Assembly (NCBI RefSeq): GCF_009389715.1
Contig: NW_024067689.1
Span: forward strand, 372,001-436,000
Direction: 5' to 3'
DNA length: 64,000 nt
From: Phoenix dactylifera
Lineage: Eukaryota > Streptophyta > Magnoliopsida > Arecales > Arecaceae
Shown: positions 1 through 64,000 of the stretch, piece by piece
Layout of the letters: the number at the start of each line of letters is the position of its first letter
Position numbering within the stretch: the first letter of the stretch is position 1
Translations under genes and position numbers: made by a program
Notes under the pieces: model-generated
What the model saw: the letters and a program-made list of their open reading frames with translations, nothing else
The model's database searches: none
What the model was told of the DNA's origin: nothing

Positions 1-969
1 CCTTTCTTTGTTATGTGGGATAAGATACTTGGAACTTACGTGCCTTACACCATTGAGAGAAGGGTTGGAGGTGGCTTTGAAGCCCGAGTGGCAAAACCTT
101 AGGCTCCCCTCTGGGGAGTTCATGTAGCCATAAATGTCTGTTGTAGCTTAGGATGGCAAGGTGACCATAAAATCAAGCAAGGCGTGCACAAGTGGTAGGA
201 GAATGATATATACATCTGCTTCTTATAAATCTTTTTCCTATTACTTGTTCTTTCTTGATACTCGAAGGACAATTTATTAAGTTGCGTACAAGAGGCTGAA
301 GACTTGGATTATGGGATGTGACTACGGAGCCTACAGCATTTCTCCTCTTCAAACTTGCATTGACCAAGCAATTCTTTTAGATTCTAGTCTCTTTTTTCTC
401 TTCGTTTTTTAAGAAATGGAAGGAGCGCTAGAACACGCTCCCATCAGATAATTTATTAAAAATCAGAAAACGAGGTATTTACACAAAAAAATGCAGAAAA
501 ACAGAAGAAGATAATTAAAAGAAGAAAAAAAAATTCAGTAATGGAACAGGAAAACAATAGCTTAGGAAACTAAAAAGCCTCTCAGCAGATCGGACATCTT
601 CGGTGTGACCTGTAAATGTGACTTAGCTGCCTTCGATGAACACAGCTCTACCCAGCTTATGAAATCACCGGCACCAAACGAAGAGCGGTGTTCGCTAAAG
701 TTGAGTTCCTTGAAAAAATACTAGAGTTCCGCTCCTACCACAATCTCCAGCATATGGCCAACTTTGGTAAATCCCAAGCTTTCTGAAAACATCTCTTAAT
801 TCTCTTCTTCCTCTATTTTGTTCAAAACCTAAGAATTGTGGGAGGGTGCTCTTTGATGACAAGGTAAATTTTTGACAGCAGACTAGACGCTCTTATTTTA
901 TGAGCACTGTAGGAATTAAACTAGGAATAGATGATTAACAGATTCAGTTGTGGCACCACGTAGAGATCA
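1..969. other. No gene recognised; likely decayed repeat DNA
   Basis: No coding segment with a recognisable family is visible. Short reading frames are all under about 65 codons and carry no motif. AT-rich stretches around 400-560 include A-runs of the kind left by old retroposons, but I cannot assign a family. Confidence 0.4.
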
Positions 970-1106
970 TGTTGATGCTATAGGCTATCCTTTTTGTAAG
1001 AAAATATAAAATATATAAATAAGTCTATCTCATCCTATCAATTTAAATTTTTGGGATAAGTGGTGATTTTAACATGGTATTAGAGTAGAAGTCCTGAGTT
1101 CGAACC
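970..1106 (+). mobile_element. Short LTR end plus initiator-Met primer-binding site remnant
   Basis: A segment starting TGTTGATGC at 970 and ending TTTTAACA at 1074 is followed directly by TGGTATTAGAGTAGAAGTCC (from 1075). That is one base away, in its first ten, from the plant retroelement primer site complementary to initiator tRNA-Met (TGGTATCAGAGC type), followed by the usual GTTCGAACCC. The LTR would be only about 105 bp with TG...CA ends, which suits a TRIM or other non-autonomous element. No second LTR was found, so this is called a remnant on the plus strand. Confidence 0.6.
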
Positions 1107-1584
1107 CTGTCTCCGCACTCTTTAACCCCATTATTAAAAATTTCACATGTAGCACCCTGAGTCTTCCATGAAGTTCCATAGCATGGTTATAATACAACCT
1201 CATATATAAATTGGTATAGAGATTTAATAGAGCAGCTCTGATCTATTGTTAACTTCCACAATGGTCTGTCTTCGCATCGGCCTAACATTACCCAGTAACA
1301 TTCTGAGATTTTTTCAAAATCCTCATATTCAGATCTAGCAAGAGCAAATCTTCCTCTACTTCCATTGAGAGGCCACCAATACTTTTTTCTTCAACTCCCG
1401 CATCTTGTGATAAAAAAGCCATCCTCAATGGCACACCATTACACCATCAATTCTCCCAAAACGCGCATTAATTGTTGCCATTGCCCAGTTTGAAAGAAAA
1501 TAGTTTCAAAAAGGTCATAGGCTCTCGTTAATATCTCTCCTTTAGGGCAAGTACCCACATAATATTAAGTCAAGCAGTCTTTCA

Positions 1585-1622
1585 CCATAGTAGAGCTGCT
1601 AAAATCTTTCCGGCATTTAAAT
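1585..1622 (+). repeat. Inverted copy of a LINE-associated segment (partner at 2904-2940)
   Basis: About 33 bases around AGTAGAGCTGCTAAAATCTT recur in reverse complement at 2904-2940. The 2904-2940 copy lies at the distal end of the minus-strand LINE remnant, so the copy here is probably a second LINE fragment in the opposite orientation. The copia gag remnant lies between the two copies. Confidence 0.5.
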
Positions 1623-1639
1623 CATTAGTCTGAAAACTT

Positions 1640-2423
1640 AATGCTCTTTATGCTTCCCATGTATGTAGGACAGTTACTCTTCCAATGGTCGTTCATGATG
1701 CAATAGAAACACTTTCCCTTGCAATCGACTTTTTTCTTGGAACTTCCTTACTTGGTCTTTTTTCGGTCTTCTGCTTCTTCGTAGGCTTCTTCTTCTTACA
1801 GATAGACTCTCTCTTGGAAGTAGAAACCAACTTGACAGCGAGAATGATGCCCTTTGAACTCTTCAAGGTCCCTAAGATAGTTACCAATTTATTTAACAAT
1901 TCTGTTTTAGTGCATACAATCTTGTTCATATTGTAGTTTACTATAAACTGCCTATATGAAGCAGAAAAGGATTGCAGGATCAGATCTGTTTGCAATTCCT
2001 TGTGCATGTTCATGTCGAGCTTCTCAAGCTCCTCCAAGTCCCTTATCATGGTCAAACCATGATCATGGATATACTGCCATTCGCGCATTTTGGTCTTGAA
2101 GAACCTTTTGGACATTTCAAACCGTGCTGCGCGACTTTGATCACCATACAACTCTTGCAGGTCATTTAAAGTTCATTAGATATGAATGTCATAATGTAGC
2201 ACCTAACTTTATTGTCATCGTTCGTCCACTAGTCATGCGTCTTATGCTGATCAGTGATCGGACGGACTGGCAACACGGAGATTTCATGGTCCAGCACATG
2301 TCCTAATTTCTCACAATTCAAAACTATTTTGAAATTGTAGAGCCAGTCTTTATAATTGGGTTTGGTCAAAGGGTTGTTCTCTAGGATATGAGTTAAGAGT
2401 TTAGAAGCTGACTCTATAATCAT
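1640..2423 (-). pseudogene. Ty1-copia gag remnant (UBN2-type capsid plus zinc knuckle)
   Basis: Reading on the minus strand, 2423-2229 begins a gag N-terminus with the typical NPLT.PNY.DW motif. 2151-1693 continues with the gag body (MYGDQSRAARFEMSK, then LQSFSASYRQFIVNYNMN), followed by a Lys-rich stretch. A CCHC zinc knuckle, C-x2-C-x4-H-x4-C, is encoded at about 1715-1660 but in a different frame from the body. The gag body is known to package element RNA. There is a stop after codon 64 of the first block and at least one further frameshift. No protease, integrase or reverse transcriptase follows downstream (below 1640), so this is a truncated, dead copy. Confidence 0.8.
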
Positions 2424-2601
2424 CAGAGAGTAAAGATTCTAATTAGAATTTTGTACTTGAACTCTATTTGTTTTAGGGCCTTTTAAAACAAACACCTCCC
2501 ACTATTTTCTCGAATCTCTTACACTCTTCCGGTAGAGAAACGGAAACCTGCGACTCTAGGTTTCAAGTGGGGTGCTACGGTCCCACTAATTTACATGCCA
2601 C

Positions 2602-2810
2602 CTCATCTAACAGTTATTGGCGACACATAAACGATGAGTGTATAATTTCTTGTACAATGCTTCTCAAGCAAGTTGTAGCCAACTTGATCTCCAAGTCATA
2701 AGGACCTCATCTAACAGTTATTGGCCCCGTTCTTCAGTTAAGTCAGACCCACCATATATCCTGCAAAAGTAAAGTCGTTATTGGATTCTCACCTAACAAT
2801 TATTGGTGCT
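2602..2810. repeat. Three spaced copies of a CTAACAGTTATTGG motif
   Basis: The motif CCTCATCTAACAGTTATTGG occurs at about 2602 and 2704, with a diverged third copy (CTCACCTAACAATTATTGG) at about 2790. Spacing is about 100 and 85 bp, so this is a degenerate tandem array or the remnant of a repeated element. Function unknown. Confidence 0.4.
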
Positions 2811-2903
2811 CAACCCCACCTTTACCCCCACAACATCTCATGTCAATAGAGAGATTCGGTCCTCCGATGCAACTTGCCCCCTATATCCAGCCAAAACAAA
2901 TCA

Positions 2904-3473
2904 ACGCCGGAAAGATTTTAGCAGCTCTACTACGGTATAAGACCGCTAGACTTCCTACTTCTCATGTCCATCCTTCCCATAGATTAGGAAGAAGCTTGAT
3001 TATTTTGTTCCGTGGGCTATTTTCTGTTTGCAAGAACATCTAAGCCCATATGCTAGCAAAGATGCATTCATATCTTGTATGCTTGTCACCTCTAATCCCC
3101 CGACTTTTAGATTTGCAGACAACCTCACAATTAACTAAACAATTGAACCCCAAAATTTTATCTTTGCCTTGCAGAAGAAATGCCCATCTCAGTTATCTAT
3201 CTTAGAAATAACCCATTTTGGCAATCTGAAAATTCACATATAATAGCTTGGTAGCGCTTACGAGACAACATTAAGGAGAGCCAGTCTCCCATCAAATGAT
3301 AAGAACCTTCCATTCCAAGCAGATAACATCTTCTTTATTTTCTCTAATAGTAGAAGCTCATTAGCAAACCGAGGTTACTAAATAAAAATGAAGCAACCAG
3401 ACAATTCAAACATCTTGCTCTTATCCTCATTTAAGTTCAAACCAACTAGAAAACTCTTGTGAATGTTTATCTT
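2904..3473 (-). pseudogene. LINE pol remnant, downstream (thumb and post-RT) part
   Basis: On the minus strand 3473-3378 encodes KINIHKSFLVGLNLNEDK, which fits the segment after the catalytic FADD box of plant L1-type LINE reverse transcriptases. 3345-3250 encodes MLSAWNGRFLSFDGRLALLN, the following 'W.GRFLS..GRL.LLN' block, and about 3110-2960 retains a decayed 'NASLLA..... FLQTEN' region. Frames are broken several times. The matching upstream part of the same LINE lies at 11553-12310; the two were separated by the nested LTR insertions between them. Confidence 0.75.
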
Positions 3474-3867
3474 TGATCCGGAACGATCTCTGGCACTTAG
3501 GAGCGTCTCCGTTGTCTCAGTCCCACACAAAAGGAACCACACGACGCGAAGACGACACACGACGAGCGGGAGGAAGCGCGTTCCGAGTTCCATGCGAGGA
3601 GAACCATACCCGACGTGAAGACGATGGCGAGTCCTACGCATTCGCCAAGCAGGAGGAAGCTCGTTCTATGCATGACGAGCCTTTTTCGGGCCATCCCACA
3701 TCATGCACGGGAATCATTGCACGGACGTGGGATGCGTTTTCCAAGCCTACTTCTGAGCCATCACACGTCCGTGCTTGGGTCCCACACCAAGAACTATGCA
3801 CAACGAACAGGAGAAGTTTTCCAAACTATCCCGCATCAGGCACGAGTTTTGTTGCATGGCATGGGTC

Positions 3868-3970
3868 TCACGCAACGTGGGACACAGGAGACTTTGAAGT
3901 GTTTCCAAGCCATGCATAGTCTCATACAACGTGGGACCCGGGAGGCTTTGAAGTACCTCTAAGCCATGCA
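3868..3970. repeat. Two-copy 51-52-bp tandem repeat inside the solo LTR
   Basis: Units at about 3868-3918 and 3919-3970 share CAACGTGGGACACAGGAG-like starts and AAGCCATGCAT ends. More degenerate GTGGGA...AAGCC units extend upstream to about 3560. Open frames across this region are a consequence of the repeat and show no protein family. Confidence 0.6.
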
Positions 3971-3992
3971 TGGCTTAGCCTGGGGAGCCAGC

Positions 3993-5783
3993 TGGTGGGG
4001 ACCAAGTGTTGATCATGCACTTCCCACACCAAAGAGTCCCTCTTAGCTTCTTGGCGTTGGCCAAATCAAGGTGTGCCGCCTTAACCGAATATAGATAGCG
4101 CCAGCCAAAGAAAATTTCGGCACTTTGCTCCTCCAAACTCCAAGTATGCTCGGCTATGGATGGAGTCTTGCACTCTTCTTCGGAATCTAAAGCTTTGTTG
4201 GCCAATGAAGACAACTCATATGAGAATGCAGAGGCATCAAAGGCAACTTTGATTCAAAGTGAAAAGGAAATACAATGTTCTAAGGAGGGTTGGTGGTTCC
4301 CTGCCTTAGCCTAATCCAAGGGGGGTTGATGTACCCTGCCTTGGCCCAAGTCCCTTAGGACCGAATTAGGCAATATGCCTATCCAAGCCTAATGGCCGAA
4401 TGCACTTTACAAGTGGCTAACTAAACAATGTCCAAAAGTCCCTCCCCCTACTCAAATCGGATCTATTTGTAGACTCCCTACATTGCTATGCATTGGCTTC
4501 CTTTTGGCTGACTGTTGGTATGCTTTGGCAACTTCTTTGGAACTTTCATTGCAGAGTTTGCTATCTTAATTCGGTTGCCATTTGGTTGCTGTCATTGGTT
4601 TGGCTGCTTGTTTGTCGTGGCGGTGGTTGCTTGCAGTTTCTTGCTGTTGCTGGCATTGGCCTGCAGTTGTGGCTGTCGGCGGTTTCTTACTGTTGGCCAA
4701 GCTTTGGCTACTGCAGAGGCCTTGGTTTGGTTGGATTTGGCTGCTGGCACTCTTCTATGCTTGCCTCTGCAGATGGCTGATCTTGTGGTTATGGTCTGGC
4801 GCACTGGTTCTGCCCGTGTCGCGCGCGGTCTGGTGGGCTGCGCGTTGGCATTGGCAAGCCAGGCGCCGCCCTTGCTTTCCCGTGCCTGACCTCTTGGTTC
4901 GCGGCTTGACCCTCTGGTTGCTTGGGCGCTGACGGTCTGGCCGCTGGGCGCCTGGGCGCTGGCCGCCTGGTCGCTGGCCGGTTGCTGCTTGTTGGCTCCC
5001 GCGCGCGCATGGGCTCGGCTGGCTGATGGTTGGCGCGCTCGAGCGGTTTCCTCCTGTTGTGCACGGCACGCGCGCGCGCTGGTCTTGGGCGCCACGGGTC
5101 CGCGTGTGCCGACGGTTGCCTCCCATTGCTTCTGGCGCATGCGCGCATCGGTCTTGGGCGCCAAGGGCCCGCGCGCGCTGGCGGTTGCCGTCCGTTGCTT
5201 CTGGCCTGTGCGAGCGTTGGTCTTGCGCACCACGGGCCCGCGCGCATGGCTGATCTTTGGCGCGCGTCGGTGGTTGCCGCCCGTTGGCTGCCCCTTGCCT
5301 GCGCGTCTGCTGTGCCTGCCCCTTGCGTTGGTCGTTGCTGTCCGTTGGCTGCCTTTGGCCTGCGCATGTCTTGGCTTGTGCTGGGATTGCCTTGGCCGCG
5401 CTTGCACCTGTCCCGTTGTCGGTTGCCTGTGGGTGCGCGCGCGCATTGGTCTGGACCGAAGGCATCCAGACCTTGCGCGCGGGTGGATAATTGGCCTGGC
5501 CCTCCTGGCCATTCGGTTTGCCTTGCGCTTGGTCCTTGTGGCCTGATGCTTGTCTCGGTTGCAGGGGCACCCCAGCCGAAGGTCTGCGGCCTTGGGCGTG
5601 CCTCTGCCGTGCCTTGTCGATGTTGCCATTGGCCCAGCCTTTGCCTGCCAAGGCTGGCCGAACCTCGGTTGTGCCCCAAGGAAGGATAAATGGCCACTAG
5701 GCGGACATGAGCCTTGCTCTTGCTCTGCCTTGGCCTCTATGATTTGGCTGATTTGGTGAGGTGATATAGAGGGAACCTCACCA
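3993..5783 (-). repeat. 3' LTR of the chromovirus
   Basis: Starts TGGTGGGGACC and ends CCTCACCA on the plus strand, matching 9290-11086. On the minus strand the U3 part is very GC-rich and contains 69-bp tandem repeats. The putative TATA box near the U3/R junction reads TATAGATA on the plus strand at 4090-4097, a one-base change from the other LTR. In minus-strand orientation the pol reading frame continues through the polypurine tract and about 1.19 kb into this LTR before stopping at 4592. Confidence 0.92.
5086..5290 (-). repeat. 69-bp (23-codon) tandem repeats in the 3' LTR
   Basis: GGTCTTGGGCGCC-like cores recur every 69 bp, with three clear units plus degenerate ones. Because 69 is divisible by three, the minus strand encodes a 23-residue repeat rich in Arg, Ala, Gln and Thr (GPxAPKTxAR...). 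The same array is present in the other LTR at 10378-10590. Confidence 0.75.
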
Positions 5784-5796
5784 TTCCCCCCTTCTT
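5784..5796 (-). other. Polypurine tract
   Basis: Reads AAGAAGGGGGGAA on the minus strand and abuts the 3' LTR at 5783. This is the expected position and composition for plus-strand DNA priming in an LTR element, and it fixes the element's orientation as minus. Confidence 0.85.
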
Positions 5797-7265
5797 GAAG
5801 AACACCCTTGTCCTCAAGGTGGAATATGGGGTACTTTCTAGCCACTTCATCATATTCTTCCCAAGTGGCTTCCTCGAGCGGCATATCCTTCCATTGCATG
5901 AGAACCTGCCAAACTTTTCTCTTGTTCCTCCCTTTTCTCTTAATGCAATATTGGAGGACTTTCATAGGTTGGAGAACGATTCGTCCTTCCTCATCAAATT
6001 TTGGTAATTCTACCCCAATAGTAGATGGATCTCCTACTCTTTTCTTTAACCATGATATGTGAAAGACAGGATGCAATAGTGAATTGTAAGGCAACTCTAA
6101 TTTATATGCAACCTTACCAATTCGTTCCAAAATCTTGTAGGGTCCATAGTACCGCTTCGCTAACTTGTAACTGATTCTTTTCCTCAATGATTTTTACTGT
6201 GTGGGTTGCAACTTCAAATATACATAATCCCCCGGCTGCAAATCACCATCTCTTCTCTTCCGATCATGAAATTTTTTCATTCTTTCTTGGGATTTCTTCA
6301 ACTCTCTTTTGACAATCTTCAATACTTCTTCTCGGGCTAGCAACTCTTTTTCTACTTCATAATTTTTGGTTGTTCCAATCTCATACCGAGTAAGTGTGGG
6401 AGGTGTTCGCCCATACACTAATTCAAAAGGACTTTTCTTGGTTGATCCTTGGTATGAAGTGTTGTACCAATACTCTGCCCATGGTAGATAATCAGCCCAT
6501 CTGTTTTGGTGTTCATGATAGAAACACCTCAGATATTGCTCTAATATTCGATTGGTTACCTCTGTTTGTCCATCAGTTTGGGGATGATATGATGATCCTG
6601 CTTTCAGCATACTCCCTTGCAGTGAGAATAATTCTTTCCAAAACAAACTCATAAAGATCTTATCCCTATCAGATATGATACTTCTCGGAACTCCATGTAA
6701 TCTGATTATATTCTCCACAAATGTTTGGGCTATGGACTTGGCAGTAAATGGATGTTGGACCGGGATAAAATGAGCATATTTGCTGAGTCTATCAACCACC
6801 ACCAACACCACTTCATAGCCCTTGCTACTTGGCAGCCCTTCAATGAAATCCATCGAAATGTCTTCCCAAATCTGATTCGGAATAGGCAATGGTTGGAGTA
6901 GGCCAATTGGTAATCAAGGATCATACTTTACCTTTTGGCAAATATCACATTAAGCTACCATAGTTTTAACATCCTTCTTCAATCCTTCCCAATAAAAGAA
7001 ATATTTTATCCGAACATAGGTATGAAACCATCCGGAATGTCCACCCTCCTTACTATTATGAAAATGGGAAAGAATATCACCTCTTAGGTTTGGAACATCC
7101 GGGACATAAACATTGGATTTGTAGAAGATGAGATCATCCCTAATGCTGAAATTTTTAACTCCATCCGAGGTGGCTTCTATCTTTTCTTGGATTTCTTGAG
7201 ATCGAACATCCAACTTGAGTGCTTCCCTGATTCGGTCCAATTTCTCCATTTTATCCCACTGATGG
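5797..7265 (-). pseudogene. Chromovirus integrase with C-terminal chromodomain, broken
   Basis: Integrase joins element DNA to the host chromosome. On the minus strand 7265-6917 holds the zinc-binding HHCC region (H..H in SHFHNSKEGGHSG, then CDIC). 6889-6194 holds the catalytic core with all three acidic positions (SMDF, SDRDKIF and TDGQTEVTN). 6187-5797 holds the C-terminal domain (YYGPYKILERIGKVAYKL) and a chromodomain-like end (VLMQWKDMPLEEATWEEYD), placing it with the chromoviruses. In-frame stops lie at 6950-6952 (TAA, inside the zinc motif), 6914-6916 (TGA) and 6194-6196 (TAA, between core and C-terminus). Everything expected upstream of the zinc region, the RT and RNase H domains, is missing. 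Confidence 0.9.
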
Positions 7266-9059
7266 CAGAACAGATAAACTCCTTTTCCTCTTGAAGTAGC
7301 CAAGGGTCTTCTATTGCTTGTGGTTCTTCTTGACCTTGTATTGCTGTCCATTTTTCCTTCCTGCCATTCAACTTGAAATCCATTGTCATGGTTTCATAAT
7401 TTGTGTTCACCTTCCCCACACTTTTAAGCCATACACTCCCAAGGATTATGTCAAGATCAACTAATTGAATCACATGTAAATCAACCTTGATTCTGACCCC
7501 TTGGATGTTCATTTTCACCTCTTGTATGACTTCTTTGCATGTGAGCTTTTCACCATTTGCCACTTTAACTTCAAATGGCTGAATGTCCATAGGATGTAGT
7601 CCCAACTTGGCCACAATTGCAGCGTTGATGAAATTATGTGATGACCCGTTGTCAACCAATAAAGACACTTCATTTCTCCCGACCCATGCTAGGAGCCTCA
7701 TGGTGCTGGGTTTTGACATCCCTGTTAGTGCATTCAATGAAAGTTCTGCATCACTATTTTCAGCCTTCACAAGATCTTCCTGATTTCGGATTGGCTCCTC
7801 TTCATGTTCACTTGACTGATTGGTTTCTGCATCTCCAAAATCTACATCCAGAACTTCAATAAGGAATGCTTGGTCTAATTTGCACTTATGATCTCGGCCC
7901 CATTTTTCCCCACATTTGAAACACAGCCCCTTCTTGATAAAGTCTTGGACTTCTTCCCTTGACAGCCTCTTCACTTGCTGTGGCTGGGTTCTTGGATTGG
8001 TGCCGACTGCATCTTTGCCCTTCCAAGGAATTCTGGGCGGCATAGCTTTGGCTTCACGGCTGATGGTCTCTTTGATCATCCTTCTTTCGGACTGAAAACC
8101 ATCCTCCAGGATTTCAGCCATTCGCATGGCCTCTTGCATGGAAGTTGGTTGCTTTAACTTGATCTCCTTGGCAAGCCAAGGCTTCAAGCCGTCAATGAAT
8201 GTGCCCATCAATGCTTTCTCCGACCAACCTATCACCAATGTTTGCAAATGGCGGAATTCTTCTACACAGGGCCTCACTCTTCCTTCTTGCTTGATTTTTG
8301 CCAATTGTCCATGGTAATTTACAATAGGGGAAGGCCCCCATTGAATCATAAACTCCTTTACAAATGCAGTCCATCCCAATCTCCTTCCTTCTTTTTCATA
8401 CATGGTTCTCAACCATCTCCACCATTTACTTGCTTTGTCTTCAAGATGAAACTAGCAAGGGTTACTTTCTCTCTATGTGGAACCTCATAAACATAGAAGT
8501 ATTGTTCCACCTTATCCATCCATTCAAAAGGATCTCCCCCACTGAACTTAGGGAATTCAATCCTTGGCTTTCTAATCTCTCTTCTAGGCTCTCCCTCATC
8601 TTCTCCTATCTCATCATGATGGGCCCTTCTCACCCTCTCATCCCTTCTTCTTCCTCTCGGTCTAGTGGTAACCCGGGGCTCTTCTTCGGACTCCCTCACA
8701 CTAAGGACTTCCTCATACTCTATTCCTTTCCCAAATCGATCTACACATACCCCAAATCCTTCCACTCAACTCCCTCTTCTTGTTCTTTCACTCCTTCTTT
8801 CTCTAACCCGGCATCCACTATGGTTACTTGCCAATTCTTCCTAATTACCCCTTCCTTGGTCCTGCTTATTAGCATGCGGCCAAGACTCCTTGTTAGTATT
8901 TTTTTCTCCACTTGAAACCCTCCTTTCCAACCTCTCCAAACTTTGATTGGTATCTCTCCTCATTTCAGCCATTGAATTGGAGAGTTCCTCCAAAATTCTA
9001 CTCACTCGGTTGGACTAAATTTCAAGGGCCTCTAACCTTTGGTTATCCCCGGAATCCAT
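7265..9059 (-). pseudogene. Chromovirus gag-protease, broken
   Basis: Starts at an ATG at 9059 after the primer-site candidate. Gag contains the conserved PKFSGGDPFEWMDKVEQYF block (about 8580-8500), then the KWWRWL region and a CCHC knuckle CFKCGEKWGRDHKC (about 7926-7885). An aspartic protease follows with active-site LLVDNGSSHNF near 7670-7640, where the usual D-S/T-G is D-N-G, probably inactivating. Stops interrupt the frame at 9015-9017 (TAG), 8841-8843 (TAG) and 8766-8768 (TGA). A one-base loss at about 8448 shifts the frame between the first capsid block and KWWRWL. Reading ends at the deletion junction near 7265. Confidence 0.9.
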
Positions 9060-9268
9060 GAAAATTTTTAATTAGATTCAGAACAATCCTTCAAAGGCAT
9101 TCAAAGGGAAAAACTAGTCCTGAATTATCAACACCCACAAGGTTCCCTCACGTAGCCCTTCCCTCTTTTACCACTCGGAAATGGCAAATGAAATGAAGGT
9201 TGATTGACTTACTTGGAGGGGAATTCAGATAAATGGCGCTACCTTCAAGATGTTCTTCTTGATGAAGA

Positions 9269-9286
9269 CTCTCAATGAAAGCACCA
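9269..9286 (-). other. Primer-binding-site candidate
   Basis: On the minus strand the bases after the 5' LTR read ATT then TGGTGCTTTCATTGAGAG. The TGG start, matching a tRNA CCA end, and the 3-base offset from the LTR are as expected. I cannot name the primer tRNA with confidence. Confidence 0.6.
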
Positions 9287-9289
9287 AAT

Positions 9290-11086
9290 TGGTGGGGACC
9301 AAGTGTCGGTCATGCACTTCCCACACCAAAGAGTCCCTCTTAGCTTCTTGGCGTTGGCCAAATCAAGGTGTGCCGCCTTGACCGAATATAAATAGCGCCA
9401 GCCAAAGGGAATTTCGGCACTTTGCTCCTCCAAACTCCAAGTATGCTCGGCTATGGATGGAGTCTTGCACTCCTCTTCGGAATTTAAAGCTTTGTTGGCC
9501 AATGAAGACCACTCATATGAGAATGCAGAGGCATCAAAGGCAACTTTGATTCAAAGTGAAAAGGAAATACAATGTTCTAAGGAGGGTTGATGGTTCCCTG
9601 CCTTAGCCTAATCCAAGGGAGGTTGATGTACCCTACCTTAGCCCAAGTCCCTTAGGACCGAATTAGGCAATATGCCTACCCAAGCCTAATGGCCGAATGC
9701 ACTTTACAAGTGGCAAACTAAACAATAACCAAAAGTCCCTCCCCCCACTCAATTCGGATCTATTTGTAGACTCCCTACATTGCCATGCATTGGCTTCCTT
9801 TTGGCTGGCTGTTGGTATGCTTTGGCAACTCCTTTGGAACTTCCATTGCAGAGTTTGCTGTCTTAATTCGGTTGCCATTTGGTTGCTGTCATTGGTTTGG
9901 CTGCTTGCTTGTCTTGGCGGTGGTTGCTTGTAGTTTCTTGCTGTTGCTGGCATTGGCCTGCAGTTATGGTTGTCGGCGGTTTCTTGCTGTTGGCCAAGCT
10001 TTAGCTACTGCAGAGGCCTTGGTTTGGTTGGATTTAGCTGCTGGCACTCTTCTGTGCTTGCCTCTACAGATGGCTGATCTTGTGGTTATGGTCCGGCGCA
10101 CTGGTTCTACCCGTGTCGCGCGCGGTCTGGTGGGCTGCGCATTGGCATTGGCAAGCCAAGCGCCGCCCTTGCTTTCCCGTGCCTGACCTCTTGGTTCGCG
10201 GCTTGACCCTCTGGTTGCTTGGGCGCTGACGGTCTGGCCGCTGGGCGCTGGCCGCCTGGTCGCTAGCCGCCTGGTCGCTGGGCGGTTGCTGCTTGTTGGC
10301 TCCCGCGCGCGCATGAGCTCGGTTGGCTGATGGTTGGCGCGCTCGAGCGGTTGCCTCCTGTTGTGCACGGCACACGCGCGCGCTGGTCTTGGGCGCCACG
10401 GGTCCGCGCGTGCCGACGGTTGCCTTCCGTTGCTTCTGGCGCGTGCGCGCGTCGGTATTGGGCGCCAAGGGCCCGCGCGTGCTGGCGGTTGCCATCCGTT
10501 GCTTCTGGCCTATGCGCGCGTTGGTCTTGCGCGCCACGGGCCCGCGCGCATAGCTGATTTTTGGCGCGCGTCGGCGGTTGCCGCCCGTTGGCTGCCCCTT
10601 GCCTGTGCGTCTGCTGTGCCTTGGTGCGCGTTGGTCGTTGCTGTCCGTTGGCTGCCTTTGGCCTGCGCGTGTCTTGGCTTGTGCTGGGATTGCCTTGGCC
10701 GCGCTTGCGCCTATCCCGTTGTCGGTTGCCTGTGGGTGCACACGCGCATTGGTCTGGACCGAAGGCATCCAGACCTTGCGCGCGGCTGGATAATTGGCCT
10801 GGCCCTCCTGGCCATTCGGTTTGCCTTGCGCTTGGTCCTTGTGGCCTGATGCTTGTCTCGGTTGCAGGGGCGCCCCAGCCGAAGGTCTGCGGCCTTGGGC
10901 GTGCCTCTGCTGTGCCCTGTCGATGTTGCCATTGGCCCAGCCTTTGCCTACCAAGGCTGGCCGAACCTCGATTGTGCCCCAAGGAAGGATAAATGGCCAC
11001 TAGGTGGACATGAGCCTTGCTCTTGCTCCGCCTTGGCCTCTATGATTTGGCTGATTTGGTGAGGTGATATAGAGGGAACCTCACCA
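9290..11086 (-). repeat. 5' LTR of the chromovirus
   Basis: Near-identical to 3993-5783. For minus-strand transcription a TATA-like TATTTATA lies at 9394-9387, close to the inner end, so U3 would be about 1.7 kb and R-U5 only about 70 bp. U3 carries the GC-rich 69-bp repeats. Several minus-strand and plus-strand frames stay open for 200-300 codons here. This is expected from GC-rich sequence with few TA-containing stop triplets and is not by itself evidence of a protein. Confidence 0.92.
10378..10590 (-). repeat. 69-bp tandem repeats in the 5' LTR
   Basis: Cores at 10382, 10451 and 10520 are exactly 69 bp apart, with shorter diverged units beyond. They match the array in the other LTR, so they predate this insertion. 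Confidence 0.8.
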
Positions 11087-11294
11087 CCAGCCTCTTCGTC
11101 CCATGCGGTTGCACTGCATAACCCCTCCATGCCTTGCCCACTATGAAAGAAGTTGTCCACGTCGGGTTCGTGGGATTGTGGGAAAGTTTCATTAAGCCCC
11201 CAGCCATTAATTAGTCCGAGGGGACTAGTGAGGAGGGGGGTGGTGGAAAAAGTGGTGTAAAGAGTGTTAGCCTCTGTAAAGAAAGCATCTTCTG

Positions 11295-11298
<4 letters not shown>

Positions 11299-11348
<50 letters not shown>
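11299..11348. repeat. (GA)n microsatellite
   Basis: About 50 bp of AG/GA dinucleotides interrupted once by AT, lying in the distal part of the solo LTR. Confidence 0.95.
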
Positions 11349-11552
11349 CGCTTGGGAGAGGAGTACTTTGGGAGTTGAAGAGAAGAGATAGCCTCTGTAG
11401 TAGGGAGTTGACCTTGTAACAGAGAGAGAGTCCAATAGGTGTACGAGAACTCTTCCCAATAAAACCCCTTGGTCCCAAAACTTTTCTCTCTCCTATTTTG
11501 AGGATCAGAACAAAGGCTTTGCTATCCTACCGTCCTCCTTAGGATCAATCTT

Positions 11553-12310
11553 CAGCCCTATTGCACATTAAAAACCAATTAAGATGGCCTTCCTCACAAG
11601 AAGTTTTGACCATTCTGATAATGGCTCGAGTAGTGTATTATCAGCAAAGTGCACAGTCCTGATTTCTATTGCTAGAATAAATAAACCTGGTGATAGATGG
11701 TCTCCTAGGTTAATCCTCCATTGCACCCTATCCACTTTAATGGACCATTAAGCAAGACTAATAGAAGAATTTAGCAGCATTCTAATCTAACCAATCCACT
11801 TTCGGGTGACCTTCTTGCCCCTAATTTAAAAAAGAGATTTCCAGCTTTGTCTGTCAGAGGCTTTTTGGCAATCCAACTTCCATAGGATAGCCTTGTAGCT
11901 GGTTCTTTTATAGAAGGCTACAATTTCAAGTTACCAAATAAAAAAGGCTACAATTTCATGGTTACTCAAGTTCTCCAAAATACACCTTCCTTTCACAAAA
12001 GTTGTTTGACAATCATCAACCAAACTTAGGAGAAACTTAGCCAGATTCAAAGCAAGTGCTTTTGCTATGATTTTGTAAAGGTTGTTCAAATAACTAATAG
12101 AGCAAAGGCCTTGTGCTTGGGTAAACCTTCCTTCTTTGGAATCAAAGCAAGATATGCATAGTTAATACACTCAAATTCTAAAGTTCCACGGTAGAACTCC
12201 TCAAACATTGCAAGGATATCAAGGTTTAGTTCATTTCCAAAATCTTTGGTGGAATGATTCAGGAGCATCACTAGACTTGATGTGGACCACTTGATCACTG
12301 CAGGTACCAT
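11553..12310 (-). pseudogene. LINE pol remnant, upstream (catalytic RT) part
   Basis: On the minus strand 12310-12086 encodes LAMFEEFYRGTLEFECINYA then LALIPKKEG, the characteristic start of plant L1-type reverse transcriptase. About 11720-11610 encodes LSPGLFILAIE and HFADNTLL, corresponding to the QGDPLSP...FADDTL catalytic box; the second aspartate reads Asn. 11570-11553 enters the GLKI motif that continues at 3473. Endonuclease is not seen upstream, so the copy was probably 5' truncated. Many stops and frame changes show it is long dead. Confidence 0.75.
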
Positions 12311-12560
12311 TTGATATGGACTACTTTAGCAACTACAAAAAAATTAGACAAGGTCCAAATACACTCAAAGTCTAATTAAGGTTCCACGGTAGAACTCCTC
12401 AAACATTGCAAGGATATCAAGGTTTAGTTCATTTCTACAATTTTTAGTCGAATGATTCATAAGGATCACTAGACTTGATGTGAACCACTTTATCACCACA
12501 GGTATGATTTGATATAGATGACTTTGGCAACTATGAATAAAATCAGATAAGGTCCAAGAG
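12168..12560. repeat. Tandem duplication (about 192-200-bp unit) at the LINE end
   Basis: A segment starting ACACTCAAA(T/G)TCTAA and containing GTTCCACGGTAGAACTCCTC is present at 12168-12359 and again at 12360-12560, with scattered differences. It duplicates part of the LINE RT start together with adjacent non-LINE sequence. Confidence 0.7.
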
Positions 12561-13590
12561 TAAGATCCACTATTTCAGGAAACCAGTGATGAGCCAAACT
12601 TTCAAAAGCCATATCTTAGTCATACGATGCCCAATTAAAATGATCTTTTTTTAAAATTGGATAACTCTTCGAGATTTAAAACTTAGAATAAAACCCTATA
12701 ACATTAAAATGGGCTGAAATTCATCCTTTGGACTTCGAAGCAGGCCGGTCAAACCTTTTTTTTTTCGAGAAAGATTTTGATCAAATATATTTCTCAATTC
12801 ATGAAGAATTATATGGAGCAATGGAAGCAAAAGTTGACATAAAAGTCAAGATATACTTCTATAAGATTTTAATTAGTTTGCATAATTATTTTTATTTGTC
12901 ATATTTATTTTTGACAATCTAATCTTATTCGAGCTAGAAAAGAAATTTGATTTGAATTATGCAAGAAAGGACCTCACTACTATTATAAATAGGAGCTATG
13001 TGCCTCAATTTATGTGCGGATTATTAATTAAAAAACAAGGAGGGCATAAACCTACCCTCCCAATTTTTTTTATTTTTTTTTGAAAAATTCAAGTTGAGTT
13101 GGTTAAAGAATTTTTTTCTTGCCAATCAACTCATAAAATGTCACAATAAATTCATACAATCTCGGCAATTTAGTTTTTGAAAAGCAAGCATATATTCTTA
13201 ATTTTTCTAGTAAAAAGTCAAACCTAAAAAGCATTTTTTTAGCACATGATTTTAGTAGATCAACTGATCAAGCATCAACAATTTTCAAAATTAGAAGAAC
13301 TTTTACCATAATGGCCTTTGCCAGATTATAACATAAAAAGAGCATTGGTTTTGAAAGAAAACCAACCACTTGAGACAGATTTTAAATTTTTATTTATATT
13401 TAATTTGATTAAAATATAATCAAAATGTCATTTGGAATTTTGAAACTAAAATAGTAATGAACAATGTGCACAAGAAAAAGATGTAAATATAAATATAAAA
13501 AGAATTAATAAAAATCATTAAATTGAAAATTATATAAAGAATTGAAGTTTTATCCAATATAACTATTAAAAACTTAATTTAAATCGACAC
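12561..13590. other. AT-rich intergenic DNA
   Basis: No gene, tRNA or structured repeat recognised. The stretch is strongly AT-rich, with T and A runs, up to the RRP41 promoter. Confidence 0.6.
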
Positions 13591-13598
13591 TCGATCAT

Positions 13599-13606
13599 TA
13601 TAAAAT
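13599..13606 (+). promoter_or_regulatory. Probable TATA box of RRP41
   Basis: TATAAAAT lies 98 bp upstream of the start codon. This leaves room for a roughly 70-bp leader that is GC-rich, unlike the AT-rich DNA before it. Confidence 0.55.
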
Positions 13607-13660
13607 AATTTAGACCCTATAGGTGCTTTCCGGCCGCGCTTGAGGGGAACCCTGTAGCTA

Positions 13661-13667
13661 AAACCCT
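13661..13667 (+). promoter_or_regulatory. Telo-box-like AAACCCT in the leader
   Basis: AAACCCT within the probable 5' leader. This motif is common near the start of plant genes for ribosome and RNA-processing factors, which suits an exosome subunit. It is short, so chance occurrence is possible. Confidence 0.4.
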
Positions 13668-13703
13668 CTTCGTGTCCCTCGGCTACTCCCAGCTATTCCG
13701 ACC

Positions 13704-16700
13704 ATGGAGTACGTGAATCCCCTCACTGGCTTTCGCTTAGATGGTCGCCGTCCCAACGAAGTACCAATCTCTCTCTCGCTCTCTCATTCTTCTATTTGAT
13801 TTTATTTTGTTCACGACCTCGCTTTCGTTTGATTGCAGATGAGGCAGATTCGTGGAGAGATCGGCGTTGTTGCCAAGGCCGATGGGTATGGTTTTTTTTG
13901 GCCTTTTTTTGGTTTCTTTCCCCTTTGTTCCTATCAAGAAACTGTATAAGGAGGCAAGGAGGGAAAAATTAACGAGTTTTGGTTTCTGTTTGGGTTTGGA
14001 TGGATGCAGCTCTGCCCTTTTCGAGATGGGAAACACCAAGGTTATCGCTGCTGTGTATGGACCCAGAGAGGTTTGAACTCCCAAATCCTTCCCTTTCTTT
14101 TCTATAACCCTCTGTTGTTTGTTTTTATGGACTTAAAAATTTATTCCTGCCATGCTTGTACCCGTTTGTTCGTATTTGTTTTTTCTTCTTGATTTGTTTA
14201 CTTGTCCACTCCGATGGTATCAAATCTATTCGATGAAATGAAAGAGGCTTAAAAGAGAATGGGATCATATGAAAGAGGCTTCAAATAGAAAAGAATTATT
14301 AGAAGAGATGGTTAACAGCCCCAAATTTTAATCTTTCCCTAAAATTTGTGTCTCATTATTTGAATTTCTGAACAAATTAGCTTTGATTCTTGAACCTTCA
14401 GGTCCAGAATAAGGGCCAACAGATTAACAATCGAGCACTGGTAACTCTTGCCCCTCTGCAACTTCCATTTTTGAGCACCAAAAGTTTCTTTTTGAGATGC
14501 ATGTACATCTTCTTGTATGTTGTAATTGCATCTACAGGTACGCTGTGAGTATAGTATGGCTAATTTTAGCACCGGAGATAGGAGAAGAAGACCGAAAGGT
14601 GACAGGTGAATCCCCTTCAAAGCAATTGGAAAGTTCTTTGTTTGCCAATTTCTGTATAGTGGTTTATGTTCTTGTTCATGAAGAGTTTTGATGCTGTCTT
14701 GGCACTATAGAGCTGTAGTTATCATGATGTAGAGCTACATGTAAGAATTTTCAGAGTATTTGATTCTGGCATAATATGCATATAAATATAGTCTGCTGGA
14801 ACTTACCAGATAGGGTAAAAAAGGAGTCACCTAATGATGAGTCCCACTCTCCCTGTGGCGACTCTAGATTATATTTTAGCTCAGTTAAATTTTGTCTTTC
14901 TGTTCTTGCTCTACTAGATGGAAAAATTGACAAGATATAATTTATTGGTACATGTGAATTTATATGAACATGATTATATGCTACTTAGGAGGGTAGATAT
15001 GTGTTATCACCTTGATTTACGGGTAAACATATTTGATCCTGTCCTCCTGGCAGGCGGTCTACTGAAATATCTTTAGTTATTCGCCAAACCATGGAGGCAT
15101 GTATCTTGACACATTTATTGCCACATTCCCAGGTCAGTCTCCTTGTCCTTGGGCATTGCTTGTTAGAACTTAATGAATCAGTTTCTGTTTCTTTTCTAAC
15201 GGTTCTTTCTTCATATGTTTTCTAGATTGATATATTTGTCCAAGTTCTTCAAGCTGATGGTGGTATGTTAGACATTCTTGTCTTCACTGGGGCTCATCGA
15301 GTTACTTTTTCATGAACTGGTTTAGATATTTTGATAGCAACTATTGTGTTCTTGATGTTTATCTCCATTCCCCCCTGCCTCCCAATCATCATACACCTCA
15401 TTCTAGTGTAATGAACTGAAAGATCACTGCCATCTCTATGTTTCAATTATCTGAATACGGTCTTCTTCACTATAGGAACAAGATCAGCATGCATCAATGC
15501 TGCAACATTAGCGCTTGCAGATGCTGGGATTCCAATGCGTGATATAGTTACCTCCTGTAGTGCTGGATATCTTTGCTCCACTCCTTTGCTTGGTATGACT
15601 ACTTGCTTTTTGGTGGATTTGCATAACTATCTCTATCAGAATATTAGCAGCATTGATAGAAATTTGTTGATTGCCTTATGGACAGATCTAAACTATATAG
15701 AGGATAGTGCTGGAGGCCCAGATGTCACGGTGGGCATGCTTGCAAAGATGGATAAAGTCACTCTTCTTCAGGTTTATAACTAAAGACAATTATAGATTGA
15801 TCTTCAAATTTCATTGGCAGTACATATTCTAGTTAGCATGTCTCTATTCCTGGATTGCTGCTTATCGAGTTCCATGGCCTTATCTTTGCTCAAACAATCA
15901 TAAATAATTTTTATTTGCAGTGTGCCAATATGCAGCAGGTAGTATGACAGTCATTTTATTTTATTTATTTATTTAGTTTAGATTATTAATAACAATTTCA
16001 TAACTTGAGTTAATATATATGTTTACAGCTTTGTGCTTAATTCATTACTTCTAGTTTAACATATATATGTGTAATTAAAACATTTTCTGAAAGAAATGTT
16101 CTATTCTATGCAGACATTGTTAAGGTTTATAAGTTGTCTTTGCAGAAATTTTAGTGAAAAATGAATAAGAGATACAGCTATCATGCTGTTATCTGAATGG
16201 ATCTTATTTTCCCTAATAATGAAACAATTCTAAGCTGTATTTTATGAGCAAACAAACCTTTGTTCTAGCTTATCTTGAATTGGTCGAAATTCATTGTTTC
16301 TGTAAAATTGATTATTATTTGATATAAAATGTTGGTTTCATCAAATCAATAAAATATAGCTCTTAATATTATCATGTCTATTTGATATCTGAACTGTCTA
16401 GGCATCACAAAGGAGTGACAGTTTTCATAGAAAAACTGCAAAACAATTTTGTTATCTTTCATTTAATTCATAACATAATCTTACTACAAAGTAACCGATA
16501 ATACTGAGAAACTGCACATTCAGTTCTTTTGATTCCTACATATCTGTTAATGTGTGTATGATTCTGGAAATATCGTGATGAGTGCAAATTCTTTCTTTGG
16601 GACCTGAATCTAGAATTTCTAGATTATAGGAGTATAAATATGTTTGACTTTGGTGTGCGGCTTTACTGTTTTCGTGGCTCATGCACAGTTTCTCTTGAGT

Positions 16701-17111
16701 TCATTTTGATGTCATTGATGGTTTTGTTGCTTAAATCTCAGATGGATGCAAAGCTACCAATGGATATTTTTGAAAATGTAATGCAACTTGCAATAGAAGG
16801 ATGCAAAGCAGTAGCTCACTACATACGAGAAGTAAGAGATGTTGTACTTCTCTTACATTTGTTCACATTTTCAAAATTTGTTTTGCTTTTAGAGTATCCG
16901 TTAATTTTTACTTTATCCTTATCTTTTGTATTCTTATGCTATGCTCTGCATACTTCTAAAAAGATTATATCAGATGCCATGATGCACAAGCTAAAATATG
17001 GATGCCCCCATTACCTGCTTGCCACTAATTTGTGTATGTTTCCTGATGGCTGATCTGATACAGGTTCTACTGGAGCACACAAAGCAGCTGGAGTGTCATC
17101 GTGGTGCATAG
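13704..17111 (+). CDS. RRP41: Exosome complex component RRP41 homologue
   Basis: RRP41 is an RNase PH-fold subunit of the nine-subunit exosome ring that degrades and trims RNA in nucleus and cytoplasm; the plant protein is reported to retain phosphorolytic activity. Eleven exons with GT-AG junctions: 13704-13760, 13839-13885, 14010-14070, 14402-14440, 14538-14605, 15054-15132, 15226-15262, 15476-15592, 15686-15771, 16742-16831, 17064-17111. They total 729 nt and encode 242 residues, matching the family length of about 241. Conserved landmarks are GFRLDGRRPNE at the start, MGNTKVIAAVYGP near residue 45, the STGDRRRRPKGDRRS loop, ADGGTRSACINAATLALADAG near residue 140, and LLEHTKQLE before the stop. 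The ATG at 13704 gives the expected MEYVNPLTG start. The reading frame is intact throughout, unlike the neighbouring genes. Confidence 0.96.
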
Positions 17112-18218
17112 CAGATCGGTTTAAGGTACTCCCTCTACTTCTTAGGGCTAACCTGGGCTTCTTGTGCTTTTTCTGGTCCTTTTTTTGCTTAGGTTTTAAT
17201 CTTACAGCTTCTCTCATCATTTCAGTTATGAAATTCACTGCTGGAAACTGATACTTAGGTTTTGGGAGTGGGCCCGGATATTATACCTATTTGAATATTT
17301 TTGGTTCGATTGTAAAATGGAAAGTTAAAGACCTGGATTAAACTCAATATTGAATAATTAGAAATAACATGACTCAACCAAATCGTATCTCATTAATTCA
17401 CAAATTCTGATTCTCATCTTTCCTTTCTTTACTTCATCAACATTTATCCCTTACAATAACTGAATTGCTTATCCATAGTCTATATAAATAATAAAAGATA
17501 ATTGTTTCTCTTTCTACCTTCTATTTACAGTTTGAAGATTGCATGATATTATGTAACCACTACAGGATCTCTGGTCACTGGGGATTTGGGAGATTGTGTT
17601 TCTTTAAGAAAATTTCCTACTTCAAGCAATTTAGTTGCACTTGATTAAACTTCATTTTTGTATCATTCTGCGAACCTCTAAAACACTCCATTTTGTGGAT
17701 TACTTTTTTAAGTTAGATCCAAATGTGCGAAGTAAACTTTTTTGATTACGGGTTGTGTAATTACCATGTTGCTGCGCTGCAGGTGAATTGGCTTTGGGCT
17801 GAGCGTTAGTACATCGAGCGTATCAGTGCTCCACTTAAGTAAAAATGAAATTGCACTTTCGGCGAAGATAATGTTTCAGAGATTGTGGCAGTCAAATGCT
17901 TGCATCATGTTCTTTCCACAGGGTACAAGGACGGGTTTTCATGTGATATCATCCGCTCACTATGTAGTCAGACTAGAGGCCCTTTGTTTCTTCCACAGGG
18001 AATTTTAGTTGGTCGGATTCCAAGTTTTCAAGGCTGAAAAACATGGACTAATAGCATTTTGGTCCATTAACACTTTATTAAGTGATTCTGGTTATACCTA
18101 GTTGTCAACAAATTCTCGAAGGAAAGTGCATATTTAAAGCTTTCTTGCTAATTGTTCTGTACATGGTATTGCGTACATTCACTGATTCAAAATTTTACAG
18201 TAGGTAAGGAGAAAACTG
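17112..18218 (+). other. RRP41 3' flank, no further gene assigned
   Basis: The RRP41 3' UTR must begin here, but no clear poly(A) signal was chosen among several AT-rich candidates. A short open stretch at 17826-18008 contains FFPQGTRTG, which superficially recalls an acyltransferase FPEGTRS motif. Nothing else supports that reading. Confidence 0.4.
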
Positions 18219-18422
18219 ATGTTTGGATCACCTGCAATTTCTACTTTTCCATGTGCTCGGAAGACACTTGAGTTGGAGGTGATTTTACGAGATGCTCCAG
18301 GGATGGCTGCACTAGATATAAAAAAAGATGCAATTCTAGAGTGGTTGATGTCTGGTATCCAGGGATTCCAAAGTTACATAGAGAAACCTGATAGATTTGT
18401 TGTCTTGGGTCAGGGAGAATGA
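18219..18422 (+). CDS. Possible terminal exon of an unknown protein
   Basis: An open frame of 67 codons ends at a TGA (18420-18422) and has balanced, protein-like composition, with LELEVILRDAPGMAALDIKK followed by an amphipathic stretch and KPDRFVVLGQGE. It is preceded by a pyrimidine-rich TTTTACAG acceptor-like site near 18200. I do not recognise the family and cannot find convincing upstream exons on the plus strand. It could be the last exon of a degraded gene, an alternative terminal exon, or chance. Confidence 0.3.
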   Translation: MFGSPAISTFPCARKTLELEVILRDAPGMAALDIKKDAILEWLMSGIQGFQSYIEKPDRFVVLGQGE

Positions 18423-20202
18423 GCCATAGGGGAGACTGGTCCTTGTTTCAAACCCAAGACGCAATGTGGTCTAGGTTGGGTCGATCACAGCCTGATTCAT
18501 AATTGATTCAGTTCATATTCTCTGCATCCTTGCCCCTTATTTTCTTCACCTTTTATGCCGGTGCAGCATTTGATGGGTGGCAAACTCCATATTATTGGGT
18601 TCAGCAACATTCATGAATTTGATTAGATATGATCTCTCTTCTGTGCTTATTTTAAAGATCTATTAGTTAGTGCTGTATCTGCAGCACGGAATAAATTCCA
18701 CCTAAAGATCTAAGGACAATTTGATTGCTTTACCATTGTAGCTAATATTTCTCCCTAAACTTGTAGGAAAAATTTGCAGCCGGGGCATCGGCTGCCAGCC
18801 TGAAGAAGTGGACCTTCTTTTGGCAGGCTAGCAATTGTTTTCTGAGAACAGTTACCTTGGAAAATAGTTATGAAATCTTAAAGTTCCTCGAAACCATTCA
18901 AGAGATTGTAATTGTCCAAGCTCATTTAATTTCTTATGAGGGTCAGGTTGAGCCTGGATGCTATATGCCACCCAATGGATGCTACTGCTTCTAAACCCCT
19001 GGCCGGATTGGTTTTCTAAGGGAAGCAGAAATGCTGCCGAACTGCATGAAAACCGCTGAACCAAGAAGAAGAAACACGTGAATTGGAAACAAACCCGTGA
19101 CCGCGTGTTCATCTAGAAATCCTTAACCAATAATTGCTTGTTGATAACTTATCAGCATTATAATTATATCTATTTTATTCAAAAGATCATTTACTTATTA
19201 TTTAAAATAATCAGTTCCAATAAAAAGCAAACAATTCTTTGATGAAAAAATTAAAGAAAAAAATAGTTTGGATACTATAAAATTTTACTATTGGCAAAAA
19301 AAAGTAAATTTTATATATTTTTCTATATTATATACAATTTTATTACATTTTTAAAATTAAATGAATCATACTTTTCGATCTATACTACAATTAAAAAGGT
19401 AGTATAGAATGTAAATCAATGTACTTTAAAAAGTGGTATTTAATAAAAAAAATAATAAATTATGTTCATCAATTAATAAAGAATTACAGATAGTTGTGCA
19501 TATTTATATATTATTTATTTTTCTATATTTTTAATTATTACTCAGTTTGACTGATTATTACTCACCGGTTCGATTTTTGTAGCTATGATTCATTTGGAAT
19601 TGTATGGATTTTCCTTCCAGAGGATAGGGAGGAGTTCAATTTATATACTTATGCACCATAACCATAGAATTTAGATATCCATAATCTGATTACATTTGAA
19701 AACTTCATCATGCCAAATTAATGCCCACAGCCGGTAACCATCACTTGCAGTAAATTTATACAATACTACTTGCATTCCTAACAAAGCAGAAAAACCAAGA
19801 CCATAATAACAGCGTTCTGATGATATATACGTTTATTCAGAACCAGGTTTGTGATAATGACATCTGTCATAATACTGTATTGGCCTTTGCTTTAAAACTA
19901 TGGCTGAGACGGTTGACCTTAGTTATCAGACTCCGGGGGAAGAATCTCAGGTTTAGAACGAGCAACATGTAATCAAGTTTAGCAGCGAGATGCGCACCGG
20001 GCTCCTACTCTCATACTTTCTGCTGCTCAAGTAACTATATCAATCATGAACAAACAATTGATGACACCATTCCAACATGAGATGTTATTTTCCTTATACT
20101 GCCATGTCATGAAAATTTCCTGCAAGTTAAATATCTCAGATGCATCACAGACATACGCTGAACATGGTAAAAAGTAGTGTGCAAATTGGTGCTGGTCTGT
20201 CT
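18423..20202. other. Intergenic region between RRP41 and the epimerase gene
   Basis: Contains the 3' UTR of the convergent epimerase gene near 20.0-20.2 kb. A very AT-rich block lies at about 19130-19560. No additional gene or repeat family was recognised. Confidence 0.5.
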
Positions 20203-23200
20203 TCACAAGCTTCTAATGTCATCAAGATGATCACTGCAGTAGGTGGTGGAAGGAACAGCGGAGAGCTCCAGCCGCCCCGTCCATTCCTCACCTGGTTTTA
20301 AGGTAATCGGTTTTTCAATCGCAGCACCATCTACACACAACATCTGTTTATACTCCTCGTCTCCAAAATCAACGATGGTTTTGGATTTCTTCTCCCATGG
20401 ATTCCAGACAACTGTAAAAGAAAAGGGGTAGGAAACTTTAATAAGCGCTTGAACTGAAAACATCTATAAACCAAAACTACTGTAAGTTGCTTCTCTTTAC
20501 ATTCTCACATTGATTCCCCACCTCATATTTTTCATATATGCTGATGAAGCTAGATTATATACCAGGCCCTCTTAATTTATTTTTCGTTTAAAGATCATCA
20601 AGTTGTACGGATGTCTGAAGTTGTAGTAGGGGCACGAACAACGAGGAATGGAGTTACATGCATTTAGTCCCCTCATCAGTTATACATCATTTCTTTACCG
20701 AAAAAAAGATGGATGGATAACTAAGAAAGATCACATGGAGAAAGATCCCAAGCTTGCTTGCATGTTGGAACTTGCCGGCATCTTCACCATAAGAGGTACT
20801 GGTTTAACATTAGGAAAATAATTAAAATGAACCCTCCCAAAGGTTATGGAATCAGAACCTTAGACTCTAGATGTTGGGTGACAAAATTTAATTGCTCAAC
20901 TGCGATAAATGGCATCACGAAATGAGCTAGCAGCGAACTAGATCAAGTAAAAGCTATAAATTCTCCTTACAGACAAAAGCAATGGCATTCTTTATACTAC
21001 AAGAGAATGCCTAAATTGGATTTTGAGAGGGTTACAGCAGGAAGGAATCTTGTTGTAACATTTTGTAGACCGACTAATACTTCTAAAGAATGCATTTTAT
21101 ATATTTAGCCATGCAACAACGAAAGCGGTATAGAATCTTTAATATAAGTACAACTTCTACATGCCCAAGAGCTCTTTATATACAGGGATTGCAAAAGCAC
21201 AAGCATCTTTCCTCAAGTGCCTCTCTTGAATTTACATTTGCAGAAACTCTTATTCCAAAAATGATATGCAATATTAAGTTCTTGTCTTATTGTTCACCTG
21301 TCAATCTGACATATTTTAGACGTGCAGGAGAAAAGGATCACCCGGCAATCCTAATATCAGGCAAGCTAATTGCATTTAAGGCATAAAGAAAATCAGATGC
21401 ATAATCTGAATTGATTTCTTATGTTAGAACCGTATATCTAGCACTTCTTAGTTGTTACCTTGGTAAATTGCTTTCTGTAAGAAATTCCCTAGCCCAAAGT
21501 AATCAAGTCAATGTTCATAGTTTTAAATAGAAAAGATTTTAAAAGAAGTACTATACCGATAGCAACCACATGCAAATCTACAACAGAGACGAATGTGCAG
21601 ATCTGGACAATTTACAAAGAAAGTGTATCTTACCAACATCAGGCAACCCTTCCTTTCTAATAACAAAAGTCTGTTTCTTTTCGTGGTCAAGTATCGCAAT
21701 TATATTTGGAGAGCCAAGATAAAAGCGATCGACCTGCAAATTAACAAAGATTTGTGATCTTTCATGCCCAAGACTGAAAAATATTATATTAAAGTGTATT
21801 TTAGCATTATAATCATGCTGAACTAATGTATGTAATATAGCCACCACATGATGCTTCAACATCCTTCTTGTTTTTGTGAATAATTTAGAAATTCATAAGA
21901 ACCATGATAATCCAAAGATGGAAAACTAGTGTCAGACAGACAACATCATTATTATTCAAAGACTTATAAGATGTGAATTCTAGAGACCACTAAGATTTAA
22001 ATAAAGACAAGATCTAAGTACATTGTCTTTTACGTTCTTGATTGGTTCTGTTCCTAAAAGTTATATAATATATTCTTTCTAACTTAATCCTACTTCCTTG
22101 CATGGTATTAGTCACAATCTGGAAGATCCTAGTTATTTCGAACAATCAGCACCGAAATTCTCATCTAGCATTTGTCATTCCATATTACTTCAAGATGTTA
22201 CATTTTACTGGCAGATTTGCAGTGTTCTCATTATCCTTAGTTAACGACAATTTGATAAAATCATTTGTCCTGCTAATTATCAGAGCAAAATGAAACGTTA
22301 CGCAGCAACAACCATTCAGTGAAAAACCATAACAAGCGGAATAGAGGGTGGAGGGAAAGATTATCAGCAGAAAAAAAATGCATTAACAAGCACAAATGAC
22401 AATTCGACTTTACCACATTTAAATTCTCTGTTCGTATTATTTTGCAATAAGTAGAGGCACGTACATCATGTTTTCTAACTTCCAGAATAGAATAGGGTGG
22501 ATGTCTGGTAGGATGTGCAAACACTTGATATAAGTTTTGTTTTGGAAAAATAAGGATTCTCAGCGACACCAATAACCAAAAAGTGTTTACCTCAGACTCA
22601 AATGTTATGGCATCTCCTTGTTCTGTAAAGCGCTCTCGTTGGCAAAGATTGTCCAGATAATCGAGTGTCTCCAAACCTTCTATCCTCACCTCACTGTGGA
22701 TACAAGGTTCATGTATGCAACAAAGTGAGAATATCTTGAGTCTTAACCTTGCAAGTTTATAAAATACACCACTCGGAGCAATTTGGTGAAAAAGATGAGT
22801 GATCACTCAAGTTGAATAATGTTTTTCAATTATGAAAAACAAAATATTTTTGACAGTATTTGATAAGACTAAGAAACCATGACTATTGCATAGTTCAGGG
22901 AATTGACAGGACAAACTTGAACTCGTACTTCATATATAATCAAAATTTCTAGTCATCATAAATAACATAAAAATTTTAGTGCCTAATGCCTCGTCCTTTC
23001 TAGTGTCTACCACAATTTCGAATCTATATTACAATATACTGTGCTAATCTGAAAAAAAGAAAGAACTTATTTTCCGAAGTTCAAGATTTGATATAACTGG
23101 AAAATAAGAGTTTTTTTTTATATAAATCCTTTCTGCCAAGTATTGTGCAATACTTAAAATGCACTAGAGTTTATAGCAAAAGAACAGACAATGCCATGTT

Positions 23201-26200
23201 TACATAAAAGAAAAGTACAATTGCACAGTAAATGGAAAGTATGATCATCATCAATTTTCAATCAGATTAATTGCAGTCCCCATCTAACTAAACAAAATTA
23301 ACTATGCTATGATGATGAGAAAATATACCTGATGTCAGAAACAGAGAAATATGTGTGATAAGCAAATGAGAAGCTAAATGGCTTCATATCAATGTTTCTG
23401 ATACGTGATACTATTGCAAGGCCTCCATCCATTGCAAGAGATACTCTAAGGCGTAACTCAAAACTGAAAACCCAAATAATATTTATGTTATTCATATAGA
23501 TGCAAAATGATGGAATAAAATAAAGAAACATGAAAGAATGATAAGATAAAAGTAAAAAGAAACAGTGAAAAAATAAAATTGATACACAGAAAATTGCAGC
23601 ATAAATGGTCATTATCTTTAGTCCAATATTTATGTCATCCATGTATAACAGAAAATTACATGTGATTGGTCAGCTTCACATAAAGTACGCATTTGCCCTG
23701 GCTTTCAACATGACCATGTAAGTTATGATCTATTTGCAGTCATAGCTATCTTTGGTAGCAGCCTCTATATCAGCTTGATATGAAGAAATCCTTCAAAATG
23801 ACCTTCATAAAAGAGCTTCATAATGGACAAACACTCCAGTCCATCTTAAGCAACATCGGTCACATGTTTGTCAATCAAATCATGTAATTAATTCTCTCGC
23901 TAGGATCCTGCTACATGGTTTACGAAATTCAGTCAAGCAACTACGAGCTTGAATCACTTCATTTGTAGTCACATTCAGGACTTGTTAGAATCCTTATTCT
24001 TCTTCCCTGATAATTATATATTAGTAACTATCCAATTCCTTTTCAGTCTGACAGGAGGCACCCTCAAGTCCTCAATACCAAAATAAACTGGAAGACCTTC
24101 ATAAGCCTTAGAGAACTTTGTGGACAAATTCTCCCCAACAGAACTACATAACTGGTATACTTCATCATTCTCGTATGATCAAATTGCATCTTGCCAATGG
24201 CTTAACTTCCAGCAAAATGGCAGTAACCAGTAAGCTGAGTTTTTATGTTGTGAACCAATAACGCAATGAAAGTGCTATTCAGATTGCCAGTAATGATATA
24301 TGCTCAAGAAGTGACCAAAGCATTAGAGACTAATCACCTTCATGTCCGCAATGACTCACCTTAATATCCTACAAAATAATGTTCAGAATTCTATTTGCAC
24401 TTCAAATTCTTATTGGTAAATGTATCCCTGAGAAAGGAACGTCCATCTGAGAAAACAATTCATTATAATGATAAAACTGTTTGATGTAATGATGTAAATT
24501 GTTTGTCATAGAAATACCAACTTGCATGATTACTGGCAAAAGGAGATATCCATTTAAAGCATGCATGATTACTGTCAAGACAATTCGGAATGGAAAGTTA
24601 GCTATTAAAGAAGTGGTACTCAATATTTTCTAAAATTTAATGGAATACATCCAACATGTATCAAGTTCTGTAGAAAAGTTTTGAAATGAAAAACTACAAT
24701 TAGGCAGGGTGCACTTTATTTTGCCAGATGAGAATTAAAATCTTGTTCTTGATGCCATCTACTCCTGTTGAAGTAATGAATGATTCTCTCCCTCATAACT
24801 CTAAAGTTATAAAAGGAAAAATAGTTGAAGTAGTGCCTATAAATATGCTTCAAACCTTAAGATAATCGCAAACTCCTTGAATTAGGTGTTTATATGTAAT
24901 ATATCGACACTCATCATTTCCAAGAAAAATGCCAAATCAACCTATTCAAATCAAATATATATTTTTTCTCAAATGGTGATACAATAGAGTCACTTCTTAA
25001 ATTGCTCTCATGTAAATAAAATATTTGAAATGTTATATCCAGAAACCACATTGATGCAGAAGTTCCACAAATTGATTTAAAAGTATCAGCACTGGTTTTG
25101 AGATTCCACAGTTTAATACTTTCAATGTTTAACAGACAGATGGCTTCTGCAGAGGGACAATACTACCTCAAATGAGAACAAGAAAAATTTGCAAATTTTA
25201 GATTGAAACAATTTTAGAAGTCGCAGAGAAATGAAGGGCTCCCATGTCAACTATTATCTTCTCGTTTAAACTGTTTGACACAGCAAGTTCCAGATATCAC
25301 TATTTTTGTCCTTGCCATACAAAATATTGTAAAATTGCCTACAAGAAAAAACCCCATACCAGTGCGGCCAGCATTTCAGATCATCTTCTGATGGTTTAAG
25401 CAGCAGGTCAACAGAAACTTTGCCTGGGCTATCATTGGGGTGCAAAGGTGGAGGATCGTTATCAATGCTCCATGTCTTGTTCCTTGCAAATCCATGTTGT
25501 TCCAGTGAACCACGGTTACCAAACTACAAAGTAAAAAACCAAAATCGGAGCAAGTTGAGATGATTGCTGAACTGACATAGAAAACCATCAGAATGATGGA
25601 GATCACCTGTGGAAAGCATATAAGAATTCCTCCCCGCATTGCTTTTGGTGGCTTAAAGATTGCCTGAGTTCAGAAATCAGCAGAATGTTAGAGTGTGTTT
25701 ATACAATATCTCAAGCAGAAATCTCCAGTACAATTTATAATATAGGCACTGACAGAAGATACCAGGAAACACAAGAATTTTACACACAAGTTTTCTAGAG
25801 ATGCATATTTTGTTCTTAAAATTCAAGTAAAAAGACAGAATAGAATGGTTGGGAGCATATAAGATATAACACAAACCAGCCATATCCTAATGGCGTTGAA
25901 TTTCCAACAGTAACCTCCATGAGATGCAGCAGATTTCCAAATAATGTACAGCTGAGTATATAACTTATCTGTATAGTTAACCTATAAAGAGAATTTACCA
26001 TGGTACTTGTGGTGCAGAAAATATCACATGTTTAGATTCAGAATGCTCGCTCTCATCATTTCATAAAGAAGCATACACAGAAGTTATATAAAATCCTCTT
26101 AAATAGGTGCATCAATGATGTTCAGCTCTAAAAGATCTATGGCAATGCGTCCCATATATTGGCTTCATGGATTGTCTAAGTTACCAATATTGCCAATACC

Positions 26201-27805
26201 ATTATATCCAGCGATACCAAACAATAGATGCTTGATATCATACTACAGTCATTAATGTCTTTATTAACAGATGAGCTCCAACATCATATCAATTCCCTTA
26301 AGTTAGCATGCTAGATCCTACTCTTGCTTCTTTAAATTCTCTTGCATGATCACATAAGACATTTATATTCTATAATTTGCCCGCTAAAATACTTGCATAA
26401 TGTGGTGGCCATGGCAGTGAGAGTGGCAGTGGCCATGTCGTGAAGATCATGTTTTTCTCAGCTAACATGTACATTGGTTATAGGTTTACATACTCTGGCA
26501 TACATAGTATCAAGTCAATCGATGTTGTACCACAAATAATACCATAAAAACAATAGCCTTATTGAGTCAGGGCATATTTAACAGCATTGATTAGAATCAG
26601 CAGCACTTTTTTACAAAAATATGTTGCAAAACCAAAACATATGATTCTCTACGAAGCCTGAAGTTAATCAAAACATAGGAATTTCTATGAAGACTGAACT
26701 TTTATTAAGTTAACATCCGTTATTGGATTGATTCTTCCATATCGATTGGATTTCAGAATGGAGACATATAAAATTGGAAATGACATAAAGAAATAAGAAG
26801 AATACAAGCTGACTTAACATGTCACAGCCCTTCAAGCATTGATGGAAAGAAAAAGATTCAGCAATATTCTCATAACTGCACCTTACTGCTAGTGAATAAA
26901 AGTTCTTTGCCCCTTTCATTCTTCCATGAAACAACCTGCCCCCCGTGCAAACTTACCTGAATTGCTGACAGAAGAATTATCAGAATAAACCAGAGGGATA
27001 TTCAGAAAAGAACTTTAACACATTAAAGAAAAATGCAAATGTCTAAGAGTCAAGGCTTAGAGCTAAAATATCTGAAGTAGCTAGGGCTGAAATTAGATCG
27101 GATAAGGATCGGATACTAGCATATCCAATCCATATTTGTTTTGCTTAATGAATACAGATGTTAGTTGGATGCAAAAATTCATATCAATATTTGTTTTAAA
27201 CATATACATATACAAATCGGATACCAAAAGTATAGATATAAATACGGATATAAATCAGATAATTAAACTTTACGACTACAAAATCAAAAATATTGCTAAG
27301 TGAATAGTAAAACAAGTTAATTACATGTTAATATGGACATTTATTTTTCTTAAAAAATTATGAGTGCTATGTAAAATTAAATAGGATAACAAATGGAATC
27401 AGATATTCAGATATGGATCAGATAGTTGTCTATCTATATCCATATCCATTTTTCTTTAATGAATATGGATACAGATACGGATATTAGTCGGAATGCTCAA
27501 ATTTTTATCCATATCCGAATAGATTCGGATACGAAAGCAGATCCGGATGGATATTATCCAATCCATTTTACCCTTAGAAGCAGCCAATAGGAACATAAAC
27601 CAAATACAGAAAAAAAATTATGTACATATCTCAGTTTAATTGCACGGATAACGAAAAGAAAAAGAACAAAAAGCTAGAAGGGGAGAATCTCACTCGAGCA
27701 GAAGCTCCTCGTGGTGCTTTAAGTGTAAACATGATGGATTCCGTTCAAGTCCTTTGTAAATTCGAGCTCTGATCTCTGATCCCAAACAGTTGTCGAATGG
27801 CCCAT
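20203..27805 (-). CDS. Putative glucose-6-phosphate 1-epimerase (aldose 1-epimerase family)
   Basis: Family members interconvert the alpha and beta anomers of hexose 6-phosphates. Exons on the minus strand: 27805-27694, 26956-26882, 25663-25607, 25523-25360, 23463-23329, 22693-22591, 21733-21634, 20411-20203. Landmarks are MGHSTTVWDQR, VSLHGGQVVSWKNERG, KPPKAMRGGILICFPQFGNRG, QHGFARN, FSFAYHTYFSVSDISEVRIEGLETLDYLDN (split across exons; includes the catalytic-type His), VVWNPWEKKSKTIVDFGDEE, and LKPGEEWTGRLELSAVP near the end. Exons 2-8 are in frame (GT-AG). Exon 1 from the family-typical ATG at 27805 is 112 nt instead of 111: an extra base in the T-run at 27727-27729 shifts the frame. Without it the protein would be about 317 residues, normal for the family. 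An in-frame ATG at 27732 would give a 293-residue N-truncated form. Confidence 0.9.
27081..27577. mobile_element. Foldback MITE-like element in epimerase intron 1
   Basis: The ends are imperfect inverted repeats: CTAGGGCTGAAATTAGATCG at the left, and CTAAGGGTAAAATGGATTGG as the reverse complement of the right end. The interior is built of repeated GGATAC/GATATCC-type words that pair across the centre. This resembles the widespread plant elements with GGATACGGATA-rich arms, often linked to Mutator-like families. A clear target duplication was not established. Confidence 0.55.
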
Positions 27806-28799
27806 ATTGGAAATGTAATGTGGAGTAAAACTGATCTTCTGCTTCCTCTCTTCAACAAAATCCCCAAAACTTCTCCCCAAACACACAAAAAGAAGAAGGC
27901 TGTACCGCTCACACAACAGTCATCATCATACAGTCGGGCATGTGATGAACAGTTCCCAACATTTTTCCTGTGAGTAGGAGGAGCCTATATCTCGTGAGCC
28001 CCAACTACTAATCCAACCTCGAAAAAATGGTCTAAGAAAAACCTGCCATCAGTGGAGAGCTAGAAAGAACGTTGGATCCCATTACAGAACCAAAAGCACT
28101 ACCTTTCAAGCACTCATTAAAAGAGCACCACCGACCAATAGCCAAAAAGCAGCAGCCCTGATCCAACTGCACTAGCTATACTCTTGATATATAACTAAAA
28201 TAGACAAGCCCAAATCAGTAGATGATTCCTCAAAAACAAAGAAGATCTAAGTCTAACTGAAAATCTACGCTCAAAAACTTAAATAGACAAGCCCAAATCT
28301 GTCGTATAGATCAGTCCTCAAACTAGAGAAATTCAAATCTAATTGAATTTCTATCCTCAAAGCTTCAATAAACGAAAAAAAAAAAAAACAAAATTTTTCC
28401 TCCAAGGAACGCTTCAAATTTGCACGAAGTGATATAGCCCGAATGCAAATAAGAAACAAGAGAAAATTATTAGTAGTATCTTAAATTTTTAAAAGTATTC
28501 CAACGAAAAACTAGCAATTATGAAAATAGCGGTATATCAAAAGTTAACAGATTTCACCAAAGCCCTCACATTTTGGATTTAAAGCAGACGACTCGAATTG
28601 GTAAATTTCAGAGAGAACCAAAAAGGAATCGCAATCTTACACCAAGGACAGTGAACCTCGAAAAGATCTTTTTAAGGTTGGCAAAATTATTTTTTCCCTG
28701 TCAAAACAATGAATCCAGTGCCAGCACAATCTGTCAGAGAAAAATCAAGAAAAAATGTTAACAATTGAAACTTTCCAAAGTCGGGAGCTATAATACCTC

Positions 28800-29420
28800 A
28801 GAAAACGCCATACTTTCCCTGGGCCGCCCAACCCAATCTCACCAGGAGCCCGATCTCAACGCTCGAGAGCATTAAAAACTCGAAGCAGGCCATGCTTCCA
28901 CGAAAATTCTCCCCCATCTCTCGCGCATTGCCATCAAAATACGGCACCCCGTCGCCCGGAATCGCAGCCACCGCCCCCGCCCCCGCCCCAGATCCCCTGA
29001 ACCCCTCCCAAAAAGAGATCCACGAATAGAACCAAGACCGACCGCTCTAATGCCTCCCAAACTCTACTACAAGCCCACCCGCCCGCTCATGGAAACGAGG
29101 CCAGAATCCAGAGAGGATAAGGAAATCCAAGAACGAGGACACGTGCATGACGGGCGGAAAGAGGACGTACTCAATCAAAGGATTTGTCCAAGGTTCCAAG
29201 AAAGGAAAGGGGAGTTAAAGCGGAGGGAAGACTGGAGACACAGACAGCGAGGTGAGGGAAAATTTCCGGTCGGAGAGAGGAAAGAAGAAAAGCGGGCTTT
29301 GTTTCTAAAAATTTTCTCCTCGCTATCTTTTTGGAGATACGTGACTCGGTGGATCTCCAGAACCAACGGTCAAATTTCAAAAGGTGGAGGCTCTCTTCCA
29401 TGATAACGACATTATCCCGT
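28800..29420 (-). promoter_or_regulatory. Probable 5' UTR/promoter region of the epimerase gene
   Basis: A GC-rich, CpG-containing island (especially 28820-29060) lies about 1 kb upstream of the epimerase start, in otherwise AT-rich DNA. It probably holds a non-coding first exon separated by a leader intron. Open frames on both strands here (29050-29403 plus, 28872-29060 minus) have low-complexity, non-family composition and are not called genes. Transcript data are needed to place the start site. Confidence 0.4.
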
Positions 29421-30580
29421 TACAGTAACCGTTAAATGTTACGATGGAATAATGATCCTTGTTTCATGTCAATCTTTTAAAAAATACTGGGCTATATAAT
29501 ATTGTACATCCTCAAACAAATGGATAAAACAAGTGCACTGCACGAGATTTGAATGATATTTTATGAATTAAATCTTCCAATGATGGAGTTATATTGCACC
29601 ATTGTAAGTTTGCAACAGCTCATTCGTACAAATAGATACAATGAGCGAACAAGGCTAACAAGTGCATTGATGATTTTTAGGAAGTATATCTTCCCAATGA
29701 TGCTATTACAATGTTGCAACATCTCATTGGCAATATCAATTTTGAGTTTTTTTTTTCTTTTTTGAGAAATGAGAAGGGTTATCGATTTATTGCCCACCTA
29801 GCCACCCGGGATAATGCAGGATTTTAATCAAATTGTTGGGTTACCATAATCCAATAAGTGGCATTATCATTCTTGAGGATTATGATAAAAATAATGATTA
29901 TAATTTGCTATCGGGAGCACCAAAGAAAGAACTATTTTATGGGGTACCAAATTTCCAAATTGATGAGGTCTCTTGGTGAAAGCATCTAAATCAAGATCTA
30001 AAATCATGCTTTTATCAAAAAAATTGGCATTAATTGCATTTGGATGCGAAGTTAACCTCCATTGCTTATGTGTCTTTTTTATTTTCAAAAAATAAAATAA
30101 AAGTAAAATTTCTTGATGCATATGGATGCCCACAAAACGTCAAATGAGAATCAACAAGAATTTACTTAAATTACACATTTATCTGGTAGAGTTAACGAGT
30201 CATTAGTTTCTTGTTGCCCATCAGTATTTAACATTTTTTATAAAATAATAGCTGCCATAGTGGTATCTGGTAGACATAGTAAAAAACAAAAAGTACCAAT
30301 GAAAATCTAACTAATATGCAATGAGAAACAAGAAGTGCCTACTTTGTTTGGTGATGCTTCCTCAATTGGGTGGACTCCAAGGAAGATGAAAAGAGCTTCA
30401 CAACCAGTTTAGTTTCCAACCAGGTCTATCCATTTCTAACAAAAATGGACCTAAGCCCAGCCTGAAGCTTGAAAGAGAAAATTGGGGCCGGGTTTGGACA
30501 GAGGCATGGCCTAGCCCAGTTCGGTTCGATTCCAACCCTATAAACCTGGGTAGGGGTGAAACCTTGAAACCCATGCATAT

Positions 30581-30852
30581 GAATGAAATGAAGGAAAAAA
30601 GGAGGGAAAGAAGAACAAGAAAGAAATAAAGGAAGAAAGAAGGAAGGAAGGAAAAAGAAAGGAATGGAAGCGTGTAAAAGGAAAGACAAGGAGGAAAGAA
30701 GAAAGAAAGGAAATAAAAGGAAAGAAAGAAAAAAAAGATGATGATGATGACGAAGAAAGAAAGGAAGGATAGAAGGAAGGAGGGAAAGAAAAAAAAAAGA
30801 ACAAAATGGCAAAAGAAAGGAAAGAAAGAAGAAATGAGTGAAAGAAAAGTTT
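30581..30852 (+). repeat. Polypurine (GAAGGA-type) tract of about 270 bp
   Basis: Almost entirely A and G on the plus strand, built of AAAGAAAGGAAGG words with a short GATGATGATGA interruption near 30737. The Ser/Phe-rich open frames on the minus strand are a by-product of the pyrimidine composition. Confidence 0.9.
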
Positions 30853-31872
30853 AAAGTGGTGACCAGGATGGCCGCTAGGAAGGGGATGGATATCTATATT
30901 GCTTGAATATTTATACATATTGATATCGCATTGCTAATATGTACACAAACTACATTTGTGTACCAGAATACAATTATATGTGCCCATCTTAAGATCACTA
31001 CCACCTAAAATATAAGTCAATATATGCATCTCCCAATTTCAATCGGATGTGTATTGCTTCTGATATATGTGTAATCATCTTATGAAAATATAAAATCAAA
31101 AATAATTACTTTTTGCAAATGTGCATCATACTTTGGAGCATGTATACTGATATGTAGCAAAATATCATCCGCAACTAGAATACACCAAATTGAATTCTTC
31201 CCAAGCCAAAAACATTAGGTAATTCACTATAGAAAAAGTTGGCTATCCCGATATTTACATACCGAAGCTAGCTAAAATATACTATCTTACCAAATAAGAC
31301 AAATATTTTAGTAACATTACATCATGCACATTGATCCTTCCGTATTGTCCTCTTGTATTTGGACTTGTGTGGCAGGTAGAAGAGTAGGAGCTTTCTTTGA
31401 CGAGTGTGGCAAGATGCTCTAATTCACATATGTTGGCTTCACAGAGTCGCTGTGTTTAGTAAACAACTTTTTGTTGGAAGGTCAAGGAATCTATGGACCA
31501 ATATATAACGCTGTTGCATATAAAGCATGAGATTCATTATGACCTAATACCTACGAGATGTACACATATATATACTACGTCCGGGTACACAAATAGACCC
31601 GAACTAATTACACATGATATCCATTATCATGCTAACTAATACATCTTAAAAGGCTAAGATGAGAGGAAGCAACGGGTATAGTGGGTTTTGGTGGTCGATG
31701 TTGGCATGGGGCTGTAGTTTGTTCTAATTTTAATAGGAAAAAAATTAAGAATATTATGTTCGCCAGAAAGGAAATGATGATGATCGAGAGATGTAAATAT
31801 AAATCTATTTAAAAGTTAGAAAAGCAGTGAGGGTGAGAGATTGGTTACTAGTATACTTCTTGAGAATAGAGG

Positions 31873-31978
31873 ATGGTGGTGGTGGTGGCCATGATTATGT
31901 GGTTGTCTAGGTGATGGTGGTGGTGCTGATAATTGTAGTGGTAAATGATGATGGATGGTAACAATGGTGGTGGTGTGT
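31873..31978 (+). repeat. GGT/GAT trinucleotide-rich microsatellite
   Basis: Imperfect GGTGGTGGT and GATGATG runs over about 105 bp in intergenic DNA. Confidence 0.8.
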
Positions 31979-33380
31979 TGAGGCCTCTTTAGGAGTAGGA
32001 AAATAATAAAAAGAAAAAAGAAATAAAAAGTTGAAATTTTTTCTCAAAAATGGTAAGGTATTTGATTACTTGAGAATAGTGGCCAATGGCATTATAGAAG
32101 AGATGGACAGGAGGATTACATTGCAACGAAATATAATGTCAAAGATCTAATCGATTTTTTATTTTCAAAATCAAAGGGTTTAAGGGAAACATGAGCCAAA
32201 TTGACATGTCAAAAGAGAGGTTTTCTCGTATATAAATAATGGTTGTTATAATTCAACCTGCAGCTAAAGTTGTTACGTTGCTGGTGCCATCGTGTCCTGC
32301 ATCTATATTGTATTTTCCGGTTCAGATCTTGCTATGTTATTTATAATTAAGCTGCGGCTCCTCTTGCGACCAAGAAAAAGAAAAATTGTTACATTGCAAT
32401 ATGGAATGCAATATCAAGGATTTATTTGCAATTTTTTCAAATGGAGGGATCATAACGGAAAAAATGAGCCAGATCAACATGTCAAAAGATAATTTTCTCA
32501 TTCTTTAATAATTTTTAATATTAACAGCCTTGAAGCCTTGGAACTCAACCTGCAGTATTGGTCAGGCTTCTGCGAGTAAGAAAGCACCAAGGTATACCGG
32601 AGTAGGGAGAAGGAGATGCAACGAAGTGGGAGAACTCCTCTAGTTCTAGAACTCTTAAATCCTCATGCAACAACCCAAATTAATCCTAGAGTCAGCCGAC
32701 CGGATCCTGTTGATATATATATATATATGGCAGAGCTCGAGATTTCGCCCAGCCCTGGGCGGGACCGACGACAATGCCTTTATGGTTGCCGCCATTGACC
32801 TCCAGGCCGGGCTTGCTTCCTTGGGGCATCACCACCTGCTTACTGCCATGGTAGTAGCAGGAAGGGGGTCATATACTCATATTCCCACCTCTCACTCCAT
32901 CTTCATCTCTTTCACTGGTCGATGTTACGAGCATCGCCCGGCCTTGATGAATCTCGACCGACCTGTGGACGGGTAAGGCTGGAGTGGGGCATGGAAGGAG
33001 GAAGGGGTTGTTGATGGCGAGACGAGGTGCAGGAGGGGCACAGGGAGTTGGCATGCAGGATGCATGGAGGTTTATTCTCGACTGAACTACAAGATTACAT
33101 ACCATTATAAAAATAATATTGTTATTATGTTAAACCTAGTATTGGACGGTACGAGCGTACAAAAGTTTTTGTTAATTAAAAGGGAAAATAATTCAATAAT
33201 ACAAGATTACATACAGTATAAACGCATTATCTTCTAAGAATAGTGGCGGCATATAAATTGCATGCATTGACGAGAGCGCTCAGGACTTTTTTCTTTTATT
33301 ATCCATCACAGTTTATATCAAGCTTTAACAAATATATTTGACTAATTATGCCCTTCACTACCGGTCAAACCAATACGCTA

Positions 33381-33390
33381 GAGAGGGGGG

Positions 33391-33422
<32 letters not shown>
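33381..33422 (+). repeat. G-run followed by (GA)n microsatellite
   Basis: A nine-base G run followed by about 15 GA repeats. Confidence 0.95.
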
Positions 33423-33425
<3 letters not shown>

Positions 33426-33439
33426 AGGTCATAAATTAG

Positions 33440-33835
33440 TAGAATAGAAGCACACTAGACTTAGCTCAACTTTTGTTCGTTTTATAATCATGCTGAGCTT
33501 AAGCCAACTTATTTAATTTCAAGCCGAACTCAACCTGCTCATTAATAACTTGTTAAAAAGGATCTAAGTTAGAATTTGATTTTTTATTATTATTATTTAT
33601 ATAATTAAATTAATAATTTCAATTATAGTTGAATTTTATAATTAAAATATATTTATGCTACATGATTGATATTAATTAAAAACATAAAAAATTACATGAA
33701 TAGTAATATAGCATATGTTTATATATTTATGCTTCTAGCTAAATTAACCTAACCATGAGTGAGCTAAGAATAACTCTAGCTCGATTCATTTTCTAATTGA
33801 GCCAAACTCAAGTTGGCTCGAGAACTTGTCCTTTG
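33440..33835. mobile_element. CTCGAG/GAGCT-rich foldback remnant
   Basis: Left arm words (GCTCAACTT, GCTGAGCTTAAGCC) and right arm words (GAGTGAGCTAAG, CTCAAGTTGGCTCGAG) pair in inverted orientation around an AT-rich core. The vocabulary resembles the element at 40614-41010, so it is probably a decayed relative. Confidence 0.45.
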
Positions 33836-35197
33836 ACAGTCTTAGGTCCTAAGATGATGATTCAAAGGCCAAAGCATCACGTTCTTTTTCTTTTTCCTTT
33901 TTTGTACAGTGGTTCTACACAAAAGCATTTTCATTGTATTGAAGATAAACAATATCATGCAGGACAAGTACCTGAATGCTGTTGATGGTGATAACTTGCC
34001 TGGTGACGCCTGTTGAATTACGCTGTTTGGCTTTACTTTTAAGGTCAAATGCAACCAGCCTCCCCATGCCGGCTTCAAGTCTCATGGACTAATAGGAAGA
34101 AGGCCTTCTCATATGATGATCTTCAAAGATCTGGAAAAGGAAAGCACATAGCAAAAAGAAAAAGAAATGACATCTTTAAATCGGGCAGGTTTAGCAGCAA
34201 ATCTTTCTGAATGAGAGCCTTCAACTTTTACCTCCAGAAATATTGCCATTTAGAATCACATTAATTGAATCATTTTTACCTGTCACGACATATTATTTAC
34301 ATTATTCAGACTAATTTGTTCTTCAAACAATGCAGACTGTTCTAGCAAATATTTTTAGATGAGTCCTGAAAGAAGGTAGGGGATGAATATCAATTACATA
34401 TACACACATGTTCAGGAACTCTTCAGCACGTCTTCCACCTTAATTTTTAAATATTTTATTTTCTGATTTCCACATATCCAAATTACCCCAAAAAACAAAA
34501 CACCTGCGAGACACCAGCCCATCAATATGATAACAAGAGCCCTCTCTAATAAACAAAAACCCTTACTGTTTTTTAAGAACCAGAACACGCAGCAAATCCA
34601 ACCCAGAATGAGGGCATTATCAGACTCGACTAAATCACAAGATCAGAATATCGAACCTGACTTTGCTAGACATGTCTCGATTTGGAAAGTGCAAACAACA
34701 TATTCAGATAGCACCAAAACTTAAAAGTAATATACTAACACATACACAAGTGGCCCAGACCACACACAACCGAATTTCTCAGGAAAAAACAGCACTTAAT
34801 ATGACTAGCCTGCCAAGTAAAATATCAAAGGCAGGCCACAGTTAACCACAGTGGCAGGAAGAGCACTTTCCTATAGATATCCTAAAATATACAGATATGT
34901 TTCTCTAATTACGATCCTCAGCAACATCCAGTTATAAAGATTTCCAACGCCATGATTGGATCATACAAGTTGCATGGATCATACACATTTAGCACAATTT
35001 TTTTTTCAGATAATAGTAGACCCCCCAGCCAGAAGCTCTTAGGCCTGCAGACTTCCTGAGTCTTAAGGCCATTTTCTCAAGCTGATCAGTCTCCTATCAC
35101 TGCCTAATTTACTTGATACCTACCTTATGTTAATGTCAGCAATATCTTTGGGCTTATAATTGGACCCAAACTATGGATTAGTTAGATCACTTGCAGA

Positions 35198-38100
35198 TCA
35201 GCTTGCAGCCACAGCATCTGTCCTAGGATTGGAGTCGAGAAGCTGGTGGAGCTTGCCACTGGACTTCTCATGAGCCTCATCCTCCTGCTGCACACTTCTA
35301 CTAATCGAGCTTGAGTTATCTATCATTGACAAGAAATTCTCTGCAACAACAGATGGGGCTCCCTCAGACTCCATGTTAGCAGTAGAAATCTCTTCTTGGC
35401 TTAATCGTGCAGTCTTCAGTTTCTCCTGTGAACCAAAATACAAAACAAAACAAAACTAGTTGAACCTCACTATGCCAAAACAAGCGGACATCAGACCAAA
35501 TATACATATCACGCAAGTATAAAATGTAACACATCTGCTGATAATATATTCTCCATGTCAATCATTTTTATTGTATGATTTTGATGGATCTATATTAACT
35601 CAACTAAAATTTAATCCCAAACTCGTGGGGTCCAGCTACATGAATCCTTTTCCTCCATTCTTCTTGGTTTAGGGCTATACATGTTGAGATATTGAATCCT
35701 TCCTCACTACTTCATTTCATGTGATTTTGGATCCATCCCTACCGCTCTTTCGTATTAATGTATCAAAACCATCTAAAATTGTCATTCTCTCAATTTCTCC
35801 TCACATTCAACAACTGCCAATTTCTAATTCTGCATATGATGTTTCAAATTTCAATGTCATGCAGTTTCACATGTTAGTCATAAAGCATGATAGGAAAGCT
35901 CTACTCCCAGATCATCCCTATAGAGAATTGCAGTTCAATAAACCTATGGAGGGAGAATCTGAAGGGTACCATTAGGGTTGAATTTTCTAATCTGAGTTTA
36001 TTTGAGTTCTCTGATAGCCGACTGATTTCAGATCTCAAAGCCCATGTCTCGGCATCAGGGTCTGCAAACTTTCACAGCGGAGTTGTTCAGTTTTCAGCCT
36101 GAAGCAAGCATGAGATTTCAGATATGAAGAAAAGGGAAGAAGATAAAAGATATCATGGAGACAACTCATAAAAGCTAGCAAAAGTATACGGTCAAAATTC
36201 TGCTCTAGTGTACCTGCTTCCTCAGCCTTGACCTTCTAGCAGATTCCCTGTTGGATTGCTTCCTCCTTTCACGTTTGAGTTCCCTCTCGTCCTGGGGAAA
36301 GTATACCATTAAAAAAGGTGAAGCCTAAAAGCTCAATTCAGAACAACATAAAAACATTCTTCGGAAAATAGATTCATGCGAACAGAACACGATGAAAATA
36401 AAAACAGCATAAGGTTCCCCAAGAATTTGCTAATGCGGCGTAACTTCAGAAATACTGAAATTTACTTCTGTTGAAAACCTTCAACAGGAAGATGTTCTGA
36501 CAATATATTTATTAAATTTAGGATTCAATGTAGGAATAGAAAGACTATCAAGCATGGATAAGCTTTAATTCAGGATGGAAGGTGGGAGGGAGGAAACCCG
36601 GAATATCAGTCAATTAAGAAGCACAAAACCAGTTGTAAGCCTATAAGAATTTCAGTCTTTCAACAAGGATGAAAGCAACAGTTAAACATAAAGTCTAGGA
36701 GCAAGGTGAAGAATACATTAAAAATGGCCACAAGCAAGCCAGTGTAATTTCTTCAAACAGGTAGGAAGTAATAATATGGGAACAGTTGCAATAACAAGAA
36801 CCAAACGCCAAGGGAACAAACATTTGCAGAGTGGACATGCCTGTATCCAGAGTTCAGAAGAACCTCTGTTACGACCCGGCATCATAGCACCAGCTGCCGG
36901 TGAAATAGTTGTCCCACTAGTTTGCACTTTTCCAGTAGTAGCAACCCTGAATTCCATTCCTGGTGTTGGACTAGATGAAGGTCCAGTGCCTACTGGTTTT
37001 CCTGAGATATTTGGAGGTGCAACAGTAATGCCAAGAGACATTTTTGAGGATGCACTTGTTTCCCCACCATGAGCAGCATTGGCCTGTGCATCAACCTTAC
37101 CGTCACCTGCAAAGGTTCAACAAAGGTACCTTAGCCACAACTGCTAAGGAACCCCAAAAAATTCACAATCCATGTTGTAAAGAAAAGACTAGTGACACGA
37201 GCAAATGCTGTAATTTGAAGTTGACAGACCATTCTTGCTAATAAACATAACCGCTATGTTTCAGACATTATGAGAATTAATCTACCAGCAGAACACATAT
37301 ACCATTGCAGCCAAAAATGTTAACTAAATAAACTAAAATCTCTGCAGACAAAAAGTTATGCTTTAAATACTCTGAGATGCATGATGAAGAAGAAAAGACT
37401 CGTGATACAATGAAATGCTATAATTTGAAAGTTGACAGGCCATTCTTGTTAATAAACATCACCATCATTTTCCCGCCATAATGAGAATAAATCCCCCATC
37501 AGAACACATATACCATTGCAGCCAAATATGTTAGCCATAATGAGAATAAATCCACCAGCAGAACACATATACCATTGCAGCCAAATATGTTAACTAAATA
37601 AACCAAAATCTCTGCAAAATAAAAGATTATGCTTTAAGTTCTCTGAGATGCATGATGAAGGGTGGCATGCCAGAAATACAGGACCTTGTTGGTTTGATTA
37701 AGATAACCTATCCATGGCAGGCAAGAATGGCAATACCTGGAGCCCCTATATCTTCAGAGCTTCGCTTTCTTTGAGTTTTGTTTCCCCTTAAAATAGAAGA
37801 GAACTGCTGATTAAACTTGCTGTAGCATAGCTCCAGATGCAAGTTTTGAAAAGTAAATTGGTTGGCCCAAAAATTAAAGAGTCAAAAAGAATTACCCCTG
37901 CATTATTACCATCACTGCATCACTTGAGCCTTCCACACTATCACCCCCACTGCACCACAAATTTTTTAATAAAAAAACAGCCACCAAAGCACACCATTTC
38001 GGATTGAATTAAAACTAGCTTCATCGAAAAAGCTAGAAGAAAAATAAGGAACCATCAAGCAATTTTGAATGTGAACTAACCTTTTTGATGACCCATTCAC

Positions 38101-41100
38101 ATCACCTCCTCTATTTTCAGCACTGCCATTGCCCATTGCCGTAGCATGCCCATCAAACCCTTTAAGCTTTTTCATTGGCCTTTATCCTTATTGCCTGGTG
38201 ACTTAGCAGGCATCTCCATGCTTAAAGGAGTTGCAATCTGCACAACAGCAGTAACAATAAAAGCTAAACAAAAGAATGATCAGCACAAAAGTAAATATGA
38301 CAGAATATGCAGTATCTATCAGTACTTCGAGTTGCTAGACTACTAGAAACATAATGTAAAGTCAGACTTCCTAGGTTAAACAGCACCTACCCACTACCGC
38401 TTCACTAATAGTGGGAGATGGTGCAAATTCCTTGATATTGCATGTGAGATCCCTGGAAGCATAATAAATCATTATGATTTAAGCACTTCACACCATACCT
38501 ACGGTATTTCAGTTTGTACAGCCTCTTCTATATTTATCTACTAAAATTATTGCTATCTTAAATGCTCATGAAAAGAATCACTTAGAATTAGAAACGTCTC
38601 AGTGGATACCAGGCAAGAAAAGGAAATAATACCCCCAAAAAAATTATCTCTACTCACAAAGGGCATCGAGGGATGAGAGTAACTCTCAGCTGGATAGATT
38701 GCAGTATACGGCGTCCAAAAGGAGCGGTACAAAGGCTGAAATAAAAATATTTTATCATTAGAATAATGAGTTTCAATGACAGTAAAATCAATGACTTAGT
38801 AGCCATGTCAAACTGTAGTCACATGTAAGCTAGTAGATGCAGCTACTACAAAGTATCACCCAAGACTTTATGTTCTATATTCTGGTGCCCTTCCATCTAG
38901 CACTAGCACAATGCCATGCCATGCTAAAACTTGACATATATAAACACAAGCCATGTCGCATGCTGATCAAGCACTGCATGGCAGATGTTAGACTGCGCTC
39001 ACCAACATGAAGGGTGTTCAGTCATTGATGCCACTTTTATTTTGACAATCTGCAGAGTCCTTGATATGTGTTCAATAAGATTTCCAATACTCAAACATAC
39101 AAATATAGCAACCAAAAAATGACGATTTTGGTCAAGTGGTCTACACTCCTACTCTACATAGAGGAGTTTAAATTTAACCTATGTCATATAGAAATATAAG
39201 TTGCATGTAGCTGTATTACGTGGTCTTCTGCAGTTCAATATGTCCATACACCATATATTTGTGTATTATTTTGGTGTTGTATCTGATGTGCATGACATAT
39301 TTTAATCTTATGTATCAATTGTTGCAAACCTTAGACTCCATTTAAAGGTTCGACATTTAAGGATTCCAATTTAAAATCATAATTCATCCTTTTTTGTCCT
39401 TGAATCCAACTTTCCCATGTTAAGAGTTGAGAATTTATCTTAGGATGTGTTTGGTTGTTAAAAGCAGCAAATCCAAACATCGAACTATAAAATGATAGAA
39501 CAGGAAATGGATCATAAACCTAAAAGATTTAATTTGAAGCAAAAGTTTCCAATTCTATGAATATATATGGATTATTACTTTAGTACACAACAAAAAAAAT
39601 CAACTTTATAATATGAAATTTTCTAAACCTATATGGGCATGCAGGCAAAGAACAATAATTAAAGTATTGTTGGCACAGACAAGTCGACTAGTGGCCAACG
39701 CACATGTTGTATCACGCCCAACCCCAAAACATAGATAAAAGACTTTTTGGCCCGATAAGGAGCAATGATATGTGTATCAACCCATGCCAAGTTCACGTGA
39801 GTCGATAAGACCCAAGATGCATAGTACTTGATATCAATCCAATGTCAGGTGCTAATACTAACCTGACACAGTATGTGTCAAACAGCATGAACCAACACAG
39901 GTTTACTCAAATCCATGCACCTTAAATGTCCTACACCTTGCACCTATAAATCATTGGCTCAGATGTATGAGATGCAGATCCACATAAGAGAGGGTTGCCA
40001 TGCGGTTTAGACTGGATCTACGTGGCCTTTGTTTTATATGTACATGTAGGTCTAACAGCTCTCCTCTATAGCATCATAACTTGCAATATTTCCCAAAAAA
40101 GTACCAAAATATATTATGATCTTGTTTGCTCAAGAAAAACTATTATGACCATGTGGGGCATCCAAATGCATCACGGTATGCATTGCATATTCAGAAAGTT
40201 GCCGTATTTATTTTTGCATGTGCCGAAGCAAAATATTCACCATACTAAGCTATTAATAATAGCTTCAGACACCTAATACATGGATATCGACTTTTTCCCC
40301 TTAAGATTGAAAATTCAAGTGATGTCTATCCAACATCACCAAAGCCAATGATTTTATTTGGCAAGATAGCCACTGAGGTTGATCTATTTCCCAATTACCA
40401 TCAAAGAAATTATGATTACCTAGAAAAATGTAGCGTGTTTGTTTTGGATTCAACTCATAATTTTAGAAATGTAGCTGGGTACTTGGATTGGCTAAATGAT
40501 AGCCAATTTCAAGATTTCAAGCACCCGTATGACTCTAGCTTATGATAGGAAACTTCTTAAACATAAATGAGCATTTAGGCAAAGACCAAAGATTTAAGTG
40601 TCCTTGCGCAATAGGGGTGCAAATGAGTTGGGCAACTCATAAGTTGCTCAGCTCACTAGGGTCCAAGTTTGACTTGACTAGACTGTTACGAGCTCGAGTA
40701 GCAAAATACTCAACTTGAAGGCTCATTAGTCTAGTCGAGTATTATATATATATATTTAATAATATTATATTTGTTTATAATTTATAATATTAAATAATAT
40801 TTTAAACTGTATTATTACGTTATATTTTATTTTAACCATATTTTTTAATTATGATCAAGGCTCAAATTCGAGCTCGAACTTGAGCTCAAGTATGGCTCGA
40901 TAGATATTCAAGTCAAGTCACAGTCGATCTCGAGTACTGCTTTTTTTTTTTTAATCAAATCGAGCTCGAGACTCCAGCTACCTGACTCAGCTTGGCTCGA
41001 TTGCACCCCCATGGCAATGCTAGCTAGTGCATAGCACGGCACATGCGTTGCTATGTTGAAAAGGAAACACTTGACTTGGTGCTGAACAATACCAAGCATA

Positions 41101-44100
41101 CGAATGATGCCAAATCAGCATAGGTATATGTCGACTAGGCATGCCTTCTTCAATGATGACCTAAGTCTGGGAGCTGATATTCAGCGAGCACAGTACTTGT
41201 TAGTTGGCATGGACCAGCATAGTCAGCAACCAAAACAATAGTGAAGAACACTTCAGCATTGCATGCCCTATATCTAGGCCCCTTACATGTCATGCAAGGC
41301 TTCAAAAACACCCCCCCCCCAAAAAAAAAAAAAAAAAATGTAAATGAAGATGCAAGGCTCACATTAAGAGGCTCCTTGTGGTTCGCAATAAATGTAGATA
41401 GCCTTCCCCACGTAAAAATCCAGGTTTACCAGTCTTTTCTGTAGTAACATCAACTCAAATTTTTTTTCAGATTAGGAGGGGTTAATCCCAACTTTTTTCT
41501 CCCCCCCCCTTCAGGGGGCCGACTCCAAACCAAAATTAAGCCCCCTTGGCCCCAAGTGGCAAGAAGTGATATCAATCTGAGAAAGTACTCAGTGGTCATA
41601 GTAGTATAACATTTAATTTAAATATATATGTGTGTGAGGAGCTTGTTTGCTAAAACAAAGCATTCAATCTTTTAGTGATCCAAATGCACTTAGGGTACAA
41701 ATTGCATTAACAGAAAGTTGCCAATTCTTTCTATTTATTTGCATGTGCCAAAGAAATATTAAGCTATTCATAATAGCTTTAGACACCTAACACCTGATAT
41801 CAACTCTATTTTTCCCTTTTCTTTTTATATTTTTAGGGGGCCAGGTATCTTATAAGACTATGAGATCAAGTCATTGTCTATCCATGATCGCCGTTGAAAA
41901 TAATTTTTTGTAGGATTCCTACTGGAAATGAACAATTTATTCATCATAGGCTAACAAAGGAATAATGGGAATCCAATAATAAAAGGGGTCTGTTTTGGGT
42001 TTAACCATAATTTCAGAACGTCGTCAGATACTTGCATCAACTACAAGGATTGAGTACAATGGTTCTTTGTTAGACTTTTGGTAGTTATTATGAGTAATAG
42101 TGGAAATCATCTTTTTCGGTTTATGCTGGCTCAACTAGACCCATAATAGGTGCTAAACCATTGGGAAGGATCATGCCAAGTAACCACCACATCGAACAGA
42201 ATATATCTAACTTGATTTAGTTCAGCCTCCTATTGCATCTCCATTTCCTTACAACCATTGTCTGATTTAGTTCAGCCTCCTATTGCTTCTCCATTTCCTT
42301 ACAACCATTGTCTTTTCCCAGTGCCAATAACCCTGAACAAAGCAGACCATTGAAAAACAAAAAATAAAAACCTAAAACACTATGGTCCAAGCCCAACTCA
42401 GTAGGCTTCTCATCAACACTTGGTCAAAAAATTATACAGGGCAATTTAGGAGGTCAACAAAAGAGCGTTGAGATAGAGCCCCAGATAAAGTGGCTTGAAG
42501 GGCCTCAATGACATGGGGTAAGGAACCATCTGGCCCCCCAACTAGGGCATCACACCAGTATTATCGTCTTGGTTGTTATCTGAGATGAAACATCTTACAA
42601 GTGCCCCTACCCCTGTCACCGCTTCCAGCTAAGAAGCCTGTCATTTTGTCTACGAAGGCTAAAACTAATCGGCATGAAGCAATACACTGCCATCATGCCT
42701 ATCTATATTAGGAAGGGCCCAAATTCATGCTCTAAATATCCAATATGTCACTCTTATAGTCTTGTTTACTTCAAAAGGCAATTTTGCAACATTGCCTTGT
42801 GCTAGGAAGCCAGTTGAAATGTTTTATTACGTTTGCTCACAGTCTCATACTTATTTACACCACTGGGTGATAATCAAAATATAAGCCAAAAGGCTCTTTT
42901 AATTTTGTTTCTTAAGTCAAAGAAGCCATTTGAAATTTTTCGTTACATTTATTCACATAAATGTTTCAGAATGACTAGCATCAGTTGGTGCCAAATCAAA
43001 CTGTAAGCCCAAAAAAAAAAGCCTGGTACATTCTTATGCATGGCTGGAAGAAAACACACAGTACAGGCATTCCTTCTCCCAGTGCACGAAAGGCTTCCAT
43101 GTAAGATGCATCACTTATATCCTGAAACCAAAGAATGCAATGCCACATGTCTATCTAAAACACCAGCAAATGGAGTTACGACATTTTCTTCTTATATGGT
43201 TTATATATGACAATTAAAGTTGGTTTTACAAGGATTTCTTACAGCACCTATGAATTGGAAATGACGTAACAGCATAAAAAGGTAAAAAAAATAAAGTACC
43301 TGAGGCCCCCACATATATGAATGGGGTGGATGACCAGGGGCAATTGAAGTTCTGAAAAATGGTGGTGGCATCACTCCAGGGCCATAATATGCCTGAAAAG
43401 AGAAGAAAAAGGCCTTTTTGGTTACATTTCATTAAAATGAATTCTTTAAAAATTTAGTGTTCAGGAGAAAAGGGTGAAATCCTTGGCAGTAATCGACCTG
43501 CATAGTCGCCCAATCAGGATACGGATGAATGGTCGGTTTCTCCTGCGAAGGAAAATTAAAGTAACCGTTGCCTCATATCACAAAAATAATAGAATAGCAA
43601 AACTAGGACTGTTTATGTTTGTCTAGACTATACATACTTGCTTATTGGTTTATTATTACAGTAGATTTGATTCTATCTAAGTGCATATTGAGTCAATCTA
43701 ACATCGGCCGTGATCTATCTATATGACAGCACCCAGCTTATGCTAAAATACATAGCTGTACAAAGTGAATATTGCAAGATAATTGATACTTGTTAGACCA
43801 ACCACTTTGACAATGATTCACTCTCATTTTCTTCCTGTATTAAGTTAACTGGCAAGCAGTTATTGTTACAAACTGCCAACATAGTGCAGATTGCTTATCT
43901 AATAATGCCTACACACAGCATACTGCATATACAGAAGAATATGTGTAAGATGTACTTTAAACTCAGAAATAAAGTCCTTGATATTTCAGTCAGGTTAAGA
44001 TATATAGCTTTCTACGATATAGGAATAACTTATTCTCACAAGACCGTCTATCCATGTCCTAAAAGAATTTCTGCTAACCTGCACAGATGAAGAAGTTTTG

Positions 44101-44137
44101 TCAGACTTTGGAGGAGTCCCAGCTTCATTATCCCCAT
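35198..44137 (-). CDS. G-box-binding bZIP transcription factor (GBF/CPRF type)
   Basis: Binds ACGT-core promoter elements as a dimer in the nucleus. Exons: 44137-44079, 43542-43498, 43392-43300, 38735-38658, 38237-38081, 37949-37896, 37786-37737, 37106-36841, 36291-36214, 36098-35970, 35425-35198. The N-terminus is the Pro-rich MFMR region (PYPDWATMQAYYGPGVMPPP, then HPPHSYMWGPQ). It is followed by IATPLSMEMPAKSPGNKDKG and KTQRKRSSED. The basic region DERELKRERRKQSNRESARR with SRLRKQ has the N-x7-R signature. The zipper (ALRSEISRLSENSNKLRLEN) follows, and the tail ends HQLLDSNPRTDAVAAS. Several exons carry run-length indels: start exon (C4 at 44132-44135), 38175-38176, the zipper exon, 38658-38735, and 37896-37949. 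Corrected, it would be about 413 residues. As written it is not translatable end to end. One intron (36840) has a GC donor. Confidence 0.9.
35590..35700. mobile_element. SINE-like remnant (Au-SINE-type motif)
   Basis: The stretch CTCAACTAAAATTTAATCCC, then AAACTCGTGGGGTCCAGCTA, then CATGAATCC is close to the plant Au-SINE-associated sequence (CAAACTAGTTGGGGTCGGCTACATGAATCC type). It lies in the last intron of the bZIP gene. Ends and target duplication were not resolved. Confidence 0.5.
37181..37660. repeat. Tandem duplication in a bZIP-gene intron, with an inner 60-bp duplication
   Basis: Unit A (37181-37390, 210 bp) and unit B (37391-37660) both start AGAAAAGACT and end GAGATGCATGATGAAG. 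Unit B is longer because about 60 bp (CCATAATGAGAATAAATC to CAAATATGTTA) is repeated within it, at about 37475 and 37534. Confidence 0.8.
40614..41010. mobile_element. Foldback MITE with GGGGTGCAA termini in a bZIP-gene intron
   Basis: Left terminus GGGGTGCAAATGAG; the reverse complement of the right terminus is GGGGTGCAATCGAG. The arms are rich in GAGCTCGAG and CTCGAGT words that pair across an AT-only core (about 40740-40850). A firm target duplication is not visible. The style is that of common non-autonomous plant DNA transposons. Confidence 0.6.
41311..41338 (+). repeat. C10-A18 homopolymer pair
   Basis: Ten C followed directly by eighteen A. Such junctions are prone to replication slippage and to sequencing error. 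Confidence 0.9.
42213..42312. repeat. Perfect-looking 50-bp tandem duplication
   Basis: TGATTTAGTTCAGCCTCCTA... to CAACCATTGTC is repeated at 42213-42262 and 42263-42312 with one visible substitution, indicating a recent duplication in an intron of the bZIP gene. Confidence 0.85.
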
Positions 44138-46949
44138 GAAAGTTGAATTGTAGGTCACCTGAACATGGTATATAAGTATTAAAGAATAATTTTTTTTTGA
44201 AGTTTTCAAAGTTTAGTCGAATTCCATAGGGATGATAAAGTAAAATATTTAAATAATAAAAGAAAATCTAGAAAAGGACAAAAGGAAGAATGATATCTCT
44301 AGAGATATGTGAATCTTTTGACAGCTAAGGGGAATGAGGCAATCCCAAATACAAACATGCTAAATAGCAGATTATGAACCAGCAAACTACCCAAATCATA
44401 TGCCAGTTTCTGTATAAAGTCTAACATGCTCAGCTTTCCAGATGACATTTAAACTTCAGAAAGATGCATCTATTATCGTATATGATCAAGATACAAATAA
44501 AACATGAAGTTTCATAGGTATAGAGAGTATCCGCAATGCTGAAACCAGCGCATCACCACTCAAACAGAAAAATATAGCAAGGAATTCCAATTGGAAAGAT
44601 ATTGGAGAATACATGATGCACCAGAGAAATACAATATTCTATACCAATTTTTGCAATATAGTAGGCTTAATTTTCTTTCTCAGATAAAAATGATATTAAG
44701 CAGCACAATATTGTGCCAAGTGTAAAGGTCATATGTTCCTGACATCATGTAAGGGTTACCATGTTCTTGAGCACCAAGATCATGAAAAGAAATAATTTTT
44801 AATATAGCAGCATACTGTAGTGAGACACAATAAAGGGAGAAAACAAAATTGCAATATATAACAAACATATGCCACCAAACAACTAAGACCTTTTACACTA
44901 CTGACTCTCGTTAATTCATTCTGTATAATACAAGATTCCAACAAGTGCTAAATCCCTTTAAATAATTGACAGGTTATTGGAGATTTCCAAAATACTAAAG
45001 CCAGCTATATTCATATATACCCCTCGTTTCCATTTTTTAGCACCTTTTGCCAAAGGATTATAAAAAAGATGTAAATATTCCTTGGCAAAATAATAATCAC
45101 ATGGCTTAATATTATTTTATCCCATAAACATTGATTTTTTAATGGGCTAATAGAATAGCAGATTAGTTTAAGGAAACAACCAGAAGCAACTGCAAATACA
45201 TCTATTTTGGCAGTCACAAGTTAATAATATGTCAAAGCGTTGGTGACTAAAATGATAAAAATGTGGCAAAATGCATCACGGAAAGAATTAGACAAAAGTG
45301 CTCAAGCACTGACCCAGATCCAGCTCAAAATTTGCAGATTCTAAAAATATTCCTTCCATAAGTGATGCTAATTCAGTACCATAACAAAACAAAAAAAAAT
45401 TGCAGGTGAAAGTGTTGGATACCTAGTTCCCTACCATATGCAATTTTTTCAATTCTAAGTGGAATATTTTATCAAAAAAATTCCATCTTTTCTATGGTGA
45501 AAGTGAGTTAAACTAAGCCTTATGAATGCATGTGTTTCTGCAACCTTTTCTTTGGTCAATGTGATTTTGAAGAAAAAAAAGAAAAAAAAAAAGATGACAT
45601 GGCCAATTTATAATAATTGTTCAGATAGCAAGCCATAGTTAAAAGTGAGATTCAAAAAGATAAACCAAAATAACTAATTCTTAGTTATTTCATGAGTTAA
45701 CAAATCCCATGTCAATTGTAATTCATGGCAATTATCCTCAACACCATTAAAGCAGCTGCATGACTAACAAGTAACAACCACCACAACCGGCAGAAGTGAC
45801 AACTTCCTCTGCTACAGTCATTCCATTAATCCAGAAAAGAATAAAGGTTTTCTGACCAAAACAGAACAAAGGATTTGCATGCAGTAGTAGGGAACTATGC
45901 ATGTTTCAGAGTTTCATATTGAATCCATAACCAGAAACTTCAAACACAACCAAATCTTGCCACATAAACGGAAAAGGTTGGAAAAAAGAAAGGAAAAGGA
46001 CAGAAAGGGGTGAATGTGGTGGTTAAATTTGCTAATATTGTTCTTTTCGAAACTTAATTTGAAGAGACGTGAACAGAATTTCTGATCCACATAGAAATTT
46101 TCCTTTTTCTGAAAGTAATGGGTCCTGGAAGCCGATTTTCGATTAATCAGAGGGGCAGAAGTGCCATTTTATCAGAGAAAACAACAGATCGGCCTGTAGA
46201 ACTTGATGGTTATAAACCTTGGAAAGTCATTAATCGCATCATGATGGTAATTTAGTAGGCGAAACGACAAGAATACCCAAATCAAAAAGGGAAAGACGAG
46301 CAACGATTTGGAAAACCAGAGCTCCTAGTGGTTTCGAACTCGGAGCGAGTTTCTCTCGGCATGAACAGAGACTAACTTTGAAATTTCTACCGTATCCGCT
46401 CATTCTTTTTCTAATCTTCCGGGTTTTCTTTCCTCCTTTTGTTTTTCTTTTTCTTTCCGGGAATCTAGTTTTTTCTTCCGAATCTAAACCCCCTCCCTTC
46501 AGACAAAAATTATTTACGTCACAAAAAATCAAATTTCAGCAGAAAGGATTCAAATTTTCGGATTATCGTACCAGCAAACTAATCAAATTCCCATACTAAT
46601 GTGATCGTCGGAAGGAAAAAAAGCGCACAGAATTGAAACCAATCCCATGCAAATGCGATTATCCAAACCAAAAGAACGAGAAATCAAAATCCAGTCCAAG
46701 AACACCAACACATCAACATATCAACGATCTCGAACCAGTTTTGTCTAAAAAAAAAAGAACCAAAATCCACCATTTAAAAAAAGGTAATCGACGAAATAAA
46801 CAAAAAAAATCCACATACCAGAATCTTTCCTCCAACAAATCCTTCACCACACCCACCAAATACACCAAATCGCTATCAGTTTTCCTCCAGAGGACAAAAG
46901 AAGCACTACCCACAGAACTCGCGATCTCGAGCAATCCCAATAAAACTTA

Positions 46950-47110
46950 ACGAAGAGAACAAAAACCAAAACCTTTACCCAAAAACCCTAGCTTCTATTC
47001 TTCCGCCATTAATTCGAACCGGAGCGGAAAAGGCAAGAAAAGAGAGGCCGCGAGAGAGGGGGCAAGAGGCGGGAAGAAGAAAGCCAAGAAGCAACAAGCC
47101 AAGGCGATGA
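46950..47110 (-). other. Probable non-coding first exon of the bZIP gene
   Basis: On the minus strand a pyrimidine-rich leader (CTTGGCTTTCTTCTTCCCGC, CCCCCTCTCTCGCGGCC) is followed by GCTAGGGTTTTTGGG and a GTAAAGG donor near 46978. This is a common layout for plant leader exons with a leader intron before the coding start at 44137. It is inferred from composition and position. Confidence 0.45.
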
Positions 47111-47128
47111 AGCGGGCGCCAAGCGACT

Positions 47129-47190
47129 GCCACGTCACATACACGTGTCTATCTCTCGCTCCCGGCATACGTCCTATATCTCATATAATA
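47129..47190 (-). promoter_or_regulatory. Probable bZIP-gene promoter with ACGT elements and TATA-like sequence
   Basis: GCCACGTCAC (47129-47138) and ACACGTGT (47141-47148) are G-box/C-box type ACGT cores, and TATA-like sequence (CTATATC, CATATAATA) lies at 47174-47190. Further copies are ACACGTGT at 47392 and GACGTGG at 47471. These are binding sites of the kind recognised by GBF-class factors, so autoregulation is possible. Confidence 0.45.
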
Positions 47191-49627
47191 CATGGACCAG
47201 AAAAAGAAAACCCACAGAACCAAACCTGCCTATCCACGAATCCCAATGGAAAACTGGAGTTGGGTTCTTTTTCGGGGGCCTGACTTCCGGCATTGGCTCG
47301 ATGGGGTCGTCGGCTGTGCAGACAAGATGGTGTTGTCGAGTTGGCCGTCGGTCTGGGCGAAGGGAAAGTTTATTCCTCGTCACCACTTCTTACACGTGTC
47401 GGGTTCGGGAACGATCTTTGCGCCAAGGGTCGCGCCTCTCGAGGTCCAGCTAACCTCCCGTCATGTGGCCGACGTGGTCCGGCCGGGAGGCGCCAAGACT
47501 CCCCGAAATCTAGACGACCGGCACCACCACGATTACAACGTGTCCTTACGCAAGACCTCATTTTTATTCCCATTGGACAGCTGTCGTGACCTGGCACCGG
47601 GACCACCTGGAAGCACGTGATGCATGTTGACTGGGTTGGATAGGTGAGATTATTTGTTGTGTGGTTTGTTGTTGGCTATCGTTATTTAGATTAAATTCGA
47701 TTGGAGTTGCGCCTCACGCCCGACGCGGGACGGACCACCCGATCCCAGTGATCCGCCGCGTGCCTTCAGAATAAAAAAGTAGACGAATTATGACTTTTCT
47801 TGCATTGGCTCTGAAATGCCCTCGAAGATTGAAGAAATTACGGGAATCTTAAGGCATTGATGAAAAGACGAAAAAGGCCTTGGCTCCGATCTTGGATATT
47901 GTTACATCGAGTTTCTACTAGTTAATAGGTGGCCATGCAGCACCTGTCACGGTCCGGCGAACCAACTTCGCAAAATGTTGGGCTCGATGTGCTGATGGGT
48001 TGACTAGTTTTGGGTGTCGGAGCTGACCCGTTCCTTACATGCAAGTACATGTTCGGTTCACTAGCTCTGACGTTTGATACATCGGATCACGTCAAAGTGA
48101 TTGGCAGATGAACCTTATTTGGTTGTTATTTGGCTTATGGCACTTAGCATGACATTTGCTACTAGGGTTTCGTGTGCAATTATACTTGCAAAAGCAAGGT
48201 CAATGAACAAAATCAAAAATTTCGTCATATCAACAACCAGCTGATGACGATCTCTTGCATTTTCGTACATCTTTGTAATGGCAAACATCCGGTGTCCCGA
48301 ATCATGATGTTTTTTTCTAATTTTTTGGGTAAACAATTAAACACGTGCATCAGACTTTGCTGCCGTCGATCCTAGGATCCGATGCGGATTACCTTCAAGG
48401 ACTTGTGAGGCAACAAAAACATAACCGGAGAGCTTGTCATATTAGCTTTGGCCGAGCCTGCGATGCTTAAAAATCCGAAAGGATTATTTAGTTATAAGCA
48501 AGAAGGAAGAAGAAAAATATCAATGCTAGCAAACTTATTTGAGAGAGATTAGATAATAGAGCTTTTTTCTCTCTCTTTTTGTCTCACCTTTTATAGGAGG
48601 ACTCTTGATTTATTTATAGCCATAATCTTAAATCTTCTAGGGATCGTATCTTAACAAACTTAGAGTCATGACAGAACAATCCATTAACATAGCGTAACAC
48701 CCCAAAAACATGATGTAACCACCTAAAATATGATGGAATTACTGAAACCTCGTGTGTATTTACATAAAAGGACCAAGCTGCCTCTGTCATGGAGAGATTC
48801 TGCTCAACCCAAATTGATTGCCGAGGTCACCAGAAAAAATTGAACTCTAGAGATCAGCTGCTTCTGGTCTACTCGTCCTAACTTAATTATAGGCCAGCTG
48901 GGAAGTTATTTCGGAATGTCTTGGAGAATTTTTAGAGCTATGCGTCACTTAGAATCATAGCAGTCCATGAATGTCACACCTCTAAGGGAGAAGAATGAAA
49001 CCAATTTTTCTCACAGCCCTTTTTATGTCTTTTTTTCCCTCACCTCATAAATCCACTCTACTTTTTCTGTGCCACATTGTCATCATCAACGACAGCTTGC
49101 CAATTTGCTGAAGTCACGGTGAGCTCATGCTCTTCTGTCCCCTTGCTTGACGCTTTTGTTTTTGCTGCACCTGGATGTCTTATTGTCATCTTGATCATAA
49201 ATAAAACTGGTAACAAGGAACGGATGGTCTGTGTACTTGCGTTTCATGGAGGAATTAACATGCATTCCTCGACAAGGGTGTCAATCTTGCTCCCTCAATT
49301 GTTCCTAACGAATTTCTCTTTGGTTATCATTCTCAATTTAGTTTTTTTAAAAAAAAAATTATAAAAGGCGAGGGAGGGAGGCGAACCTCACCCACTTAGT
49401 AACCCTTTTTTCATTGAAGAATGTTCGATGCAGGCCGCAAATTTTCGCGTATCTTCTCCGACCCATGGGCTTCTCCCACTAGGATCAACACCCATGTGTG
49501 AGTAGTCATCCCAGCGCCACCTCAGTACCAGCAGACTAGATAACGACTCCACCGGATGAGCCAGACGGGGAACATCTAGAATGCATGTACTAATTATATT
49601 TGCTCCATCCCATGTTGCATATTCCTC

Positions 49628-49662
<35 letters not shown>

Positions 49663-50940
49663 CATGGATTTAGTGCACTGTATAGATTCTTTCAAACATC
49701 ATTACATTTTAAACTCATTACTCCTCGTGTATTGCTCTGGAGCTTATGCTATGAGGTGAAATTCAGAATGGTCTTGCATGGTTGGTAATCATAGCCTTGA
49801 ACATATTAGGATTTCTTATAATACTAAAGTTCGAAATCATAACAAGTTGCCGGGAAAAAAAAATTGCAACGAATAATCTTAAATAGCCCATGCATGATGC
49901 TAACACAATTTTTTGAGAAATCATGAGAGAATTATTGCAGTCTTGACTACTTAAATGGCCATTGATATTTCTTGTACTATTGTTGGAATATATTGACGAG
50001 CCTTTAAAAATAATATGCTGATAAATGATTGCTACTAAATGGCATTTGCTACAACAAATGTAACTTAACATAGAAGCGTATAACATCATTGACGAAAGTT
50101 AGCGAGTTACGCCATGCAAGTTCCATCCAAACTAGCAAGTTTATTGAGCCTATCATAGTCATTTTTGACACACTAAGATGGTTGTTAATTTATTTCAATA
50201 CAAAAAAAACCATATTATTTCATATGAATGGCTCGTTTGTTTTGAGAGCATCACCATTAATTTATCTTAACTAAATAAATCCATTTATGAGAAACAAGTC
50301 AAATATACTTGTACGCCTTTCAAATTCAAGACTAATGTTTAAATTTGTTGAAAAACTATTGTCTAGAAATTGGTATATCGTCATATTATGATAGTATTAT
50401 AAAAATAATTTACTAAAATAGATTCAACAAATTGAAAAAAGCTTGTCTGAATCGAGACGTGTGATATATAGTATTCTAAGAACGTGATTCACCCCCTACG
50501 TGCGAATTTGCAGTGATCTCGTCATCAAGATACAACAACCTGGCTCAGCCCAATCGCTGAGAGGCTTGACTCAACCGACGTTTTCAGTTGCCCAGAAAAT
50601 AAAAGAAGGTAGATAGTATAAAATTGAAAAATAAAAAAATTATGTCTGTGGAAGAAACTTTTGGAAGATTGGATTGGATTATGATTAATCTCGGAGAAGT
50701 TTATTTATAAACTCTATCCGAAGACCGAAGAGATGCAATGATTCCGAAGATACGTAATGTTTCAGAAACACCACGTTTTTTCGAAAACCAACGTTCTGTG
50801 TGGAAGAGTCACAACCCTTCTGAAAGATGCCTCAAAAAAAATATTTTAAAATTTTTAAAATAACTAAAAGTTAGTAGATAAGAATGTTTTTAAAATTAAA
50901 AATCCAACAAAATTTTTGAGGCGAGAAGATACAAGCTATA
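47191..50940. other. Intergenic DNA with weak repeat signals
   Basis: GC-rich to about 47630, then AT-rich. No gene is supported; the overlapping plus-strand frames at 47145-47620 are composition artefacts. 47946-48700 contains LTR-like wording (TGTCACGGTCC start, CTTTTATAGGAGG), but no paired repeat was found. A block at 49360-49590 has the look of a dispersed repeat (CATTGAAGAATGTTCGATGC and GGATGAGCCAGACGGGGAAC). Confidence 0.4.
49631..49661. repeat. (AT)n microsatellite
   Basis: Fifteen uninterrupted AT dinucleotides. Confidence 0.97.
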
Positions 50941-52015
50941 CTACATCTCACGTGAAAGACACGTGCGAGACCTTAGAAGTGTCCCGATCACGTGGAAGCC
51001 CGTTTTGTAACGTTCCACCCGAAAAGAACCCAACCGCCCTGGCATTTATGTAATTTGATCTCCATTTTCTGGTTGGACTCCGACGTCTGACCGCACCCAT
51101 CTCTGACGCCCCGTTCCCCACGCCATCCCCCACTCGCGGACTCCAATCTCGACCGTCCACTCATAACACAAGCTCCTCCTGGACCTCGTCCGCCACGTGT
51201 CGAGCAACTCAAGAGAGAAAATTTCCTATCATGGGCCCCGCACCTGACACCCGCACGAAATCCAACTGCTCATCAACACCGCTAATGCATCAACGGTCCA
51301 ATAACTCCGCGCTCTAGAGGGGTACAGCGATCTGGCGTCATCCACAGTAGCCGGTAGCTGGTCCCCACGGCCTCCTGTCGGTGCCCGTGGGTCCCACTCG
51401 AGGAGCACCACCGTGGCCTCGAAAACCTGTGGGCCCCGTGCCCCCCAAAAAAGCCCGTGGGCCCCACCACGAGGATCCCCAGGGATTCGCCTCCAGCTCA
51501 CGCCTCACGCTCCAGAGACTTTTCCCGATCGCCGACGTGGCGCTGCGGTGCTTCACGTGGTATCTTTACGTGTCGGATTCTGATTGTTTCGTTCCATCCT
51601 CATCAAGAAGGTTACGCCTAGCTCCAATATTAAAGCGAGACGCGACAGAGAGCCCTAGTGCGCGGTGACGTCATCCACTCGGGTCCACATCACCGCGAGA
51701 CAACAGCCGTTGGATGAGAGAAAGGCACGGACGATTGGGAGGATGTGACGTGGTACTAATTTTTCTCCTCTTTCGATACCTCTTTATCAGCACTTCCAGC
51801 TCCTGAAGCTGCTTGGGTCCTGACAGCATGGCTCTTTTTAACTGACGTGGCATCTAGATAAAAACTTTATGCTCGGTCGTAATACTCGGCTCCAGTCAGG
51901 GGCCCGTGTATGGCTGTCTGCTGTTTTGGAGGACAGATCTCGACGTGCCTCACTTCTACGGGATGACGTGGCTGTGTTGAGTGAAGTGGGGCCCAGAAGA
52001 CGTGGATGAGAAGGA
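50941..52015. promoter_or_regulatory. Dense cluster of ACGT-core (G-box/ABRE-like) motifs
   Basis: Perfect CACGTG occurs at 50949, 50960, 50989, 51194 and 51554. GACGTGG or close variants occur near 51534, 51747, 51844, 51942, 51965 and 51999. TACGTGTC is near 51567, and a palindromic TGACGTCA is at 51666-51673. The block is GC-rich compared with its surroundings and contains no recognisable protein. It may be a promoter or enhancer island, or the remnant of an unidentified transcription unit. Confidence 0.45.
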
Positions 52016-53608
52016 AAGGCAAAGGCTTTGTCATTTAGGACCCGGTTTCGGCGGAGTGTCGTGGCCATCGAGAAAACTGGGATTAACCTGTGGTCCAAAT
52101 CCGCTGGCCGGGTCTTTGAGGGCATTTCATCGCCCATGGCTTTGGATGTAACTACGGGAGTGCCCTTGCGCATGGTCCTCCGTGCACTTTTGCTTCTACG
52201 CCCTCAACATATCATTGTATTTGTTTATAAACCTTTTGCGTGTATTCATCAGAAATAATGAGTAAATTATAAAAACCTCATTAAAATTAGAAATAAATTA
52301 CACTTCACCCGGAAAAATCTACGCTTACTTCTTCGAGATATATTTTTATCCAATTCTTTAATTCATAACTTAATAAACGTCAGTCAAACCATTGATTTAA
52401 AATAGGACTCCAATACCATATTAGAAAAATTTTGAAAACAACCAAAATAACCTTATGTAACATAGCAATCACCCAAGGATATAAGAAAATATATGTACTT
52501 TGACTTTTTATATAAGGTAAATGAATTCACTAATGCCGTTAATTTAATTATATATAAGTGTAAATGTAACAAACATAAATTTCAAGCAAGTTTTTTAATT
52601 TATTTGATAATAAATTTATAAATTATTGAACAGAATGATAACTACGTATCAGCTCTTTCATGTAATACTTTGTGTTAAAAGATTTTAGCCCGTCTTAATG
52701 ATCTCCAATGCCATCCTATTTTGCTAACATAAACCTTGTTTCAAAAGGACTTATACATATGACTTTAAATAAAAACATGTTGCTTGATCGAGTTCTTAAT
52801 CCAGAGAAGAGCAATATAAGTGACATGGAAGGATATTTTTAGTCAGCACAAAAGTTTGTTCACGTTTGCATGTCAGGAACTACCGTATTTGTTATATTTA
52901 ATGCAAACTGGTCGTAAAAGTTAGAAAATATCTTCAAACACCTCACGCATATTCTGAAATGGATCGTTGTCTCCGAATATGCTCATGATATGTGAACATT
53001 TGAAAAAGGTATGCGCAAGGGATGGTCTGAAGCAATTGTTGAAATTGTTGAAAGGAAAGAATAATTTTTTTTTTTGATTATATCACCAAATGGAGAAGAG
53101 AAGAAGAAAGGCATGGAATAATATAAAATCTAGTGGACTAGCATTGCTTAAGTCCAACCCCCTCCCTAAAAGCAGCTCATATGATATTGCTAATTTAGTT
53201 TCCCAAGCATCGGCACGCAAAAGGTTTTTGTGAGTGTGATTTTAAACATTGGTTTGGATATCAAATCCGAATTATGGGGTCCGGCCCTGCCCACAGGGCA
53301 ACGTGGCGTGTAGTTGACATTCTATGCGCTGAAGTCATTCTTGATTTTTTTTTTTAACATAAATATCCTTCTAAAAATTTAAATTTACATAAATATTTTC
53401 TTCGAATTTATATTTATTTCTATATTCTTATAAATACTGTTTTTGCACAAATGCCCCTAACATAACAATTGTTCTAACATTGTTAATAAAATCATATTTA
53501 TTTTAATTAAAAATAAAATAAATTTTGAAATTATTATTTTTTGTTCTCTATCATGGCCGTCTTGTAAATATTTTTTTTTTTACACATCTATCCATTAAGT
53601 ATATTTTA
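52016..53608. other. AT-rich intergenic DNA
   Basis: No gene or clear repeat family seen from about 52260 onward. Homopolymer and AT-rich runs are frequent. Confidence 0.5.
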
Positions 53609-54370
53609 AGCCCCGTTTAGAAGAGCTTTTGGAGGGCCAAAAAATACTTTCTACTCCTCCAAAAGCACTTTTAAATGAAATAGGGATGTTTGGTAAAAAA
53701 TTTGAGAAGCTATTTTAGCTTTTTCAGAAAACTAAAATAATTTTTTTGGGAGAAGCTCCATTTTGGAGCTTTTCGAAAAAGCATTTTTAGGCCCGGCCGG
53801 AAAGCTGTTTTTTTAACCAAAATATCCATAATAAAATATAACGATTACACAAAATGTCCTTTAATAATTGTTTAATCAATTTTATAACTTAGCTAGGAAA
53901 TTTGTTATTATGAAAAGTTAATTTATGCTAATAATTATAATATTTTATATCTTTATTATTGTATTATACTATAAATATAATATTATATTACATTATATCA
54001 TAATACATTGATATACTACGTTAATAATTTAATATTATATTAAATTATTATGCTATAGTATGAGATATTATATTACTATATTATAATATATTATATTATA
54101 TTACAGTAATATTATACTATATCATATATTTATTTATTAATACATATTATATTTTATTATGCTCTGTTGTATAATACTATGCAATATTCTTTATGGTCAT
54201 TTTGTCATACTAAAAATACTTTCTCAGTTTGTTTACCAAACACATGTTAAAGCGGCACATCACTTTAAAAATTTAGTTACCAAACAGCAAACAACTTTTT
54301 ATAAAAACTCCACTTCAGAAAACTCTACTTTCAAAAGATCTACTGCCAACAGGTTCTCCAAACGGAGCCT
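53609..54370. mobile_element. PIF/Harbinger (Tourist-like) MITE
   Basis: Left end AGCCCCGTTTAGAAG and right end, as reverse complement, AGGCTCCGTTTGGAG form a terminal inverted repeat flanked by TTA (53606-53608 and 54371-54373), the hallmark target duplication of PIF/Harbinger elements. Inner arms carry AAAGC/GCTTT words that fold back, around an AT-only core at about 53930-54180. No transposase. It lies about 440 bp upstream of the UBA-protein start codon. Confidence 0.65.
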
Positions 54371-54813
54371 TTAGTTATTTTAAATTAAAACCGTTAATTT
54401 ATTATTTTTTAATGGCATTAGATGATAAAAATAAAAATAAAAAAATAAAATAACAAAATAAATATTTTTAGGATACCCATGCAAATACCAATTTTAGATT
54501 CATACAAAAAAAAAAAAAATCCTTCTCCATCATCCGATCGCAGCCGTCCACAGCGTCTCTCCGACATCACACACATACCGCCCTTCCTAATTCCCAACGT
54601 CAACACGGTTGGTCCGCTTGAATAAAACAAAGTCGCATGTAGCTTGCCGAAGTCGCTTCTACCCAATCTGGGCAATTGTTGCGAAGTTTTCGAGTCCGGG
54701 AAAAAGAGGCTACCCTTCCCGTCAGAAGGAATTCTTGCCGAACTCCGACCACCTCCAAATCTCTCCGAAACCCTCCTCCTCCTCCTCCACCTCCCTCTTT
54801 TATCCTATTTCCA

Positions 54814-57800
54814 ATGGACTACGATTATCGGAACCGGACGGGCCCGACGTACCGTCCCGGCGTCGGCGGTGGCGCCGCCTCCTTGTACCCCAGAGTCGCT
54901 CAGCCCGGCCACCCGCCGGTCTCCCGAGCCCCTTATCTTCATCCATCCTCCTCTGCTCCTCCGTCCTGTAAGACCTTCTCCTCTCTCCTTTCCCTCGAAA
55001 ACCCTATTTTCATCAATCTCGATGAGCGATGATCGTATCTCCAAGTCGCTAGGGCTTTGTTGGTTATGGTTTCGTTGTGGTTATGACGAGGAATTCATTT
55101 TTTTTTCTTTTTCTTGAACCCTAATTGGAACACGGCACCGAAAAGAAGTATAGTTGATGACAAAAATAGGTCATAATCATCTCTTATAATCGGTTTCTTG
55201 TCGCTTAAGATAAATTCGACCAGTTCAAGAATTATTGGTTTAATTGACAAGTATTAAGTGCGATCAGTCTCGCAATATTAATTATTGTTGTTTTTTGCTT
55301 CTTTTTTTTTGATGATGTCTGCACCATCAATCATGTTAACTTCGTGCACAATCCTGAAATGGTTCCTTGTTTACAATATACTCGTAGTGTAAACTTACCA
55401 GGCTTACTGTTCTCTTTGTTATTGCATTAGCAGAGATGATATTTTGTGCCATTGAGATTGATACCCGAGTTCCTCGAAACATTGTTGTCATCCAATGTCC
55501 CTCAAGTTCTTGATATCAACATTTTCATGATTTGTAATTCAATCTTTAGGATCAGAACTTAGTAGCACGTCAGAAAGACAGTTCTTACAAAAGGTGATTG
55601 AATTAGATTAAATCTTTCTGATGTAATCTCCTTTTCTAAGTATTTTCTTTCTCAATATCTATACAAAGTGATTTTGGTTTTGAAAAGAATCCCTGTTTGA
55701 GTTAGGATTCTTAATGGCTCCGTATTCCCCACCTTCCTAAGTTTATTTCCCAGAATTACCTAACATTTTACACTACAAATAAGATCTTAGACAATGAAGA
55801 TTAAAACTATAGTTTCTAGATATGTTCTGGGATTGTTTGGGGAGGCAATTTTCTTTTCTTTAGTGTTAAACTTACCAATGAGATTTATTTTCACACATCA
55901 AGCCCAAAAGAATCTTATATGGGATTGATAGAATATTGGGCTTCTCTTTTTTAGTCTTTTATTTGAGCACGATGTCTAGCTAAATTTTAGAATTAGGACA
56001 AGTCAATTTGAACTTTATGTAAGTAGTTCATATCAATTTATGGCTCATGCATACTTTCTTGAAAGAAAATTCTCTGTATGACCCTAAGCTTTCGTAATAT
56101 TGGTATTATCATGCTATTCTCGAGCAATTTCTATCTTTTTTTATCATTTTATAATCCACAGGTGACAGGATTCAATAAATATAAGTCTATTTGTGTTACT
56201 TGATAACTGAACTACATAGTGATGCTGATTAATTGGGTATAGAATCAAAAGAATTTTGCACATTTTATGCCTGGTTCCAACCTATCCTCGGGCTTGGTCC
56301 TTTGCATCATTTTGCCTGCATACAATGTCAAATACTACTTTTATTAAGTAAAGCAAAATGTGACTTCTAATCTTCTAATTACATTAAGGTGAGTGTTGAC
56401 AATTTTTCTTCATTTGAATGACCTGGGCATATGTTGGTTGGATTGAATGACAAGAGTTCCTATTTTCTTTACTGTTATTATGCAGTTTACCAGCCTTATC
56501 TAATTTTACTTTATTCCAGGGATATGATACTGTGATTACTACTGGACTCTGACTGCATGACAATATTGGATACTTTCAAACAAATATTTGTTGCTTATAA
56601 TAATTTAAGCTTATGTACTTAAATTCAGATAATAATTTTAATCTGGTATATCTTCTCATCTTTGCATACTATAATCTCTTTCCCCCTCTCTCTCTTCTCT
56701 CTCCCCCTTCTCCCTCCTTCCTGGCTTGATTCTTGTGAATTATATTTTAATTAACATGTTCAAATACCATACAGTTATCCATATTTGTCAATGGATACCA
56801 AATTACCAATCCAATTTTTGTTATAGCATGCCGACATTGTGCATCATTAAATAAGATACACCTATTTATGGCAGCAGTTGCTATTACAATTTTTTTTACA
56901 TCATGAGCACATTGTGTTTCTCTGATCTTCATTACAATGACCATATCAAGGGAAATATCATGGTCAAAATATAGCATACTTTCTAAAAGATTAAGCTTTT
57001 TAGATCTGGAGTATAAAATCATGGCCAATAAACTTTTGTTCATTATGGCCAATGTTTTCAAATTCCTTTCATACTATCATCTCATTTCACTAAGGCTTCT
57101 TGTTATCTGTCTGAAAAGCACATTGTAAAGTTGAGATGCACAACTAGAATGATTTGATGTTTATTTTAGTTTCGTCATAATGCTATATCTGAGCAGGGAA
57201 GGTTATATACGATCAGGATAGTTTTTATGTTACTCATGATTGGATGCAACATTTACTAACTAAGCTTGTTTCTGAGACTTATTATATGTTATAGTTTTCA
57301 ATTCACTTTTAACTCCATAGGAAATGCTGTTTGTTATTTTACTTTTAGCCTTTGGCTCCTCATGAATGGAACATTTCTTATAGCTCAGGTATTCTATCTT
57401 GTTTTGCAGCAGGATTGGGCATTCGAGTTACAATAAACCAGAATATCAGATAACACCTCCTGTAAGATTCAATTTGCTGTTAATTATTTTGATGCGGATT
57501 TATTTTGATATTGAATTCTGTTCGTAGTACTTGTTTACTTCCTATGTCTGAACTTTTACTCTTCCCTCTTTGGTTCATTCCGTGACTATGAGAACCTTAA
57601 GGGTTTCTCCAACTAGCATGAGCTTAAGTTAAGACAAGGTAAATTTATCTACTCAAAATTAGCTACTTGAGTTAATTGTAGATCCCTCTCCTGCCAAAAG
57701 TTATCTATACTGGAAATGATTTATGTAAGGTTGGCATCATGTTGAGAGCTGACATACTTTGGTGGATCATACTTTGATGTTGAGAGCTGACATACTTGGT

Positions 57801-60800
57801 GGATCATACTTTGATGTTGAGAGCTGCCATATTAATGAGAAAATATTATTGATTAAAGGTATAATTATAATGAAAATTTTCTTGGCATGCCATAATAGTT
57901 GAATTAATCAATAGCCAGTTGAAGCCTTATAGTAAAGAAATGGATCAAAAGATCACAAGTACAAAGCCAATGAAAGCTTCTTCAGTTCATCCATAAAAGT
58001 TGGTCTAATTTCTTATGATAATTCAAGATACATTTTTTTGAGCCGTCCGTGAAAAATTATACACCGTGTTTGACATGCAAGTAGAGAAGAAGCTCATGAT
58101 GGAGTAAATAATCATCTTTTTGATATAATCTTATGAATCCATCTTCACCATCTTATGAGTTTCAGCCTTGAGAACTTATTCTATTCCTTCTTTGCAACCT
58201 ATCCTATTTCCATTGTCTTTCATTTTTTTGCTTGAGCCATCAACACAAGCACGTGCCTTTTTGTTGACAAAGGACCCATTTGTCTTTGTTAAGCATGAAT
58301 ATTTATTCTGAAATCACTATCACTTTGTTCAATGTTGATGCTGCACCTTGTCTCTTTATAAGCCACTTTTTAGGTTGAACTGCCTCTGTCTCATTTCCAC
58401 CTTAACCTTTGAAAACACTAGGTTGGCCTCCTATCCATAAATATGCCTTTTAGGTTTCATGGCAGGTCCCTGTCTGGACTAAAATTGCCTTGGTTATAGA
58501 CTTGATGCTGGTTTTTTAGAGGCTTGACATTAAGTTGACAGTCAGTTAAAAGTTGGTTTACTCTTCCATGAGCATTATGAACTTTTAGTTGTGATCATGA
58601 CTGACCCTTTTTTGATGGCTATGGTCTTGGATGACAATGCTTATGTGACAATGTCAAGGTGATTCATCATCTTGTCTTTTTAAGACGTAGGTTCACTGAT
58701 TCTTTCGGTTCTGTTTGGTAGACTTTCTCAGGATAAACATCAGTGTGTTGACTAGTCACAGAACATGTTGAAGTTCAGTTTCTTATGGTTATGTCGCTGT
58801 TAATGTTCATGAAAGACTGGCTACACAAGGTTGGTGGTGCACTTTGAGAAGATGTTGGTTCATCTGATGGTTTATTTTGCTGCTTTAGGGAATGACAATG
58901 ACATTTTGATCTTAAGACTGTGTTAATTCATTGTTTATTGTTTAACTTGTCTTCTTGCATCTGTGTCATTACCTTGTGAGTTTCATGTTGGTATCTATAA
59001 CTATTGGCTTGATCCCAGATTATATGCTGGTACATTGCATTTATTCCTTATTTATTCTGTAAGTACCTGATATTAGAACTGTTTGAAATGCTTCTCAATT
59101 ATTTGCTGTGTATATTAATGTATTTGTCCTTCTTATGGAGCTTCTATTGATTCGCAAAATGGACTAAGTTATTTAGATTGTATTTGTACATCCAAGGGAA
59201 TAATTGTATGTTGTTTTTGTTGATTGTTTTCAAGTTCGCATCTGGCAAATCTCTAATTATGATACCGACCAGTTTCATCTCTAATTATATGAGAATGCTG
59301 TTACATTATATTGTTTTTCTTTTTTGTATTTTTTTATTTTCAGCCTCAGCTAGTACTCAAGTGGCAGAGGTTCCTAGGAGCACATTTCAGTTCGACTTTG
59401 ACTTTGAAAAGAAAATACTTGCTGAGGCAGAGAGAGATAGCCAGAACTGGAGCAAATTTGCAGTGGAAAGTCAGTCATCAAAACTGCAGCTTCATCCATC
59501 TGTGGTATATTATTTTTCTCGCTACTGTTAATTTGAATATTAGTGCGCAGATACAGTATGTGTTTATTTTTCTGACAGCCTAGAAGTTAGGTGATGTTAA
59601 TAGCATAGGGTAATTTATGCCTTTTTCTTTGGCATTCTAACTTTCTGGACAGAACAATTAAACAGAACAATAACTCTGGAATTCGAGTGATCATTAAAAA
59701 AACCAGTACACCAATCCCATCAAAGGATTGTGGCTATCGTTATTATAATCACGCAACTTTAGTTGGTTTAAGCAGATTCAGACATTCTCTAAATGCTTTT
59801 CTGAAATTCTGAATAAGAAGGTGTCTATGCGTCAAAGATTATTCCATATCCTGCTCATCATTTTCACAAGTCACATTGTTCTAGACATCTGTTTTTTGGA
59901 AGTTTGGTTTCTTAGAATAGTTAATGGTGGAACTTATTGTAATTTTAAGCAACACACTGCTTAATTTATTTTGCGTTGGGCATGGTTTTACAATTTCAAT
60001 CTCTGCAAAAAATAAAAAATTCCGGTTGACATCTCAATATGATGAAGGGCTAAACCAAGGAATGCGTACCGGTCCGTACGGCCGGTACGGGCCGGTACGT
60101 ACCGGTCCGGTCCTGACCGGTACCGGACACAGATGAAAACCGGTATTTCCGGTTTTCTTCTGTGAACCGGCCGGTACGGAGACCGTACCGGCCGTACCTG
60201 GGCCGTACCGCTTGGTACCGGCCTCGTACCGGTGCGAACCGGCCGGTTCGCACCGGTACGGTATTTTTTCTTTTGGGGGGGGAGAACCACAGTGCCTCGC
60301 TGTGGTTTTTTTTTTTTTTGATGGGAAAGAAAGTGGTCCGGACCGGTACGGTACCGGTCCGGACCGGTACCGTACCGGTCCGGCGGCCACCGGTACGCCG
60401 ATCCGGACCGGTACGGCGGACCTTGGGCTAAAACAGTTTCAGACTGAAACCGTGGTCGAAATGTTTTAGAAAATTCAGAAAGTTTTAAATTGCCGTAATA
60501 TAATTGAAAACATAATTATAATAGATAGGAGTACCATGTTAATATTTTTTGTTTATTGGACGAAGTGCAATGCAGCAAGAAGCCGATGCAAATCATGTGC
60601 TCTGAAAATTTACAATGGCGGAACAAGATGTTATGACCTTATGTAGTCATGAAATTGCATCATTTGAAAAAATATAATAGTTGGAAGATTATCGTGTTAT
60701 ATGCCTTTTATGCTGAAAATATAGATAGTGGGCGGGATTAGAACTTACTAAATGGTATAGATTGTAATGTATGTGAATCAGAACAGCAATATTAGAATTT

Positions 60801-62771
60801 AGTTATAGTACGGATTACATGTATGTGAACGAAAACGGCAATTTAAAAGTACTTTTCTCCATTATCTAGTCAATATCTCAAAATTGATGAGCTGCCTAAT
60901 GATATTTGGTGTACTTATTTGTCCAATGTGGATGGTTAGGCGAAAAGTGATATAGAGTCCATAATCTGGTATATCGTTGCTGTTCTAGGGACATCTTTGA
61001 TCGCCCTATTCTAATGCTAGTTTCCCAGACTGATAACCTTGCAGTATGCAGAACCACCATGTTGATTACCTCTAACCCTAACCCTGATGATTGTCATCAT
61101 TTGCCTTGTTGGGTTGGTCGCATTCCCAGCAACCACTAAACCTCATTTCTGAGATTATCTTAAAAGAGCCTGAATTACCCACATCAGCATCCTCAACATT
61201 GTCATGACGTGGTCTTTATTCGGGGATTAGATCAATGGTGCATGATATATGCTTAAATCTTTGTAATAGTCTTAATGGATGATGACAGATAACTAAGACA
61301 TTGTGCAAAGCTGCAGTATAAATTGAATAATCAGTTTATTCAGGATCATGGAGCTCCAATTCCCTTGCTGCTCATATGTACTGGATATTATATGTTATGT
61401 CCACTGTTGTATATACATTTTTTTAATGCACTGCAATCTCTTTACAATATGCATCATCTGAACAATATGAGAATACCAGATAATTTGTTGTGACCTGGCT
61501 GCCCATTCAAGTCAAAATCAGATTAGCATGACTAAATGATAATGTATATGACTTAGATGCCTGTCGACTGACATTCAACTGCATGCAATAGAATGATATG
61601 TATGTGTTCCAAGAAGTTATGAACCTGACATTTGCTTTTCCTTGAAGGGTTCAACAGGGGATCCAGTAGTGGACAAATATGTTGCCTCAGGGCTTGGACG
61701 AGAAGCTGTATCACTTGCAGTTCTAAATTATGGAGATAATCCAACAAAGGTAACAATTAAATCTCCAAATTCCTTTGTCAGAAAAGAGATTATATTTAAT
61801 GAACTATTTAGCAATTATAATTAATTGTCTATTTGGTCCAGTCAGCCCAGCTCCACTCGTCACTGAGCAAATGTGTCACCATAAATACATTTTTTTTTTG
61901 TTTTTACTGTCAAGTCTTAACTGCTGCTAGATCATCTGCGCAAGCAATTATAAATATTTGAAGTGAATTAAATTTTCATAACTATGTTTCCAATTTGTTT
62001 GCTGCTTGTTAAGATAGGTTGTCCCTCCTACCAACCAATCCTCTTGGTGTAGTTCGGTTGCCTGAAATTGCCTTAGAAGGAATGTGGAACCAGAGGCACA
62101 TCAGATTAGAGACTTGGTAGCAGGAAACTTCTATCTAGGTTGACGACCTTGCTCTGAAAGGAACTCAAACTAGCATCTGCTCTCTGAGCACTTCCATCAA
62201 ATATTTTTAGAATATTGGCTTCCATGCACCTGCACCTTTGCCTGCTCCTGCATCTAATCCTGATTCTGGACTAAGGATTAAATTGGCAGGGCTCACAAGG
62301 AATCTGCAAGCTTTATTGGATTGTTCTTTGATCAGTGAAACCAACCTATAGATGGAACATGGCACTCTGGTCAAGTCTAAGGCAGCAACCCAAGTTGATT
62401 ATCATCAGTTAATCTGGTGACTAGCCCAGTTTATTAGATTGCCATTCGTGTTACAAGCTTAGTCTGGTAACAATCTGACTTTTGCCTGTTAGACTATATT
62501 ACGGTGGAATTATCTGCTGATTGGATGAGTCAAGGTGGTAAGCTAATGAAAATGCGCAATTAAGTTTGCTGTTAAATTTTTATGATTTGGAGGTATGAAT
62601 TTTCACCGACTCGGGATTTTTTTGATCCTTCCAGGTTAGGGAGTTTGTGAAAGGCTATAATCTTCTCCGAGAAATGGGTTTTCTCTTCGAAGAATGTGGC
62701 TGAAGCACTGGCGATGTATGATAATGACACTGACAAGGCTTTGGGCTTACTTCCTCAACAGTTCATCATGA
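54814..62771 (+). CDS. UBA-domain protein (plant UBA/TS-N family)
   Basis: Small plant protein with a C-terminal ubiquitin-associated domain, presumably a ubiquitin-binding adaptor; its exact role is not known to me. Exons: 54814-54967, 57410-57461, 59344-59504, 61648-61749, 62635-62771, all GT-AG. It starts MDYDYRNRTGPTYRPG, with a Pro/Ser-rich N-terminus. A GLGIRVTI and EYQITPP segment follows, then VPRSTFQFDFDFEKKILAEA and ERDSQNWSKF. The UBA region has DPVVDKYVASGLGREAVSLA, LNYGDNPTKVREFVKGYNLL and MYDNDTDKAL. Run-length changes break the frame at 57435-57437 (one A short), about 59355 (one base short), 62679-62682 (one T extra) and 62743-62745 (one G extra). Corrected, the protein is about 201 residues and ends FLNSSS at the TGA 62769-62771. 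As written, a TGA at 62701 would end exon 5 early. Confidence 0.88.
57739..57850. repeat. 37-38-bp tandem repeat (about 2.5 copies) in intron 2 of the UBA gene
   Basis: ATGTTGAGAGCTGACATACT starts units at 57739 and 57777, with a third partial unit at 57814. The first two units differ by one T in a T-run. Confidence 0.85.
60055..60426. mobile_element. CCGGTAC-rich palindromic insertion (MITE-like) in a UBA-gene intron
   Basis: The block is assembled from GTACCGG, GGTCCGG and CCGTACC words. It contains a perfect 36-bp palindrome (60225-60260), a perfect 46-bp palindrome (60338-60383), and shorter hairpins (GAAAACCGGTATTTCCGGTTTTC region at about 60135; CACAG...CTGTG near 60285). The ends are inverted (CCAAGG at left, CCTTGG at right) and extend imperfectly to GCGTACCGGTCCG. 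The flanks share GCTAAA to GGGCTAAA (60047-60054 and 60425-60432), a 6-8-bp target duplication. No transposase. GC content is far above the surrounding intron. Confidence 0.65.
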
Positions 62772-64000
62772 CTGCGTACATAGATCATTTGTGTTTAAAA
62801 CTGTTGTACTGTTGCGTGTTACATGTCAGGGTTCACCCTCTGTTATAGAAGGGGAGTGTTTGTAGGCAAGTTGTGTGCTTGAAACATAGGAGTTTCTCAT
62901 TCTTCTACATTTGGGATTTAAGTGTTGAACTCAAGGTATCGAAGCTATATTTTACCGTACGAGATCCTATTGATTGGATCATTTATCCAATATCCAGCAA
63001 TGTGAAATGTGGTGTTGACGGGCAACTTCATGCATTTTCGGTTTATAAGGAGGCCCTTTAGCCATGTCTTGTCAGTTATGATTTGTAACTGCTGTAGTTC
63101 CTTCTGTCGCGATACCTGCGAGGCACTGCAACTTACCGTGTTATGCATGAATCTGCAAATGGTTCAAATCTTGATGCGCTGCTCATTCTTGGGTTCATCT
63201 AATCTCATCTGAAAATGTTCATAAACAATGTATATTCCTGGGTTCCGGTATCTTGAGTATTCTGCCGCTTCATCTAGGTGGTTGGAAGGGGGCGGTGCAA
63301 ACACAATTGAGGACGAAATTGCGCATCAACGGCTGTGCACCTTCTCGTGTGCATAAATGGGCAGACATTCGCATCATGGATCCATCGTTGCACTGAAGCT
63401 GTGGCAGATGATATTTAATTTCAATTTTTTTTTTTTGTATTATATTATATTCTGTAGGCACGATATTCATCTTAAACTCGGGAAAGGAGGCTTAGGAATT
63501 TCCAGCACCGCCCAAGATGCAGTTATCCATGGATTGCAACAGATTTAACCTTGTTGCCAGGAATATCCGGTTCAATCTGCATGTACAACAAGATCTCACC
63601 AGTACTTCTACCCACCCCCTAACATCGGTTGCCGAAATCACCAATTTCTTAAGCATTTATATTTGCTACGCCTATTGCTCCGAGTACTGCCAACAATAGG
63701 GAAGAAATGATGAGCTGAAGCAGTGCTAACAGCCATATGCACGAAATATTTTTAAAACTCAAAAACTGCAACTCGTGTAAAAATTGATTTCCTGTAGTCC
63801 CATCAATCAATCGCGCGGCATAAAATTTCATCATCCTCGACAAAAGAATGTGCTAACAATTAGAGGCAAAATTTCCTCTCTCAATTCTGGGACAAAGCTC
63901 CATTGTAGTATTCTGAACTGAATCCTGAAGGAATACGGTCCTCTTGAGATTTGGGGGTCTCATGCCATCTTTCTAGTAGACCCAATCCAAGACGACGTGG
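62772..64000 (+). other. 3' flank of the UBA gene
   Basis: Contains the 3' UTR of the UBA gene. No further gene is supported. A short minus-strand frame at 63649-63843 has a hydrophobic stretch but no family resemblance. The window ends at GACGACGTGG, another ACGT-core motif, without a recognisable gene. Confidence 0.4.

What the first reader, a model, noticed from the sequence alone, without database searches (positions are those of the whole stretch)
8409..62771. Conserved frames across the window are broken almost only by homopolymer run-length changes
Seen in sequence: expected frames switch at single-base runs at 8448 (gag, one short), 27727-27729 (epimerase, one extra), 38175-38176 and 44132-44135 (bZIP, one short each), 57435-57437 and 59355 (UBA, one short each), 62679-62682 and 62743-62745 (UBA, one extra each). 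On both sides the residues remain family-typical. Inference: a mix of gains and losses restricted to runs is what uncorrected long-read or pyrosequencing consensus gives. Genuine gene death would also leave substitutions and non-run indels. RRP41 is spared. Any automatic gene call here would be truncated or split.
Basis: partly seen in the sequence, partly recalled or inferred. Interest (0 to 1): 0.8.

Follow-up and report, generated by a model that had tools for sequence, protein, structure and literature searches.

The report
Run-length errors in date-palm assembly
Three ordinary date-palm genes look broken here almost certainly because the published genome sequence miscounts short runs of identical letters, and a public protein entry has inherited the damage; it is an artefact worth flagging, not new biology.

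Summary
The window is date palm (Phoenix dactylifera): a public Phoenix protein (P0126, 183 aa) equals the window as written, 183 of 183 residues, starting at a reported break (38175) and ending in intron read-through. No in-frame stop appears in the three broken genes. Run-length changes exceed a random-indel control and fit a run-only control, also outside the two densest clusters. 21 of 22 events lie right of 28 kb. Consensus error is by far the best explanation, more likely PacBio than 454: the window has no gap, and the PacBio assembly's own paper reports a gene with frameshifts, many not seen in other palms' reads. The gag break should be set apart: that Gypsy element looks naturally dead (no reverse-transcriptase match in the pieces searched, an in-frame stop, 79 substitutions but few gaps between its LTRs). 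No reads could be examined: the artefact is inferred, not proven.

The parts
3993..11086 (-). Defective Gypsy-type LTR element; LTRs 3993-5783 and 9290-11086, flanking repeat CCAGC; its gag break (8448) is not counted with the host genes
   Evidence: LTR pair, ends and flanks; gag, protease, integrase pieces; in-frame stop at 6194-6196 from abutting same-frame ORFs
8446..8452 (-). Frame change in gag reported at 8448
   Evidence: by eye; Pfam gag match begins at residue 1 of the downstream ORF; upstream piece alone unmatched
13704..17111 (+). RRP41 exosome subunit gene, 11 exons, 729 nt, intact
   Evidence: RNase_PH and RNase_PH_C Pfam matches; PDB match to human RRP41 E 6.3e-77
20203..27805 (-). 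Glucose-6-phosphate 1-epimerase gene, 8 exons, 955 nt as written, one frame change in exon 1 (near 27728)
   Evidence: ortholog P0241
35198..44137 (-). GBF-type bZIP gene (MFMR, bZIP), 12 exons, 1299 nt as written, 7 to 17 single-base frame changes depending on penalty
   Evidence: ortholog P0121
35970..36098 (-). bZIP exon 11: cluster of 5 single-base events (4 gains, 1 loss)
37896..37949 (-). bZIP exon 7: one loss near 37918; a further gain in a run at its donor or at the start of exon 8 (splice-dependent)
   Evidence: public protein P0126 carries the out-of-frame residues
38081..38237 (-). bZIP exon 6 with the reported loss at 38175-38180; public protein P0126 starts at 38175
38391..38452 (-). 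bZIP exon 5: one gain near 38425, one near 38391 (splice-dependent)
38658..38735 (-). bZIP exon 4: cluster of 6 single-base losses
   Evidence: (permissive setting)
44079..44137 (-). bZIP exon 1 with the reported loss at 44132-44135 just after the start codon
   Evidence: read as a codon gap at the strictest setting
54814..62771 (+). UBAP1/UBA2-type gene, 5 exons, 606 nt as written, 4 frame changes (57436, 59355, 62680, 62744) and 3 uncertain ones at 59484-59500
   Evidence: ortholog P0001

Best explanation
The breaks in the three host genes are base-count errors in the consensus of a date-palm genome assembly, most likely the long-read (PacBio RSII, FALCON-Unzip) assembly, in a stretch right of about 28 kb where read depth or polishing was poor. 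During consensus calling, short runs of identical bases (here 2 to 4) were written one base too long or too short. The living palm probably has intact genes. Shown: the frame changes, their fit to runs, the absence of stops, the uneven spread, and a truncated public protein made from the same letters. Inferred: the sequencing platform, low local depth, and intactness in the plant.
For: P0126 of Phoenix dactylifera is identical 183 of 183 residues to the window as written, including out-of-frame residues and intron read-through. 22 events, 10 gains and 12 losses: run-length share 16.42 against 8.2 (sd 1.8) for random indels and 15.3 (sd 1.4) for run-only indels; same outcome for the 11 events outside the two clusters (8.67 against 4.0 and 7.9) and for the 9 that also do not depend on splice choice (7.50 against 3.3 and 6.2). 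No in-frame stops; identity to Elaeis outside the events 184/194, 379/416 and 288/310. Relative rates: UBA window-specific 4, 6, 3, 4 against Elaeis-specific 5, 3, 3, 2 with four outgroups. LTR pair: 79 substitutions, 2 gaps. 1 of 22 events in 1,684 coding nt left of 28 kb and 21 in 1,905 nt right of it. Zero N in 64 kb, while the 454/SOLiD assembly DPV01 has contig N50 10.81 kb (PMC5714197, passage of Table 2) and the PacBio assembly 897.2 kb (PMC6794320). That paper says its CWINV2 has multiple frameshifts, many not present in other palms' resequencing (passage).
Against: No reads, transcripts or second date-palm assembly could be examined. GBF shows more window-specific than Elaeis-specific changes with 2 of 4 outgroups (15:6 and 14:6; the others 10:12 and 11:9). 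One of 22 events has no run-length explanation among its best fits. Runs are short, whereas classical run-length error grows with run length (recalled). The PacBio assembly was polished with Quiver, Arrow and Pilon, so this density (21 in 1,905 nt) needs a local failure that I cannot show. Natural slippage also favours runs.
Confidence: 0.9

Rival explanations
1. Real gene death: the bZIP, UBA and epimerase genes are natural pseudogenes in this palm.
For: Many frame-breaking events in two genes; bZIP shows a modest excess of window-specific changes with 2 of 4 outgroups; an intact-length paralog of the bZIP exists in Phoenix (P0124, 444 aa), so loss could be tolerated.
Against: No in-frame stops. 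Splice sites all GT-AG, with one GC-AG. UBA and epimerase show no excess of window-specific changes. The natural decay seen in the same window is substitution-dominated: 79:2 in the LTR pair against 21 indels and about 19 window-specific residue changes in bZIP plus UBA (rough comparison of bases with residues, Fisher P 1.3e-10). Gene neighbours look ancestral: the three Elaeis orthologs list contigs of one and the same length, and Tetracentron locus tags HHK36_029095, 029096 and 029097 are consecutive, so these are not stray copies.
Confidence: 0.05
2. Consensus error, but from 454 pyrosequencing (the DPV01 assembly of cultivar Khalas) rather than PacBio.
For: 454 was used for DPV01 (PMC5714197), and run miscounts are its typical error (recalled). 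The 1,392,297-bp contig of P0126 is not impossible there, with scaffold N50 334 kb.
Against: No N in 64,000 bases where DPV01 contig N50 is 10.81 kb. Errors sit in runs of only 2 to 4 and cluster at up to 6 in 78 nt.
Confidence: 0.12
3. The gag break shares the cause of the host-gene breaks (artefact).
For: It lies at a short run and leaves family-like residues on both sides by eye.
Against: The element is dead anyway: in-frame stop at 6194-6196, about 320 nt between the protease and integrase zinc-finger matches and no reverse-transcriptase match in the 6 pieces searched, 79 substitutions between LTRs. Its LTRs show few gaps, so artefact density here is low.
Confidence: 0.25
4. Wrong gene models: the apparent breaks are introns, alternative splice sites or programmed frameshifts.
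For: Two of the 17 bZIP events depend on the splice donor chosen.
Against: The other events lie inside exons with canonical splice sites and with aligned residues on both sides. Programmed shifting at about twenty places in two genes has no precedent that I know of.
Confidence: 0.02

Closest known systems
Residual run-length errors in long-read plant assemblies (case: CWINV2 in the date-palm BC4 assembly, PMC6794320)
   Same: Same species, PacBio; coding region with multiple frameshifts, many not present in other palms' resequencing (passage seen)
   Different: That is another gene on LG14; the authors left open whether it is a pseudogene in that individual
Gene-fragmenting errors in long-read assemblies of small genomes (Kastor, PMC12007338; abstract start seen in listing)
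   Same: Consensus errors introduce frameshifts and premature stops that make genes look dead
   Different: Small genomes; here a plant gene with introns, where run errors may also touch splice donors
Natural pseudogene
   Same: Frame-breaking changes
   Different: No stops, no consistent acceleration, indels outnumber or equal residue changes, ancestral neighbours

Membership tests
Assembly consensus error | Single-base gains and losses tied to runs beyond chance | tested here: met
Assembly consensus error | Coding constraint otherwise kept (no stops, no acceleration) | tested here: met
   stops 0; relative rates (UBA and epimerase even; bZIP excess with 2 of 4 outgroups)
Assembly consensus error | Absent from accurate reads or transcripts of the same plant | not testable with these tools
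   no reads held; the genome search did not complete
Assembly consensus error | Uneven along the sequence, following read depth | tested here: inconclusive
   uneven: 1 of 22 left of 28 kb, between-gene test P 0.0004; depth unknown
Pseudogene | In-frame stops or relaxed constraint | tested here: not met
GBF-type bZIP | MFMR and bZIP domains in an ortholog aligning along the gene | tested here: met
   P0121 Pfam; alignment 379/416 identical
Glucose-6-phosphate 1-epimerase | Aldose_epim domain ortholog | tested here: met
   P0241 Pfam E 4.1e-72; 288/310 identical
UBAP1/UBA2-type protein | UBAP-1_UBA2 domain ortholog | tested here: met
   P0001 Pfam 27.5 bits (cut-off 27); 184/194 identical
RRP41 | RNase PH domains 1 and 2 and full-length match to solved RRP41 | tested here: met
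Gypsy LTR retrotransposon | LTRs with target-site repeat, gag, protease and integrase | tested here: met
   the integrase core match (28.1 bits) is below Pfam's cut-off of 32.6
Gypsy LTR retrotransposon | Reverse transcriptase between protease and integrase | tested here: not met
   no match in the pieces searched; about 320 nt between protease and zinc-finger matches

The most novel reading that the evidence does not exclude
The sequenced palm truly carries a local burst of run-length mutations right of 28 kb, as from a lapse of mismatch repair on one haplotype, that recently broke the bZIP and UBA genes before substitutions could gather.
Probability: 0.03. Interest if true: 0.6.

Novelty: not a real feature. 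Interest (0 to 1): 0.15.

Why it matters
A public date-palm bZIP protein is truncated because of these letters, and cultivar comparisons against the BC4 reference report high-impact frameshift variants (PMC12295771, passages). Wherever the reference itself has a miscounted run, a normal cultivar would be scored as carrying a frameshift; whether any variant in that paper is of this kind I did not test. Gene-loss or expression studies touching this locus would be misled.

Tried and rejected
Rejected: gag as part of the same artefact, since the element has natural lesions; a window-wide error rate, since the left part is nearly clean. My by-eye idea that the 59355 loss is not run-like was not borne out (its one best fit is a run change). 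A plasmid search gave no match and was uninformative. Rfam found nothing at gathering thresholds.

Faults of mine: one search stopped on my own coordinate check and was redone. The simulation used a protein slice one residue off (19 of 273 identical) and is void; replace it, while the left/right test, Fisher test and site matching do not use that slice. One search asked for too many bases. In clusters the classification has fewer flanking codons and is less constrained, so I repeated it without the clusters. The 3 uncertain UBA events (59484-59500) were dropped before the counts; with them the run share is 16.8 of 25. The divergent paralog P0122 gave 16 or 12 bZIP events, including two at 36864 and 36860 not seen with P0121.

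Papers: PMC6794320 abstract and passages; PMC5714197, PMC6686914 and PMC12295771 passages; PMC12007338 search listing only; the DPV01 paper (10.1038/ncomms3274) was not held. The 8 literature searches were made; I did not find this locus discussed in their listings.

Full report
What is there. The window (64,000 bases, no N) holds four plant host genes and one Gypsy-type LTR element. RRP41 (+, 13704-17111), glucose-6-phosphate 1-epimerase (-, 27805-20203), a GBF-type bZIP (-, 44137-35198) and a UBAP1/UBA2-type gene (+, 54814-62771) were modelled exon by exon. Splice sites are GT-AG throughout, with one GC-AG. Best relatives of the three broken genes are oil-palm proteins P0001, P0121 and P0241.

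Which genome. P0126, a public 'common plant regulatory factor 1-like' protein of Phoenix dactylifera (183 aa, on a contig of 1,392,297 bp), is identical, 183 of 183 residues, to the window as written from 38175 through five bZIP exons into the next intron. I did not find out how the public annotation treats the other two genes.

The breaks. Frameshift-aware alignment of the joined exons to oil-palm orthologs recovers all seven reported host sites, six of seven at the strictest setting. The permissive setting gives UBA 7 (4 firm, 3 uncertain), epimerase 1 and bZIP 17; the middle one 6, 1 and 11; the strictest 4, 1 and 7. The epimerase, aligned with three relatives at two penalties (six alignments), gave the same single event each time, so the permissive setting does not scatter false events there. 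No alignment has an in-frame stop. RRP41 needs no correction: 729 nt, one frame, matching human RRP41 at E 6.3e-77. Two bZIP events depend on the splice donor chosen.

Are they run-length changes? For each event I asked which single-base explanations fit the ortholog best and what share of them only changes the length of a run. Over 22 events (10 gains, 12 losses) the share sums to 16.42. Random indels placed in intact epimerase exons give 8.2 (sd 1.8), run-only indels 15.3 (sd 1.4). Outside the two dense clusters, 11 events give 8.67 against 4.0 and 7.9; without the two splice-dependent ones, 9 events give 7.50 against 3.3 and 6.2. The runs are short, 2 to 4.

Why not gene death? The LTR pair of the element records natural mutation in this genome: 79 substitutions, 65 of them transitions, and 2 gaps in 1,790 aligned bases (blastn reports 76 mismatches and 5 gap openings). 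Twenty-one natural indels in bZIP and UBA should have come with far more substitutions and some stops than are seen. Relative-rate counts against four outgroups show no excess for UBA (4, 6, 3, 4 against 5, 3, 3, 2) or epimerase (8, 6, 7, 7 against 9, 9, 9, 6); bZIP is uneven (15, 10, 14, 11 against 6, 12, 6, 9), partly perhaps because residues next to unresolved events count as changes (inference). The neighbourhood is ancestral: the three oil-palm orthologs list contigs of the same length, and in Tetracentron their locus tags are consecutive.

Where. One of 22 events lies in 1,684 coding nt left of 28 kb, 21 in 1,905 nt right of it (binomial P 1.8e-5, which treats clustered events as independent). 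bZIP exon 4 has 6 losses in 78 nt and exon 11 has 5 events in 129 nt. This looks like a stretch of thin or unpolished reads (inference).

Which technology. Of the published date-palm assemblies that I saw described, DPV01 (454, SOLiD, ABI3730) has contig N50 10.81 kb (PMC5714197, passage), and the BC4 assembly (PacBio RSII, FALCON-Unzip, polished with Quiver, Arrow and Pilon on about 13.8-fold Illumina data) 897.2 kb (PMC6794320, abstract and passages). A 64-kb stretch without N fits the latter better. [quoted passage not shown] The attribution remains an inference; I could not place the window on an accession (genome search did not complete).

The gag break. The element has intact LTR ends and a CCAGC flanking repeat. 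Gag and protease lie in one ORF, integrase pieces in others. About 320 nt separate the protease and integrase zinc-finger matches, too few for a reverse transcriptase, and none of the pieces searched matches one. The integrase core piece (below Pfam's own cut-off) and the C-terminal SH3 piece are in the same frame, split by a stop. This element is dead for ordinary reasons, so its frame break says nothing about sequencing error.

Verdict.

Noticed in passing
3993-11086: Gypsy-type element with full LTRs and CCAGC flanking repeats but no recognisable reverse transcriptase in the pieces searched, and an in-frame stop between integrase core and C-terminal domain.
   Followed up: partly
20203-62771: The trio epimerase, GBF bZIP and UBA gene seems to be an old angiosperm neighbourhood: consecutive locus tags in Tetracentron (HHK36_029095 to 029097) and near ones in Asparagus (C05F27130, C05F27160).
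   Followed up: partly
37475-37592, 42213-42313, 57739-57831: Three recent short tandem duplications (96-98% alike) in the error-rich part of the window; whether real or assembly-made is unknown.
   Followed up: no
60040-60440: Array rich in palindromic CCGGTACC / GGTCCGGACC units inside an intron of the UBA gene.
   Followed up: no
36841: bZIP exon 9 ends at a GC donor, the one non-GT donor in the four gene models; natural or artefact not tested.
   Followed up: no
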